From the IMG/VR virus record IMGVR_UViG_3300025108_000091, positions 1 through 47,530 of that record: 47,530 nucleotides of DNA, one strand, 5' to 3'. The position numbers were made by a program, and so were the translations under genes. Shown here one piece after another: positions 1 through 47,530 of this stretch. The stretch's first letter is position 1. The number at the start of each line of letters is the position of its first letter. A model generated the notes under the pieces. That model ran no database searches and was not told where the DNA came from. It saw nothing but the letters and a program-made list of their open reading frames with translations. The DNA comes from a virus.

Positions 1-173
1 TCATCCTGAAGCGCCCCGTCAACGTCGTCCGCTGGTCGGGCGTCGGCTTCGACGGGATGCTGTCCGACCCGAAGTCGGACAAGGTCGCGCTGAAGCCGAT
101 CGCCAACCCTGTCAACCTTCCCGCCGGCGCTGAGGTCTACCGCGTGCCGGTGGCTGACGACTGGGGGCTGTGA
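1..173 (+). CDS. small hypothetical protein, 3' part; gene crosses the window ends
   Basis: The frame is open from base 3 to a TGA at 171-173 and runs off the left edge. If base 47530 is joined to base 1, the same frame continues upstream to ATG at 47524 and 47518, with an AAAAGG ribosome-binding site 7 nt before 47518. The joined product is 61 residues beginning MRMHIILKRPVN and ending VPVADDWGL. I recognise no domain. The next gene starts inside this stop codon (TGATG), so the two are translationally coupled. An alternative in-frame ATG at 47467 lacks a ribosome-binding site. Confidence 0.7.
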   Translation, partial: ILKRPVNVVRWSGVGFDGMLSDPKSDKVALKPIANPVNLPAGAEVYRVPVADDWGL

Positions 174-421
174 TGCCCGAGTTTCTACTGGTCGGCTACG
201 GCTACGGCAACGGCTACGGCTACGGCTACGGCAACGGCAACGGCTACGGCAACGGCAACGGCGACGGCGACGGCTACGGCGACGGCGACGGCTACGGCGA
301 CGGCTACGGCTACGGCTACGGCTACGGCGACGGCGACGGCGACGGCTACGGACACGGATACGGCTACGGCGACGGCGACGGCAACAGCTACGGCTACGGC
401 TCCGTCAGCACGAGCCTCTAA
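173..421 (+). CDS. Gly-Tyr/Asn/Asp dipeptide-repeat protein
   Basis: An 82-residue protein with the short start MPEFLLV, then about 34 units of Gly-X where X is Tyr, Asn or Asp (once His), ending SVSTSL. At DNA level the core (194-400) is a hexanucleotide array GGC-NAC in which only the first base of the second codon varies (T, A or G). I recognise no enzymatic domain. Such low-complexity glycine/aromatic chains are intrinsically disordered and can self-associate, but a role here is inference. The array is prone to slippage, so its length may vary between virions. The start ATG overlaps the previous stop; a GTG one codon earlier is also possible. Confidence 0.65.
   Translation: MPEFLLVGYGYGNGYGYGYGNGNGYGNGNGDGDGYGDGDGYGDGYGYGYGYGDGDGDGYGHGYGYGDGDGNSYGYGSVSTSL
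194..400 (+). repeat. hexanucleotide tandem array GGC-(T/A/G)AC inside the Gly-rich gene
   Basis: About 34 consecutive six-base units, almost all GGCTAC, GGCAAC or GGCGAC, with a single GGACAC and a single AGC substitution. All variation falls at one position of the unit. The array stays in frame throughout. Confidence 0.95.
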
Positions 422-503
422 TTCTGCCCGGCAAGGCCGCCGCAGCCGCCTCGGTCATCGACGTGTGGTGGTTGTCAGACGGCCCGTTCGTTCTGGAGAG
501 CAA

Positions 504-875
504 GTGAGCGAGAACGGCCCACACAACCTCATCGGCTTCACCGTCTCGCTACGTGGGACAGTGAGGAGTTTCCCTTCCGAGCAACACGCCCTTGCCTACC
601 TTGGCATCACTGCCGAGGAGGTCGAGGCTCGACTCAAGCTGCGTACCCCCAGCCGCGAGGCTCTCGTCAGCGAGCTGTTCGAGCTGCGCAATACCGCCGT
701 GCCGTTCGTGGTGGCCGGCGTCCCGTACCCGACCAAGGCCGCGGCGGCCGGCGCCGCAGGTGTGGACCCCAAGGTCGTCACGCGGTACGCCCGCAAGCAC
801 GGCGTACCCTGGGCAGACGCCCTCACCTACAAGGCTGCGAGGCGCGGAGCCCGCGGCAGGCCGGAGAAGGCATGA
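504..875 (+). CDS. putative DNA-binding protein with two helix-turn-helix-like repeats
   Basis: A 123-residue protein starting at GTG 504, which has GGAGAG just upstream; an in-frame GTG at 465 has no ribosome-binding site. Two similar modules are visible. One (about residues 10-50) runs Gly-Thr-Val-x-Ser-Phe, then an Ala-rich helix, a Gly-Ile-Thr turn and a second helix ending in Arg. The other (about 70-110) runs Gly-Val-Pro-Tyr-Pro-Thr, then AAAAG, GVDPKVV and Arg-rich. This pattern resembles the small HTH repeats found in NUMOD/homing-endonuclease tails and many phage proteins. It could be a regulator for the sites around the window junction, but that is inference. The next gene overlaps by ATGA. 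Confidence 0.6.
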   Translation: MSENGPHNLIGFTVSLRGTVRSFPSEQHALAYLGITAEEVEARLKLRTPSREALVSELFELRNTAVPFVVAGVPYPTKAAAAGAAGVDPKVVTRYARKHGVPWADALTYKAARRGARGRPEKA

Positions 876-1108
876 ACTACCTCGTAGCTGTGGCCGCGTT
901 CCTCGGGACCGCCGGGGGGTGCTTTACGCGTTCGTTGTCCCGAAGCGCGGGACAATGTGGCGGGACGCCCATACTCTCAAGGCTCGGAGACCGGGTTGCG
1001 CTTCCCCTTCGCGACTTGCCGCCTACTCAAGGACCTCAAAGACGCCGCGGAGATGCTGGCCGCGATCGCCTGAACGTTCACCGAGCACCTCGGGACGTTC
1101 ACCGATAG
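872..1108 (+). CDS. small hypothetical protein, probably frameshifted
   Basis: Starts at ATG 872 in an ATGA overlap with the previous stop and has GGAG upstream. The first 16 residues (MNYLVAVAAFLGTAGG) look like a membrane-inserting N-terminus. After a run of six G at about 914-919 the frame becomes non-coding in character (Arg/Pro-rich) until the TAG at 1106-1108. In the +1 frame the same region reads as a plausible tail, ending LLKDLKDAAEMLAAIA at TGA 1071-1073. One G fewer would join the two halves into a protein of about 66 residues. I favour an indel, a sequencing error or a programmed shift over the 78-residue reading. Confidence 0.4.
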   Translation: MNYLVAVAAFLGTAGGCFTRSLSRSAGQCGGTPILSRLGDRVALPLRDLPPTQGPQRRRGDAGRDRLNVHRAPRDVHR

Positions 1109-1252
1109 CCCAGGTTAGGCCTGGACTATCCTCGAATACTACCCATGATCCTCTCCTACTAAACCTCTATAGGGAAATAAGTACAAGAAAGAGGGGAACC
1201 CAGTAGGTAGTGTAAATACAACAAGGGAAGTTTCCCACGTGCCGTTCGTTCA
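1071..1252 (+). repeat. TGAAC/GTTCA sites, right-hand cluster
   Basis: TGAACGTTCA at 1071-1080 (the two half-sites abut), GTTCA at 1097 and GTTCA at 1248. These belong to the same family as the 13 half-sites at 46654-47282, on the other side of the window junction. Confidence 0.6.
1161..1200 (+). repeat. AT-rich leader element, copy A
   Basis: This 40-base AT-rich block matches, in inverted orientation, the block at 46768-46808. The identical parts are AAACCT, TATAGGGAA and AAGAAAGAGGGGAACC, separated by one substitution and a diverged segment of about 8 bases. It lies about 160 bp upstream of the first gene of the rightward arm and points toward it. Such AT-richness is out of character for this genome. 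Confidence 0.85.
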
Positions 1253-1264
1253 CCTACGGCGCCA

Positions 1265-1289
1265 CCGCGTCTTCTCGTCGAAGACGCGG
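1265..1289. other. perfect 10-bp hairpin
   Basis: CCGCGTCTTC and GAAGACGCGG flank a TCGTC loop. No U-tract follows on either strand, so it may be a regulator-binding or RNA-processing element rather than a terminator. Confidence 0.6.
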
Positions 1290-1313
1290 GAGCTTCGGGC
1301 CTAACCGGGCCCG

Positions 1314-1342
1314 TTGACAACCACAACACGGCGGGTTATACT
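1314..1342 (+). promoter_or_regulatory. early promoter, sigma70-like
   Basis: TTGACA at 1314-1319, a 17-bp spacer and TATACT at 1337-1342. This is the best consensus promoter of the rightward arm and sits 20 bp before the GTG start at 1362. It presumably drives the replication operon. Confidence 0.85.
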
Positions 1343-1348
1343 ACCCGC
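1331..1348. promoter_or_regulatory. palindromic operator embracing the early -10 box
   Basis: GCGGGT at 1331-1336 and ACCCGC at 1343-1348 are perfect inverted repeats and the -10 hexamer TATACT is exactly the space between them. A protein bound here would block RNA polymerase, so this is a likely repressor site. The binder is not identified. Confidence 0.65.
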
Positions 1349-1361
1349 GAGAGGAGGAACC

Positions 1362-1640
1362 GTGAACTACACGACCATCGAGTCGGCCCCGCGCCCGACC
1401 CGCAAACTCTACGACCTCGACCCAGGCTTCTACGAGGTCGAGTGGGGGCGCACGAAGCGCATCATCATCATCGCTCGGTCGCACCCCAACGACCCCAGCG
1501 CCTGGCGACAGCAGACCCTCACGCTCGACCTCGATAAGGGCGCGATCCCCTTCGCCTGCTGGGACCAGGACAAGACAGCGATCACGGTCCTCCGCCGCCT
1601 GGAGCCGACGAACCTCACCTTCCGTGAGGTGACGCTGTGA
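1362..1640 (+). CDS. hypothetical protein, first gene of the early operon
   Basis: A 92-residue protein starting at GTG 1362 with AGGAGG 4 nt upstream, directly after the early promoter. The sequence is mixed alpha/beta with an Ile-rich strand (RIIIIAR, around residues 33-39) and no motif I can assign. It overlaps the primase-helicase gene by four bases, so the two are coupled. Being first after the controlled promoter, it could be an accessory of replication or an early host-directed protein; this is inference. Confidence 0.7.
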   Translation: MNYTTIESAPRPTRKLYDLDPGFYEVEWGRTKRIIIIARSHPNDPSAWRQQTLTLDLDKGAIPFACWDQDKTAITVLRRLEPTNLTFREVTL

Positions 1641-4276
1641 TCTCTGTCTTCCCGTCCATGTTCTCCCCGGCGTGGCCCCGCTTCGAGGGCGACGATGCGG
1701 AGGGCCTGGACGTGTGCCGGGCCGTGGGCCTGGACGAGTTCCAAGCCCCGCAGGACACGGACGCGATGTGCGTGGCCTACGCCATCGACGGCGAGCCGAT
1801 GTTCCCTCGCCTCAAGGCTTGCGCCCCTCGCTACGTGGACGGCATCCACCTGACCCACGTCTTCTTGGACTGGGACCGCCCGAACCACGAAGCGTGGCCG
1901 GGCATCGCGACAGCTCGGAGCGAACTGTCCGCTACGCTACGCGACCTGGGCGACCCGGCGTTCGGAGGATACACGAGTCGCGCAGGCTTCCGCCTGTTCG
2001 CCAAGCTCGACGAGCCTGTGCCGGTCGATCAGGCGAACAAGTTCCTTGAGGTCGTGCGGCGTCGTGTGGAGCGGGCCACAGGCCTTGCCTTCGACCCGGC
2101 GTCCGACGAGTGGACGCGCCTCTTCCGCCTCCCCCGCGCTCGGAGGGACGGCGAGGTCCTCGACTCCTTCGTCGTGGATCCGCTCAGTACCTTTTCCGTG
2201 CGGCAGGTCGCTCATGACCTTGAGGCGTGGACGCCGGGGCGGCACCCCGAGCTGCAGAACGCCGGCGACGCGCCCGACGACGACATCGTCCTGACCCCCG
2301 CGCACCGTGCCGCCTGCCGCAACCACGTCGGCGTCCCCGACGGCCCGCTCCCGGCGTCCCGAGGCAAGAGCTACCGCGACGCTGTGCGCTCGGCTATGGG
2401 CTCCATCGCTGCGCTGGGCTCGATCTCCGACCCGCGCGTCCTGTTCACCATCTTCCGCAAGAGCGCCGAGGATCCTCCCGTAGCCACGGGCCTGGACCTC
2501 GCTGACCTGTGGAAGCTCGCCGCCTGGGTAGCTACTCGGCAGGCGCAGACAACTCCCGAGGTCCCGGTGGCACCGACCCCTACCTCCTCTCCGGCTGCTG
2601 CCGAGACCTCGGGACCCCGGCTCCCGCCGCTGGCCCCCGCCGCCCTGCCGGCGGCTACGTGGGACACCATCGAGCGCGGCATCGACGGGCGCCTCCGGTC
2701 CCGAGTCCTCGCTCTCCGCAGCGGGGCCTCGATCCCCGGCACCAAGAGCACCAAGCTCACGAACATGCTGACCATGCCGCTGCGGATGACGCGAGTCATC
2801 GAGGGCCTGACCGCCGAGCAGCTGTACTCGGCCCTGTTCCACAGCGCTCGGGCGGACCTGCTCGACACCAACGCCATCTGGGACGCCTGCCTCCGCGCCG
2901 AGTCCGAGGCCAGCGCCAAGGTCGAGGCCGAGCTGGCGCTGCAGCAGTTCACCGACGAGCACGGCCCGCTGTTCCTCTCGAACTCTCGGGACGGGATGTA
3001 CGTCTTCAAGCCCGACACCCGCAGCTACGTGCCGGTCGGCCACAACTCCCTACGGCGCGTCGTCGAGCGCGACCTGAACCCCCACCTCCCGGCTGACGTG
3101 GACCCGCTTCGAGACTTCGCCGACCTCGTCGCTGAGTACGGCGAGCACTTCGACGACGAGGAGCGCTGGGCCAGCCTCGACCACGACGAGTGGGTCCTCG
3201 GAGACCACGGCCGCGGAGTCCTCCGCACCGCAGCGTACACCCGCTCCGCGTTCGAGACCATCGAGCACGGGTGGGTCGACGAGTGGCTCCAGCTCCTCGG
3301 CTGCTCCAACCCCGGCAAGCTCCTCGACTGGCTGTCGCAGGCGCCGCGGCTCGACATGCCGCTGGCTGCGCTTTACATCAAGGGCGGACCGGGCATCGGC
3401 AAGTCGCTCCTCGGCCGCGCGCTCGGGGAACTCTGGTCCGCCCCGGCGGTACCGTACGACGCGGTCGGGTCCTCGTTCAACGGAGGCCTCGCGAAGTGCC
3501 CCGTGGTCGTGGCCGACGAGGGCATCACCGACGGCTCGGACCGAGCCAGCGAGACCTTCCGCTCGCTCGTGTCGAACAAGCGGCACGAGCTGCGCCGCAA
3601 GTACCAGGCCAGCAGCACGCTGTACGGCGCCCTTCGTGTGGTCATCTTCTCGAACGACGACAACGGCATCCCCTTCGCCAAGCCCCTCGGAGCCGAGGGG
3701 CTCGAAGCGGTGACCGAGCGCATCCTCTACCTCGCGGCCAGCCACGAGACCCGAGCCCGGCTCGCCGCCCGCTTCGCGGAAGGGGGCACGGACACGGAGG
3801 TGTGCCGCGAGATCTGCGAGCACCTGACCTGGATGGCAGAGACGCGCACCGTGGTACCCGGCTCCCGGTTCCTCGTCAGCGGCGAGCCGACGCCGTGGCA
3901 CGACCAGTTCGCTGTGAACCAGGGCATCAAGCCCGACGTGCTCCAGGCCTGCTGGTGGCTGCTCCGCCACAGGAACGCGAACGTCGGCTCGCCTCGGGCC
4001 TGGTTCAAGGGCGACATGCTCTACGTCCGCACGGACGCCATCACGGCGGCCTGGAGCGACGCGGTCGGGCCGGGCAAGCCCCCGCGCCCCAAGATGATCC
4101 GAGACGCGCTCGGGCAGCTGGGTACCAACAAGCTCGCGACGCCGCCGCGCGGCACACGCTGCCGCGCCTACGAGGTGCCTGCCCAGGCCCTCGTCGACGC
4201 CGGCGTTTGCGAGAAGGAAGACATCGAACAAGTCCGAAAGGGCGACCACCTGTCGGTGGTCAAGGAGAAAGCATGA
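1637..4276 (+). CDS. PrimPol-helicase fusion (AEP primase plus SF3-type/D5-like helicase)
   Basis: An 879-residue replication initiator. The N-terminal part (about 40-190) has the archaeo-eukaryotic primase layout: an FLDWD metal-binding strand at 76-80, the TSRAGFR nucleotide-binding loop at 113-119 and WTRLFRLPR at 159-167. A Pro/Ala/Thr linker (about 300-340) leads to a helicase domain with Walker A GGPGIGKS (583-590), Walker B VVVADEG (about 623-629) and an SF3-like motif C strand ending in SND (672-674). This domain order is typical of phage and plasmid PrimPol-D5/DUF5906 proteins, which prime and unwind at the origin. It starts at GTG 1637 overlapping the previous stop. With the polymerase at 9206 it makes a largely self-sufficient replisome. 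Confidence 0.9.
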   Translation: MISVFPSMFSPAWPRFEGDDAEGLDVCRAVGLDEFQAPQDTDAMCVAYAIDGEPMFPRLKACAPRYVDGIHLTHVFLDWDRPNHEAWPGIATARSELSATLRDLGDPAFGGYTSRAGFRLFAKLDEPVPVDQANKFLEVVRRRVERATGLAFDPASDEWTRLFRLPRARRDGEVLDSFVVDPLSTFSVRQVAHDLEAWTPGRHPELQNAGDAPDDDIVLTPAHRAACRNHVGVPDGPLPASRGKSYRDAVRSAMGSIAALGSISDPRVLFTIFRKSAEDPPVATGLDLADLWKLAAWVATRQAQTTPEVPVAPTPTSSPAAAETSGPRLPPLAPAALPAATWDTIERGIDGRLRSRVLALRSGASIPGTKSTKLTNMLTMPLRMTRVIEGLTAEQLYSALFHSARADLLDTNAIWDACLRAESEASAKVEAELALQQFTDEHGPLFLSNSRDGMYVFKPDTRSYVPVGHNSLRRVVERDLNPHLPADVDPLRDFADLVAEYGEHFDDEERWASLDHDEWVLGDHGRGVLRTAAYTRSAFETIEHGWVDEWLQLLGCSNPGKLLDWLSQAPRLDMPLAALYIKGGPGIGKSLLGRALGELWSAPAVPYDAVGSSFNGGLAKCPVVVADEGITDGSDRASETFRSLVSNKRHELRRKYQASSTLYGALRVVIFSNDDNGIPFAKPLGAEGLEAVTERILYLAASHETRARLAARFAEGGTDTEVCREICEHLTWMAETRTVVPGSRFLVSGEPTPWHDQFAVNQGIKPDVLQACWWLLRHRNANVGSPRAWFKGDMLYVRTDAITAAWSDAVGPGKPPRPKMIRDALGQLGTNKLATPPRGTRCRAYEVPAQALVDAGVCEKEDIEQVRKGDHLSVVKEKA

Positions 4277-4344
4277 GCTACGAGATCAAGCCCCTCACCC
4301 CCCCGACGCAGGCGCCGACGACCTTCGCTGAGGTGGAGGAGTGA
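4273..4344 (+). CDS. 23-residue peptide (micro-ORF)
   Basis: ATG 4273 overlaps the previous stop as ATGA and has AAGGAG upstream. The product starts MSYEIKPLTPPTQ and ends FAEVEE. Its stop overlaps the next GTG start. The ribosome-binding site and overlaps on both sides argue for translation, perhaps mainly to relay ribosomes to the next gene. I recognise no domain. Confidence 0.5.
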   Translation: MSYEIKPLTPPTQAPTTFAEVEE

Positions 4345-4619
4345 GCCTCTACTTGCGAGCAGCCCAAGCCTTGCGCGAACTGCAGGGACCGAGCGACGCG
4401 TACGAAGACCTCATCGAGGAGCTGCACGCTGCTGAGGAGGCGGGATGGGTCCGCTTCGACGCCGAGAACGGGACCACGTATCCGCCGGAGTACATCAGCG
4501 TGACAGGAGACTTCGGCCTCGGAGGCTGCGGCTGCGCTTGGGTCGATAGCTCAGACAACTGGTACCTTCGGGAGACCGGCCGCAAGGCCTATCCCCCTCT
4601 GCGCTGGCGGCACCTGTGA
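4341..4619 (+). CDS. hypothetical protein
   Basis: A 92-residue protein starting at GTG 4341, preceded by GGTGGAGGA. It is acidic and helical at the N-terminus (about 1-35), then has a Gly/Cys-rich turn (GLGGCGCAW near residue 60) and Trp/Tyr-rich C-terminal strands. I do not recognise the family. It is coupled by 4-base overlaps to the micro-ORF before it and to the nuclease after it, which places it in the replication operon. Confidence 0.65.
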   Translation: MSLYLRAAQALRELQGPSDAYEDLIEELHAAEEAGWVRFDAENGTTYPPEYISVTGDFGLGGCGCAWVDSSDNWYLRETGRKAYPPLRWRHL

Positions 4620-5752
4620 CCTACCGCGACGTGAACGGCCGACCGATCTCCATGAGCTTCTCGGCCTGCGACACCTTCGAGCGATGCCAGCGGAAGTGGT
4701 GGTACGGCTACGTGCTGCGCATCCGCGACTCCGGCAGCCAGGCCGCTCGCCTGGGCACCGAGATGCACGCCCTGCTCGAAGACTACATCACGGACGGGAG
4801 CCTTGGAGACGAGGCCGCCCGCCCGTGGACGCTGCTCCAGCCGGCGCTCGCGCTCCTTCCCGAGGGCGAGCTGCAGGCCGAGTTCAGCATCACCGACCTG
4901 AGCTGCGGACCGCTCCCCTTCAAGGGCTTCGTCGACTGGACCGTGGGCGGCGAGTACATCGTCGGCGACCTCAAGACGTCGAGCAACCCGGAACGCTACG
5001 GCAAGACGCCTGAGGAGCTGGCCAAGTTCCGCCAGCCCTTGAGCTACGCGTACGGCATGTGGCGCGACGATCCGCCGTCGGCCGTGGACTTCCAGCACAT
5101 CTACGTGAAGACCCGCGGCGCGCCGATGGAGTTCGAGATCTGGGCGCGTGACGTGCCCTGGCTCGCCGTCGAGGAGAACTGGTCCGAGATGGAAGCGGTC
5201 GCTGTTCAGATGGCGGCGCTCATCGACCTGGGCTTCGAGGCCGAGGAAGAGATCCCCGTCAACCAGTTCGCCTGTCGCGACTTCGGAGGCTGCCCTCACG
5301 CGGCGCGCTGCTCGAAGTCTCCGCAGAACGTCACGAGCAACTACACACCCGAGAACCGAAACGAGGACGCCCCCAACTTGGCGGCGATCCTCGCTCAGCT
5401 GGGCATGAGCCCGCCCCCCAAGGAGGAGAGAATCATGGAAGAGGTCCCCCAAGCACCGACCACGCAGGCCGAGGCCAGCACCGTGTACGTCGACTGCATG
5501 CCCGCCGGCCGCGCCGTCGCCACGATGGACGAGGTGCTTGCCTCCTCGTACGCCCGGATCGAGGCCGCGTACGACGTGCCGCACTGGTCCTGCGTCGACT
5601 ATGCCAAGGGCGGGAACGACGCCCTCGGCGACTTCGCCCTCAGCACGAGCGCTCCGACCGAGATCTACGTCGACGGGCGCCACCCGCTGGCCTCCCGGTT
5701 CGTGGAGATCATGGTCCGCCGCGGCGCCTTTGTGGTCCGAGGAACCCGGTGA
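4616..5752 (+). CDS. Cas4/RecB-like PD-(D/E)XK nuclease with C-terminal extension
   Basis: A 378-residue protein starting at GTG 4616. The first 245 residues match the RecB-family nuclease plan: SFSACDTFERCQRKWW (about 14-29), a GTEMHALLE helix (47-55), an acidic strand at about E89, D107 in FVDWTV and the catalytic D118-L-K120. Cys24 together with Cys220, Cys226 and Cys232 forms the spacing of a Cas4/AddB-type iron-sulfur cluster. It probably trims DNA ends during recombination-dependent replication. Residues 250-378 are a separate unknown domain after a Pro-rich linker. An in-frame ATG at 5435 with a very strong ribosome-binding site (AAGGAGGAG) lies exactly at that boundary, so the second domain may also be made alone. 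Confidence 0.85.
   Translation: MTYRDVNGRPISMSFSACDTFERCQRKWWYGYVLRIRDSGSQAARLGTEMHALLEDYITDGSLGDEAARPWTLLQPALALLPEGELQAEFSITDLSCGPLPFKGFVDWTVGGEYIVGDLKTSSNPERYGKTPEELAKFRQPLSYAYGMWRDDPPSAVDFQHIYVKTRGAPMEFEIWARDVPWLAVEENWSEMEAVAVQMAALIDLGFEAEEEIPVNQFACRDFGGCPHAARCSKSPQNVTSNYTPENRNEDAPNLAAILAQLGMSPPPKEERIMEEVPQAPTTQAEASTVYVDCMPAGRAVATMDEVLASSYARIEAAYDVPHWSCVDYAKGGNDALGDFALSTSAPTEIYVDGRHPLASRFVEIMVRRGAFVVRGTR
5435..5752 (+). CDS. possible nested in-frame product (C-terminal domain of the Cas4-like gene)
   Basis: ATG 5435 is preceded at ideal distance by AAGGAGGAG, stronger than the site of the parent gene. Translation from here gives 105 residues starting MEEVPQAPTTQAEAS, containing VYVDCMPAGRAV and ending VVRGTR. 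The family is unknown. Either two once-separate genes fused in frame, or the phage makes both a fusion and a free form. Confidence 0.45.
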   Translation: MEEVPQAPTTQAEASTVYVDCMPAGRAVATMDEVLASSYARIEAAYDVPHWSCVDYAKGGNDALGDFALSTSAPTEIYVDGRHPLASRFVEIMVRRGAFVVRGTR

Positions 5753-6105
5753 GGTCTCCGGTCCTCGCCCCTCGCATCAAGGCCAAGGAGACGCGAGAGG
5801 GCTGGCTCGCTCTATACGGGCAGCTGGACGTCGCAGCCTTCGAGGCCGAGTTCGCGGGCTGGACCACCCTCAGCTTGGTCCGTGTCCCGTGGGTCTCCGA
5901 CCGAGTCGCTCGGAACGAGGCCGACCGATACGCTCGGGAGGCGGGCTGGACACTTCGCTGGGGCCGAGACCGCGAAGGCTACAGGACCGGCCTCGCCCAG
6001 CTCCATCACATGTCGAGGCTCGAAGCCTTCGCCTACAAGTACAGCCGAGCCACCATCCTCATGTCCGTGCTCGTGTCCCTCACCCTCACGTCCCTCTTCG
6101 TATAG
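5749..6105 (+). CDS. hypothetical protein with C-terminal membrane anchor
   Basis: A 118-residue protein starting at GTG 5749 with a 4-base overlap. The bulk is soluble and charged. The last 18 residues or so (ILMSVLVSLTLTSLFV) form one hydrophobic segment, so the protein is probably tail-anchored in the inner membrane with most of it in the cytoplasm. I do not recognise the soluble part. The next gene also encodes a membrane protein, so the pair may act together at the membrane. Confidence 0.65.
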   Translation: MRSPVLAPRIKAKETREGWLALYGQLDVAAFEAEFAGWTTLSLVRVPWVSDRVARNEADRYAREAGWTLRWGRDREGYRTGLAQLHHMSRLEAFAYKYSRATILMSVLVSLTLTSLFV

Positions 6106-6113
6106 GAGCCAGC

Positions 6114-6350
6114 ATGGCTACCAACAACCGCACCGTGACCGACGTCCTGCTCACCGGTTGCGGCGCCCTTCTCCTTGTGCCCGTGTTCTACGCGGCCTAC
6201 GCCCTGATCACCGGCACAGCGCTCTTCCTCCTGTGGGCCGGGCTCGCGGCCCCTCTCTTCGCCCTGCCGGCGCTCACCTGGACCCAGTCCTGGGGCGTCG
6301 CCTTCACCATCCACTGCCTCATGGCAATCTTTGACAACCGGAGCAACTGA
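6114..6350 (+). CDS. small membrane protein, two transmembrane segments
   Basis: A 78-residue protein starting at ATG 6114 with TAGGAG 5 nt upstream. Two hydrophobic stretches (about residues 10-32 and 35-56) are separated by a short turn. Topology alone would allow a holin, but the position inside the replication operon makes that uncertain. It could instead anchor the replication complex or modify the host membrane early. Confidence 0.65.
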   Translation: MATNNRTVTDVLLTGCGALLLVPVFYAAYALITGTALFLLWAGLAAPLFALPALTWTQSWGVAFTIHCLMAIFDNRSN

Positions 6351-6351
6351 C

Positions 6352-6660
6352 ATGGACATCGAGACCAAGGCCGCCGTCATCGCCGGCAACTACGACATGA
6401 TTCAGAAGCTCATGTCCGAGAACGCTGAGCTGAGCGGGCAGGTTCCCGAGGACCTCAGCGAGCTGGAGGACAAGCTCTGGGATGCCGAGAGCCACATCGA
6501 AGATCTGGAGGAGGAGGTCGAGGATCTGACCCGCCGTCTCGCCATGGGGCTCAACGAGATCGCCGCGCTGGAGCAGCAGGTCTACGCCCTGGGAGTCGAG
6601 CTGGACTACGCCCTGGGAGTCGAGCTGGAAGAGGCCCTCGGCTCCGTGCCGCTCCTGTGA
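6352..6660 (+). CDS. coiled-coil protein
   Basis: A 102-residue acidic protein, chosen start ATG 6352 with CGGAG upstream. From about residue 20 to 90 it is a continuous heptad-like coiled coil rich in Glu, Leu and Asp. Near the C-terminus an 8-residue unit (YALGVELD/YALGVELE) is repeated in tandem, reflecting a 24-bp duplication at 6583-6630. Probably an oligomerising scaffold or partner protein. No enzymatic motif. It overlaps the SF2 helicase start. Confidence 0.65.
   Translation: MDIETKAAVIAGNYDMIQKLMSENAELSGQVPEDLSELEDKLWDAESHIEDLEEEVEDLTRRLAMGLNEIAALEQQVYALGVELDYALGVELEEALGSVPLL
6583..6630 (+). repeat. 24-bp tandem duplication
   Basis: Two adjacent 24-base units (6583-6606, 6607-6630) differ only at the last base and duplicate eight residues in frame. 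Its near identity suggests a recent event. Confidence 0.9.
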
Positions 6661-8426
6661 CTGCCGACGAGATCCTCGCTCGGGCTCGGGCGAGGGCCTC
6701 GGCCAACCGCACCGCGCTCGGAGTCGAGAGCGATTCCGAGCGCATCGCGGCCCTGCCGGCCTGGAAGCCTGACGACGACGAGCAGGACGCTCTGGCTGAG
6801 CGCTGGACCCTCGCGCTGCGCTTGCGGCGCGATGCCCGACGCCTGCGCCCGGTCCAAGCCTACGCGCTGGAGGCAGCGTTCCGAGCCTCCAAGCCTCAGG
6901 GTGTCCTGCTCGAAGCCGGCGTCGGCTCGGGCAAGACCCTCGCCCTCCGCCTCATGGCTACGGTCATGAACGCCGTGAACCCTCTTCTGCTCCTGTACTC
7001 CAAGGACCTCGCCGCCGCCGAGCGGGCGGCCTGGGAGTGGGGCCAGGAGTACGGCATCCGCCCATGCACCATCCGCACGTACGAGAGCCTGAGTCGCCCG
7101 GACGCGACCGCCATGCTCCGTGTCCTGGCGCCTGACCTGATCCTCGCCGACGAGTGCCACGCCCTGCGGCACGCCGACGCTGTGCGCACCAAGCGCTTCC
7201 TCCGCTACATGCGGGCGAATCCCGAGGTCCGCTTCGTCGGAGCCAGCGGTACGCTGATGACGAACGGCGTCCGAGACTACGCGCACCTCAGCGAGCTGGC
7301 GCTGCGTGAAGCGAGCCCCCTGCCTACGGACGGCACGGTACTCAAGCAGTGGGCCGCCGTGATGGACTTCGACGGCGAGCCCGACGACGCGGCGTGGGCA
7401 GCGGTCGAGCCTCTGGTCCGCTGGGTCCGACCTACGTGGCGGGCGCCCTCAGCCTCCACGTCCGGCGACCGCGACGTCGAGGCCTGCCGACAGGCCCTCG
7501 CCGAGCGGAAGGCCAGCGCTCCAGGCTTCGTCGTCACCACGCGACAGAGCTGCGAGGAGCCGCTGTCCCTGCGCGCCGTGTATCCGGACCTGAGGCCTGA
7601 CGTCAAGGCGGCGCTCAGCTCCCTGCATCGGGACTACGTCCTGCCGGACGGGACGCCGGTGGTGGACGCGCTCCACTTCCACCGAGCCGCTCAGCAGCTG
7701 AGCCTCGGGTTCTGGTACGAGTGGGTGTGGCCCAACGACGAGCCCGACTTGGACTGGCTTGATGCCAGGTCGACGTGGGCCAGCGCTGTGCGCAGGTACC
7801 TCAAGTCCTACAGCCGCGAGGGCTGCGACTCGCCGTTCCTCGTGGAGGAGTACGTGAGGCGAGCCCCGCTGTCGCAGGCCAGCGAGCTGCGCAACGCCCT
7901 CGCGGCGTGGGACGAGCAGCGCGACAAGGACGAGCCCCCGACCCGCGCCGTGTGGATCGACACGGGTCCCGTCGAGTTCGCGGTCGAGTGGGCCAAGCAG
8001 CAGGACCCCGAGGTCGGAGCCTTCCTCTGGTTCCGCAACCGCGCCGTCGGCGAGCTGCTCCAGCAGCTTGGTGTGCCCTGCTTCTGGCAGGAGGAGCCTC
8101 AGCCGGCGGTACACAGGATCGCCGGGCTGAGCATCCGCGTCCACTCGGCCGGCAAGAACTACCAGCCGTGGGGCACCCAGCTCGTCATGGAGCCGGGCAG
8201 CTCGGCTGCTGAGTGGGAGCAGCTCCTCGGCAGGCAGCACCGCCAGGGGCGCGTAGGCGCCGTCCACGCGGACGTGTACCAGCACACCTGGCCTCAGAAG
8301 CAAGCCTTCAAGAAGGCGCTGGCCAAGGCCGAGAACAGGCAGACCAGCTCGGGCCAGCCCGAGAAGCTGCTCGTCGCCGAGCGTCGGGACTTCCCCGGCG
8401 TCTTCACGCACAACCCCTACGAATGA
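6657..8426 (+). CDS. SF2 (SNF2/DEAD-like) helicase
   Basis: A 589-residue helicase starting at GTG 6657. Motif I is AGVGSGKT (87-94), motif II is DECH (165-168), motif III is GASGT (195-199) and motif VI is LLGRQHRQGR (523-532). The GRxHRxGQ-like motif VI and the split domains point to the SNF2/RapA branch, which translocates on double-stranded DNA. The region between domains (about 230-430) has no recognisable accessory fold. It may remodel replication forks, strip bound proteins or drive branch migration. It ends the first replication cluster. A new promoter follows. Confidence 0.88.
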   Translation: MTADEILARARARASANRTALGVESDSERIAALPAWKPDDDEQDALAERWTLALRLRRDARRLRPVQAYALEAAFRASKPQGVLLEAGVGSGKTLALRLMATVMNAVNPLLLLYSKDLAAAERAAWEWGQEYGIRPCTIRTYESLSRPDATAMLRVLAPDLILADECHALRHADAVRTKRFLRYMRANPEVRFVGASGTLMTNGVRDYAHLSELALREASPLPTDGTVLKQWAAVMDFDGEPDDAAWAAVEPLVRWVRPTWRAPSASTSGDRDVEACRQALAERKASAPGFVVTTRQSCEEPLSLRAVYPDLRPDVKAALSSLHRDYVLPDGTPVVDALHFHRAAQQLSLGFWYEWVWPNDEPDLDWLDARSTWASAVRRYLKSYSREGCDSPFLVEEYVRRAPLSQASELRNALAAWDEQRDKDEPPTRAVWIDTGPVEFAVEWAKQQDPEVGAFLWFRNRAVGELLQQLGVPCFWQEEPQPAVHRIAGLSIRVHSAGKNYQPWGTQLVMEPGSSAAEWEQLLGRQHRQGRVGAVHADVYQHTWPQKQAFKKALAKAENRQTSSGQPEKLLVAERRDFPGVFTHNPYE

Positions 8427-8430
8427 CTTG

Positions 8431-8464
8431 ATCCCGTCGAAAAGGTTGCACGCCTCGACGGGAT
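8431..8464. promoter_or_regulatory. 10-bp inverted repeat spanning a -35 box
   Basis: ATCCCGTCGA (8431-8440) and TCGACGGGAT (8455-8464) are perfect inverted repeats with a 14-base spacer that contains the TTGCAC box. This looks like an operator. Alternatively it is a hairpin ending the upstream operon, but there is no T-run. Confidence 0.55.
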
Positions 8465-8474
8465 GTGTTATGTT
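8446..8474 (+). promoter_or_regulatory. promoter before the putative ssDNA-binding gene
   Basis: TTGCAC at 8446-8451, a 17-bp spacer and TATGTT at 8469-8474. The -35 is weak but the -10 is good, which suits a promoter controlled through the surrounding inverted repeat. Confidence 0.55.
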
Positions 8475-8549
8475 ACCTGTGCAAGAAGGGAGTAGTTCCC
8501 TTAGAGCACATCAAGAAGTCCGCGCTTCGCGGCAGGAGTACCCAAGAGT

Positions 8550-9029
8550 ATGAGCATTTTCGGAGGCGCCGATGGCGTCAAGAGCAAGCAGAACGGCGAG
8601 TTCTTCGCCCCCGGCGAGTACCGCGTGACCGTCATGGCGACGATCGCCAAGGCGCAGCTGCGGAAGAGCAAGCAGCCCGCGCTGATCATCGAGACTCGCA
8701 TCGACGAGGTCCTGGCCGGCGACGCGAAGAGCAACCAGGAGGGCCAGAAGACGGTCCAGATCCTCAAGCTGGAGAGCGCCGGTGGCGAGCTGACCGAGGC
8801 CGGCGAGCGGAACATGTCGAAGGCGAAGCGCTTCTTCGCCGAGGTCCTGGGCGGCCTGAGCACCGAGGACGTGACCGAGGAGATGATGACCAAGCTGACC
8901 GCCGACAACGGCGCCGGCATCCGAGGAACCCAGCTCCGGGTCTCGGCGACGGGCATCACCACGAACGCGGGCAACCCGTTCACGACCGTGAAGTACGGCT
9001 ACGTGCCGGCCTGGAACGCCGCGGCCTGA
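8550..9029 (+). CDS. putative single-stranded DNA-binding / replication accessory protein
   Basis: A 159-residue protein starting at ATG 8550, after its own promoter and an approximately 70-nt leader. The beta-rich sequence opens with MSIFGGADGVKSKQNG and FAPGEYRVTVMA, has a Lys-rich middle and closes with VSATGITTNAGNPFTTVKYGYV. Phage single-strand binding proteins of the DUF669/DUF2815 kind look like this (short, beta-rich, just before the polymerase). I see no diagnostic residue, so the call rests on style and position. A strong hairpin follows the stop, consistent with an abundant, independently transcribed product. Confidence 0.55.
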   Translation: MSIFGGADGVKSKQNGEFFAPGEYRVTVMATIAKAQLRKSKQPALIIETRIDEVLAGDAKSNQEGQKTVQILKLESAGGELTEAGERNMSKAKRFFAEVLGGLSTEDVTEEMMTKLTADNGAGIRGTQLRVSATGITTNAGNPFTTVKYGYVPAWNAAA

Positions 9030-9035
9030 CAGCCA

Positions 9036-9068
9036 GCACGGACCTAAGGCCCAGTCTTAGGTCCGTGC
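9036..9068 (+). terminator. strong 13-bp hairpin after the ssDNA-binding gene
   Basis: GCACGGACCTAAG and CTTAGGTCCGTGC pair perfectly around a 7-base loop. Only CTCTT follows, so the U-tract is poor. It may act as terminator, mRNA stabiliser, or 5' processing signal for the tRNA that begins 9 bases later. Confidence 0.65.
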
Positions 9069-9076
9069 CTCTTCAT

Positions 9077-9149
9077 GTGCCCTCGGCTCAGTAGGTAGGG
9101 CGTCGGATTCTTAATCCGGTGGCCCTTGGTTCAAGTCCAAGAGGGCGCA
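9077..9149 (+). tRNA. tRNA-Lys(CTT)
   Basis: A complete cloverleaf. Acceptor GTGCCCT pairs with AGGGCGC (one T-G pair), D stem GCTC with GGGC, anticodon stem TCGGA with TCCGG around loop TTCTTAA (anticodon CTT), and T stem CTTGG with CCAAG around TTCAAGT. The discriminator is A9149, followed by CCT, so the terminal CCA is not fully encoded and must be completed by host enzyme. It decodes AAG, the lysine codon favoured in this GC-rich genome. Confidence 0.95.
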
Positions 9150-9151
9150 CC

Positions 9152-9180
9152 TTTTACGACCGCCGCGGCGGCATTATGCT
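9152..9180 (+). promoter_or_regulatory. possible promoter before DNA polymerase
   Basis: TTTTAC at 9152-9157, a 17-bp spacer and TATGCT at 9175-9180. The spacer contains the palindrome CCGCCGCGGCGG. The -35 is weak, so this is tentative. Confidence 0.35.
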
Positions 9181-9205
9181 GCCGTGCGCGGTGCCCGGAG
9201 TTAGC

Positions 9206-11278
9206 ATGTTGCCTGTCGTCGCGTTCGACACTGAGACGCACAAGATCGAGACCGGTCTCCTCGCCCCGCCGATGGTGTGCCTCACGGCCTCCGGCGGCGA
9301 GGATACGCTGCCCGCTGTCGAGGCCTGGGTCTTCGGCATCCCGGCCGAAGAGGTCGAGTTGCTCAAGACCGCCGAGGGCTGGGAGCTGCTCGCCGCCAAG
9401 GAAGCGGGCCTCGACTTCTTCGAGTCCTGCCTCGCGCGCGAGTGGATCCTCGTCGCCCACAACCTGGCCTACGACGTGGCCGTGGTCCTGACCGAGCGCC
9501 CCGCGCTGTGGCCTGTCGTGGCTCGTGCCTACGAGTCCGGCCTCATGGCGGACACCAAGGTGCGCGAGCTGCTCCTCGCCATCGCCGACGGCAACTACAA
9601 CTTCGACTCTCGGACCAACCAGAAGAAGAGCGGCTACTTCTCGCTCGCGTACTTGGCCGAGGTCTACTACCAGCACACCGGACTCAGCGCCTTGAAGAAG
9701 GGCGACGACATCTGGCGCCTCCGGTACGACGAGCTGGACGGCGTACCCCTCACCGAGTGGCCGGACGAGGCCAAGAGCTACGCCATCGGCGACGCTACCT
9801 GGGCCCGCCGCATCTGGTTCAAGCAGGCCCGGACCCGCGACACGTCGGTCGGGCCGCTGGTCGAGGACCGCCGCGTAGTGAACGAGCTGGAACAGACCCG
9901 CGCCGACCTGGCGCTGCACTTCATGGCGGTCGAGGGCCTCGCTACCGACCCCGCCGCCGTGGCCGAGTTCTCGGCCGAGGTGCGAGAAACCGCCCGCCAG
10001 AACGACGTCGTGGCTCAGCGCCTCGGCTTCTTGCGGGTGAACCGTTGCAAGGCGTGTGGGGGGTCGGGCTGGAAGGGAGAGCCGCCCGCCCTCACGCGCT
10101 GCGCTTCGTGTAGAGGCATGCCGGACAGGGCCTGCCGCTCACTCGGCGTCTACAAGTTCCGAGGGTTCAAGCCCTTCAAGTCGAGCAAGGACAACACGCG
10201 CCTCACTCAGTGGGTGGTCCACGCCTACGGTGACGAGTGGGCGCCGCGCACGAAGAAGGGGAGCATCAAGAAGGACCTGGAGACGCTGGAAGGTAGCCAC
10301 GACAAGGGCCTGCTGGAGTACGCGGAGACTCTGTCCGCCCAGAAGCTGCTGAGCACCTACGTCCCGCTGCTGGAAGAGGCCGCTGGGGTACGGCTCACGT
10401 CCTCGCCCAACGTCCTGGTCCGCTCGGGGCGCACCTCGTGGCGCAACCCGAACATGCAGAACCCCCCGCGCAAGGGCAAGTTCCGCGAGTGCTTCATCCC
10501 GACGCCCGGCAAGGTCTTCGTCGGCGCGGACTACAGCAGCGTGGAGTGTGCTACCTGGGCTCAGGCCTGCCTGGACATCCTCAAGCACTCCAAGCTCGCG
10601 GAGCTTCTGAACGCCGGGGTCGACCCGTACGTGTGGTTCGCATCCGTGACCCACAACAAGAGCATGGACGAGGTCACGAAGACGGAGCGCACGGAGGCCA
10701 AGGCCCCGATCCTCGGCTTCCCCGGCGGTCTCGGGCCCCGCAACTTCATGGCGTACGCCCGCGGCTACGGGCTCGACATCGAGCTGCAGCGGGCCAGCGA
10801 GCTTCGGAACCTGTGGCTCGACGCGCTGCCGGAGGCACGCCCCTACTTCAAGCTGCTGTCTCAGGCGGACGAGCTGTCGTACGACGGGTTCCCTATCCGC
10901 CAGCTGCGCTCGAACCGAGTCCGCGGAGGATGCACCTACACTTCGGGAGCGAACACCGTGTTCCAGGGGCTCGCAGCCGACGGAGCGAAGTCGGCCATGT
11001 GGGAGATCACGAAGGCCAGCTACGCTGACCCGGCGTCCCCACTCTACGGAGCGCGTCCCGTCCTCTTCATCCACGACGAGTTCATCTTGGAGGTGGCCGA
11101 GGGCCGCGCCAGCGCGGCAGGCTTCGAGCTGTCGCGCATCATGGTCGAAGAGATGCGGCGCTACACTCCCGACGTGCGCATCGTCGCCGAGCCCTACATC
11201 AGCCGCCGGTGGTACAAGTCCGCCGAGGCAGTCTACAACGAGAGCGGGGGCCTGATCCCCTGGGAGCCTGAGGCATGA
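9206..11278 (+). CDS. family A DNA polymerase with 3'-5' exonuclease and zinc-binding insertion
   Basis: A 690-residue replicative polymerase. I chose ATG 9206 (GGAG upstream) because earlier in-frame starts lie in or just after the tRNA. Exonuclease motifs: DTE (8-10), HNLAYD (85-90), YAIGD (192-196). Polymerase motifs: A is DYSSVE (442-447), B is the Lys/Arg helix ending near GPRNFMAYARGYG (about 495-522), C is HDE (633-635). Between the two domains lies CKAC-x14-CASC (281-302) with another Cys at 310, a likely zinc ribbon that most phage family A polymerases lack. It copies the phage genome with proofreading. The next gene overlaps by ATGA. Confidence 0.95.
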   Translation: MLPVVAFDTETHKIETGLLAPPMVCLTASGGEDTLPAVEAWVFGIPAEEVELLKTAEGWELLAAKEAGLDFFESCLAREWILVAHNLAYDVAVVLTERPALWPVVARAYESGLMADTKVRELLLAIADGNYNFDSRTNQKKSGYFSLAYLAEVYYQHTGLSALKKGDDIWRLRYDELDGVPLTEWPDEAKSYAIGDATWARRIWFKQARTRDTSVGPLVEDRRVVNELEQTRADLALHFMAVEGLATDPAAVAEFSAEVRETARQNDVVAQRLGFLRVNRCKACGGSGWKGEPPALTRCASCRGMPDRACRSLGVYKFRGFKPFKSSKDNTRLTQWVVHAYGDEWAPRTKKGSIKKDLETLEGSHDKGLLEYAETLSAQKLLSTYVPLLEEAAGVRLTSSPNVLVRSGRTSWRNPNMQNPPRKGKFRECFIPTPGKVFVGADYSSVECATWAQACLDILKHSKLAELLNAGVDPYVWFASVTHNKSMDEVTKTERTEAKAPILGFPGGLGPRNFMAYARGYGLDIELQRASELRNLWLDALPEARPYFKLLSQADELSYDGFPIRQLRSNRVRGGCTYTSGANTVFQGLAADGAKSAMWEITKASYADPASPLYGARPVLFIHDEFILEVAEGRASAAGFELSRIMVEEMRRYTPDVRIVAEPYISRRWYKSAEAVYNESGGLIPWEPEA

Positions 11279-11499
11279 GCGAGTTCTCCGAGATCCAAGA
11301 CGAGTACGACAACGAGCCGCGCTGCGAGCGCGCCATGCGTCTTGCCGGCATCCGCTACGTGGACCGCCCGCACTGCTGCGAGTCCTGCCACGACGACCAC
11401 GACCTCGGCTATGCAGATCTCTTCTTGGAGGTCAACGGCACGCCGGTGTGTTGCGCAGCCCTGAACGCAATCGACGCCATTATGGAGGACGCCCAATGA
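11275..11499 (+). CDS. small Cys-rich, possibly zinc-binding protein
   Basis: A 74-residue acidic protein in ATGA overlap with the polymerase. It carries HCCESCHDDHD (about residues 34-44) and VCCAAL (about 58-63). These cysteines and histidines could hold one metal ion. I do not recognise the family. Translational coupling to the polymerase suggests a replication role. Confidence 0.6.
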   Translation: MSEFSEIQDEYDNEPRCERAMRLAGIRYVDRPHCCESCHDDHDLGYADLFLEVNGTPVCCAALNAIDAIMEDAQ

Positions 11500-12137
11500 G
11501 CTACAACATGGACCCCGACGAGGGCGGCATCAAGCACGACGGCGAGAAGACGCGGCTGGAGCTGCTCCCCTTCGAGGCGCTCGAAGAGGTGGGCAAGGTC
11601 CTCGCGGTCGGCGCCGAGAAGTACAGCCCCGACAACTGGCGCAAGGGTATGTCCTGGCGCCGCGTCCTGGGCTCGGCCCTGCGTCACCTGTTCGCGTGGG
11701 GCGCCGGCGAGGACAAGGACCCCGAGTCCGGCCTCTCGCACCTGGCCCACGCGGCGTGCTGCGTGCTCTTCCTCCTGAGCTACGAGTACACAGGAGCGGG
11801 TACCGACGACCGCTGGAACGTGGAGGGCATGTCCCCGCCCACGCTGCCCGAGACCGCTGCGGCGGACAGCGGACCAAACTGGCGAGCAGTCTCGCCTACG
11901 TGGTGGGACGACATGGCGATGTACGACGCTTGGGAGAGCGATATGGTCGACGAACCGGTCTTAGGTCCTGAACACGCCAAAGCGTATTGGCTCATGTACG
12001 CCCCGCCTACGCATCGAGTGTATGCATTCGAGACCAGGGTCGAGGCTGAGGAGGCCGCCAAGGCCGGCTACCTCGGGCTCTGGTCCGGGGCGTATGAGAG
12101 CGCTGCCTCTGCCTTCGCCGACGCGATGAGCCTGTGA
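11496..12137 (+). CDS. dATP/dGTP diphosphohydrolase-domain protein
   Basis: A 213-residue protein starting at ATG 11496 (GGAGG upstream). The first 100 residues match the phage dATP/dGTP diphosphohydrolase N-terminal family: KHDGEKTRLELLP (13-25), the EE pair of a MazG-like helix, AEKYSPDNWRKGMSW (40-54), RHLFAW and HLAHAACCVLF (82-92). Such proteins remodel the dNTP pool, and relatives in diaminopurine phages help exclude dGTP or dATP. No purZ-like synthase is seen here, so a base-substituted genome is not supported. The C-terminal 80 residues are an unknown extension. Confidence 0.75.
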   Translation: MSYNMDPDEGGIKHDGEKTRLELLPFEALEEVGKVLAVGAEKYSPDNWRKGMSWRRVLGSALRHLFAWGAGEDKDPESGLSHLAHAACCVLFLLSYEYTGAGTDDRWNVEGMSPPTLPETAAADSGPNWRAVSPTWWDDMAMYDAWESDMVDEPVLGPEHAKAYWLMYAPPTHRVYAFETRVEAEEAAKAGYLGLWSGAYESAASAFADAMSL

Positions 12138-12601
12138 TCGTCGCCGTCGACCTCGGAGCCAAGAAGGCCGGCATCGCCTGGGGCACGAAGACCGAGCTGC
12201 TCGGGGCGAGCTGCGTGCGGACGACAGCCAAGGCACGTGACGAGCACAGCGAGGACGCCGCGATGGCTCTCGCGCTACTCGACGCCATGCCCGAGTACGA
12301 CGTGCTGGAGCTGGTCATCGAGTGGCCTCAGAAGTATCCGACCAGGCCCAAGTACCACGACGACATCCAGCGCCTCTGGGACGTAGGCTGGGCCCTCATG
12401 GCCCTCACCGGCGGTGCCGTGGTCACGAAGATCACGCCGGCCGGCTGGGCGGGGCAGGTCCCCAAGGGCGTGCGCTGGCGCCGAGCGGTCGCGAAGCTCA
12501 GCGACGCCGAGCAGGCGCGCGTACCCGACCAGCACGACGCGCGGGACGCCGTGCAGATTTACTTGTGGGCCGCGAAGCGCGCCCGAAGGGGGATGGTGTG
12601 A
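12134..12601 (+). CDS. RuvC-fold Holliday junction resolvase-like nuclease
   Basis: A 155-residue protein starting at GTG 12134. It has the RNase H-like acidic set: D6 in VAVDLGAKKAGIAW, E63 in VIEWPQK and D135/D138 in QHDARDAVQIYLW. Length and spacing agree with phage RuvC-like resolvases. It would resolve recombination intermediates before packaging. It overlaps both neighbours by four bases. Confidence 0.8.
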   Translation: MIVAVDLGAKKAGIAWGTKTELLGASCVRTTAKARDEHSEDAAMALALLDAMPEYDVLELVIEWPQKYPTRPKYHDDIQRLWDVGWALMALTGGAVVTKITPAGWAGQVPKGVRWRRAVAKLSDAEQARVPDQHDARDAVQIYLWAAKRARRGMV

Positions 12602-13026
12602 AGGTACGTATCCGCGACTCTCGCGGCACAATCCATACGCTTGAGTACTGGAATCTGGTTGAAGGCGAACTGCTCCTTAAGGCCGAGCCTTACGAAGGGA
12701 GGATCATCTCGGAGGAACAGGCCCTCGCCGAGATAGCGGGCGCAGGCATCCCGCTGCGTAACGCGTCAGTCGACCGCGGCGACCCCGAAGACTACGGCGT
12801 ACCTATGTGGAACGCGGATAACCGCCATGTCGCCGGCCCGAGCTGCTTCGATTTTGGGGGGCCTGTTTGGGCGTGGCGACGCTTCGTGTTCTGCGAGACT
12901 GGGGCCGGCTTGGCCGAGGACGAGAACGGGGACATCGAGAGCTATCCCGAGGAGCGCAAGAAGCTCGAAGACTTGGGCTGGCACTACGTGGGCTCGGGCG
13001 GGATCCGCGTCGAGGTGTATCCGTGA
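12598..13026 (+). CDS. hypothetical protein
   Basis: A 142-residue protein starting at GTG 12598, which overlaps the resolvase stop. It is an acidic mixed fold with many Trp/Phe/Tyr residues (VPMWNADN, FGGPVWAWRRFVF) and a charged C-terminal helix (YPEERKKLEDLG). I do not recognise the family or any catalytic motif. Confidence 0.6.
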   Translation: MKVRIRDSRGTIHTLEYWNLVEGELLLKAEPYEGRIISEEQALAEIAGAGIPLRNASVDRGDPEDYGVPMWNADNRHVAGPSCFDFGGPVWAWRRFVFCETGAGLAEDENGDIESYPEERKKLEDLGWHYVGSGGIRVEVYP

Positions 13027-13091
13027 CCTACTACGAACTCCTCTACCTTGACACCCTGGCACCTGCCGTGCTATTCTTCGTTCTCAGTTAG
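13023..13091 (+). CDS. 22-residue hydrophobic micro-ORF
   Basis: GTG 13023 overlaps the previous stop. The product is MTYYELLYLDTLAPAVLFFVLS, mostly hydrophobic, ending 8 bases before the RNA ligase start. The same DNA contains a good promoter, so the ORF may be incidental. Overlap coupling is the only evidence for translation. Confidence 0.3.
   Translation: MTYYELLYLDTLAPAVLFFVLS
13048..13077 (+). promoter_or_regulatory. promoter before the RNA ligase
   Basis: TTGACA at 13048-13053, an 18-bp spacer and TATTCT at 13072-13077. It gives the RNA ligase and following genes their own transcription start within the arm. Confidence 0.65.
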
Positions 13092-13099
13092 GAGGACCC

Positions 13100-14062
13100 A
13101 TGTTCTACGAGTGGCCCAAGACGCCCAACTACAAGAACTTCCGATCCCGCATCGGGCGTCACGAGCTGGAGGGCCCGGTCACGCTCCGCGGAACCGTGAA
13201 GCTCGACGGCACGAACGCCGCCGTGATCGTCCATCCGTGGGGCCGCGTGACCTACCAGTCGCGGAGCCGCGCCATCACGCCCGAGGACGACAACCACGGC
13301 TTCGCCCGCGCGATGCGTGACGAGGTCGGCGAGGCCTACCTGGCGCGGTACCTGTGCTCGATGATCGGCATCTCGGACCCCAGCCAGCTCGCAACGCCGG
13401 CGGCGTTCTTCGGCGAGTGGTTCGGCCCCGGCGTCCAGCGCGGGTCCACGCACTCGAAGCTGCGGTCCAAGTACTTCGTCGTGTTCGCCTGCCGCCCCAT
13501 CGCGGCGCTCCCCGAGACCGTAGACCCCGACCCGACGGTCGTGTTCCCCGGCGGCATGGTGCGGACCATTCAGCAGGTCTCCGCGCCCTGGGAGCTGGAG
13601 GCGAACATCGAGACGCTCGACAGCGTCGTGCCCGAGATCGACCGCATTCGGGACGAGGTCTCCGAGCGCGACCCCGCAGCCTACTCCCTCGAAGGGCTCC
13701 AGGGTCCGGGCGAGGGCGTGGTCTGGGACGTGATCGACGCTCAGGGATTCTCGCTCGGCCGCTTCAAGCACAAGGGCGCGAAGCCGGGCAAGTCCGACAA
13801 GAAGCCCACCAAGACGTACGGCACCGAGAACGCCTTCGTCATGGAGCACTTCACCGAACACCGCCTGCGCAGCGGCCTGGAGCGCCTCTCGGCGCCCTAC
13901 CGCATCACGCAGACCGGAGCCTACGTCAAGGCCGCCGTCCCCGACTTCCTGGTCGAGGTCGAGGCGGAGCTGCAGGAGGCGGGCCTCAAGCCCGTCGACA
14001 TCAAAAAGGCCGCGAGCAAGTACGCCGCGGACTGGTTCAAGAAGGAGATCCTCAGTGTCTGA
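13100..14062 (+). CDS. RNA ligase, Rnl2 family
   Basis: A 320-residue nucleotidyltransferase starting at ATG 13100 with TTAGGAGG upstream. Motif I is KLDGTNA (adenylated K34), followed by SRSRAITPEDD (about 54-64), motif III FFGEWFG (103-109), motif IIIa KYFVVFA (124-130), motif IV EGVVWDV (205-211) and motif V RFKHKG (221-226). These are the Rnl2/editing-ligase signatures. Such enzymes seal nicked RNA, for example tRNAs cut by host anticodon nucleases. I see no polynucleotide kinase, but a phosphoesterase follows two genes later. Confidence 0.9.
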   Translation: MFYEWPKTPNYKNFRSRIGRHELEGPVTLRGTVKLDGTNAAVIVHPWGRVTYQSRSRAITPEDDNHGFARAMRDEVGEAYLARYLCSMIGISDPSQLATPAAFFGEWFGPGVQRGSTHSKLRSKYFVVFACRPIAALPETVDPDPTVVFPGGMVRTIQQVSAPWELEANIETLDSVVPEIDRIRDEVSERDPAAYSLEGLQGPGEGVVWDVIDAQGFSLGRFKHKGAKPGKSDKKPTKTYGTENAFVMEHFTEHRLRSGLERLSAPYRITQTGAYVKAAVPDFLVEVEAELQEAGLKPVDIKKAASKYAADWFKKEILSV

Positions 14063-14300
14063 TCGAACGAGCATGGGCGTGTTCGCCCACCTGGCCGAGC
14101 GGCTGGGTCAGAATGGCGAGGTCACAGCGCGTGACCTGTACGAGATCTACATCGACGAGCGCCTCGACTTCTGTTTCCTCGACGCCTTCGCGGGCAACGA
14201 GGAGATCCTCGAAGACGCCGGGCTGGCCGTGATGCTCGTCGACCACGAGTGGGACGAGATCGTCTGGGTCATGTTCGACGACGACCGGCTCTACGCATGA
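14055..14300 (+). CDS. hypothetical acidic protein
   Basis: An 81-residue protein starting at GTG 14055, overlapping the ligase stop by the 8 bases GTGTCTGA and preceded by AAGGAG. It is strongly acidic toward the C-terminus. I recognise no motif. The overlaps put it in one transcript with the ligase and phosphoesterase. Confidence 0.6.
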   Translation: MSDRTSMGVFAHLAERLGQNGEVTARDLYEIYIDERLDFCFLDAFAGNEEILEDAGLAVMLVDHEWDEIVWVMFDDDRLYA

Positions 14301-15220
14301 GTGCCACTGTCGAACAGCTCTACGCAGAGCACGGCGCCACCCTCGCGGCGTACCCCGTGCCCGTCGTCTCGTTCGCCAAGGCGTTCGGGATCACGGAGTA
14401 CAAGGCACGCCAGCTCTTCAAGATGGTCCGCTTCTACGGACCGCCGATGCTCGACGACGACGGCTGGCCCGAGTCGGACGACCCCGAGACCATCCTCGTC
14501 ATCGGCGACCCCCACGCCAAGCCCGGCGTCTCCCAGGAGCGCTTCACGTGGCTCGGCCGCGCCATCGCGGACATCAATCCCGACCACGTCGTGTGCATCG
14601 GGGACATGGCGGACATGGAGTCGCTGTCGTCGTACGACGTAGGCACGCTCCGCTTCGAGGGGCGGCGGTACAAGGACGACATCGAGGCCACGCGCGAGGC
14701 TCTGGCCCTCATCAACGCTGAGCTGGGCGGCTGGTCTGGGCGGAAGCACATGACCGTGGGCAACCACGAGCATCGCATCTCGCGCATCGTGAACGAGGAC
14801 CCCAAGTTCGACGGCTTCATGTCCGTCGACGACCTCGGGTACGCCGACGCTGGGTGGGAGGTGACGCCGTTCAAGAGCGTCACGAGCATCGCGGGCACGG
14901 CATTCAGCCACTACTTCCCCAGCGGTATTATGGGCCGCCCCATCGGCGGGGTGCATCCTGCCCGCGCCATGATCGCCAAGCTCCACACCTCCGCGGTCCA
15001 GGGGCACTCGCACCTGCTGAGCTACCACCGCGAGTCCACGCCCCTGGGCAAGGACATCAACGCGCTGAGCGCGGGATGCTTCTTCGAGCACGAGGAAGGC
15101 TACGCCGGCCCGGCCAACAAGATGTGGTGGCGCGGCCTGTGCCTGCTCCGCGACGCGCACGACGGGGACTTCGACCTGGAGACGATCAGCATGGCTTCGG
15201 TCAAGAGGCGGTACGCGTGA
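14297..15220 (+). CDS. calcineurin-like metallophosphoesterase
   Basis: A 307-residue protein, start ATG 14297 in ATGA overlap. An N-terminal HTH-like segment (about 22-45) precedes the phosphoesterase core: GDPHAK (70-75), GDMAD (102-106), GNHEH (155-159), SHYF (204-207) and GHSH (236-239). All metal ligands appear present. The family is common in phages and its substrate is usually unknown. Next to an Rnl2 ligase it could heal RNA ends, or it could act on DNA. Both are inference. Confidence 0.85.
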   Translation: MSATVEQLYAEHGATLAAYPVPVVSFAKAFGITEYKARQLFKMVRFYGPPMLDDDGWPESDDPETILVIGDPHAKPGVSQERFTWLGRAIADINPDHVVCIGDMADMESLSSYDVGTLRFEGRRYKDDIEATREALALINAELGGWSGRKHMTVGNHEHRISRIVNEDPKFDGFMSVDDLGYADAGWEVTPFKSVTSIAGTAFSHYFPSGIMGRPIGGVHPARAMIAKLHTSAVQGHSHLLSYHRESTPLGKDINALSAGCFFEHEEGYAGPANKMWWRGLCLLRDAHDGDFDLETISMASVKRRYA

Positions 15221-15675
15221 GCGTGAAGCGCCTCGACTACCGCATCACGCGGCTGGCCCTCCAGCAGAGCGTCGACGATTTCACGCTGGCCGAGATGGAC
15301 CATGACGGCGTCCAGGTGCTCGTGTCCTACATGGCCAGGGACGCCGTGCAGTGCCTGACGAACGTGGTCTACGAGCTACGGATGGGCCAGCGCGTCGCGG
15401 TGCCGGGGACGCGCATCGAGCGGACCCGCGCCGTGAGCGTGAGCGCGCCCTCGTGGATCACGTCCCTGCCGTGGTGGGTACAGATGTACCTGAGCTTCCT
15501 CGGCCTGGACGAAGAGGCCTGGCGCGGGCCGACGTACTGGCACGAGATGCCTATCGTCTTCGAAGAGGCCTGGTACATCGATCCCGAGATTCCCTACACC
15601 AAGGACCCTACCTACTCGCGCGTCGCGTACGACACGGGAGACATGGTGTACGCCCCCAAGAAGGAGAGAACATGA
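15217..15675 (+). CDS. hypothetical protein
   Basis: A 152-residue protein starting at GTG 15217 in a 4-base overlap. It has an N-terminal alpha/beta region, a Trp-rich centre (APSWITSLPWWVQMYLSF, about 82-99) and a Tyr/Asp-rich C-terminus. The centre could be an amphipathic or membrane-associated helix. I do not recognise the family. Confidence 0.6.
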   Translation: MSVKRLDYRITRLALQQSVDDFTLAEMDHDGVQVLVSYMARDAVQCLTNVVYELRMGQRVAVPGTRIERTRAVSVSAPSWITSLPWWVQMYLSFLGLDEEAWRGPTYWHEMPIVFEEAWYIDPEIPYTKDPTYSRVAYDTGDMVYAPKKERT

Positions 15676-16379
15676 GCGAGCTTCGAATCGAGGTCGACAA
15701 CGACGGGAACGCCGTCATCAAGGGGGCCGTGTACCCTCGCGACGCCGAGGAGGTCGCGCGCCTTCGCGAGGCCTGGCAGGCGGGACGCGTGACTAACCGC
15801 CCGGCCGGGAGCAGCCCGTTCATCGGGTACGGGCCCGACCTGAGGCTCTACCTGCACGACCCCAGCTTCAACCGGGCGCCGACGTGGGACGAGGTCCTCG
15901 TCCCTCTGAGCCGCACGTACCGCTGGACGGCGTCCACGGACTGGTCCGTGGTCGACCACCTCGTCCTGTGCGGCATGATCTCCGAGGACCTGGACCACGG
16001 GCCTGTCGCTCGCGCCCTGGTCGTGAGCCACGACTTCGAGGAAGCGTTCCTCGGAGACATCTCACGGCCGCTCCGAGGCCTCATCGCCGAGGGTACCGAC
16101 GAGCTGGACGTCCTCAGCGACGCGGTTCGCCGCAAGGTCCGCAAGACCTTCGGGCTCCCCAGCTGGACCGCGGACGTCGGGAGCGAGGCGGTGGCCCAGG
16201 TCGACGTCCTGGCGGCGCTCGCCGAGAGCGCGGTCACGGGGCAGCAGTACCACGACCCGGAGACCGCTGTGGAGCACACCCTACTCATCGGGGTCGTGGA
16301 CCTCATGACGCTCGGCGAGAAGTTCGACTACATCATGGCTGCGTTCCAGCGCGGCGTTACTGCCCTGGAGGGCCTGTGA
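15672..16379 (+). CDS. HD-domain phosphohydrolase (YfbR-like)
   Basis: A 235-residue protein starting at ATG 15672 (AAGGAG upstream, ATGA overlap). H96 in VVDHLVLCG and H120-D121 in VVSHDFEEAFLGDISRPLR match the YfbR/HD layout LLHDxxEAxxGDIPxPLK. Relatives hydrolyse deoxynucleoside monophosphates. With the gene at 11496 it suggests active management of the nucleotide pool. The first 80 residues are not recognised. Confidence 0.75.
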   Translation: MSELRIEVDNDGNAVIKGAVYPRDAEEVARLREAWQAGRVTNRPAGSSPFIGYGPDLRLYLHDPSFNRAPTWDEVLVPLSRTYRWTASTDWSVVDHLVLCGMISEDLDHGPVARALVVSHDFEEAFLGDISRPLRGLIAEGTDELDVLSDAVRRKVRKTFGLPSWTADVGSEAVAQVDVLAALAESAVTGQQYHDPETAVEHTLLIGVVDLMTLGEKFDYIMAAFQRGVTALEGL

Positions 16380-16633
16380 GCGACCAGGAAGAGCTGAGCG
16401 ACTACGAGCGAGGCTACCAGGACGGTGGCGTCGAGTTCCAGAACCGCTTCGCCGAGCACTTCGGCAACACGCCGCTGGAGGTGGTCGAGGCTTGCGCCCA
16501 GCTGCTCAGCGGCATGATCGCCATCCGCGCCGGGGAGGACGCCGACGAGGTCGTCGCGGCGCTCGAACACCTGCTCCCCGAGAGGAAGCTCGACCTGAGC
16601 TTCCTCGACGCCGACGAAGGAGACCCGACATGA
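16376..16633 (+). CDS. hypothetical acidic protein
   Basis: An 85-residue, very acidic helical protein starting at GTG 16376. The N-terminal segment YERGYQDGGVEFQNRF resembles short phage proteins with a G-Y-x-D-G motif but gives no function. Coupled on both sides by 4-base overlaps. Confidence 0.6.
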   Translation: MSDQEELSDYERGYQDGGVEFQNRFAEHFGNTPLEVVEACAQLLSGMIAIRAGEDADEVVAALEHLLPERKLDLSFLDADEGDPT

Positions 16634-16956
16634 TTCTCGCCCTACTCACTGCCCTCGCCTGCACGCCCAAGGACCTGCGGCCCGCCGCCCTGGTCGGCGT
16701 GCAGGAGACGCCGCTCTCGATGTGCGGCGACGCTTTGCGCTCTCGCCTCGCCTACGAGTGCGGCGGCTCCTCCTTCGTGCCTCTCGGTAACGGGACCGGC
16801 GGGGGCGCGGTCACGCCGGCTGGTCCGGGCGACGACCCCGTCTGCTCGGTCGTGTTCGCTGTCGTGCCTCAGCCCTTCGGGCTGCCGCGCTACGCGAACG
16901 GCCTCATCTGCGAGGACGGCGCCCTCAAGGTCTACGTCTTCGGGGAGGCCTCTTGA
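16630..16956 (+). CDS. probable exported Cys-rich protein or lipoprotein
   Basis: A 108-residue protein starting at ATG 16630. Residues 1-11 (MILALLTALAC) form a short hydrophobic start ending in Cys, like a minimal lipoprotein signal but without a canonical lipobox. Further Cys residues (about 32, 41, 70 and 95) could form disulfides, fitting an exported location. It stands where the arm turns to membrane proteins, so an outer-membrane spanin part is possible but unproven. Confidence 0.55.
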   Translation: MILALLTALACTPKDLRPAALVGVQETPLSMCGDALRSRLAYECGGSSFVPLGNGTGGGAVTPAGPGDDPVCSVVFAVVPQPFGLPRYANGLICEDGALKVYVFGEAS

Positions 16957-17255
16957 AGCCCGGCGCCCGACGAGCAGGCATCGCCGGCGCCGGCTTGCTT
17001 AGCTCGCTGCTGGGTTGGTTGGCCGCGCGACGCGCGACGCGCAAGGCGCCGGTGCTGGTCGCCCACCTGCATCGCGCGAACGGAGGCAGCTACGCGGTGG
17101 CCGCGGACCAGGTGGCGAGCGCGTATCTCTCCTTTGAGCCCGCCCGGCAGGCGTGGGACCTGCACATCCACACCGTCGGAGGCACCGTGACCGAGCTGCG
17201 GGTCGACCTGGAAGAGGGCGAACGCTTCGTCCGGGCGTGGAAGGCCTCGCGCTGA
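16953..17255 (+). CDS. small membrane-anchored protein
   Basis: A 100-residue protein starting at TTG 16953 with GGGGAGG upstream, overlapping the previous stop. One hydrophobic Ala/Gly/Leu segment (about residues 8-26), an Arg-rich stop-transfer, then a soluble alpha/beta domain. Type and position would fit an inner-membrane lysis accessory. No family recognised. Confidence 0.55.
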   Translation: MKPGARRAGIAGAGLLSSLLGWLAARRATRKAPVLVAHLHRANGGSYAVAADQVASAYLSFEPARQAWDLHIHTVGGTVTELRVDLEEGERFVRAWKASR

Positions 17256-17458
17256 TGCCCATCTACACGTACGCCTGCCCCCTACCCGAGTGCCTCAACG
17301 CGTGGGCCGAGCTTCGCAAGATCGCCGAGCGTGATGACATCATCGAGTGCCCGGCGTGCAAGAACATCTTCGAGCCTCGGCGCAAGCCCGAGGCCGCCAA
17401 CTTCGCCCTCAAGGGAGGCGGCTGGGCATCCAGCGGCTACAGCAAGGAGAGCAAATGA
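17255..17458 (+). CDS. FmdB-family zinc ribbon protein
   Basis: A 67-residue protein starting at ATG 17255. It shows the FmdB pattern: MPIYTYAC at the N-terminus, a Cys pair (here C-x4-C rather than CxxC), ERDDIIECPAC with the second CxxC, and the conserved tail FALKGGGWASSGYSK. The family binds zinc and its function in phages is unknown. A second MPIY-type zinc ribbon gene lies at 40423-40932. Confidence 0.75.
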   Translation: MPIYTYACPLPECLNAWAELRKIAERDDIIECPACKNIFEPRRKPEAANFALKGGGWASSGYSKESK

Positions 17459-17496
17459 GCAGGGGCTTCGGCAACGAGTACCGAGTCCCTGGCTAA
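17455..17496 (+). CDS. 13-residue micro-ORF at the end of the rightward arm
   Basis: ATG 17455 overlaps the previous stop as ATGA with AAGGAG upstream and reads MSRGFGNEYRVPG to TAA at 17494-17496. It is too short to judge. The stop overlaps the stop codon of the convergent gene on the other strand. Confidence 0.25.
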   Translation: MSRGFGNEYRVPG

Positions 17497-17765
17497 GGGG
17501 TCTCGCTGTCGCTGTCTCTGAGCTGCTCGGCTACGGCGGGCGCAGAAGATCCGATGCCCATGCCCGGCAGACTCACGTCCAGCTGGACGCCGACGAGCCC
17601 GACCAGTGCCACGATGAGCAGCATGACAGCCATGCCGGCCCCGCCGAGGGCGTACTTGATCAGGCCCAGGAGGTCCTTGCGCATGAGCGAGGTCTCCTCA
17701 CGATGGGCGCGATTCTCGCCGATGAGGCTGTCGAGCCTGTCTACGATACGGTCCTCGCCGATCAT
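17493..17765 (-). CDS. single-span membrane protein, holin-like candidate
   Basis: A 90-residue protein, start ATG at 17765. The N-terminal charged helix (RIVDRLDSLIGENRAHREE) looks like the coiled segment of hemolysin XhlA-type holins. A hydrophobic segment (about residues 38-62) and a small polar tail follow. It lies last in the leftward arm, just after the lipase and overlapping it by ATGA. It is the best holin candidate of the window, though no family signature decides it. Confidence 0.6.
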   Translation of the reverse strand: MIGEDRIVDRLDSLIGENRAHREETSLMRKDLLGLIKYALGGAGMAVMLLIVALVGLVGVQLDVSLPGMGIGSSAPAVAEQLRDSDSETP

Positions 17766-18403
17766 CGGAGCGCCTCTCGGTAGAGGTTGCGGTTGTGCGT
17801 GTGGAGTCGCCAGCCCTTCGGGCGCTGCAGCTGCGTAATGCGCCCGGCGTGCTTGAAGCCGAGTGGGCGCGTTGCCCAGGTGATAGGGTCGCCGGGCAGC
17901 TGCACGTGGAGGAGAGGCATGCGCATCTCCATGTAGCCGCTGAACTGCGCGTCCGCGCACGCAGGGGCTCCGAACGTGACAACCCTCACCTTGTCGATGT
18001 TGAGCAGGTCCTTCGCTGCCAGGCCTACGAGAGGAGCCACTCCGCCGCCGAGCGAGAAGCCCGTGACGATGAGCGGGCGCGAGGGGTCGATCAGATCGGC
18101 GAGGTCCGGCCACAGGGCCGCGAAGTGCCTGAGGAAGCCGGCGTGGACCTTGCCCATGCCGGGCGCGAGGCGCGTCGGCGCGCTCTTGAATCCCAGCAGA
18201 TCGTCCACGATGTTCGACACGAGCGCAGGGCCGCCGCCGGCGGTGCCGCGAATCACGACTACCTGCCAGCGCTCGTTCGGACGCTCCAAATACACGGCGC
18301 GACCTCCCATGCCTACGGGGTCCACAACGACGCCGTTCAGTCGGGCAGCACGTCTCTTGTCGTAGGCCGCCTCGCACAGGTTGAGCAGCGTCGCGGGACG
18401 CAT
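17762..18403 (-). CDS. class 3 lipase / esterase
   Basis: A 213-residue alpha/beta hydrolase, start ATG 18403 overlapping the upstream stop. Lipase_3 landmarks are clear: oxyanion region VVVIRGT (48-54), GKVHAGFLRHF (84-94), nucleophile elbow TGFSLGGG with Ser117 (114-121), VVTFGAPACAD (141-151), then GDPITW with Asp172 and His185 or a later His (201 or 203) to complete the triad. There is no signal peptide. Phage-encoded lipases are uncommon outside mycobacteriophage LysB, which is a different fold. It may attack host envelope lipids at lysis or act in the virion. The downstream membrane gene supports a lysis role. Confidence 0.85.
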   Translation of the reverse strand: MRPATLLNLCEAAYDKRRAARLNGVVVDPVGMGGRAVYLERPNERWQVVVIRGTAGGGPALVSNIVDDLLGFKSAPTRLAPGMGKVHAGFLRHFAALWPDLADLIDPSRPLIVTGFSLGGGVAPLVGLAAKDLLNIDKVRVVTFGAPACADAQFSGYMEMRMPLLHVQLPGDPITWATRPLGFKHAGRITQLQRPKGWRLHTHNRNLYREALR

Positions 18404-19386
18404 CACAGGCTCCAGGGTCGGCCGCGGTAGAACTTCGCGTTTGGGAAGGCGACCGCCGCGCCGGGGCTGGCCGCGGACTGTCCGCACGTGAAGCCGACCC
18501 CGATGTCCGTCGGGGAGTTGAGCCACGGGAGGGAGTCAGACTCAGCGTCCGCCCCGGTCGTCGCGCCCTTGAACGCATGCGTTCCCGCCTTCATCACACT
18601 GCCGTCGCCGAAGACCCACAAAAACCCCTCGTAGCTGCCCGTGATGATGCCCTCATTGGAGACAGACCCGCCCACGCGACTCGTGCCTCCGCCACGGAAG
18701 TTGCCTCCGCTCTGCTTGATGGCGCCTGCCGTGTATCCTTCGTCGTCGGCAAGTCCTGTCTGGCTCGACGACACGACCATATAGAGCCCGGCGTTCCCTG
18801 AGGACGGGCCCGCCGCGGGCTCGTCGCAGGTCATCTTCATCGCCACCTTCTGCGTCGTGGCGAGGATGGTGCCCAGACCAATCATGGCGGTGTAGCTGTC
18901 GACCTGCTGGTCCGGGTTTCCGTGGACCGCTGCGACCTCGATGTTGCTCGTCGTGCCCAGCGTCGTGGCGCCACCCTTCTGTCCCGTGTTCGACTCGGTC
19001 GCGGTCGACATGTCGAGGAGGATGAACGGCGCCACCAGCACGGAGCACATGTCCGCCGAGGACTCAGCCCCAGCGGTAGCCGTGACCTCCGCCAAGTACA
19101 GGTACTCCGCGTCCTCCGGCGTGAACGTCGGGGACGTGGCCGTCGCGTCGGAGAGGAGCACGGTCTTGTCGACCGAGGACCCGTCGCGCGGGTCCTTGCG
19201 AGTCAGCGTCCAGGCCAGCGAGTCGTGGCCCGAGCAGCCCGTCCCGTCGAGCGTGATGACGCCGAGCGTGTCGACTTCCTGGTTGGCTCCGGCCTTGGCG
19301 ACAGGCGCAGTGGAGCCTCCCCCCGCCGCAGGGACAGAGGTCGTGCCCGTTCCGGCACCGGCGGAGGGGACCGTGGTCGTGGCCAC
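18403..19386 (-). CDS. virion surface protein with N-terminal Ig/PKD-like domain
   Basis: A 327-residue protein, start ATG 19386. After a Gly/Ala/Thr linker (about 1-30) residues 30-115 read like a PKD/Ig-like beta-sandwich (AGANQEVDTLGVITLDGTGC, then WTLTRKDP and a closing strand before the Cys). The C-terminal 200 residues are beta-rich, with W and G-F-W-V-F-G-D stretches reminiscent of lectin-like jelly rolls. A receptor-binding or decoration role is likely but inferred. It is the last structural gene before the lipase. Confidence 0.6.
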   Translation of the reverse strand: MATTTVPSAGAGTGTTSVPAAGGGSTAPVAKAGANQEVDTLGVITLDGTGCSGHDSLAWTLTRKDPRDGSSVDKTVLLSDATATSPTFTPEDAEYLYLAEVTATAGAESSADMCSVLVAPFILLDMSTATESNTGQKGGATTLGTTSNIEVAAVHGNPDQQVDSYTAMIGLGTILATTQKVAMKMTCDEPAAGPSSGNAGLYMVVSSSQTGLADDEGYTAGAIKQSGGNFRGGGTSRVGGSVSNEGIITGSYEGFLWVFGDGSVMKAGTHAFKGATTGADAESDSLPWLNSPTDIGVGFTCGQSAASPGAAVAFPNAKFYRGRPWSL

Positions 19387-19389
19387 GGC

Positions 19390-19824
19390 TTACTCTACGC
19401 CGAAGGCTTCGAGGACCCAGGTAGCGCCCGCCATCGGAGCAGCCGCCGTGACCGACTTGATCGAGACCCAGACGTCGTCGGCGTCATTGCGGGCGTCGAA
19501 CAGGGCGCCGGAGGCGTTGCTCTCGATGTTGTAGTCGTCGTCCGCCGTGGTCGCATGCCCTGCGACCACAACGCCGGTGCGCTCGAAGACCTTGTCCTCG
19601 CCGACGACGGTCGCCGGATCGGTCGAGGTCGAGTACCCGCTACCCTGCCACACGAGGAGGTCCACGGCCGTGACCGTGGACGCCGCGGGGGCGCGCAGCG
19701 CCGAGCGGCTCAGGCGCCCGGACTTGCCGAGCGTGAGCTTCTGGGGAGTGGACCAGCTGCCCTGAGCAACCAGGTCCACGGTGAGCTTCTGGCGCGCGTG
19801 TCGCTGAGAAGTGTTGTGGGACAT
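19390..19824 (-). CDS. hypothetical structural protein
   Basis: A 144-residue protein, start ATG 19824 with AGGAGGGGA upstream. Ala/Thr/Val/Asp-rich, with strands such as TVTAVDLLVW and a closing ATWVLEAFGVE. Composition matches the neighbouring virion genes. No family recognised. Confidence 0.6.
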   Translation of the reverse strand: MSHNTSQRHARQKLTVDLVAQGSWSTPQKLTLGKSGRLSRSALRAPAASTVTAVDLLVWQGSGYSTSTDPATVVGEDKVFERTGVVVAGHATTADDDYNIESNASGALFDARNDADDVWVSIKSVTAAAPMAGATWVLEAFGVE

Positions 19825-19836
19825 AGTCCCCTCCTA

Positions 19837-20670
19837 TCACGCAGCGACGATGCGGTACTTCACGGTGCAGGTGACGGGGCTGTCGCCCGCAGCAGCGAAC
19901 CACTCGGCCGAGGCGATGAACGCGACGGCGTTGGCGTTGGCCGTGAGGACGTGTCCCGCGCCCCGCGCGATCGCGCGAGCGTCAGCGGACGCGTCACCGA
20001 AACCCACGCCCGCGACAGCGACGCTCAGGTCGGCGCCGGAGCCGTTCGTGTACTTGAGGCTGAGGTTCTCGCCCGCGCCGACGCCGTCGTAGGCAGCGGT
20101 CGCGAAGTCGAGGAACCACTCCACCTCGTCCACGATGATGGCCTTGCCGGCGCCGGGCGCCGGGATGACCTCGATGGGCGTGGCGTTCAGGACCTTGACC
20201 TCGGCCCCGGTGAGGACCTTGACGATCGACAGCTCGCTGCTCAGGTTGGCCTGAGGCATGAGCAGGACCGCGCCGGTGGTGGCGTGCTTCGAGACCACGG
20301 TACCGACGGCGACAGGGCTTCCGGCCGGAGCGTTCGCGACCCACGCGCCCTTCGTCACGTTGCTGAGGTAGACCTTCGAGGTCCCGTCGCCGGCCGAGGC
20401 GGCGCTCGTGTCGACGTCAGGAACCATCGCCCAGTCGGCGATGACGCCGGTCGCGTTGACCGGGATGTCCTGCAGCGCGACGAACATGAGGCCGCCCTCC
20501 AGGGCACCTCCGTCTCGGACCGCGTCGATCTCCATGAACGTGCCGCCGGAGGCGACGTCCGTGACCATGACGATGTCGAACTTGTTGATGTCGGAGGCGC
20601 CAACGTTCTTGGCGTTGATCTTGCTCAGCTCGTTCTTGACGGTCTGAGGAGAGATGCGGCGAGGGAGCAT
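19837..20670 (-). CDS. putative virion protein (beta-rich, decoration-like)
   Basis: A 277-residue protein, start ATG 20670. It is first in a short transcript with its own promoter at 20736-20764. The N-terminal half has short strands and Gly turns (VYLSNVTKGAWVANA, GTVVSKHATTGAVLL) as in capsid decoration domains. The C-terminal half (IIVDEVEWFLDFATAAYDG, CTVKYRIVAA) also appears beta-rich. A distinct promoter suggests it is needed in many copies. Confidence 0.6.
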   Translation of the reverse strand: MLPRRISPQTVKNELSKINAKNVGASDINKFDIVMVTDVASGGTFMEIDAVRDGGALEGGLMFVALQDIPVNATGVIADWAMVPDVDTSAASAGDGTSKVYLSNVTKGAWVANAPAGSPVAVGTVVSKHATTGAVLLMPQANLSSELSIVKVLTGAEVKVLNATPIEVIPAPGAGKAIIVDEVEWFLDFATAAYDGVGAGENLSLKYTNGSGADLSVAVAGVGFGDASADARAIARGAGHVLTANANAVAFIASAEWFAAAGDSPVTCTVKYRIVAA

Positions 20671-20735
20671 GCTGTAGGTCCTATCAGCGCCGCCCAGGGA
20701 TTCGGGCGGGCCGGCACTATGTCCGGGATACCCTC

Positions 20736-20764
20736 AACGTATCACGGCGCCCTTTACTTGTCAA
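20736..20764 (-). promoter_or_regulatory. late promoter with variant palindrome
   Basis: On the minus strand: TTGACA (20764-20759), a 17-bp spacer and TACGTT (20741-20736). The surrounding CTTGACAAGTAAAG deviates at two positions from the CTTGACACGTCAAG box used at the other late promoters. Confidence 0.65.
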
Positions 20765-23700
20765 GACCTTCCGTGAACTTCTCGACGCGATCCCGCTGGT
20801 CCTCCCGCGTGATGTCCTTGCGCCTGTACCGCGACTTCCGGTCACGGACCCGCGGGTCGATCACGAACTTCTGGCGGTCGAGCACCGACTTCTTGGGGTC
20901 GTGCTTGGTCATCAGGCCGATGCCGAGCCACTGGCGCAGCAGGTAGGTCATGACCTCAGCGGCCTCGCCTTCCTGGTACGTGAGCGCCGACTCCAGCGCC
21001 GGGTCCGCCCAGTACGAAATCTCCGAGGCGACGGGAGCCATGTCCCACATCGTGCGCATGCCGCGATCCACCCGCACGCCCTCCTTGTTCTCGCCGTAGG
21101 CATCCTCCTCGATGAACGCCCCGAGCACTGCCTGCCGCGTGAGGGACGTGTCCCGCTGCGACGGCGACGCGAAGCGCGTCTTGGGGTAGAGCAGGTCGAA
21201 CATGGCGTCGCCCACGGGGCCGAGGAGCATGTCCCCGACAGCGCGGGCCCCGTCCTCAGCGGCGATCTTCGCGGTCTCGGGAGCTTCGACGCCGGGGGTG
21301 GCGCCCGCGGCGATGAGTCCGCCCGCGGCGATGAGTCCGCCGATGATGCGGATGCCCGTCGCGGTCATGTCCATCGGCGTGAAGCCGGGCAGGCTGTACG
21401 CGACGTGGGTCGCCTCGACGCCGTACATCGCGAGGTGTTCGCGGTACATCTCGTCGGACGCCTTGTTGTTCGAGTAGAAGATCCGCGGTGAGTTGCTCGA
21501 CCACCAGGGGAAGACGTGGCGCAGGCCGTCGGTCTCGTCCTCGCCCTCGAACTCCTTGTCCCAGGCAGCCATCGCCTGAGTGGACATGGTCATGTCTCGC
21601 AGCCGGCGGGTCTTGGTGCCCAGGCCCAGCGCACCGAACTCGCCCTTGTAGCTCTTCACGGCGCCATCAAGCACCACGCCCGCAGCCTGCTTGAGGGCGA
21701 GCTTGTAGAAACGCCAGTACATCGCCACCGAGGACAGGACGCGGCTCTCGGCCTCGACAGCGTGCCCCCAGTCGTAGAGCGAGTTGCGCACCAGAGCGCC
21801 AGCCTCCTTGGTGCTCCGCCCTTCACCGATGACCGAATGCAGGAACAGGGCGACGCGCTGCCGCTGCTCGGCGAAGTCCGCCAGCTCGGCCCACTTCGCG
21901 CCGTGCCGCTCGGCAGCCTGGACGAAGCGGCCCTGCCGCACGGCGCCCATCACGGTACCGCCGTCGATGCCTCGCCCGGCCTCGTTCAGGATGGCCGTGC
22001 TTCCGTAGGACGTGAACACGCCCTCACTGAGCGCAGCCTCGCGCAGCTGAGCCGCCGTGTAGATGCGCCCGTTCTTGTCGGCGATCTTCTTACCAGCAGG
22101 CATGAGCTTCGGGTCGTAGAACGCGCCCACGTACGGGTTGAAGAGAGCGTTCATCAGCGAGTGCTGGGGGGATCCGGCCTTGCCCGAGGCTACGTGAGCC
22201 TCGAACAGCTTGGCGTAGGCCTTGTCGATCTTGGGCCCGACCACAGGCAAGCCCTGGAGGCTATGGAACGCCATCCCCGTTGCGACGTGGGACGTGTTCT
22301 GTAGCGCCGTGACGATGCCGGCTTCGGCCCAGACCTGGGCGAAGTTGCCGAAGAGCATGTTGGCGAAGTAGCGCGGACGCGCGAACAGGACGCCGGTGGT
22401 GAGGTTCGTCTTCCACAGCTGTAGGAGGCTCAAGGCGACGTCGGCGCCCTTACGCGCCTCGGTCCCGATGTCCCCGGCGCGGTACGCCTGCAGCTCCTTG
22501 ATGACCGGACCCATGCGGCCCGTCATCTCGTCCATCCAGCGTCGCGGGATGAACGTGCCGTCCTTTAGCGCGTGAACGCCGTACATCAGCTCCTTGCCGG
22601 TAGCCGTCGTGGTCTTCTGCAGCGTGATCGGGAGCCCGAGGTACCCGAAGACCCGCATCGCGGAAGCGATCTCCTCCTTACCTGAGAGCGTGCCGGCCAT
22701 GATGCGGTCCATCGAGAGGACCACCTCGGGCGGCGCGTCCGCGAGCTTCGAGACCTGGCGCGAAGCGCGCCGCATGATGGCCGCGGTACCGAGCACCTGG
22801 CTCGCCTTGCTCAGGGCGTCGAGGCCGTGGGTCCCGGCCTGCAGCCCAGCTGGCGTCAGCGTGCCCATGTTGCCCGAGAGGTTGAGCACGGTCAACTCCG
22901 CGAGCTTCTCCATGAACTCGGGGAACGTCTGCGTCGCGGCGCTCAGCTCGGCCGCTTCCCGAGCCTTCGAGGTCTTCGGAGCCTTCGCCGTGCCGAAACG
23001 GAGCAGGTTGTAGACCCCCTCCTCCATCTGCTTGGCGATCTTGTTGCTGTACTTCGCCGTGCCGGGCACAGCTCCGCCGGGGATGTATACGCGAGACAGC
23101 CCCTGAATCAGCTCGTTCTCTCGCAGCGCCTTGCTCTGCGAGAACTGGCGCAGCATGGAGCGTCCCGAGGCCCACAGGGACTCGCCCGACGCCATGTTGA
23201 CGAAGCTCTGGCCGCCCCAGCTCAGGTTGCCGGAGTACGTTGCGTCGCCCACGTACTTGTGGAGGACCTCGACCCGATCCTCGATCGTCTTGGCCCTGCG
23301 CAGCGCCTGACCCAGCTCAGCCTGGAACAGGCGCATCTGGTCCAGCGCGCCCTTCCCGACCTGCTGGAACTCGCCCGAGCCGACGCCGACCGTCGACAGG
23401 TGAGGAGGCTCCAGCATCTTGCGCATGCGGGCGAAGGTCCGCGTGAACATGCCCTCTCCCGCCTTGGGGAGCTTGAGCAGGTCGTCGCCCTTGACTGCGC
23501 CCTGAGCCATCAGGGCGGCGCCCTTGACCTTGCGGCCGGACTTGAGCGCGGCGCCCAGGTCCTTGTAGGCGAAGCCCATCTCGCGGAGGGCCTGGGTCGT
23601 GTACGCCTTGATCATCGGCCCGCGCGCGGCGCCGCCGACCTTCTTGCCCAGAGCCTTGACTGCCGCGGCGTGGTCCTTCTTTACGCCGGCGACGGAGCCT

Positions 23701-25547
23701 CCAGCGAGGACCTTGTCCTTGGCCTGGGCCAGGAGCATGGCGTGTAGGCGCTTCTCGCTCTTCGACGCCGCCGTCTGCGCAGCGAGGACCGAGTCGTCGA
23801 GCTGCTTGAACGCAGCCGTGCCCGAAGCTCGCCGCAGCAGGACCATCTCGGCAGCGAGCGTGTTGTACGCCAGGTCCAGCGTCTTCTGCGCGGCCGTGGG
23901 ATCGGGGGCGCCGATGTAGGCCTCGCGAGCCTTGAGGACCTCTGCGAGGGCCGCGTCCACGGCCTTGCGCGCGGTAGCGACGTCGCCCGAGCCTCCGGCC
24001 ACGGTGCCGGGCATGCGCTTCAAGAAGCCGCGCATCGCCTTGGCGTCGTCCAGCGCCATCTTGTTCATCATGTCCAGTGCGCGCGCAGCCTCCAGCTCAC
24101 TGTCGGCGAGCTTCTGGACCGCGTTGATGTCCCGCTTGGCCGCCTTGGCCTGGCGCCAGCCGTACTTCTGCCCGGAAACCCCGGCGTTCGCCGCAGCCTT
24201 GGCGTCGATGCCGAGCTTGTCGAAGATCTTGGCGACGCCTTCGTGCGCCTTAGCGGCCACGAGGCGGGCCTGGATCGTGCCTCCCTCAGCCGCCGGCTTG
24301 GCGGTGCCCGTCAAGGCCTGGAGGTACGTGCCCACGATGGCCTGAGTCGTGGGGCTGATCGACTTGATGCGCTCCAGCGTAGCTGCGGTCATGTCCGTCT
24401 GTGCGGACGTCTTGTCGACCCGCGCGCTGAGCTGCAGCAGCTCGTCGCCCTTAGCGAGGGCGCTCACGTGCGCCGCGCTTCCGCCTTCGAGGACCGCCCC
24501 GGCGGCTTCCAGTCCCTTGGCCGCCTTAGTGCCCTTGCCCGCGGCCAGCACAGCCTTGGTGCCTGCCACGGTAGCCGAGCCCACGCGCGCGGCTTTGCCC
24601 AAGCCACCCAAACCCAGGGTCAGGGCGTCGGGCTCCAGCATCACGATGGTCATGATGGCCGGCATGGCTCGCAGCGTGTTGCTGGTCTCTTCCTCAGGCT
24701 CGCCGAAGAAGCCCCAGTCGTAGAGGTGCGAGGCCAGCCCCAGCGCGGTTCCGGGACCGCCGGCTGCGGCGCGCAGCGTCTCGCCCGTCTTGCCCTTGCC
24801 TGCCTGAGGCGCCGCCTCGAAGACGGACTCGCCGCCTCGAATCGCTTCGATCTGCTCGCGCGTGCCGAAGCCGTGCATGGCTCCGGTGGCGAGGTAGGTG
24901 CTCGGCGCGCCCTGGGCGAGCCAGTGGAGCCAGCCCAGGGTGCCCTCGCGGAAGGTGCTGTTGGCCTGCTCCGTAGGCTTGTACGCCTTGATGTTCGCCG
25001 GCTGGGCCCAGGCGCCCACCGCAGCGGCCACGGATTCAAGCCCGCCCAACGATGCCTGCTCGGCCAGCTCGTTGGTCGTGCCCTCGGGGTCGCTGTCGAT
25101 GAAGATCCAGTTCGTGCCGCCGGACAGCTGGACGCCCTGGTTGAACCAGGCGCGCTCCTCGTTGACGGCGTCCTGCCGCCACTGGCGCATCAGCTCCGGG
25201 GGCGGGGTACGCTGGTCGGGGTTCTCGGTCAGCCAGTCCCGGTGCTTCTCGGCGAGGTTGAGCTTCGCGAGATCCTGCACATCGGCGGCCACGTCGATGC
25301 CGACGCGCTGCCCGATGGGCTCGATGGCGAGGCGCGCCTTGCCTCCGCCCGAGGCCTTGCGCAGGCGCTCGGCGTACTCCGGGGGGAGGCCCAGGTCCTC
25401 GTATTCCGGCGCCTCGTAGGCGCCGGTCTTGGTAGGGGCCTCAGGCTCGGGGCGCTGGGGCTTGGCCTTCGGGACTTCCTTCTCGGCCTTCGAGGGAAGG
25501 CCCAGGCTGGCGCGCTGCTCGTCGGTCCAGACAACAGGCTTCGGCAT
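20754..25547 (-). CDS. very large internal virion / DNA-ejection protein
   Basis: A 1597-residue protein, start ATG 25547 with GGAGAG upstream, the largest gene of the window. The N-terminus is Pro/Lys/Glu-rich. The rest is Ala-rich and helical, with several hydrophobic stretches (about 300-350, 1440-1480) including a tandem GGLIAAG pair from an 18-bp duplication at 21304-21339. In short-tailed phages such giants are ejected to form a channel across the envelope (T7 gp15/gp16-like role). I see no transglycosylase motif. Its position after other Ala-rich virion genes fits an ejectosome component. Confidence 0.65.
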   Translation of the reverse strand: MPKPVVWTDEQRASLGLPSKAEKEVPKAKPQRPEPEAPTKTGAYEAPEYEDLGLPPEYAERLRKASGGGKARLAIEPIGQRVGIDVAADVQDLAKLNLAEKHRDWLTENPDQRTPPPELMRQWRQDAVNEERAWFNQGVQLSGGTNWIFIDSDPEGTTNELAEQASLGGLESVAAAVGAWAQPANIKAYKPTEQANSTFREGTLGWLHWLAQGAPSTYLATGAMHGFGTREQIEAIRGGESVFEAAPQAGKGKTGETLRAAAGGPGTALGLASHLYDWGFFGEPEEETSNTLRAMPAIMTIVMLEPDALTLGLGGLGKAARVGSATVAGTKAVLAAGKGTKAAKGLEAAGAVLEGGSAAHVSALAKGDELLQLSARVDKTSAQTDMTAATLERIKSISPTTQAIVGTYLQALTGTAKPAAEGGTIQARLVAAKAHEGVAKIFDKLGIDAKAAANAGVSGQKYGWRQAKAAKRDINAVQKLADSELEAARALDMMNKMALDDAKAMRGFLKRMPGTVAGGSGDVATARKAVDAALAEVLKAREAYIGAPDPTAAQKTLDLAYNTLAAEMVLLRRASGTAAFKQLDDSVLAAQTAASKSEKRLHAMLLAQAKDKVLAGGSVAGVKKDHAAAVKALGKKVGGAARGPMIKAYTTQALREMGFAYKDLGAALKSGRKVKGAALMAQGAVKGDDLLKLPKAGEGMFTRTFARMRKMLEPPHLSTVGVGSGEFQQVGKGALDQMRLFQAELGQALRRAKTIEDRVEVLHKYVGDATYSGNLSWGGQSFVNMASGESLWASGRSMLRQFSQSKALRENELIQGLSRVYIPGGAVPGTAKYSNKIAKQMEEGVYNLLRFGTAKAPKTSKAREAAELSAATQTFPEFMEKLAELTVLNLSGNMGTLTPAGLQAGTHGLDALSKASQVLGTAAIMRRASRQVSKLADAPPEVVLSMDRIMAGTLSGKEEIASAMRVFGYLGLPITLQKTTTATGKELMYGVHALKDGTFIPRRWMDEMTGRMGPVIKELQAYRAGDIGTEARKGADVALSLLQLWKTNLTTGVLFARPRYFANMLFGNFAQVWAEAGIVTALQNTSHVATGMAFHSLQGLPVVGPKIDKAYAKLFEAHVASGKAGSPQHSLMNALFNPYVGAFYDPKLMPAGKKIADKNGRIYTAAQLREAALSEGVFTSYGSTAILNEAGRGIDGGTVMGAVRQGRFVQAAERHGAKWAELADFAEQRQRVALFLHSVIGEGRSTKEAGALVRNSLYDWGHAVEAESRVLSSVAMYWRFYKLALKQAAGVVLDGAVKSYKGEFGALGLGTKTRRLRDMTMSTQAMAAWDKEFEGEDETDGLRHVFPWWSSNSPRIFYSNNKASDEMYREHLAMYGVEATHVAYSLPGFTPMDMTATGIRIIGGLIAAGGLIAAGATPGVEAPETAKIAAEDGARAVGDMLLGPVGDAMFDLLYPKTRFASPSQRDTSLTRQAVLGAFIEEDAYGENKEGVRVDRGMRTMWDMAPVASEISYWADPALESALTYQEGEAAEVMTYLLRQWLGIGLMTKHDPKKSVLDRQKFVIDPRVRDRKSRYRRKDITREDQRDRVEKFTEGLDK
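21304..21339 (-). repeat. 18-bp perfect tandem duplication in the large virion gene
   Basis: Two identical 18-base units encode a repeated GGLIAA segment. Confidence 0.9.
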
Positions 25548-25550
25548 GGA

Positions 25551-27008
25551 TCACTCTCCGTCGCCCGTGACGGGCGGCTTGCTCCGGGGTTCGACCCGCA
25601 CGCGGGCCGGCACGCGATCCGCGGACACGCCGCGCTCGATGTTGCCGCGCTTGCGCTTGCGGAACTCTCGCGTGTTCTCTCGGGTCTGGACGCGAGCCTC
25701 TCGCGCCATCTCCTTGAGGACGTCGTTCTCGTTCAGGCCTTCGTATCCGCGGCTGCTGGTGTACTGCGTGTACGCCGGGCTGGCGACGAGCTGGCGCCGC
25801 GCCTCCTGCGCGGGCGGGTGCTCGGGGTACTCGTTCACGATGTCGAGCAGCTGCAGCGTCCGCGTCTCCGCGTCGCTGGCCGGACGGATCGGGAGTCCGA
25901 GCGTGGTCTCCTGGCTCATCGGGTCGAACGCAGGCTCGCCTCCGGCCGGCGCCTCTTCGCCCTCGCCAGAGAAGTCCCGCGTGGTGACCTCGCTCGTGGG
26001 CTGGGCCTCGCGCTCGGCGAGGACCTGGCGCCGGTCAGCGATGAGTGCGTCCAGCGCTTCCGTAGGACCGCCGACGCGGCGGGCCTCGTCGGCGCGCTTC
26101 TCAGCCATCTCCAGGCTGCGCCGGTCCGCGGCGCGCTTGTAGTCCTTGGACCGACTCAGGGCTTGTGTGATCGCGGTCTGGGCTTCCCCGCTGCCGGCCT
26201 GAACCAGCGTGTCCAGGTTGATGCCGGCGGCGGCTGCCGTGGCGGACAACACCTGGAGCATGTGCGTGGCCTGGTTTGGATCGCCCATGTACTTCTGCGC
26301 GATATTGTCCACGGTGTTCGTGAGGGCGCTTCCCAGTTTTGGGTGGTTTCCGGTCGCGGCTGCACCGAGAGCCTGGTTCAAGGCCAGCTGCTGCGCGGAC
26401 CGGTCCATCTCGGTAGTGCCCGTGCCCCACTCATCAACCAACACTTCGGGGGTGCCCGCAGAGGCGAGAGCGATGTTGCGAATCTCGGCGCCGGCGGCCT
26501 CGGCCTCGGCGACTCCCTCCTCGGAGAGGACCATGTCGCGGGCGACCTGAGCGTCGAACGTGTCCTGCTTGTTCTGCAGGGCAACCATGCGGTAGCGCGT
26601 GGCGTCGCTGCTGTTCCTGCTGTGCTGCGCGAACTTGTCCATCTCGGCCTTGACAGCCGTGTCCCAGCGCATGCGGTCGTCGTCCAGCTCCTGCAGGTAC
26701 TTCTCCAGCTGCTTCCCGGCGTAGAACTGCTCGTCGTCGGCGAGAGCCTCGTTGAGCTTCGCCGTGTTTTCGAGCTTCTCCTTCTGCGTCATCCAGGCGT
26801 CGTGCTCGTCGACGCCGCCTTCGATGTAGCCCTGGCGCGAGTCGTAGTACTCCGACCCTCGGCCACCCCCGCCGCGGCCTTCGGTCACGCCGCTGAGGTT
26901 CATGCCGAGGCCCGTGACGCCGGTAGCGACGTTACGCCGCCGGCGGGCCTTCTTCGCGTCGCGGTACTTGTTGACCGCCGCGAGCTGTTCTGGGGTCAGG
27001 GTCGCCAT
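25551..27008 (-). CDS. internal virion protein, helical
   Basis: A 485-residue protein, start ATG 27008 with GGAGG upstream. Long charged helices with Gln and Ala (DKFAQHSRNSSDATRYRMVALQNKQ) occupy the middle. The C-terminus is Arg-rich (FRKRKRGNIERG, then RVPARVRVEPRS), suited to DNA contact. Gene order relative to the giant protein mirrors the internal-virion block of T7-like phages, which is the basis of the call. Confidence 0.55.
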   Translation of the reverse strand: MATLTPEQLAAVNKYRDAKKARRRRNVATGVTGLGMNLSGVTEGRGGGGRGSEYYDSRQGYIEGGVDEHDAWMTQKEKLENTAKLNEALADDEQFYAGKQLEKYLQELDDDRMRWDTAVKAEMDKFAQHSRNSSDATRYRMVALQNKQDTFDAQVARDMVLSEEGVAEAEAAGAEIRNIALASAGTPEVLVDEWGTGTTEMDRSAQQLALNQALGAAATGNHPKLGSALTNTVDNIAQKYMGDPNQATHMLQVLSATAAAAGINLDTLVQAGSGEAQTAITQALSRSKDYKRAADRRSLEMAEKRADEARRVGGPTEALDALIADRRQVLAEREAQPTSEVTTRDFSGEGEEAPAGGEPAFDPMSQETTLGLPIRPASDAETRTLQLLDIVNEYPEHPPAQEARRQLVASPAYTQYTSSRGYEGLNENDVLKEMAREARVQTRENTREFRKRKRGNIERGVSADRVPARVRVEPRSKPPVTGDGE

Positions 27009-27011
27009 GCA

Positions 27012-27449
27012 TCAGCCTCCGAACATTCCGCCAAGGATGTTGCCGCTCTCTGCCATACGGAAGCCCAGCTCCACAGCCAAGAGGGCGTCCTGCCGGTTCC
27101 GCGCTGCCTGCTTGTCGACGTCGACCTTGAGGTCCGCTTCCCGCTGCGCACGAAGCGCCGCGGCGTACTGCTGCGTCGCGCCGCTCGCCTTCACGGCAGC
27201 GTCGGCGCCTTCCTGGCTGGCCTTCTGTGCGCCGGCCTGCAGCGCGCCGGCCATGACCGTGCCCTCTCCGGCCGCCTTCGCGGCGCGGTTCAGGTTGGCC
27301 TGCTGCGCACTGACCTGCTGCGTGGCGGCCTGGGACGCCGCCTGGGTGTGCTTTGCCTTCTCGGCATCGGACACCAGGTCGCCGCCCTTCGCGAGGCGCT
27401 CGTAGTCGGACTTGATCTGGCGGCGGCGGTCCGCGCGGAGGCGACCCAC
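27012..27449 (-). CDS. small Ala/Gln-rich internal virion protein
   Basis: A 145-residue protein, start GTG 27449. Composed of Ala, Gln, Lys and Arg helices, ending MAESGNILGGMFGG. The style matches the small internal virion protein that precedes the large ones in podovirus genomes. No motif decides it. Confidence 0.55.
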   Translation of the reverse strand: MGRLRADRRRQIKSDYERLAKGGDLVSDAEKAKHTQAASQAATQQVSAQQANLNRAAKAAGEGTVMAGALQAGAQKASQEGADAAVKASGATQQYAAALRAQREADLKVDVDKQAARNRQDALLAVELGFRMAESGNILGGMFGG

Positions 27450-27450
27450 G

Positions 27451-27936
27451 TCAGTAGCCCCGCGTGCTGACGTCGGCGCCGACCTTCTTCGCCTTGTCCT
27501 TGGCCTTGGCGTTGCGGATCGCGGTCAACACGGGCCCGTCGCTGCCGAACCAGCGGCCCTTGTCCGTGGCTCCGCTGCCGTCGGGCGCGGCCTTGACGAT
27601 CGGCAGCTCTGCCGGGCGCGCCTCTTCCTCGCCCTCTTCGGGGATGGCGAGCTTCTCGGGCAGGCTCGGAGCCGCCTGGGCCGCCGTGCCGCTGGCTGCG
27701 GCGAGCTGTTGTGCGGCCACATCCTGCGCGGACTTGACCGTGTCGAGGATCGCCTTGGAGCCGCGAGCCATCTTGCCTTCGCCGTCTTCGGACTTGCCGC
27801 CGCCGCCGAGCATTCCGCCGAGCTTGCCGAGCCAACCGCCTCCAGCAGCAGCGCCTCCAGCAGCAGCGCCTCCAGCGCCGCCCGCGGCAGCACCTCCACC
27901 AGCGGCACCAGCCGCAGCGAGAATCGGGATAGCCAT
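27451..27936 (-). CDS. glycine-zipper virion protein
   Basis: A 161-residue protein, start ATG 27936 with GGAGGT upstream, overlapping the previous stop by one base. Residues 1-35 are almost only Ala and Gly after MAIPIL (a glycine-zipper hydrophobic helix), encoded partly by 15-bp tandem units at 27839-27877. The rest is charged. Such N-termini insert in membranes, so this may belong to the ejection apparatus. Confidence 0.6.
   Translation of the reverse strand: MAIPILAAAGAAGGGAAAGGAGGAAAGGAAAGGGWLGKLGGMLGGGGKSEDGEGKMARGSKAILDTVKSAQDVAAQQLAAASGTAAQAAPSLPEKLAIPEEGEEEARPAELPIVKAAPDGSGATDKGRWFGSDGPVLTAIRNAKAKDKAKKVGADVSTRGY
27839..27877 (-). repeat. 15-bp tandem units coding for Gly/Ala
   Basis: Two full copies and a partial third of CCTCCAGCAGCAGCG (plus strand) in the glycine-zipper region. 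Confidence 0.8.
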
Positions 27937-29519
27937 CACTTACCTCCATCAGGGGTGTTCGCGAGCAGGAACTCGTGCAGGGGACTGCCCTCGAAGTTCT
28001 GCAATGCGTCGACCGCGGCGCCGGCGGGTACGCCCGCGACGGCAGTGTAGGCCGCGGTCGTGAGGTCCTTGGCTTCATCTGACATCGGGGCGTTCCACGC
28101 CCCCGGTTCGCCCGCCGCGATGCGTTCGTACCCGTCGGCGTGTTCCCTGATACCCTTCTCGAAAGCGCTGATTCTGCGCGGGTTCGGGTTGCGGTCGTCC
28201 TCGCTGGGCTCCAGAAAGCCGTTGAGGTAGGCCGCCAGGGCGCCGCCCTCGGTCTCCAGGCCCGTCAGGGCCAGGATCTTGTAGGCCGCGGCCTGCTCAC
28301 GTACATCGAGCCCCAGCTGCCCCATGACGCTGTCGAGCTGCTCCATGTCCTGAGGGGACATGTCCACGACCTGGCCCGAGGGGGAGAGGTTCTCCTTCAC
28401 GAAGGCCTGGAGCATGGCGGCCTCCGCCGCCATCTCCGCGGGCCTCCGCCTGCGCTCCTGCACCTCCTTACCCACGGCGCTGGCAGCTTGCTGCGCGAGG
28501 TTCGCCTGGCCGTGGTACACCTTGCCAGTGTCGCTCACCTGGCGCGCAGCCTCACTACCCGCCCCTTCCAGCGCGTCCAGTTTTGCCGACCTCTCGCGGC
28601 TCAGGGCGCGCGCCGCGGTACGGGCGTCACGCTTGAGGTGCGCATTGGGGTCCTCGATCTGAGGCACCGAAGGTTCGGGAGGCTCGGCGTTCAACCAAGC
28701 CGAGGCGTAATTCTCCTTGAGCTTCTCGGCCGCGGAGCGGGCGATAGCCTCCTCGGAGTATGGGTCGCCCTCGATGGTGAGGGGCTCCATGACGTGCGCC
28801 CTGGGGGGCGCCGGTGCAGGCTCGCGGCTCTCGCCAGGCCCGACCTTCTGGGCGGGAGCGGGCCCCTTGCCCGCGGGGGTCTTGGCCTTCACGGGCGCGG
28901 AGGCTTCGCCTCCGTCACGCTGCGCGGTGATGGCCTTGTACATGTCGACGCCGTCGGCGTTCAGGTCGCCGGGACGCACCTTGCCTTTGCGGCTGCCCTT
29001 CTCGGCGAGGATGTAGTCGCCGTAGTCCTTGTAGCTCCAGCCGCCGGGGCCTTCCCAGCTCGCCACGTCGCCCGCGATGTCCGCGGCGACGCGCTTCTGG
29101 CCCTCGTCGATGCTCTCGTCGATGCTCTCGCGCCGCGCGGTCGTGCCCTCGACACCGCCGCCCAGGAGGTCGTCGAGCAGGACGAAGTCCTCGCCCGAGG
29201 TGTCGGGCACGCCGATGTCGCTGTAGTCCTCGTTCGTGATGGCGCCGCGCTCGTTCGGGTCGGCAACGACCTGCCACGGATTCCCGGTGTCCGTGGGGAC
29301 GCGCTTACGTTCCTTGGTCTCCGGGTCGAGGACCGGGGCCGTGTTGTGCGTCTGGGCGAGGCTCCGAGCGCTCTCCTCGGGCAGGTCGGCGATCGCCTCG
29401 TCGCTGAGGAGGTCGGGGTCGTTCGAGGGGTCGGCTTCGGCGGATGCTCCGCGAAGCTCGTTCATGCGCGCCTTGAGGCGCTCAACGCGCTCGCGCGCAG
29501 CCGGGGTAGTAGAAGCCAT
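27936..29519 (-). CDS. putative internal virion protein
   Basis: A 527-residue protein, start ATG 29519, which lies only 5 bases after the -10 box of its promoter, so the message may be leaderless. Acidic N-terminal half with a repeated ESIDESIDE, a Pro/Ala linker (about 205-245), then Ala/Arg/Glu helices. The sequence GGWSYKDYGDYILAEKGSRKGK (about 150-172) could be a small folded unit. No family recognised. It heads the block of internal virion genes. Confidence 0.55.
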   Translation of the reverse strand: MASTTPAARERVERLKARMNELRGASAEADPSNDPDLLSDEAIADLPEESARSLAQTHNTAPVLDPETKERKRVPTDTGNPWQVVADPNERGAITNEDYSDIGVPDTSGEDFVLLDDLLGGGVEGTTARRESIDESIDEGQKRVAADIAGDVASWEGPGGWSYKDYGDYILAEKGSRKGKVRPGDLNADGVDMYKAITAQRDGGEASAPVKAKTPAGKGPAPAQKVGPGESREPAPAPPRAHVMEPLTIEGDPYSEEAIARSAAEKLKENYASAWLNAEPPEPSVPQIEDPNAHLKRDARTAARALSRERSAKLDALEGAGSEAARQVSDTGKVYHGQANLAQQAASAVGKEVQERRRRPAEMAAEAAMLQAFVKENLSPSGQVVDMSPQDMEQLDSVMGQLGLDVREQAAAYKILALTGLETEGGALAAYLNGFLEPSEDDRNPNPRRISAFEKGIREHADGYERIAAGEPGAWNAPMSDEAKDLTTAAYTAVAGVPAGAAVDALQNFEGSPLHEFLLANTPDGGK

Positions 29520-29524
29520 AGCTA

Positions 29525-29553
29525 CCTATAACCTGCCGGGCTTGACGTGTCAA
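29525..29553 (-). promoter_or_regulatory. late promoter with CTTGACACGTCAAG operator
   Basis: Minus strand: TTGACA (29553-29548), a 17-bp spacer and TATAGG (29530-29525). The -35 is part of the full 14-bp palindrome at 29541-29554. The predicted transcription start coincides with the ATG at 29519. Confidence 0.75.
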
Positions 29554-29556
29554 GCG

Positions 29557-30363
29557 CTACCAGTAGAAGGGAATCGCCGTCATGTGTCGGCACCGAACGC
29601 GTACGGTGAGCACCGAGTTGAGCTGCTCCGTCGACCCCTGAGCCACGATCTCGAAGCCGACGTTGTGGTCTCCCTTCGCCATCGCGTTCGTCGCAGTCAG
29701 CGCGGTGAAGTTCGTGCTGTTCGCCAGCGCGTTCGCGTCAAGGACGAGGCTTCCCGTGAAGTCTCGCGTGTCAGGGGCCGTGCTACTCACGTCTCCGTAC
29801 GGCGTCGCCGTGTTCGTGGGAAACAAGAGCATGGAGGTCGTACCCTCCTTTCCGCGGAAGTCGGTCTCGCCCACACGAACGCCGTCGACGGTGAGGTACG
29901 CCCGGTACCCGATCGTGAACCCGTTGGGAGAGACCACCTGGGTGCCGGAGAGTGTGCCGCAGACGACGGTGAAGTGCCACGAGACGAGGACCGCCGTGGC
30001 GTCCTCGCGGGCGTGCCACGCCTTTCCGAGCCCGGCGATCGCTCGCCCTCGCGCGGGGTACCCGTACTTGTCGCTCTGGTTCGTAAGGTCCGTCCCCCGG
30101 TACAGGGACTCGGGGTCGAAGTCGAGGTTCGCCGTGGCGCCGACGATGGGCTGCTGCGTCAGGTCAGTGAAGGTGTTTCGCTTGACGATCTCCCGAGGGA
30201 TCTTGAGTCCCGCCACGAGGTTCGCCGAGTCGAGGTCGCCGTTGAAGACGCTCAAAGAGTCCGGCGTGAAGGCTCGTCGGTAGATGTCGTCGGCCAGCTG
30301 ATCGGCGTCCACGACCTGACCGTCGGCCACAGTGGAGAGGTAGGGGAAAGTGACGTCAGGCAT
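29557..30363 (-). CDS. virion protein
   Basis: A 268-residue protein, start ATG 30363. N-terminal helix with ADQLADDIYRRAF, then beta-rich sequence (VLVSWHFTVVCG, IGYRAYLTVDGVRVGE). It and its two upstream neighbours have similar length, strand-rich style and WSYHF-type motifs, suggesting three related tail-attached proteins. Function unknown. Confidence 0.6.
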   Translation of the reverse strand: MPDVTFPYLSTVADGQVVDADQLADDIYRRAFTPDSLSVFNGDLDSANLVAGLKIPREIVKRNTFTDLTQQPIVGATANLDFDPESLYRGTDLTNQSDKYGYPARGRAIAGLGKAWHAREDATAVLVSWHFTVVCGTLSGTQVVSPNGFTIGYRAYLTVDGVRVGETDFRGKEGTTSMLLFPTNTATPYGDVSSTAPDTRDFTGSLVLDANALANSTNFTALTATNAMAKGDHNVGFEIVAQGSTEQLNSVLTVRVRCRHMTAIPFYW

Positions 30364-31160
30364 CAGAACCCTCCGGCGCGGACAGGGAGGCAGGAGATGT
30401 GGTAGCTACCTACGCGGGACGTGTGCTGGTTCGTGGGGGACCCTGCGCCTCCGACGACCTCGCCCGTGCAGTAGAGTCCGAAGATGTCGGTCATGTCTCC
30501 GTCGCCCAGATCGTCAAGGTCCGACTGCAGGATGACCGTGCCCGTCTTAACGCCGCCCACGCAAACAGCGCGCACAGCGTGGGCCGTGATGGAGCGCTCG
30601 ATAACCCGCAGCGAGCCTCCGCCGTCGCGGAAGCCGATCGCGGTCCAGACGCAGTCCTGGTTCACGACGCCACCGGTGATGTTCGGGGCGCCGATCTCCA
30701 CACCGAGGGTCACGATAATGCCGTGGAGGCCGTTCGAGGTCAGGTCATCTGCGGCCACGGAGTACGAAACCTCGGCCGCGTCCGCAACCACGCTGCCGAC
30801 GGCGAGGATGCGCCAGCCGCTGTCCGCGGCGGCGTTCGGCCCGTAGGGAGCGTTGGCTCCGGTAGTCCCCATGAGCTGAGCATTCACCGGAGTGCCGGCG
30901 CCGGTTGCGTAGTCGATCCACAGGGACCCGGCCGGGCCGAAGGCGTTGTAGTAGTCCTCGTACGCGATGTTGTTTTCCTTGCCCGCGTAGTACCCGGTCG
31001 GAAACAGGGAGGTAGGGTACAGGTCAGGCAGGTGCGTGCGCAGCAGGGCCTTGCGGCGGAACGCCGTGACTGCCAGGTCGTTGGCCGTGAGGCGGGGGCC
31101 GTCGAATGCCGCGAGCAGTGTAGCTGCGTCGAGGGTCGCGTTGTCGTCGAAAAGGCTCAT
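30363..31160 (-). CDS. virion protein
   Basis: A 265-residue protein, start ATG 31160 in ATGA overlap. N-terminal helix (DAATLLAAFDGPRLTANDL), followed by Gly/Val/Thr strands typical of phage tail or fibre domains. Ends TSRVGSYHISCLPVRAGGF. No family recognised. Clustered with the genes at 29557 and 31157. Confidence 0.6.
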   Translation of the reverse strand: MSLFDDNATLDAATLLAAFDGPRLTANDLAVTAFRRKALLRTHLPDLYPTSLFPTGYYAGKENNIAYEDYYNAFGPAGSLWIDYATGAGTPVNAQLMGTTGANAPYGPNAAADSGWRILAVGSVVADAAEVSYSVAADDLTSNGLHGIIVTLGVEIGAPNITGGVVNQDCVWTAIGFRDGGGSLRVIERSITAHAVRAVCVGGVKTGTVILQSDLDDLGDGDMTDIFGLYCTGEVVGGAGSPTNQHTSRVGSYHISCLPVRAGGF

Positions 31161-31822
31161 CGTGCCAGCTCCACCACGTACATCTCACCCCCCAGCACGC
31201 TGCCGTTCGCGGTGGCCACGGTGCTCGCCCCGAGGATCATCTTGAGCTGGACGCCGAGGGAGATGGTGTGCGGGCCCGGAGGAACGTACACGGGGGCCAG
31301 GTACATGACGTTGTTCCGATATCCGTAGGGGCCGCGCTCCGAGTGCGCGACCTCGTCGCCGTAGTCGAAGTTGCCGACGTAAGTCTCAGCGATAGGAGAG
31401 TCGTCGACCTGGAGACAGAAGTTCCAGCAGGACGCATCGCTCTGGTCCGTGTCGTTGAAGTAAGGGGCGTTCAGGAATACGAGAAACCAGCCCCCCTCGG
31501 AACTGACGTCGACCTGCAGGTGGTCGCTCGTCTCCCAGGCGGCAACCGCTTGGAAATCCTGAGCCTCGGGAAGCACCCCTCCCGCAGCCTGTTCTGTAGA
31601 GTAGGCGAAGCGGTACTTGTTGATCTCGTCCAAATACACGTACCGGTGCGCGATATCGTCTTCGAGATCCGCCTCGGTGAGCTGGGAGCTGAGTGTGGTC
31701 CGAACGTTGTGCTCGTTCAGGTCCGTCTGCATGTCGTAGAACGTCCGCACGGCCTCGTTCAGGTCGCGCGGGTCGATGGGGTGCTTGGGGCGCGGCAGGC
31801 GCTCGGGAAGTCTCCAGGTCAT
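31157..31822 (-). CDS. virion protein, tail-associated
   Basis: A 221-residue protein, start ATG 31822, overlapping the tail nozzle stop by ATGA. It opens with a Pro-rich segment and a helix (DPRDLNEAVRTFYDMQ) like the N-terminal attachment helices of tail appendages, then beta strands. Coupling to the nozzle gene suggests it binds the tail. Confidence 0.6.
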   Translation of the reverse strand: MTWRLPERLPRPKHPIDPRDLNEAVRTFYDMQTDLNEHNVRTTLSSQLTEADLEDDIAHRYVYLDEINKYRFAYSTEQAAGGVLPEAQDFQAVAAWETSDHLQVDVSSEGGWFLVFLNAPYFNDTDQSDASCWNFCLQVDDSPIAETYVGNFDYGDEVAHSERGPYGYRNNVMYLAPVYVPPGPHTISLGVQLKMILGASTVATANGSVLGGEMYVVELAR

Positions 31823-34107
31823 CGGTCCGCCCTCCCCTGGTGCGTGCGGGCGCCGCCCCCGAAGCTGTCCTTCTCCTCGTACTCGAAGCCGAGGAACTCG
31901 AAGTCGCCGGTCACGGTGATGCGCAGCTTGAACACCTCGCAGCTGGGGATCTCAACAGGGACCTTGGTCCAGAACATGCGGCGCTGGCGGAAGGTGTGCG
32001 GTGTACTCTCGCGAAGCATCGGGTCGATGCGAGACCCCGCGAGCAGGGCCTCGTTGTACCTCAGCGGCACATCGTCGCTGGTCGAGCGCAGCTGGCGCAG
32101 ATCGCTGGCCATCACCGGCGTTTCGCGCCAATCGCGCATCACGTCCACGGTGACGTTCACGGTATCGTCGCCAGCCTCGCGCAGCCACAGGAACACGGCC
32201 TTGGGGCTGCCCCGTCGGTGCGAGCGCGAGCTTCGCAGCCACGCCGTTTCCAGCACAGCCGCGTGCTCCTGAGCCTCGGCCTGGCCGCGGTCCTCGTGGT
32301 CCAGCGCCCAGACGCTGGTGATGGTGCCCGTGGTGGAGGTCTTGGGGAAGTTCACGTCGACCACGCCCGCGGCCAGCATATACGCGCGGTTGTCCCTCGT
32401 CACGCAGACCGCCGAGGCGGCGACATCGTCGCGCTCGCGCCACCCGGCCGAGGAGTCGTAGACGAGGCACAGGTTGTTCGTGGCCGAGCCATCGACCGGC
32501 ACCCAGCAGCGGAACTCGCCCATTCGAGGGTCCACAGCCGCGCAGGCGCGCAGGCGCGCCACGCGGTTGATGCGCGAGATCGTGTGCTTGATCTCGTAGC
32601 TGATGTCGTTGATGGCGCCGTTCTTGTGGGCGTGGAAGCCTTCGCGGCTGAGCCACAGGGTGGTGCCGTCAGGGAGCGTGGCGATCGCGTCCGGGCCGAC
32701 ACAGCCCACGCCGTTGTGGAGCGTGGCGACCTTGTATCCGTTACCCTCGTCGTTGGGCGTGATGAAGAAGGTGCTGGTCTCCGTGAACGCCAGCAGGCCG
32801 CCCTTGACGGCGTGGAGCGCGGTGATCTCAGTGCCGGTTGAGTCCGGGTAGATGGTCTCGTTCACGGGGAACGTGCCGAAGCGGCCAGGGAGCGAAGGGC
32901 GGAGAGCGCCCTCGGCGCCCGACATGTTCGCGATCCACATGACGCCCATCGAAAGGGCGCCGATGCGAAACTGCGGAACACGGTCCACCTCGATAGGCGG
33001 CGAGAAGAGCCAACCGTCGGGGATGTTGTCGGGGTAGAAGCCCGTGATATTGTCAGGGATCGTGGCGAAGCGGAGCGAGCCCTCGGTGGCGTAGTCCGAG
33101 ACTTCGTAGTACCGAGGGTCGCCGGAGTTGGCCAGGTCCTTGGTGCGGTACAGGATGCGCCCCACGGTGCCGTCGCGGCCCGGCCGGAAGTCCCAGGCGA
33201 TCTGCCGGCGCATACGCGCAGCGTGCTCGTCTTCGTCCTTCTTGCGGTCCTTGGAGAGGTTCTCGTCCTTGGGGAAGGTGACTTGGTTGCTCGGGGGAGA
33301 TAGAGGGCTCAAATCTCCGAAGCTGTCGATGTTCTGGATTCGACCTCGCCAGTGGCCCAGCTCAAGAACGCCGCCCAGGACGTTCGTCTTCTTGGTCGAG
33401 AGGGTCGTCTTCTTCGCGTCCGACAGCGTGTTGGGGATGCGGATCGTCCCCAGGCGGCAGTTGCCCAGGGCGGGAGGAAGGGTTCGTCCGTCGACGTGGT
33501 ACCCCTCGTTCGTCGTATCTCGAACGTCCCCGCCGGCGTTGTCGATCGCGTCCGCGAGCCCGTTCATGGGGCCGAGGAGGGTCGGAGGCGCCGGGCGGGT
33601 GGCGTAGCCCAGGGGGCTGACGCTGTACCCGTCGTAGCGGAAGGCGCGCGAGCCTTGGGGGATGATGATGACGCTGGTCGGCGTTGCCACGAACTGCGTG
33701 AGGAACTGGGGACGGGTCCCCGATTCGAGCTTGATGCGGTACGCAGCTGACGAGTTGTCTGCCAGCAGCAGCTCCCAGTCCAGCTCCCAGCCGTGGTGGG
33801 ACCAGACTCCGTACGTCCCGCCGATTTTGCCTACGTACAGGAGGATGTCCCTCCCGTTCGCGATGCAGTGGAACAGGCCGTCGATCGGGGCGGCGTAAGC
33901 CGTGGTTCCGGCCGGATCCTGGCCTCCATTGTCGACCCACTGGCGCGGGTGGTACTGCGCGGGGCCGTTCACGGTGCGCAGCGTACCCTGCCGAGTCAGC
34001 ACGAAGTTGCGGATCAGCCCACTGGACTCGTCATCCGTGAGAATGTCGTCCGACTGAGCCCTCGGGTAGAAGGGCCCCGGTCGGAGGTTCCAGTGGGAGA
34101 AGCTCAT
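31819..34107 (-). CDS. tail nozzle / stabilisation protein (T7 gp12 / P22 gp10 type)
   Basis: A 762-residue protein, start ATG 34107. Beta-rich throughout, with repeated short strands around residues 70-180 (FHCIANGRDILLYVG, TSVIIIPQGSRAFRYDG) and 380-600 (ALHAVKGGLLAFTE, TLWLSREGFHAHK) that read like propeller blades. Length and position after the adaptor agree with the tubular or nozzle protein that closes short tails. A charged insert (about 285-310, KDENLSKDRKKDEDEH) interrupts it. Confidence 0.7.
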   Translation of the reverse strand: MSFSHWNLRPGPFYPRAQSDDILTDDESSGLIRNFVLTRQGTLRTVNGPAQYHPRQWVDNGGQDPAGTTAYAAPIDGLFHCIANGRDILLYVGKIGGTYGVWSHHGWELDWELLLADNSSAAYRIKLESGTRPQFLTQFVATPTSVIIIPQGSRAFRYDGYSVSPLGYATRPAPPTLLGPMNGLADAIDNAGGDVRDTTNEGYHVDGRTLPPALGNCRLGTIRIPNTLSDAKKTTLSTKKTNVLGGVLELGHWRGRIQNIDSFGDLSPLSPPSNQVTFPKDENLSKDRKKDEDEHAARMRRQIAWDFRPGRDGTVGRILYRTKDLANSGDPRYYEVSDYATEGSLRFATIPDNITGFYPDNIPDGWLFSPPIEVDRVPQFRIGALSMGVMWIANMSGAEGALRPSLPGRFGTFPVNETIYPDSTGTEITALHAVKGGLLAFTETSTFFITPNDEGNGYKVATLHNGVGCVGPDAIATLPDGTTLWLSREGFHAHKNGAINDISYEIKHTISRINRVARLRACAAVDPRMGEFRCWVPVDGSATNNLCLVYDSSAGWRERDDVAASAVCVTRDNRAYMLAAGVVDVNFPKTSTTGTITSVWALDHEDRGQAEAQEHAAVLETAWLRSSRSHRRGSPKAVFLWLREAGDDTVNVTVDVMRDWRETPVMASDLRQLRSTSDDVPLRYNEALLAGSRIDPMLRESTPHTFRQRRMFWTKVPVEIPSCEVFKLRITVTGDFEFLGFEYEEKDSFGGGARTHQGRADR

Positions 34108-34110
34108 CTA

Positions 34111-34455
34111 TCAGCTCGCGGCGGCCAGCGCCTCGACCTGAGCCTTGAGTTCGCGGATGGTGGCCGCCATCTCAGCCCGCTCGGACCGGTTCGACTCGCC
34201 GTGGATCGGCGTCTCCAGCCCCTCGGGCTGTGCGACGAGGGACCAGCCCGTGAGGGCCTCCTCGCCTTCGCGGACGCGCTGGTCGGCGAACCCGTACACG
34301 CTGAACATGCCCTCGACGGGCTGCCCCTCGCGCTGGTACGTGGTGCCCATGATGCCGTGGAGGGTCTCCAGCAGCTCGCCGGTGTCCTCGTTCACGATCT
34401 CACGCTTGTAGATGCCGCCGGCCACGACGGGCGGGGTCTTGTAGGTCTTCCGCAT
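34111..34455 (-). CDS. hypothetical protein with C-terminal coiled coil
   Basis: A 114-residue protein, start ATG 34455, with its own promoter (34483-34511). Beta-type N-terminus (YKREIVNEDTGELLE) and a C-terminal helix (RSERAEMAATIRELKAQVEALAAAS) that could trimerise. Lies between adaptor and nozzle, so probably a virion or assembly factor. Confidence 0.6.
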   Translation of the reverse strand: MRKTYKTPPVVAGGIYKREIVNEDTGELLETLHGIMGTTYQREGQPVEGMFSVYGFADQRVREGEEALTGWSLVAQPEGLETPIHGESNRSERAEMAATIRELKAQVEALAAAS

Positions 34456-34482
34456 GGTTCTCTCTCCAGAAAAGGTGCTTGT

Positions 34483-34511
34483 AGTGTAACACGCCGGTCA
34501 GGCGTTGTCAA
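34483..34511 (-). promoter_or_regulatory. late promoter without the full operator
   Basis: Minus strand: TTGACA (34511-34506), a 17-bp spacer and TACACT (34488-34483). The flanking sequence GTTGACAAC is a short palindrome but does not match the 14-bp box of the other late promoters. Confidence 0.7.
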
Positions 34512-36000
34512 CGACCAGAGGCATACGCAGGCGCGGGTGGAGCCCGCCACGGCGCACACGGGCCTTACGGCGCATGGTGGGACGTGCCGCGGAGCGAAGA
34601 CCGCCGTGGCGCTTCCGCATCGTGGCCAAGGCCTCGTCGTAGTTGGCGCGAGCCACGGCCATCATCGAGGAGTTGCCCTCGGCCTCGTACAGGTACATCA
34701 GCATACGGCTGATGAGGGCGTCGATCGCGTCGGGAGGGACCGCCGGGGCGTCCTGATCGTCCACGAGGGGCGGGGGGCGGAGCACGCAGCGGAGACGCAT
34801 CTCGTAGCGCTTGTCCGGCTTGGGGTAGAAGCCCAGGGTCTGGTACCGCTGGATGCTGCGGAGCTGGGTAGCGAGGTCTGGGACTCGGGTACCGTCGTCC
34901 GTGAACAGGGTGACGTGTCCGTCGACCTCAGCGATGAGGTAGAAGCGATCGTCGAACCCGATCGTGCCGCTGGTGTCCGACTTGCGCCGGCGGTAGATGC
35001 GCTTCTTGAACCCCGCGAGGTGGAAGCGCTCAGTGCCTGCGTCGTCGAACCCGGCCATGCGGTCGTAGTTCGGGAGCTTGACTTCCAGAACGCCGGCCCC
35101 GTCGCCGACCACAGCGTTGCTGATCTGCGAGGGAGGGGATTCCCAGTAGGGCATGTGCCGCTCGGTGCTGCCGATCACGGAAGCCTGGGTCAGGGGGCCG
35201 GGACGATGCATCCGGTCCTCCTGCGTGCCCCAGATGTACGTGAAGCAGTACTCGAACTCGCCCGCCGGCTCGGGACCGAGCCAGGCGATCTGCCCGTTCA
35301 GCGTGACCGTGGGCACGAAGACGGGTGCGCGGAGGCTCTGCGCCTCGCGCTTGAAGACCCACCTCGGAGGCCCCTGGACCGTGTTGCCCAGGGCGCTGGA
35401 GACGTTCGCGCGCTCAGCGGCCTCCTGGCCCATCACGTCGAGCACGTAGTCGTACCCATCGTGGCGCAGCTTCGTGCTTCGCAGCTCGATGACGTCCTCG
35501 GGGATGACCATCTCACTGGTCGCCACGCGCCAGCTGAGGCCCGTGTCCGTGACGTTCGGCCACGGCCGGTCGAGCACGATCTTGTGCTTGAGGCTCACCC
35601 CATCGAGCGTGACTTCGCGGATGCGGTGAGTGTGGTACACGTTCGAGTCGCTGGGATCCTGAATCGCGATGACGCGACCAGCCCACTTGCGGTTCGATTC
35701 CCAGACCACGGCGTCCGCAGTACCTGAGACGAGGTCTGTCTCCAAGACCCAGGCGTCCGTCGTGGTGCTGAGCAGGTCGGTGGCGAGCGTAGGCACGACA
35801 TCGGGCTCAGCCACGATGATCAGCTCCGTCTCCTCGAACAGGAACGGGGCGTCCTCTGCGAGACGGAAGAGCGCCCGGTTGGCCCACAGGTTGCCGCGGA
35901 ACTTGGCTTCCGCCGACTGGGAGGGAGCGTGGTCGACCTGCGCGTAGGCGTTCTCTCGAATGCCTCGCAGGTTGTGGATGTGGGGCAACAGGAGGCTCAT
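34498..36000 (-). CDS. head-tail adaptor-like protein
   Basis: A 500-residue protein, start ATG 36000. The pattern IPEDVIELRSTKLRHDG, a long beta middle, and a C-terminal helical region (DALISRMLMYLYEAEGNSSMMAVARANYDEALATM) are as seen in podovirus adaptor or connector-completion proteins that sit between portal and nozzle. The basic C-terminal tail (RRKARVRRGG) may touch DNA. Position just after the capsid genes supports the call. Confidence 0.6.
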   Translation of the reverse strand: MSLLLPHIHNLRGIRENAYAQVDHAPSQSAEAKFRGNLWANRALFRLAEDAPFLFEETELIIVAEPDVVPTLATDLLSTTTDAWVLETDLVSGTADAVVWESNRKWAGRVIAIQDPSDSNVYHTHRIREVTLDGVSLKHKIVLDRPWPNVTDTGLSWRVATSEMVIPEDVIELRSTKLRHDGYDYVLDVMGQEAAERANVSSALGNTVQGPPRWVFKREAQSLRAPVFVPTVTLNGQIAWLGPEPAGEFEYCFTYIWGTQEDRMHRPGPLTQASVIGSTERHMPYWESPPSQISNAVVGDGAGVLEVKLPNYDRMAGFDDAGTERFHLAGFKKRIYRRRKSDTSGTIGFDDRFYLIAEVDGHVTLFTDDGTRVPDLATQLRSIQRYQTLGFYPKPDKRYEMRLRCVLRPPPLVDDQDAPAVPPDAIDALISRMLMYLYEAEGNSSMMAVARANYDEALATMRKRHGGLRSAARPTMRRKARVRRGGLHPRLRMPLVVDNA

Positions 36001-36018
36001 GCCTACCTCATACGAGAA

Positions 36019-36047
36019 CGGCCCCGAGGCTCACGCCTACGGGGCCG
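36019..36047 (-). terminator. strong intercistronic hairpin after the capsid genes
   Basis: CGGCCCCG-AGGC pairs with GCCT-(A)-CGGGGCCG around TCAC, 12 bp with one bulge. No U-tract follows, so it may only attenuate readthrough or protect the 3' end of capsid mRNA. Confidence 0.6.
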
Positions 36048-36097
36048 CTGGTGGCCGGCAAGAGGGGAGAGGAGGAGCAGCTCGCCGGTCAGCTTGC

Positions 36098-36673
36098 TCA
36101 GACGTCGAGGAGGATGCGAATCTCTTCGTCGGCGCCCGCGGCTGCAGCCAGCGCCATGCCGACAACATCATCGCCGGCCGAGGCCGTGATGAACTTGCCC
36201 GCAGCATTGACCTTGAGCGAGTCATCCTGAGAGAACGCGGCGCCCGAGACACCGATGACGACGCCCTTCTTGGCGACGAACGCGGCGGAGTTCGCGGCGA
36301 GGTCGAAGAGGGTCACGCCCAGGCACTTGGCGGCCGGCACGTCAGCCGTGGCGACCACGCCCGAGAAGACGCCGGCGCTGGCGTCCCGCATGACCGCGAG
36401 GCCCCGCTGGATGATGGCGCCGTCGTTGCGGATGTAGCAGACATCCAGGGGACCGTCGCCGGCCTCCTGCTCGACCAGCTCGTCGGTGGCTCCCAGCTCG
36501 CGCTGAGGGCCTCCCAGAAGCACGCCGTTGGTGTCGACGACGAGCAGAGCCCGGTCGACCTGCGTGGCCGGGATCGTGTACACCGCCCCGAAGGGGAGCG
36601 ACGGCCCGGCAGCGGTCGTCGAGGCCGTGACGGACTCGACTTCGCTGATGTGAGATGCGATGGTGGGGGTCAT
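36098..36673 (-). CDS. capsid decoration-like protein
   Basis: A 191-residue protein, start ATG 36673. Ala/Val/Gly strands (GAVYTIPATQVDRALLVVDTNG, RGLAVMRDASAGVFSGVV) and a DDSLKVNAAGKFITA segment resemble DUF2190-type head decoration proteins. Directly downstream of the major capsid gene, in the same transcript. A hairpin after it limits readthrough. Confidence 0.65.
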   Translation of the reverse strand: MTPTIASHISEVESVTASTTAAGPSLPFGAVYTIPATQVDRALLVVDTNGVLLGGPQRELGATDELVEQEAGDGPLDVCYIRNDGAIIQRGLAVMRDASAGVFSGVVATADVPAAKCLGVTLFDLAANSAAFVAKKGVVIGVSGAAFSQDDSLKVNAAGKFITASAGDDVVGMALAAAAGADEEIRILLDV

Positions 36674-36686
36674 GCTGATACTCCTA

Positions 36687-37760
36687 TCAGGCCTGCGCCC
36701 CGCCGGTGACGGCGAAGTTGCAGCGGAGGTTGTCGCAGTAGATGCCCAGGCTGAGCACGTACTGGTACCGCCACATGTCCTGGGTGATCAGGTAGTCGGG
36801 ACCGCGGAACGAGAAGTCGCCGATGGTCTCCATGTTGCTGTCCGAGCCCTGGGAGAAGAGCTTCCAGGTCGAGCTGTGGATTCCGAACATCACGCCGAGC
36901 AGCGGAGCTGCCGTGGTGAAGCGGCTGGTGACGATCTCGCGGTCGAGGTACATCGTCGCGTTCAGGAACTTGACTCCGCCGCGAACGGCGCTCGGGCGGT
37001 GGTCGCCCTTGCCGAGGTCCCGGTCCACGATCTGGACCTGGTCGTCGAGGCTCGTCAGGTACTCGTGGTAGGAGCCCCGGTCCGCGAAGATGAGGTCCAC
37101 GTCGCCCATCGCCCGAGTTCCCTCGGTGCTGGCGTCGTAGTAGGCCTCGGACATCTTGCGCCGGCCCTCGGCCGAGAAGCTGTTGATGTGCTCGTACTGG
37201 TGGTACCAGCCGTCGATGCTGTTCTTCGCGACACCGAACGTGGTGTTCGACTGCGTGCCGGAGGCGACGTACTCGAAGACACCGCTCTCAGCACCGAGAC
37301 CCTTCGGGTCGTAGGTCTGGTCGGAGTTGAAGGTCAGGATGGCGCTGACGTCGCGCTCGCCGCCGGAGACCAGCTGACGTCCGATCTGCTGCTGGAAGTC
37401 ATCCAGAGCGCGCTCGGGGTACTTCTGCATGATGTCGAGCAGGTCGGCCTCGCCGTCTGCCTCGCGGAGATCCTGGCCGGGAACGTCCCAGGCGTGGATC
37501 ATCGTGGCAGCGTACGCGGAGCCGCGGACGCCGGTCTGTCGCCGACCTCCCTGGATCACCTCGACGCCGGTGCGCAGCGTGGTCGTGGAGCCCGGACCCT
37601 CCGGCACGAGGCCGAACTGAATGTAGGGGCCCTTGGCCTTCTTCTTCTGGCCCTTGGCGATGATCGCCTCGAAGGCCGGGTGGAACTTGGTGAAGGTCTC
37701 CTCGTAGGGACCTCGAAGCTCCTGGAGAGTCGTCAGAATGACGTCAGCGGAAAAACCCAT
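36687..37760 (-). CDS. major capsid protein
   Basis: A 357-residue protein, start ATG 37760, preceded by its own late promoter and a 60-base leader. It follows the scaffold gene, as major capsid genes usually do. Visible HK97-like features are the N-terminal long helix (EETFTKFHPAFEAIIAKG), FADRGSYHEYLTSL in the axial domain and a closing beta strand (NLRCNFAVTGG). No prohead protease is fused to it. Confidence 0.8.
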   Translation of the reverse strand: MGFSADVILTTLQELRGPYEETFTKFHPAFEAIIAKGQKKKAKGPYIQFGLVPEGPGSTTTLRTGVEVIQGGRRQTGVRGSAYAATMIHAWDVPGQDLREADGEADLLDIMQKYPERALDDFQQQIGRQLVSGGERDVSAILTFNSDQTYDPKGLGAESGVFEYVASGTQSNTTFGVAKNSIDGWYHQYEHINSFSAEGRRKMSEAYYDASTEGTRAMGDVDLIFADRGSYHEYLTSLDDQVQIVDRDLGKGDHRPSAVRGGVKFLNATMYLDREIVTSRFTTAAPLLGVMFGIHSSTWKLFSQGSDSNMETIGDFSFRGPDYLITQDMWRYQYVLSLGIYCDNLRCNFAVTGGAQA

Positions 37761-37818
37761 GTGTTACAGGTCCTCGGTAGGGAGAGAGTGGCGGGCGTCA
37801 GATCGCCCGTGCTCCTGT

Positions 37819-37847
37819 AAGGTAACACAGGCGAGTTGACGTGTCAA
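37819..37847 (-). promoter_or_regulatory. late promoter of the capsid genes, with operator
   Basis: Minus strand: TTGACA (37847-37842), a 17-bp spacer and TACCTT (37824-37819). The palindrome GTTGACGTGTCAAG at 37835-37848 (plus strand) contains the -35. Confidence 0.75.
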
Positions 37848-37857
37848 GAGAAAAAGG

Positions 37858-38742
37858 TCACTTCGAGCGGGCCAAGGCTCGCTTGAGCGCGGCGCGGGTC
37901 GCCGCCTGGGGGTTCGCCTCCCAGCTGGGGAGGGGCTTGGGCTTGGCTTCGGGCAGGGATTCGACGACGTCGGTGCCCGTCACCACCCCGGCGGCCTTGC
38001 GCGGCTGAGGCTTGGGAGCGGCCACCGGAGCAGGGGCGGGGGCCGCGGTCTTCGGCTGGCGAGACATGAGCAGCTCGTGTACGATGCTGCTGTCGTTGAC
38101 CTGCTCGATGAGCTTCGCGGCCACGTCGACCTGGCCGATGGCGGCCAGCTCGAAAGCCTCGTGCGGCATGAAGCCGGCGTCGACCAGAGGCATGGAGGCG
38201 TCGACGAACTGGGGGTTCGCTGCGAAGCGCTCGCCGTAGTCGGCCTGGAGCTTCTCGAAGTAGACGTTGTCCTCGGCTTCCTGGCGCTCCACGTCCGCCG
38301 CCTCGAACGCACGGATGCGCTCTTCGAGGCTCTTGGCGTAGGTGTCCTTGGCTCCGATGCTCTCGTTCAGCTGAGCGAGGCGCGGGTCCTCGTCACCGAG
38401 CACGACGGCGTTGTACAGCTCCTGCCACTCGCGGGTCTGTCGGCTGGAGGCCTCCAGCTCGGCGTTGTGGCCTTCCGTCAGGTGGCCGTGGAGTCCCTGC
38501 ATCCAGGGGCTCAGACGCTCGTCGAAGCCGTCGAAGCTGCCCTCGAACGTCGACCAGTCGTAGCCGTCGGCGCTGGGGAACTCGGGCGCCGGGGGCGGCG
38601 CGGGCATCTCGATCTGCGGTGCGGCTGCGACGGGCTCGGCGGCAACGGGCGCGGCTGCGACGGGCTCGGCGGCAACAGGCGCTGCGGCGGCTGCGGGAGC
38701 AGCGACGGGCGCGGCTGCGGGGACTTCGGGGGTAGTGGTCAT
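37858..38742 (-). CDS. scaffolding protein
   Basis: A 294-residue protein, start ATG 38742 (GGAGAGG upstream). Ala/Pro/Val-rich N-terminus with a 10-residue unit PVAAEPVAAA repeated from a 30-bp tandem duplication (38621-38680), an acidic coiled-coil centre (about 90-185) and a basic C-terminus (RAALKRALARSK) of the kind that binds the capsid floor. Composition, length and position just upstream of the capsid gene are typical. Confidence 0.75.
   Translation of the reverse strand: MTTTPEVPAAAPVAAPAAAAAPVAAEPVAAAPVAAEPVAAAPQIEMPAPPPAPEFPSADGYDWSTFEGSFDGFDERLSPWMQGLHGHLTEGHNAELEASSRQTREWQELYNAVVLGDEDPRLAQLNESIGAKDTYAKSLEERIRAFEAADVERQEAEDNVYFEKLQADYGERFAANPQFVDASMPLVDAGFMPHEAFELAAIGQVDVAAKLIEQVNDSSIVHELLMSRQPKTAAPAPAPVAAPKPQPRKAAGVVTGTDVVESLPEAKPKPLPSWEANPQAATRAALKRALARSK
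38621..38680 (-). repeat. 30-bp tandem duplication in the scaffold gene
   Basis: Two 30-base units differ at one base and encode the repeated Pro-Val-Ala-Ala-Glu decapeptide. Confidence 0.9.
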
Positions 38743-38759
38743 GATCCTCTCCTACGGGT

Positions 38760-39053
38760 TCAGACGAACTTCTTGAGCATCTGCAGGCGGTCGCCGTCGC
38801 TGCCCTTCGGGTACTTGCGCTCGGACTCCTCGTCCTTCTCCTCGTCCTTGGGCTTCTCCTCCCCTTCCTCGGAGGCGTCGTCCTTCTCGGGCGGGCCCTC
38901 TTCGGAGCCGAACGGCGGAGCGTCGTCCTCTTCGGGAGGCTCTCCTCCCTCGGTCGGGACGAGGTCGTACCCAGCGGTCTTGAGGACTTCGGTGAGCTTC
39001 GAGACAGACATCCCCTCGGGGAGGGCCTGTTCCAGTTTTTCCATGTCGGGCAT
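38760..39053 (-). CDS. acidic protein with C-terminal YPxGSDGDRL motif
   Basis: A 97-residue protein, start ATG 39053 (a TTG at 39068 is also in frame). Residues 1-35 form a helix and the middle is an almost pure Glu/Asp/Pro/Gly/Lys disordered stretch. The C-terminus reads KYPKGSDGDRLQMLKKFV. A close copy of that motif (GYPAGSDGDRLRQLEK) is the N-terminus of the amidase-like protein at 39844-40362, suggesting a shared binding partner, perhaps capsid or portal. No other function visible. Confidence 0.6.
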   Translation of the reverse strand: MPDMEKLEQALPEGMSVSKLTEVLKTAGYDLVPTEGGEPPEEDDAPPFGSEEGPPEKDDASEEGEEKPKDEEKDEESERKYPKGSDGDRLQMLKKFV

Positions 39054-39054
39054 G

Positions 39055-39339
39055 CTACTTCTTTCCAAGGGCAGGGCGTACCTGCTTGCGGAGGTCCGCG
39101 CTCAGGATACCAGCTGTACCGAGCTTGTGGGCCTCGTTGGGGTTACCCATGAGCCAGGACATGGCGTCCTCGATGATCTCCTGACGGCGCGCCTTGCGCT
39201 TCGCCTGGCGTTCAGCTCGCTTCACGGGGTCAATCTTGATTCCCACGGGGGCTCCCTTCTTCCGGTTGTAGATGCCGAACGCCGCAGCGGCCAGCAGGAT
39301 GACGATGACCAGTAGGCCAGAAATTGCGATGGGGTCCAT
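39055..39339 (-). CDS. small membrane protein with basic tail
   Basis: A 94-residue protein, start ATG 39339 overlapping the previous stop. One transmembrane segment directly after the start (MDPIAISGLLVIVILLAAAAFGI), then a Lys/Arg-rich cytoplasmic region (RAERQAKRKARRQE) and a helix. Layout is N-out, C-in. It could hold virion assembly or the neighbouring peptides at the membrane. A lysis role is possible. Confidence 0.6.
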   Translation of the reverse strand: MDPIAISGLLVIVILLAAAAFGIYNRKKGAPVGIKIDPVKRAERQAKRKARRQEIIEDAMSWLMGNPNEAHKLGTAGILSADLRKQVRPALGKK

Positions 39340-39713
39340 TAGGCTTCGTGCCGCCCCTCGACACCGCGGCGCATGCGATCGAGGGTGCGCTTGTGCTGCC
39401 ACATGAGCGCCTCCTCCAACTTGGTGACGGTCACGGCGTTCTCACGGCTGGCGAACGGACCACGCTGGAAGGCGCGGAGCCGATCGAGGACCACCGCGAT
39501 CAGGGCCTCGTTCGTGATGCCGTTGACGCCATGCTCCAGCACCGGGCCGTGCTGAAAGTGAATGTGCGCCTCCTCGGCCCGACCATCATCAGTTCCGACG
39601 ATGTAGTGATGGTGGGCCCCCCCGCCCTTCTCGTGATCGGCCTTGTCGGCGACGAACACCTTGACGTGCTCGCTGTTGAAGTCGTTGATCTCGTGGTCGT
39701 GCAAAGTACGCAT
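39339..39713 (-). CDS. putative Acb2/Tad1-like cyclic nucleotide sponge
   Basis: A 124-residue protein, chosen start ATG 39713 with TAGGAG upstream; an alternative ATG at 39785 overlaps the 20-residue gene. Residues 50-124 match, from memory, the Acb2/Tad1 hairpin family of phage anti-CBASS and anti-Thoeris proteins: HFQHGPVLEHGVNGITNEAL, DRLRAFQRGPFASRENAV and KLEEALMWQHKRTLDRMRRG followed by VEG. Those proteins bind signalling nucleotides such as cGAMP or gcADPR and blunt host abortive defence. A His-rich N-terminal segment (GGAHHHYIVG) precedes it. Its place in a structural operon is unusual for an early-needed inhibitor. Confidence 0.6.
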   Translation of the reverse strand: MRTLHDHEINDFNSEHVKVFVADKADHEKGGGAHHHYIVGTDDGRAEEAHIHFQHGPVLEHGVNGITNEALIAVVLDRLRAFQRGPFASRENAVTVTKLEEALMWQHKRTLDRMRRGVEGRHEA

Positions 39714-39781
39714 GGAAACTCCTATCCTTCTGCGTTGTTGGTAGGCCCGTTCAGACAAATAGGCGGGAGATGAAGATCTCG

Positions 39782-39844
39782 TCATACGTCGAGCGCAGCC
39801 GCAGTGGCGAGGATGACGAGAGTGATGATGTGGGTCGGGTCCAT
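39782..39844 (-). CDS. 20-residue membrane micro-ORF
   Basis: ATG 39844 overlaps the stop of the amidase-like gene (TGATG). The product MDPTHIITLVILATAAALDV is one hydrophobic helix. Its start resembles the membrane protein encoded at 39055-39339 (MDP followed by an Ile/Leu/Val/Ala helix). The TGATG overlap and that similarity argue that it is translated. Confidence 0.45.
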   Translation of the reverse strand: MDPTHIITLVILATAAALDV

Positions 39845-40362
39845 CAGTAGTCGAAGCCCTCGGGTGCGAACTGCGAGAAGTCGAACGGGATGCTCGGGTC
39901 CTCGACGAGAGCGTATACCCCCTGCTTCCACTTCTCGCGAGGGAAGGCGGGACCAGGGTCGTTCTTCATCTTGTCCGACTCGTCGTGGAACAGGATCTGG
40001 CCGCCGCCGCCTCCACAGTGCTCTCGGAGCAGATCGGCAGCGTGCAGTGCCATCGCGTGCAGGTCCCGCGGGTCGTACCGCTTCTGGAACATGCCCTTCT
40101 GACCCGTGCGTCGGTTCTGGGCAGGAACACAGCCCTCGACCTCGCGAACACGCAGGCCCTCGTGCTTGAAGGCGATGCCGATGTGGCTGTGGTTGAAGCC
40201 GTACGCGTGGTAGGTCACGTCCGTCGGCTTGGCGAGTTCGTAGACGATGCCCTCGTGGCCGATGGCCTGGTAGCCCAGGTCCGCACTGCGGTTGTTCTCC
40301 TTCTCCAGCTGCCTAAGGCGGTCGCCGTCGCTTCCGGCCGGGTACCCTTTCTCGTCGGCCAT
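39844..40362 (-). CDS. T7-lysozyme-like amidase domain lacking the first zinc ligand
   Basis: A 172-residue protein, start ATG 40362. Residues 29-145 align with the T7 lysozyme/amidase_2 fold: DLGYQAI (Tyr31 at the catalytic Tyr site), YHAYGFNHSHIGIAF (51-65), a DPRDLHAMALHAADLL helix and FHDESDKMKNDPGP with His126, Lys133 and Asp135 at the zinc and catalytic sites. The N-terminal strand that carries the first zinc-binding His is absent. In its place is GYPAGSDGDRLRQLEK, shared with the protein at 38760-39053. It may be inactive, or borrow a ligand. It is the only endolysin-like gene I can see. Confidence 0.65.
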   Translation of the reverse strand: MADEKGYPAGSDGDRLRQLEKENNRSADLGYQAIGHEGIVYELAKPTDVTYHAYGFNHSHIGIAFKHEGLRVREVEGCVPAQNRRTGQKGMFQKRYDPRDLHAMALHAADLLREHCGGGGGQILFHDESDKMKNDPGPAFPREKWKQGVYALVEDPSIPFDFSQFAPEGFDY

Positions 40363-40389
40363 GCTGGCTATTCCTTGTCGGGAGCAGGT

Positions 40390-40418
40390 AGCTTAACCCG
40401 CTGGGGTTGACGTGTCAA
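40390..40418 (-). promoter_or_regulatory. late promoter of the amidase-like gene, with operator
   Basis: Minus strand: TTGACA (40418-40413), a 17-bp spacer and TAAGCT (40395-40390). The palindrome GTTGACGTGTCAAG occupies 40406-40419. Confidence 0.65.
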
Positions 40419-40422
40419 GGTT

Positions 40423-40932
40423 TTACTCGGCGAGGGGGCTGTTCCAGGTATCGCTGTCCGCGTGGCCTGCGTCCGCCGTGCCGTGCTCGGAGACGTAGTC
40501 CTTGATCGACGCCTCGCGGTTCGCGGCCTGGATGTCGCGCAGGTTCTCCTTGATGTCCGCCTTCTCGTGCTGGGCGTCGCGGTAGCCCGCGGCGACGGCG
40601 CCCTCTTCGCGCCACGCGGCGGCCTGGTCGACTTGGTCGCGCCACGCGCTGGAGTCGTTGCTCACGACGTCGCAGTTGTTGTCGTCGCACCACTGATCCA
40701 GCTCGCGCGCAGACTTGAAGGTCCGACCGAGTTGCGTGCTGACGATCTCCTTGCCGGTCTCCATGTCTCCTCCGAACGAGAAGCGGCTCGGCAGGAGGCG
40801 AGTGATCATCTCCCCGCACTCGTCGCAGGGGACCTCGCGGCCTTCGGGGATACTCGTGAGCCAGGCCTCGCGGCCAGGGCAGGCTCCGTGGAGCGTCTCA
40901 GAGTAGTGCGGGGGAAGTTCGTAGATGGGCAT
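40423..40932 (-). CDS. FmdB-like zinc ribbon protein with charged tail
   Basis: A 169-residue protein, start ATG 40932 (AGGAGAGG upstream). It begins MPIYELPPHY and carries VPCDECGEMITRLLPSRFSFGG (about 34-55), the FmdB C-terminal knuckle, while the first Cys pair of that family is lost. A second possible site is WCDDNNCDVV (about 81-90). The last 80 residues are helical and charged. Lies between portal and amidase-like genes. Compare the FmdB protein at 17255-17458. Confidence 0.6.
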   Translation of the reverse strand: MPIYELPPHYSETLHGACPGREAWLTSIPEGREVPCDECGEMITRLLPSRFSFGGDMETGKEIVSTQLGRTFKSARELDQWCDDNNCDVVSNDSSAWRDQVDQAAAWREEGAVAAGYRDAQHEKADIKENLRDIQAANREASIKDYVSEHGTADAGHADSDTWNSPLAE

Positions 40933-40941
40933 GGTCCTCTC

Positions 40942-42735
40942 CTATGCCAGGGGTGCGCCAAGCTCCTGCGCCAGTTCCGCTGCTGCGGGCTGGCCGGCCT
41001 CGGCGCCGATTTGGTTGCCGGCGAGCGGCGCGGGGAGCCCAGCGTTCGGGTCGCCTGCAGGCAGGCTCCCGGTGTCGGGCATCATGGGCGGCTGCTGGGC
41101 AGCTGCCATCTCTTCTTCGGTGTTCGCGACGCCGTCCAAGTCCAGCCGTTCGAGCAGCCGCTTGGTCAGGCGAACCTGATTCACTGCTGGGTTGCCCTGC
41201 AGCAGAGGCATGTAGGTCTCCAGCCGCTTGAGGTCGACGACCGAGTTGTTCTCGTCGGCGTTGAAGGGGCGAGCCTCGTAGTCCCAACTCCAGTCCTCTT
41301 CGGCCTCGACGTCGCCCTTCGCGTCCAGGTCGGGGAAGTTCATGGACTGGCGCGTGGCCGTCGCATCTTCCTCGCCATCCTGCACCCGCAGCGGGATGTC
41401 GCTCTCGGGGTCCAGGTACTCCAGGTACAGGTCGATGATCTTCTTGGCGACCTGGGCGATGACGAGGTACAGGGCCTTCTGTCGCCGGGCGTCGCGGGTC
41501 TTGGTCGCTCCCTCGATCAGAGCCAGCTCCGTGGCGACGTCGCTCTGCCCGGCCGCTCCGCGCTGGTACGCCGGCAAGCCGAGCACGCGCTCGATCTCCT
41601 CGATGATGGCGGCTCGGGCTCGGGCCCACTCGATCGGGAGCTGGACGACTGGGGTCTGTCCCATGATGTCGTTGATGGTGACGTCCCGCCGAGCGTTCAG
41701 GTGGATCGCGTGACCTGGTCCGGTCGCGGACTGGAAGGCGTCGGCGAACTCCTCGGGGTCCTCCAGCAGTGCGTCGTGGATGACGGGGATCGGGATCGCT
41801 GTCTGGATGTGCCACATCTCCAACGAGGCCAGCTCGTTGAGGCGCTGCAGCAGGGCGTAGATGAGGTGCGCGTCGCTCAGGCCGCCGGTGTCTTCGAGGT
41901 TGTCGTTGAACGTCAACATGTCGAAGGGGTTCTTGACCAGGCGGTACGGCAGGTCTGTCGTCATCAGCGGCGCTTCGACGCCCTGGGCGAAGTGGTAGTA
42001 CTTCTCGCCGACGAGGTCGTAGTACTCGTAGATCACGGCGTACTCCGCGTAGGAGCGCGTGATGTCGATCTCGGTCTCGTCCTTCTTGCCGGAGCGCTTG
42101 TCCAGCTCGTCGGCCTTGAGCCAGTCGGGGAACGTGCCCCAATGGATGTCGTCCTCGCAGTCCGAGCGGTAGTGTCCACCCTTCTTCGGCTTCTTGAGCC
42201 GCTGCGCGAACTGGGCCTTCGTGATGGTCGTGATCTCGCAGATGTACCGCAGGTCATCCCAGGTCTCCGCAGCCATGTCGTAGATGACGCGATGCGGGGG
42301 CAGGATGCGGAGCTTCGGCCGCTTGCGCTTGGCCTCGTAGATCGTCTTCGTGAAGGCGCGCGGGTAGACGCTGGCCGTGGCTGCGAGGCGCCAGAACTTC
42401 TTGGGGGCCTGCTCGCGGAGCAGGACGTCGTTCACGAGCGCCGTGCGGACCCTCGCGGCGCCCTTCATGGTGCGCCGCCGGGCGACGATGTCGACCTCGG
42501 GGTTCGTGGGGCACACGTTCGAGATCAGCGAGTCGACGAACGAGTACAGGTGGTTGTGCTCGACCGTGATGTCGTCGTCTTCGGCTCCGGCCTCGCCGCC
42601 CTCCTTACCGTAGAAGTTGCCTCGGTATGCGGCCAGGTGCATGGCCCACGTCTTGCGCTGCGTGTCGAGGCGTGCCTGGTGGTGCTCGATGAGCTTGTAT
42701 GCCCAGAGTGCTTCGGGCTTCGGGTCGGTGGGCAT
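40942..42735 (-). CDS. portal protein
   Basis: A 597-residue protein, start ATG 42735 (AAGGAG upstream). It follows the large terminase in the packaging order and has the size and helical/beta pattern of podovirus portals: an N-terminal helix with Trp/Tyr, NHLYSFVDSLISNV, PFDMLTFNDNLEDTGG (clip/stem region), IIEEIERVLGLPAYQRGAA in the tunnel region and a Gln/Pro/Ala C-terminal tail. It forms the dodecameric channel at one capsid vertex. Confidence 0.8.
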   Translation of the reverse strand: MPTDPKPEALWAYKLIEHHQARLDTQRKTWAMHLAAYRGNFYGKEGGEAGAEDDDITVEHNHLYSFVDSLISNVCPTNPEVDIVARRRTMKGAARVRTALVNDVLLREQAPKKFWRLAATASVYPRAFTKTIYEAKRKRPKLRILPPHRVIYDMAAETWDDLRYICEITTITKAQFAQRLKKPKKGGHYRSDCEDDIHWGTFPDWLKADELDKRSGKKDETEIDITRSYAEYAVIYEYYDLVGEKYYHFAQGVEAPLMTTDLPYRLVKNPFDMLTFNDNLEDTGGLSDAHLIYALLQRLNELASLEMWHIQTAIPIPVIHDALLEDPEEFADAFQSATGPGHAIHLNARRDVTINDIMGQTPVVQLPIEWARARAAIIEEIERVLGLPAYQRGAAGQSDVATELALIEGATKTRDARRQKALYLVIAQVAKKIIDLYLEYLDPESDIPLRVQDGEEDATATRQSMNFPDLDAKGDVEAEEDWSWDYEARPFNADENNSVVDLKRLETYMPLLQGNPAVNQVRLTKRLLERLDLDGVANTEEEMAAAQQPPMMPDTGSLPAGDPNAGLPAPLAGNQIGAEAGQPAAAELAQELGAPLA

Positions 42736-42741
42736 CGCTAC

Positions 42742-42770
42742 TCCTTAACCGGTGCGGGTTGACGTGTCAA
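42742..42770 (-). promoter_or_regulatory. late promoter of the portal gene, with operator
   Basis: Minus strand: TTGACA (42770-42765), a 17-bp spacer and TAAGGA (42747-42742), a poor -10 that overlaps the ribosome-binding site. The palindrome GTTGACGTGTCAAG lies at 42758-42771. The site may serve mainly as an operator. Confidence 0.5.
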
Positions 42771-42773
42771 GGG

Positions 42774-44573
42774 TCAGGACGACCAGTACTTGCGCTTGGG
42801 GCGCCGCAGCTTCGGCTTGTTGCGCGAGGGTTTGCGCCGCTTGGAGCCCTGCTTCGACTTGCGCTTATCTTCCGCCTCGGCCCGACGCTTGGCCTTCCAG
42901 AGGTCGTCAGTCCAGGTGGTGGGGTCTTCGGGGACGACCTCGCCGTGGTCCTCGCGGAGCGTCAACGGGCGGAAGCGTACGGGCTGGCTGTACGCCCCGT
43001 AGACCGCCCACAGGAGGGCCGAGACGCGGTCCCAGTGGTGGGAGGCGCGGCGGCCCTTGGTCAGCTTTCCGGGGCGCAGGATCTCGCTGGCCGCACTGTC
43101 CTCCACCAGCTTGTCGTTGCGGTAGCTCGACAGCTGGTCCAGGGTCTCCTGGTCGTTGATCACGAGCCGATCCATGAGCGAGTCGATGAGGCGACCGAGG
43201 GCCTCCTGAATCGTCTTCGTGCTGGCGGGGATGCCGGGCTTGCTCTTGCCGATGCCGCGGCTTCCGTGGCAGTAGAGCTTGCGTAGGTCGCCGCGCTGGA
43301 AGGCCTCGTACAGCATGGCGATCACGCCCATGCCGACGCCGTTCGACTCTACGATGACCTCGGCGTCGTTGTACTCGCGCGCCAGGCGGACGATGATCTT
43401 GGACAGGGAGGGAGGATCGACCTTGTTGCTCTCCAGAACGGCGACCTGCTCCCAGCGATCTTCCCAGAGTTCGAGGACCTGGATGCAGGCGGGGTCGTTC
43501 CCCATCCATCCGGCAGGGTCCACGCCGATGATGTACACGGCGCCGGGCTTCGGCTCGCCGTAGCGCTGCAGGCCTTCGTGGTCGGGGTCCCAGGGGACGA
43601 CTTCACGCTCTCGGTGAGGGTCGAGGACGTGGGAGGGGATCGCGGAGCCGCTGGCCTGAGCCCAGCAGGTGATCGGGTCGAAGGGGTAGTAGACCTTGAA
43701 CAGCTCCGGGTAGCGCCGGACTTCGGGGTCCATGTCGAGGATCTCTCGGCGGAAGGCCAGATTCTCGACGGTGAGGTAGGGAAGTCCCTTGCCGGAGACG
43801 CGCTCGCCTCCGAACTGCTGCAGCAGGCCTACCTCCTCGTTGGTGAGGTGCCAGCTGGGGTTCCAGTTGCGCTCGTTGAGGCGGGACTGGAAGAAGGGGA
43901 CGAAGAGGAACTCCCAGCGCCCGATGCCCCGACGAGCCTCGGCGCAGATGTCCCGGTACCAAGAGGCGCTGGGCAGGGTCATCGGCGCGGGCGTCGACTC
44001 CAGCAGCACGATGGCCTCCTTGCGGTTGATGATCGCCGGCAGGATACCGTTCCAGGTCTCCGCGGCGTCCTTCGCGAAGGGCAGCTCAGACATGTGGAGG
44101 TAGTCGAAGGCTCGGCCGATGCCTGCCATCGAGGCTTCCATTGACAGCGTCTTGATCTTCGCCATCGTCTCCAGCGTCAGCTGGCGGACCTCGGTCTTAC
44201 CTCCCGTGTGGGTCTTGACTCCGTCCGGCATGTGCTCGTAGCACGTGTTGATGGTACGGAAAAGGTCGATGGCGCGGTCCTTGTTGTCCGCGAAGATCGC
44301 GGCGTACGCGCTGGGGTGCGAGTTGACGTAGACCAGCCCGCCGAGCGCGGCGACGAGAGACTTCCCGCACTGCCGAGGGCCGAGAACGGCCTGCATCTTG
44401 CGGTGCCCGGTCGGCGTTCTGCGGTCGCTGTCGATGAAGTCGAGGATCCCGTTCGCCATCTGAGGGCAGATCTTGGCGGGATCGAAGCGCACCAGCTCGC
44501 CGGACTCCTGGTCGAGGACCGTGCCGTAGTTCGAGAGGACCTGCCGCGCGTTGCGGAGGTCAAGCTGGGACAC
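42774..44573 (-). CDS. terL: terminase large subunit
   Basis: A 599-residue packaging motor, start GTG 44573, coupled to the gene before it by a 14-base overlap. The ATPase part has Walker A GPRQCGKS (65-72) and a Walker B strand FDYLHMSE (156-163). The nuclease part has IIGVDPAG with D351, VIVESNG with E408 and HHWDRVSALLWAV with D514. The basic C-terminal tail (about 560-597) is rich in Lys and Arg. It cuts and pumps the genome into the prohead through the portal. Confidence 0.93.
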   Translation of the reverse strand: MSQLDLRNARQVLSNYGTVLDQESGELVRFDPAKICPQMANGILDFIDSDRRTPTGHRKMQAVLGPRQCGKSLVAALGGLVYVNSHPSAYAAIFADNKDRAIDLFRTINTCYEHMPDGVKTHTGGKTEVRQLTLETMAKIKTLSMEASMAGIGRAFDYLHMSELPFAKDAAETWNGILPAIINRKEAIVLLESTPAPMTLPSASWYRDICAEARRGIGRWEFLFVPFFQSRLNERNWNPSWHLTNEEVGLLQQFGGERVSGKGLPYLTVENLAFRREILDMDPEVRRYPELFKVYYPFDPITCWAQASGSAIPSHVLDPHREREVVPWDPDHEGLQRYGEPKPGAVYIIGVDPAGWMGNDPACIQVLELWEDRWEQVAVLESNKVDPPSLSKIIVRLAREYNDAEVIVESNGVGMGVIAMLYEAFQRGDLRKLYCHGSRGIGKSKPGIPASTKTIQEALGRLIDSLMDRLVINDQETLDQLSSYRNDKLVEDSAASEILRPGKLTKGRRASHHWDRVSALLWAVYGAYSQPVRFRPLTLREDHGEVVPEDPTTWTDDLWKAKRRAEAEDKRKSKQGSKRRKPSRNKPKLRRPKRKYWSS

Positions 44574-44811
44574 GAGTCACGCTGATGATGTTGTCGCTGA
44601 ACAGGAGGACGCCGTTCGCTCCCGCGAAATGGCCGGTCCCCTGCTCGCTGCGCTGCGCCTTGTTCCGCTTCGTGCGCCAGGCGGTGTACTTCTGCAGGAG
44701 CTGGCGCCACTCGTGGAGGGTGTCGCAGATGAAGGTCCCGGTCTGCTGCGGCTTGTCCGACGACCAGGGGACTTCGTACACGATCGTGACGCGAACGCGG
44801 CCATCAGACAT
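44560..44811 (-). CDS. hypothetical protein
   Basis: An 83-residue protein, start ATG 44811, overlapping the previous gene by the 8 bases ATGTCTGA. Begins with strands (GRVRVTIVYEVPW) and then a basic helix (TAWRTKRNKAQRSE). No family recognised. Tight coupling to the terminase suggests a packaging accessory. Confidence 0.6.
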   Translation of the reverse strand: MSDGRVRVTIVYEVPWSSDKPQQTGTFICDTLHEWRQLLQKYTAWRTKRNKAQRSEQGTGHFAGANGVLLFSDNIISVTRVPA

Positions 44812-45358
44812 CGTAAAACACCAGCGTCAGGATGGAGGGGGCCTCATCATCGGGGATGAACTCCGCGATCTCGCCCAGGGTGAGCAGGGCCGAGCAGTAG
44901 TTGCTGTGGGAGTCCTGAGCCTGGGCGTAGGCCTTGTCGTCGAGGCAGAGGGACTCAGGGTCCCGCTGCTCGGCGAGCGCGATGGCGAGGTAGGACGCCA
45001 CTTCCGTCAGGGGCTCGGACACGCCCAGCTCGTCGGCCCAGTACCACGCCAGGTAGTACCACTGCACCAGGGAGTTCACGGCTTCGAGGAAGTCGTCGTA
45101 CATCTCGATCTCCTCCGAGATGGTGCGGAACTCGCGAACGATCGCCTTGGCCTGACACAGGCCGAGGGCGCCCGGAAGCGGCGCGAGGAACTGATCGACC
45201 TCGCCCTCCGGCAGAGCAAAGGACTTCTCCCAGGTCTCGATGGGGATGCCGTTGTCTTCACTGTTGATGGCGAGCCCGGCCAGCGCCAGCGCGTCGAAGG
45301 TGTCGAGGGTCCGTCGACCATCCTCGGGGAAGGCGTAGACCGTGTAGAGATCAGACAT
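44804..45358 (-). CDS. hypothetical acidic helical protein
   Basis: A 184-residue protein, start ATG 45358, overlapping the previous gene by ATGTCTGA. Mainly acidic helices with many Leu and Ala residues (AIVREFRTISEEIEMYDDFLEAVN). No DNA-binding signature. Being just before the terminase it could be a packaging factor. Confidence 0.6.
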   Translation of the reverse strand: MSDLYTVYAFPEDGRRTLDTFDALALAGLAINSEDNGIPIETWEKSFALPEGEVDQFLAPLPGALGLCQAKAIVREFRTISEEIEMYDDFLEAVNSLVQWYYLAWYWADELGVSEPLTEVASYLAIALAEQRDPESLCLDDKAYAQAQDSHSNYCSALLTLGEIAEFIPDDEAPSILTLVFYDV

Positions 45359-45734
45359 GCAGAAGGGGCTCTCCGTCTGGGCCGAGGACGGTGACCTGAA
45401 GCTCGTCCTCCGGCGGGGGTGCGAGGGGCTTGGCCAGGTGGTTTGCAGCTGCAGGCAGGATCGGCGCCCGAGTCTTGGCCTTGCTCAGCTCGCGGGCAGT
45501 CACGGAGGTGAGGAGTAGTTCGGCCATGTCGCGGCACGCGCCGGCCTGCTCGGGAGTCAGGCGACCGGCCATGACCTCCGTCATGATCAGCGCGCAGAGG
45601 CGGTTGAACTGCTGGAAGCCGTCGGCTTCGGGCTCTTCAAAGGCCTGACGGACCAGGGCTCGGACCGAAGGGTCGGCCTTTCCAAGCTCGTCGAGCGAGC
45701 GCTGTCGGGGGGCCCGAGGCTTCTTGGGCGGCAT
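45351..45734 (-). CDS. candidate small terminase subunit
   Basis: A 127-residue protein, start ATG 45734 with GAGGAGAAG upstream and the strongest late promoter of the window. The N-terminus is basic (PPKKPRAPRQRS), helices follow (DPSVRALVRQAFEE, FNRLCALIMTEVMAG), then a Pro-rich tail. Size and first place before the large terminase fit a small subunit, but I see no HTH consensus, so the call is positional. Confidence 0.45.
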   Translation of the reverse strand: MPPKKPRAPRQRSLDELGKADPSVRALVRQAFEEPEADGFQQFNRLCALIMTEVMAGRLTPEQAGACRDMAELLLTSVTARELSKAKTRAPILPAAANHLAKPLAPPPEDELQVTVLGPDGEPLLHV

Positions 45735-45758
45735 GCTGCTTCTCCTCAGCGTAGGTAC

Positions 45759-45787
45759 ATAATACCACGACCGGCTTGACGTGTCAA
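45759..45787 (-). promoter_or_regulatory. main late promoter, with operator
   Basis: Minus strand: TTGACA (45787-45782), a 17-bp spacer and TATTAT (45764-45759), close to full consensus. The palindrome CTTGACGTGTCAAG covers 45775-45788. It drives the packaging and head genes. Confidence 0.8.
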
Positions 45788-45795
45788 GCGCAATC

Positions 45796-45811
45796 GGCCA
45801 TAATGGCGCCG
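45796..45811. repeat. 16-bp direct repeat, copy 1
   Basis: GGCCATAATGGCGCCG, identical to 46623-46638. The two copies flank the gene at 45814-46569. The unit contains the short palindrome GCCATAATGGC. Confidence 0.85.
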
Positions 45812-45813
45812 AT

Positions 45814-46569
45814 TCAGCCGGTTTTCGCGGACCTTACGAGACTTCGGCGCGAAGATCGAGGGATCCACGGAAGGAAGGGAAGGTGCTTGAGGCGGTTCAG
45901 GTCCCAGGCCGGAGATAGCGCGCGGGCGTAATTAGGCTTCGAGATGGCGAGGGGGTTCTCTTCGAGGATCGTGCGCGCGGCGAGCCGGGCTTGGAACGAG
46001 GCGCCGCGGCCGAGGGGCACGTAGTCGAGCTGCGGGCGGCAGGCCCAGATGTAGAACCACGTGTGTCCCGCCAGCTCGGTCGCGGCGGCCGGCATGGCCT
46101 CGATCTCGCCGCGAGTGAGCGGGAAGCCGTGGGCGTAGGCCGCGAGCAGGGAGCTGGCACCCGCGCTTACGCGGTACGCGAGAGCGTCGCGGCGGTGCTT
46201 GCGCTGGGTGGGGAGGTAGTCGGCCGCGAACTGCGCCGGCGTGGGGGGCGCCACGTCCGCGGCGTGGAACGCGGCGAGGGTCTCGGCCGACCAGGCGGCG
46301 GGCGGGCGGAGGAAGTCCTCGGAGCGCGACCACGCGTCGAGGCGAGGGAAGCGCGCGAGGAAGGTCTCCCAGTACTGGACCCGCTGGGCGCCGTACGAGC
46401 CGGCGAGCTTCTTGCCTTCCACGGCGGCCACGAGGCCGAGCGCGGTTTTGGGGTGCCCAGGGTCGTGGAGGTCGGTAGCTCGGGCCGCGAGAGCGAGCGG
46501 ACCAGGCCCTCGGAGGCAGTTGAGGAGGTACGCGGTGAAGGGCTCGGCGTCCGTGGGTCGACTGGGCAT
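45814..46569 (-). CDS. hypothetical protein, possible moron
   Basis: A 251-residue basic protein, chosen start ATG 46569; an ATG at 46587 is in frame but lies inside the promoter spacer. It is rich in Ala, Arg and Leu, with Trp-containing helices (ELAGHTWFYIWACRPQLDYV) and a basic C-terminus (WIPRSSRRSLVRSAKTG). No family recognised. It has its own promoter, is separated from the terminase block by a fresh late promoter and is bracketed by 16-bp direct repeats. This looks like an independently acquired cassette. Confidence 0.6.
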   Translation of the reverse strand: MPSRPTDAEPFTAYLLNCLRGPGPLALAARATDLHDPGHPKTALGLVAAVEGKKLAGSYGAQRVQYWETFLARFPRLDAWSRSEDFLRPPAAWSAETLAAFHAADVAPPTPAQFAADYLPTQRKHRRDALAYRVSAGASSLLAAYAHGFPLTRGEIEAMPAAATELAGHTWFYIWACRPQLDYVPLGRGASFQARLAARTILEENPLAISKPNYARALSPAWDLNRLKHLPFLPWIPRSSRRSLVRSAKTG

Positions 46570-46575
46570 GCCCTC

Positions 46576-46604
46576 AGCATAGCACATCGCGCGGAGTTTA
46601 GCAA
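46576..46604 (-). promoter_or_regulatory. promoter of the outermost leftward gene
   Basis: Minus strand: TTGCTA (46604-46599), a 17-bp spacer and TATGCT (46581-46576). The ATG at 46569 begins 6 bases after the -10, so the message would be leaderless or nearly so. There is no CTTGACACGTCAAG box here. Confidence 0.6.
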
Positions 46605-46622
46605 GGCGTGGCCTTTACCAAA

Positions 46623-46638
46623 GGCCATAATGGCGCCG
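46623..46638. repeat. 16-bp direct repeat, copy 2
   Basis: Identical to 45796-45811 and overlapping the 7-bp hairpin GGCCTTT-ACC-AAAGGCC at 46610-46626. Confidence 0.85.
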
Positions 46639-46767
46639 TGGGTGGCCCGGAGGTGAACGCCACCGAACTGTTCAGCACTTCGGCCAGCTGCCAGCGGGAC
46701 CTGAGGCAAGGTCTACCCCTTTGGACGCCGGGGAGTAACCTTCTCTTTATGTATATACCCCTTTAAT

Positions 46768-46808
46768 GGTTCCCCTCTTTCTTCTATGTATATTCCCTAT
46801 ATAGGTTT
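46768..46808 (-). repeat. AT-rich leader element, copy B
   Basis: The inverted partner of 1161-1200, read on the minus strand toward the leftward arm, about 200 bp before its first gene. Next to it (46741-46767) a second, shorter TATATACATA-AAGAG block repeats part of the element. Confidence 0.85.
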
Positions 46809-47133
46809 TTAAGAGAGAGAGAAGAGGGAGAATAGAGGAAAGCGCAGGTTGAACCTGGCTTATGAGTGAACAGGAGAGACGTACTACTGAACGTTCAGGT
46901 CGCTAAGTGGCCGGAATCGCGACGCTTTTTCCGTCGACCTCGGCGTTCACCTGCCGTTCACAGCGCTCATCCGCGGCGGTCTTAGGGGGTTCGGGGGAGG
47001 TACCACCCCCAGGCCACCCAGCGACCACCCCTCCGAGGTACCTCGATTTCGTTTCTACCCCCGGCCCTCTTCGCCAGCTGGCGCCTTCACACTCGGCCTA
47101 TCTGTGCGAGCAGGGTACTGGCTAAAGCCAAAG

Positions 47134-47171
47134 CCCCCCGCCCTGACCCAAGACCCCACCCCCCTGGCCCC
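47134..47171 (-). other. G-quadruplex-prone tract on the minus strand
   Basis: Six C-runs of 3-6 on the plus strand with gaps of 1-4 bases give G-runs on the minus strand that fit the G3+N1-7 rule. It directly abuts the operator at 47171. Confidence 0.55.
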
Positions 47172-47184
47172 TTGACACGTCAAG
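47171..47184 (+). promoter_or_regulatory. operator copy CTTGACACGTCAAG
   Basis: A perfect example of the 14-bp late-promoter palindrome, here in the intergenic region. The TTGACA faces right but no good -10 follows at 17 bp (GATTTC), so it may act only as a binding site. Confidence 0.65.
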
Positions 47185-47313
47185 TCATCGTCTCGATTTC
47201 ACGTTAACCTGAACGCTTGTTCACCTGTACGCCCGTTCAGGTTGGGGGGTCTGGCCAGGGGGCTCTACTGAACAAGGGTTCAGGTGTGCGACATCTATGT
47301 CGCGGTAGCTCAA

Positions 47314-47405
47314 TCGCGCTGTGGCTCGCTCTCGCTGGAGCGAACAGTCCCCAGGGGGGCAGTGCGTAGGAGCCCCGAAACCAGCGAGAACGAGCTACAG
47401 CGCGA
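47314..47405. other. long imperfect hairpin
   Basis: Arms 47314-47338 and 47381-47405 pair over 25 bp with two mismatches around a 42-base loop that itself holds G- and C-runs (CCCCAGGGGGG and AGCCCC). It could be a structured RNA, an origin hairpin or a packaging site. Confidence 0.65.
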
Positions 47406-47415
47406 GTGAGAGGTA

Positions 47416-47444
47416 TGGACACGTCAAGAGTTTTCGGGTCAAAT
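47416..47444 (+). promoter_or_regulatory. rightward promoter with degenerate operator
   Basis: TGGACA at 47416-47421, a 17-bp spacer and TCAAAT at 47439-47444. ATGGACACGTCAAG (47415-47428) is a variant of the late box. The palindrome TTCGGGA-T-TCCCGAA follows at 47453-47467 in the predicted leader of the gene that starts at 47518. Confidence 0.55.
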
Positions 47445-47517
47445 ATGCATTGTTCGGGATTCCCGAATGCTGAGAAAGCCCCATGATATCAGGGGGTTAG
47501 CCCCAAAAGGCGCGTGT

Positions 47518-47530
47518 ATGCGGATGCATA
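47518..47530 (+). CDS. 5' end of the small hypothetical gene that continues at base 1
   Basis: AAAAGG lies 7 bases before ATG 47518, with a second ATG at 47524. The reading frame runs off the right edge and matches the frame open from the left edge to the stop at 171-173. Confidence 0.65.

Follow-up and report, generated by a model that had tools for sequence, protein, structure and literature searches.

In the genome of an uncultured bacterial virus, a module of roughly 165 bp is present twice in inverted orientation, once ahead of the primase genes and once at the head of the late genes. We tentatively read the two copies as paired cis-acting, origin-like modules, each with putative initiator boxes and a predicted unwinding element, similar in plan to oriL and oriR of phage SPP1. 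Judged from their sequence, paired replication origins or switch sites are more likely than T7-like promoters. The virus is represented by IMG/VR record IMGVR_UViG_3300025108_000091, positions 1 to 47,530, and this whole 47.5-kb stretch (67% GC) is called the window here. Its replication block runs on the plus strand from 1362 and encodes a primase-like protein with DUF5906, a PD-(D/E)XK exonuclease, a helicase, a family A DNA polymerase, and an RNA ligase. The late block (terminase, portal, major head protein, and others) occupies the minus strand from the start of its first gene at 46569 down to 20754.

A first-pass annotation had described an inverted pair of AT-rich 40-bp elements, at 1161-1200 (+) and 46808-46768 (-), in front of both arms. 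Both copies are present at these positions, but the homology is really some 165 bp long: the left module (1070-1233, +) aligns with the right (46898-46737, -) with 118 of 167 columns identical (71%). When the right module is compared with 400-bp tiles of the window, two overlapping tiles containing the left copy score 62 and 55, and no other tile exceeds 15. Upstream of the core, the homology reaches significance by itself (score 25 against 8.2 +/- 1.6 for shuffled sequence, a value reached by 0 of 2000 shuffles); homology downstream of 1233 is hardly significant. Two blocks, exact over 15-16 bp, stand out within the module. The first, AAACCTnTATAGGGAA, occurs twice in the window, as AAACCTCTATAGGGAA at 1161-1176 (+) and AAACCTATATAGGGAA at 46808-46793 (-), with no further occurrence even at 3 mismatches; the chance expectation averages 0.12, and none of the shuffles contained two occurrences. 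The second, AAGAAAGAGGGGAACC, lies at 1185-1200 (+) and 46783-46768 (-). The blocks follow in the same order in both copies, as first described, though not at the same spacing, the gap between them being 8 nt on the left and 9 nt on the right. They are 88% and 94% identical in alignment columns (the departures being one mismatch at N and gap placement) against 62-67% for the rest of the module, which suggests that the two core words are specifically recognised.

Upstream of the core, both copies carry TGAACGTTCA, GTTCAC, and CCAGGTTnnnCCTG at near-equal spacing. The palindromic box TGAACGTTCA lies 90 bp upstream of AAACCT in the left copy (1071-1080, +) and 89 bp upstream in the right (46888-46897, -), the left one overlapping a TGA that is the probable end of the preceding gene. 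GTTCAC follows at 1097-1102 (+) and 46866-46871 (-); on the left it stands 21 bp after another GTTCAC at 1076, and a third copy is found at 1248, past the core. Further palindromic boxes, CCAGGTTAGGCCTGG at 1110-1124 (+) and CCAGGTTCAACCTG at 46845-46858 (-), complete the set. The small gene that precedes the left module (871-1073) has a good end (LLKDLKDAAEMLAAIA, stop at 1071-1073) only in a frame other than that of its ATG, with a possible frameshift around a G run at about 915.

The AT-richness noted in the first description is borne out over 100 bp: the left core (1134-1233, +) has 40% GC and the right (46736-46835, -) 35%, in a genome of 67%. Nearest-neighbour free energies place the two cores first and second in the window for predicted duplex instability over both 60 and 100 bp, the right core being the least stable 100 bp and the left the second least stable. 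Their values are -1.149 and -1.213, against a window mean of -1.612 (SD 0.077) and -1.326 for the next stretch. Over 60 and 100 bp, predicted core stability falls 5-7 SD under the mean, a ranking largely due to AT content. Prediction of an origin by GC skew was rejected, since skew is confounded by coding strand and its sign is opposite between the window and related phages.

The right copy does stand in front of its arm, and recurs in three IMG/VR contigs of the same phage (L002-L004; 99.96-100% identical). Samples behind IMG/VR 3300006923, 3300025066, and 3300008050 contain this phage. The left copy, known from one record, has a different setting. The whole record of L004 (L013, here G001) is a near-identical contig, with 100% identity over 5.3 kb, that extends some 11.8 kb beyond the right end of the window; this extension consists of about 3 kb of noncoding DNA followed by ORFs with Shine-Dalgarno-like starts that run in the early-arm direction. 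The left copy thus lies inside the early arm, before the primase genes, rather than in front of it; likewise, several kb of early genes precede the primase in two related phages, G002 and G005. The stretch from the end of G001 to base 1 of the window is covered by no contig found, and if the genome is circular or permuted, a distance of at least 13 kb separates the two copies across this junction.

Why we favour paired origins is best seen by comparison with characterised systems. SPP1 has two origins about 12-13 kb apart in its circular genome, oriL lying within a gene for replication and oriR within the late region, each made of direct repeats and an AT-rich unwinding element and bound by gp38 (PMC6316719, PMC3485210). 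In phage P4, the alpha protein is a helicase-primase that itself binds the origin repeats (PMC4234260). The phage described here resembles SPP1 in having two repeat-plus-AT-rich modules, the first beside the replication genes and the second in the late region, with a distance across the junction (at least 13 kb, if circular or permuted) to set beside the 12-13 kb of SPP1. Both sites have the same repeat organisation, with three boxes at matching spacing on the same side of the AT-rich core and with strong conservation of the two 16-bp blocks, against 62-67% identity in the remainder of the module; the AT-rich unwinding element beside the repeats is represented by the sequence-predicted instability of ranks 1 and 2. 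The likeness to P4 lies in the primase-like DUF5906 protein encoded just downstream of the left copy. It is this resemblance to SPP1, with the precedent of P4 alpha, that leads us to favour paired origin-like modules. The differences are also clear. The boxes are palindromic or partly so, unlike the run of direct repeats in SPP1, and they differ from those of P4, binding here being putative; no gp38, gp39, or gp40 homologue was identified, and this phage, known from sequence alone, encodes a family A DNA polymerase and a primase-helicase of its own.

In the mechanism that we envisage, a phage-encoded DNA-binding protein would bind the TGAAC/GTTCA and CCAGGTT boxes and melt the adjacent AT-rich core, which would let helicase and primase load. 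Candidates for the binder are the primase-helicase, whose gene follows closely on the left copy, and an early protein of unknown family. That a protein binds, that the strands open, that replication starts there, and which protein is the initiator are all points that we infer. Among the early proteins scanned, no Pfam or PHROG match to an initiator was obtained; the primase-like DUF5906 protein has no relative among solved structures by sequence, and the AlphaFold model of the primase-helicase (pLDDT 37) is unusable. The right copy is probably the ancestral site; relatives, too, have an AT-rich, repeat-flanked core at this position. The left copy, before the replication genes, would serve as another origin or as a further site for the initiator to bind, as with oriL and oriR in SPP1. 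Against paired origins, promoters and control sites can likewise be AT-rich and have operator-like boxes, and origins do not require each copy to be oriented toward its gene block.

The relatives are few and distant: G002 (56.8 kb), G005 (57.9 kb), and G004 (18 kb), with major capsid proteins 57-70% identical and genomes of 46-50% GC. All three have the late gene order in common, and the replication block is shared by G002 and G005. Each of the three has an AT-rich core, with flanking repeats of its own, ahead of the first late gene. This core is the least stable 60 and 100 bp of both G002 and G004; in G005 it is the third least stable 100 bp and falls outside the eight least stable 60-bp stretches. 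In G002 it sits between 42-bp inverted repeats, 90% complementary, that contain AAAACC(T/C)(A/T)TATGTAT, and in G004 and G005 TGTGACA repeats lie on both sides. The distance from core centre to first late codon is 217 bp in the window, 164 bp in G002, 268 bp in G005, and 237 bp in G004. The word AAAAACCTATAT is common to the G002 late-arm site and the right core of the window, a match reached by 2% of shuffles; the box sequences are conserved loosely in G002 and not in G004 or G005. The first-pass annotation had named lack of conservation of either copy in relatives as part of its refutation, and the outcome is divided: the right site recurs in position and architecture, but neither its exact sequence nor the left copy does. 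Near the primase, G002 and G005 have no clear second copy, and a candidate counterpart of the left copy at G002 4832 (3 mismatches to the core) was rejected, 3 such matches being observed against 1.9 expected. Three relatives have an identical 15-mer, GGAGGTGCTTTAAAC, in noncoding DNA ahead of the late arm (L012 13943-13929, -; L026 1010-1024, +; L023 19650-19664, +); it was not found in the window phage. Across IMG/VR, a degenerate core pattern returned only contigs of the same phage and one AT-rich chance match (L033). No DNA match to cultured phages was obtained, only distant terminase and polymerase relatives; a genome collection gave only polymerases 30% identical, on Myxococcaceae and Corallococcus contigs, and the element was absent from the stretch read.

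The earlier suggestion of an origin-unwinding element, or a binding site for an unknown factor, is thus the one among its alternatives that fits best, with boxes at conserved spacing by the least stable DNA and an AT-rich, repeat-flanked counterpart heading the late arm of three relatives. As sites bound by a factor, the copies could be upstream control sites: a phage or host regulator would bind the boxes at both and switch the replication and late blocks together through sigma-70-like promoters 110-170 bp downstream. We regard this main rival as possible, and favour paired origins over it. Each copy faces its own gene block at a similar distance (162 bp on the left and 199 bp on the right, between the end of the core words and the first codon), and each is followed by a sigma-70-like promoter. 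TGAACn(0-6)GTTCA boxes recur, moreover, in the noncoding region by the late arm (47210 and 47269; G001 10943 and 10959). Control sites nevertheless fail to account for the extreme instability of the cores, which no other DNA in the window matches, and for the exact conservation of a purine-rich block more than 110 bp upstream of the promoter; the boxes lie about 100 bp farther still.

The promoter sequences themselves are ordinary. On the left, TTGACA-17-TATACT (1314-1342, +) matches sigma-70 at 11 of 12 positions and lies downstream of the module, 19 nt before the gene at 1362. On the right, TTGCTA-17-TATGCT (46576-46604, -; 8 of 12) places its -10 hexamer 6 nt before the late ATG at 46569. 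In three of the four phages, exactly 6 nt separate the -10 hexamer from the ATG of the first late gene (TATGCT in the window, TATAGT in G005, TATAAT in G004), and a -35-like hexamer stands 17 bp upstream in each. This short distance implies that the late transcript is nearly leaderless (window 46576-46604; equivalent sites in L026 and L023); G002 has TTGACA-17-TACTCT, 21 nt from the ATG. A separate operator-like sequence recurs in the window. The perfect-arm 12-bp palindrome TTGACACGTCAA (TTGAC-NN-GTCAA) is present six times, against about 0.003 expected, at 29542-29553, 37836-37847, 40407-40418, 42759-42770, 45776-45787, and 47172-47183, and is absent from G002, G004, and G005. In five of the six, the TTGACA is followed 17 bp on by a hexamer starting with TA (TATTAT, TATAGG, TAAGCT, and others), and a late gene, such as that for the head protein or the portal, begins shortly after. 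The pattern suggests an operator with -35 boxes embedded in it.

The first-pass annotation had also seen in the element a likeness to promoters of single-subunit RNA polymerases, with 13 of 23 positions shared with the T7 class. This count is at background level: the best matches to the T7 consensus (16, 15, and 14 of 23) lie elsewhere in the window, and a scan with the T7, T3, SP6, and K11 consensus sequences gave background only. Its companion remark, that no such polymerase is encoded, was right for the five records searched (window, G001, G002, G004, and G005), in which PF00940 has no match while the T7 and N4 polymerases were detected, a gap in this phage's genome lying outside these records; RNA polymerase motif regexes gave no match either. 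Such a promoter should come with a cognate polymerase and with consensus similarity above background, and neither was found; together with the occurrence of two copies only, this leaves the reading unsupported, the likeness to T7-class promoters being confined to the string TATAGGGA. The idea survives, as an improbable one, in the form of promoters of an unusual class, read by a host polymerase that the phage has modified, the transcript starting at TATAGGGA or close to it. Both copies conserve TATAGGGAA together with an AAACCT block 6-11 bp before it, which agrees with this idea; the missing polymerase, the copy number, and the background similarity speak against it, as do the core, which has no sigma-70 match, and the ordinary promoter sequences downstream. 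Equally doubtful is a bipartite origin, in which one factor at two inverted modules would couple the start of replication with late transcription, and initiator and boxes would vary between related phages, with a constant location at the head of the late arm.

A shared leader, also proposed at first, fares worse. With the best sigma-70-like promoter sequences downstream of the element, transcription of both blocks could start downstream of it, which argues against a leader role. We consider it very unlikely that the element is a leader RNA, or an antitermination element of the nut or put kind, present on the transcripts of both operons, even though two copies stand in sense orientation ahead of two operons. 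The nut sites of lambda and the put sites of HK022 are likewise two copies in sense orientation ahead of two operons. Here, unlike in divergent lambda-like operator/nut pairs, the left copy lies inside the early arm and not at a divergent junction, and there is no conserved RNA structure: the element folds no more stably than shuffled sequence does (z 0.75 and -0.56), and Rfam has no match there. A lower folding energy over 1177-1310 (z -2.1) is due to hairpins past the core words. That the pair is a duplication fossil without function hardly deserves credence, since the module scores 62 against 15 for the best unrelated tile and the 16-bp blocks are nearly intact in a module diverged to 62-67% identity, even if the relatives found have no clear second copy.

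For paired origins or control sites alike, the modules offer a sequence-defined, testable pair of candidates in a phage group for which no close cultured relative was found; their function is in every respect something that we infer. Across related phages the head of the late arm appears as a rapidly changing, repeat-flanked AT-rich core, a place where replication and late transcription could be coupled.

Some further features of the genome were recorded. A very large late protein, without a family match save a weak SprT-like one in G005, has 1597 aa in the window (20754-25547), 2141 aa in L011 (3119-9544), and 2467 aa in L025 (1390-8793). An ORF at 170-421 consists of tandem ggctacggcgacggcaacggc-like units and encodes a glycine-rich repeat. 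A tRNA-Pro (tgg) at 2714-2786 (-), called by ARAGORN alone and within the primase-like gene, is doubtful; a tRNA-Lys (ctt) at 9077-9151 (+) was called by both ARAGORN and Rfam, for which this tRNA is the sole match.

Follow-up and report, generated by a model that had tools for sequence, protein, structure and literature searches.

A palindrome over the -35 boxes of late promoters in a phage genome fragment, a probable repressor operator

In phage P1 (C1 operators) and phage phiC31 (CIBs), one repressor acts on many operators that overlap promoters around the phage genome, mainly the early promoters of these temperate phages. The stoperators of cluster A mycobacteriophages, such as those of L5 Rep, which block elongation depending on their orientation, are asymmetric, monomer-bound sites present in 20-30 copies per genome, mostly away from promoters (PMC6550527, PMC9283540). 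In the marine bacterium Ruegeria pomeroyi DSS-3, the TetR-family protein BetI1 protects 29 bp with the perfect palindrome ATTGACGCGTCAAT over a predicted -35 box, and repression by blocking initiation was inferred by its authors (PMC12442346). The Rv0560c promoter of Mycobacterium tuberculosis has a TTGACA -35, a 17-bp spacer, an extended -10 and a palindrome overlapping the -35; it is under negative control, for which its authors suspected a MarR-type repressor (PMC3317779).

We analyzed a 47,530-nucleotide stretch of viral DNA (the window) and found a short palindrome dispersed over nine sites, including one on the overlapping contig L078, six of which are located on promoters. The sites resemble stoperators in being one short motif dispersed over intergenic gaps and promoters (PMC9283540, PMC6550527). 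However, stoperators are 13-14 bp without dyad symmetry, belong to temperate phages and number 20-30 with most not promoter-associated, whereas the sites here are perfect 12-bp palindromes, some of 14 bp. The stoperator network brought up by the first-pass annotation therefore fails on symmetry, number and placement, as the present sites are palindromic, few and mostly at promoters. Like the BetI1 box, the phage sites are perfect palindromes with the core TTGACGCGTCAA covering the -35 (PMC12442346); the TTGACG-CGTCAA arrangement is found in the phage with AC/GT instead of GC at the centre. BetI1 differs in controlling a bacterial choline-responsive regulon and in the outer bases A..T of its box, and the phage has no identified BetI. 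The MarR-family operators of Paenibacillus and actinobacteria share with the phage the palindrome TTGACRYGTCAA over a TTGACR -35, with about 17 bp to TANNNT, but there two copies flank one promoter beside the regulator gene, whereas the phage has single copies at many promoters, and no MarR gene next to the sites was matched in the window or L078. The likeness to Rv0560c lies in the layout, leaving the palindrome sequence aside, and concerns a single bacterial promoter. The palindromes look like conventional repressor operators that a group of promoters has in common; dispersed operator sets are of a known kind, and the unusual point here is their position on late promoters.

The palindrome and the late promoters

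Scanning the window sequence, we found all eight copies listed by the first-pass annotation (Table 1). They had been described as 14-bp palindromes, which is exact for only three of the eight: the perfect 14-mer CTTGACNNGTCAAG occurs at 29541, 45775 and 47171. The copies at 37835, 40406 and 42758 read GTTGACGTGTCAAG, in which one outer mismatch leaves the outer base unpaired and a 12-bp perfect palindrome intact. The 20752 copy has one mismatch inside the core, in an arm, and the 47415 copy has two. The genome-wide motif scan that had been proposed as a check showed that the 12-bp core TTGACNNGTCAA is enriched, with six exact occurrences in the window compared to 0.02 expected, a number reached by 0 of 100 shuffles, while the loose 14-mer with at most three mismatches showed no excess over chance (12 seen in the window, 16 expected from shuffled sequence).

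As had been noted, six copies read on the minus strand as TTGACA, 17 bp and a TA-rich -10, so that the -35 boxes of leftward late promoters are overlaid by five core copies and the one-mismatch copy at 20752. The palindrome spans about -36 to -23. The promoters have the sigma-70 build (TTGACA, about 17 bp, TATAAT-like), and the palindrome is located on four secure and two weak ones and is absent from one. Those at 42758 and 29541 are less secure, because their -10s (TAAGGA and TATAGG) are weak, the predicted transcription start falls on the ATG at both, and the supposed -10 at 42758 overlaps the Shine-Dalgarno sequence AAGGAG. The other four have a normal distance to the next start codon. Across the five core copies at promoters, the 14 bases are 96% identical, compared to a mean of 28% in the upstream and 41% in the downstream flanks; with such unrelated flanks, the copies are unlikely to stem from a promoter cassette that was recently duplicated. 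The sequence GGCCATAATGGCGCCG occurs twice near the beginning of the late arm, at window positions 45795-45810 and about 46623.

Table 1. Coordinates of palindromes, promoters and the candidate gene in the window
Feature	Position	Strand	Context
Putative operator CTTGACACGTCAAG	45775..45788	-	over -35 of TTGACA(45787)-17-TATTAT; upstream of gene 45351-45734
Putative operator CTTGACACGTCAAC	42758..42771	-	over TTGACA(42770)-17-TAAGGA; upstream of portal gene 40942-42735
Putative operator CTTGACACGTCAAC	40406..40419	-	over TTGACA(40418)-17-TAAGCT; upstream of amidase-like gene 39844-40362
Putative operator CTTGACACGTCAAC	37835..37848	-	over TTGACA(37847)-17-TACCTT; upstream of major head protein gene 36687-37760
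Putative operator CTTGACACGTCAAG	29541..29554	-	over TTGACA(29553)-17-TATAGG; upstream of gene 27936-29519
Putative degenerate operator CTTGACAAGTAAAG	20752..20765	-	over TTGACA(20764)-17-TACGTT; upstream of gene 19837-20670
Perfect palindrome CTTGACACGTCAAG	47171..47184		central non-coding region; -10 on neither side
Variant palindrome ATGGACACGTCAAG	47415..47428		central region
Two GAAC-N4-GTTC palindromes	47211..47281		beside 47171; two more beside the extra L078 palindrome
Late promoter without palindrome	34483..34511	-	TTGACA-17-TACACT; ahead of 34111-34455 and tail genes
Early-arm promoter without palindrome (control)	1314..1342	+	TTGACA-17-TATACT
Early-arm promoter without palindrome (control)	13048..13077	+	TTGACA-18-TATTCT
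Weak candidate regulator, 136 aa	465..875	+	repeated strand-helix modules, low-confidence model

The promoters without the palindrome serve as controls inside the phage. At the late promoter with its -35 at 34511, a palindrome-free consensus promoter is also present in the three relatives G001, G006 and G007. Its -35 lies inside the last codons of gene 34498-36000 (GTT GAC AAC GCC TGA), and the 20752 site overlaps the codons CTT GAC AAG TAA that end gene 20754-25547. Because both -35s fall within the end of the upstream gene, the absence of the palindrome at one and its broken form at the other may be due to coding constraint. Besides the two early-arm controls, two further palindrome-free promoters were found in the early-side region of L078. 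The palindrome is thus present at five to six of seven late-side promoters compared to none of four early-side ones (Fisher p 0.06 with five, 0.015 with six). Consistent with the first-pass annotation, the window's early arm contained no copy, and the same was true of about 10 kb of additional early genes on the overlapping contig; with an expectation of about 0.02 copies per window, however, this absence says little alone.

The central region and the comparison with relatives

The two copies at 47171 and 47415 sit in the central non-coding region, as had been described. L078 (17,071 bp) matches window positions 42265-47530 with 100% identity and extends 11.8 kb beyond the window end without meeting the window start, so the window is a fragment and not a whole genome. 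This extension carries a further palindrome, 0.8 kb from the window end, together with promoters that lack it and numerous small genes pointing rightward. No convincing -10 was found at any of the three central palindromes, those at 47171 and 47415 and the one on L078; with these promoterless copies, the palindrome is more than a by-product of the -35 box. The central region also contains tandem 10-bp GACATTTCGT repeats and GAAC-N4-GTTC boxes, four of the latter compared to an expectation of 0.7 per 47.5 kb, and may be a replication origin or a control region. These boxes are LexA/SOS-box-like; they adjoin the central TTGACACGTCAA copies, four in about 1.2 kb, at 47211-47222 and 47270-47281 of the window and at 6101 and 6117 of the L078 reverse complement.

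The relative G001 (56.8 kb) is syntenic with the window, its major head protein being 70% and its terminase 55% identical. We found in it at least ten leftward late promoters built as TTGACA-17-TANNNN; in almost every one, TGTGT or a similar sequence precedes the -10. Five of them are located at the gene boundaries used in the window (window/G001: 45787/51708, 42770/48611, 37847/42419, 34511/38949 and 29553/33784). The palindrome was found on none of ten G001 late promoters, compared to five of seven in the window (p 0.003); it is an overlay and not a part of the promoter. The palindrome, its placement, its enrichment and its overlay on promoters whose counterparts in relatives lack it are all read from the sequence. 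On this comparison, the promoters are old and the palindrome on them is an overlay of the window phage's lineage. It also shows how such a regulon can originate: the promoters stay at the gene boundaries, and one lineage acquires an operator on top of them.

We found no palindrome in the more distant relatives G006 and G007, and one copy in each of G008-G011, which in G008 and G011 was placed in a repeat-rich central region. Among relatives, late-promoter palindromes were common only to nearly identical fragments, and a search of the phage collection gave no DNA matches and only distant terminases. Central-region matches with one mismatch, at 54230 in G001 and 19588 in G007, were not counted, as their surroundings are full of other TGCCAA repeats. 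A different palindrome on the G001 late promoters was considered and rejected: the apparent ACA...TGT dyad is the -35 set against the extended -10, and the variable pairs showed no excess (19 compared to 20.6 expected, P 0.75).

Several minor features of the relatives were observed. The ten late promoters on the G001 minus strand (L079-L081) have a sharp extended -10, mostly with GTGT directly before the TA, in contrast to three G001 early promoters with GG at that place, a possible late-class signature. In the central region of G006 (L086 739-818), the palindrome GTATCA-N4-TGATAC occurs three times in tandem at 30-32 bp intervals and represents another family of operators or iterons. The box GGAGGTGCTTTAAAC, which may be a cos site or an origin, is common to the central non-coding regions of G001, G006 and G007 and absent from the window and L078.

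The proposed repressor and the alternatives

Lytic phages without their own RNA polymerase must delay their late genes, usually with an activator or an antiterminator. A simple alternative would be to cover late -35 boxes that are otherwise strong with a repressor operator. We consider it probable, at roughly 0.6, that the palindromes are operators of a dimeric repressor that blocks the late promoters. The first-pass annotation had proposed that a single protein could jointly switch all head and tail genes. That the late -35 boxes share a protein-binding palindrome is well supported, but "all" is too strong, as the 34511 promoter ahead of the tail genes is without it. Binding by a protein, repression and its timing are inferred along the following lines. 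A dimeric protein, most likely a winged-helix or TetR/MarR/CI-type repressor reading the half-site TTGAC, would bind TTGACRYGTCAA. Placed over the -35 hexamer of strong late promoters, it would compete with the host sigma factor for the same bases, since the span of about -36 to -23 is the site of sigma region 4, which a bound dimer would occlude. While the protein is present, the covered late promoters would be held off, and they would fire together after its removal, its inactivation or its dilution by replicated phage DNA. The copies in the central region would bind the same protein in another role, such as titration, looping, autoregulation or an origin function. Repression by occlusion is the best supported mode because near-consensus promoters need no activator, the palindrome lies over the sigma site, and BetI1, the precedent studied biochemically, is a repressor.

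Searching for the binder, we found that a MarR profile matched no phage protein in the window or L078 (best E above 4). Scans of most of their proteins against Pfam and PHROGs revealed no MarR-, TetR- or CI-like gene, and no Rep-like or other repressor family was found among most proteins of this partial genome. No integrase was identified in this phage. The sole repressor-family signal in these scans was a sub-threshold PadR-like match on L078 (L094:10001-10258, E 0.0028), a winged-helix-like protein of 86 aa; it remains a weak candidate, with a poor model and no alignment to the MarR profile. The other weak candidate, at 465-875 (Table 1), has no relatives and no family or structural match, and neither was accepted as the binder. 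A further sub-threshold match (E 7e-5) links window 39339-39785 (minus strand) to the Acb2/Tad1 hairpin domain of the anti-CBASS/Thoeris sponge family.

Because no repressor was found among the screened phage proteins, a host repressor is a serious alternative, and a special case of the repressor reading. On this account, which is possible though less likely than not, the binder would be a host BetI/TetR- or MarR-type protein whose operator was copied by the phage, and late expression would follow a host signal. In its favour, the core equals the footprinted BetI1 box of a marine bacterium, which likewise covers a -35, the same motif is linked to MarR genes in Paenibacillus and actinobacteria, and unrelated phages carry it, for example in 13 copies on an 84-kb contig. 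However, the outer bases differ (C..G or C..C here, A..T in the BetI box, G..C in Paenibacillus), the small proteins lacking an assignment in about 10 kb of early genes could include a regulator, and many copies in other phages look like origin repeats and not like promoter operators. The narrower version, in which a metabolite-sensing host repressor (BetI/MarR-type) gates the late genes through an operator copied onto most late promoters, seems unlikely. If true, virion production would be licensed by a host chemical signal and not by a phage clock, and the match to host TetR and MarR repressor operators makes this host-controlled version directly testable.

An activator that binds the palindrome and switches the late promoters on is somewhat less likely still. 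It would fit the presence of the palindrome on the same set of late promoters, two of them with weak -10s, but all six have a perfect -35 and a standard 17-bp spacer, the palindrome, at about -36 to -23, would compete with sigma, and G001 late promoters of the same build do without it. Hardly better or worse placed, and also improbable, is the suggestion that the central copies are iterons bound by a replication initiator and that the promoter copies couple late transcription to replication. The central palindromes do lie beside the GAAC-N4-GTTC boxes and the 10-bp repeats, other phages have tandem TTGACRYGTCAA arrays near replication-like genes, and the G008 and G011 copies are in a similar setting; however, six of the eight window copies are single promoter sites, each aligned with the -35 and kilobases from the next. 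That no protein binds, and that the copies come from chance or from a strong promoter cassette being duplicated, is very improbable: TTGACA is already a -35 and gives half the palindrome free, but the flanks are unrelated, promoterless copies exist, and the extra arm is absent from the phage's other consensus-like promoters and from G001's ten.

The motif in bacteria and other phages

Searching the literature for the phage motif strings gave no match, and it was the GC-centred core that led to BetI1. We also scanned for two TTGACRYGTCAA copies 25-55 bp apart, which gave 16 viral and 74 bacterial stretches; a separate contig scan gave 63 matches, which sample palindrome-bearing contigs in general. 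Of the 74 bacterial loci with paired copies, 35 have a MarR-family gene (Pfam MarR) within 400 bp; these genes form one related set and are located mainly in Paenibacillus relatives and actinobacteria. This link between palindrome and MarR gene is a co-occurrence in sequence, an association. The layout of these loci is phage-like, with TANNNT 16-18 bp downstream of the palindrome's TTGAC hexamer in 26 of the 35; 23% of palindrome strands have TANNNT at this distance, compared to 3% at random.

In other phages the motif occurs in several settings. L104 has two divergent promoters, each read from the sequence as a palindrome on a TTGACA -35 with a 17-bp spacer, and other phages carry tandem TTGACRYGTCAA arrays in or near genes resembling replication genes. 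Several unrelated proteins evidently read the half-site TTGAC, and the binder therefore cannot be named from the motif alone. The 13 TTGACRYGTCAA sites of the 84-kb viral contig (L017/G013) are dispersed, and at least two of them lie in gene gaps just before a ribosome-binding site, preceded by GGGACCACAG; this contig is nearer to a dispersed-operator network than the window is. In Planctomycetota loci (L130, L132, L142, L167, L178 and others), TTGACRYGTCAA pairs are 57 bp apart, and one small lipoprotein-like gene recurs beside at least three of them, as a putative conserved regulon. Nearly identical repeats with two TTGACGCGTCAA palindromes each are scattered over the genome of Bacteroides sp. 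214 (L126, L128, L144, L153, L160, L161, L163 and L185), perhaps as a mobile repeat.
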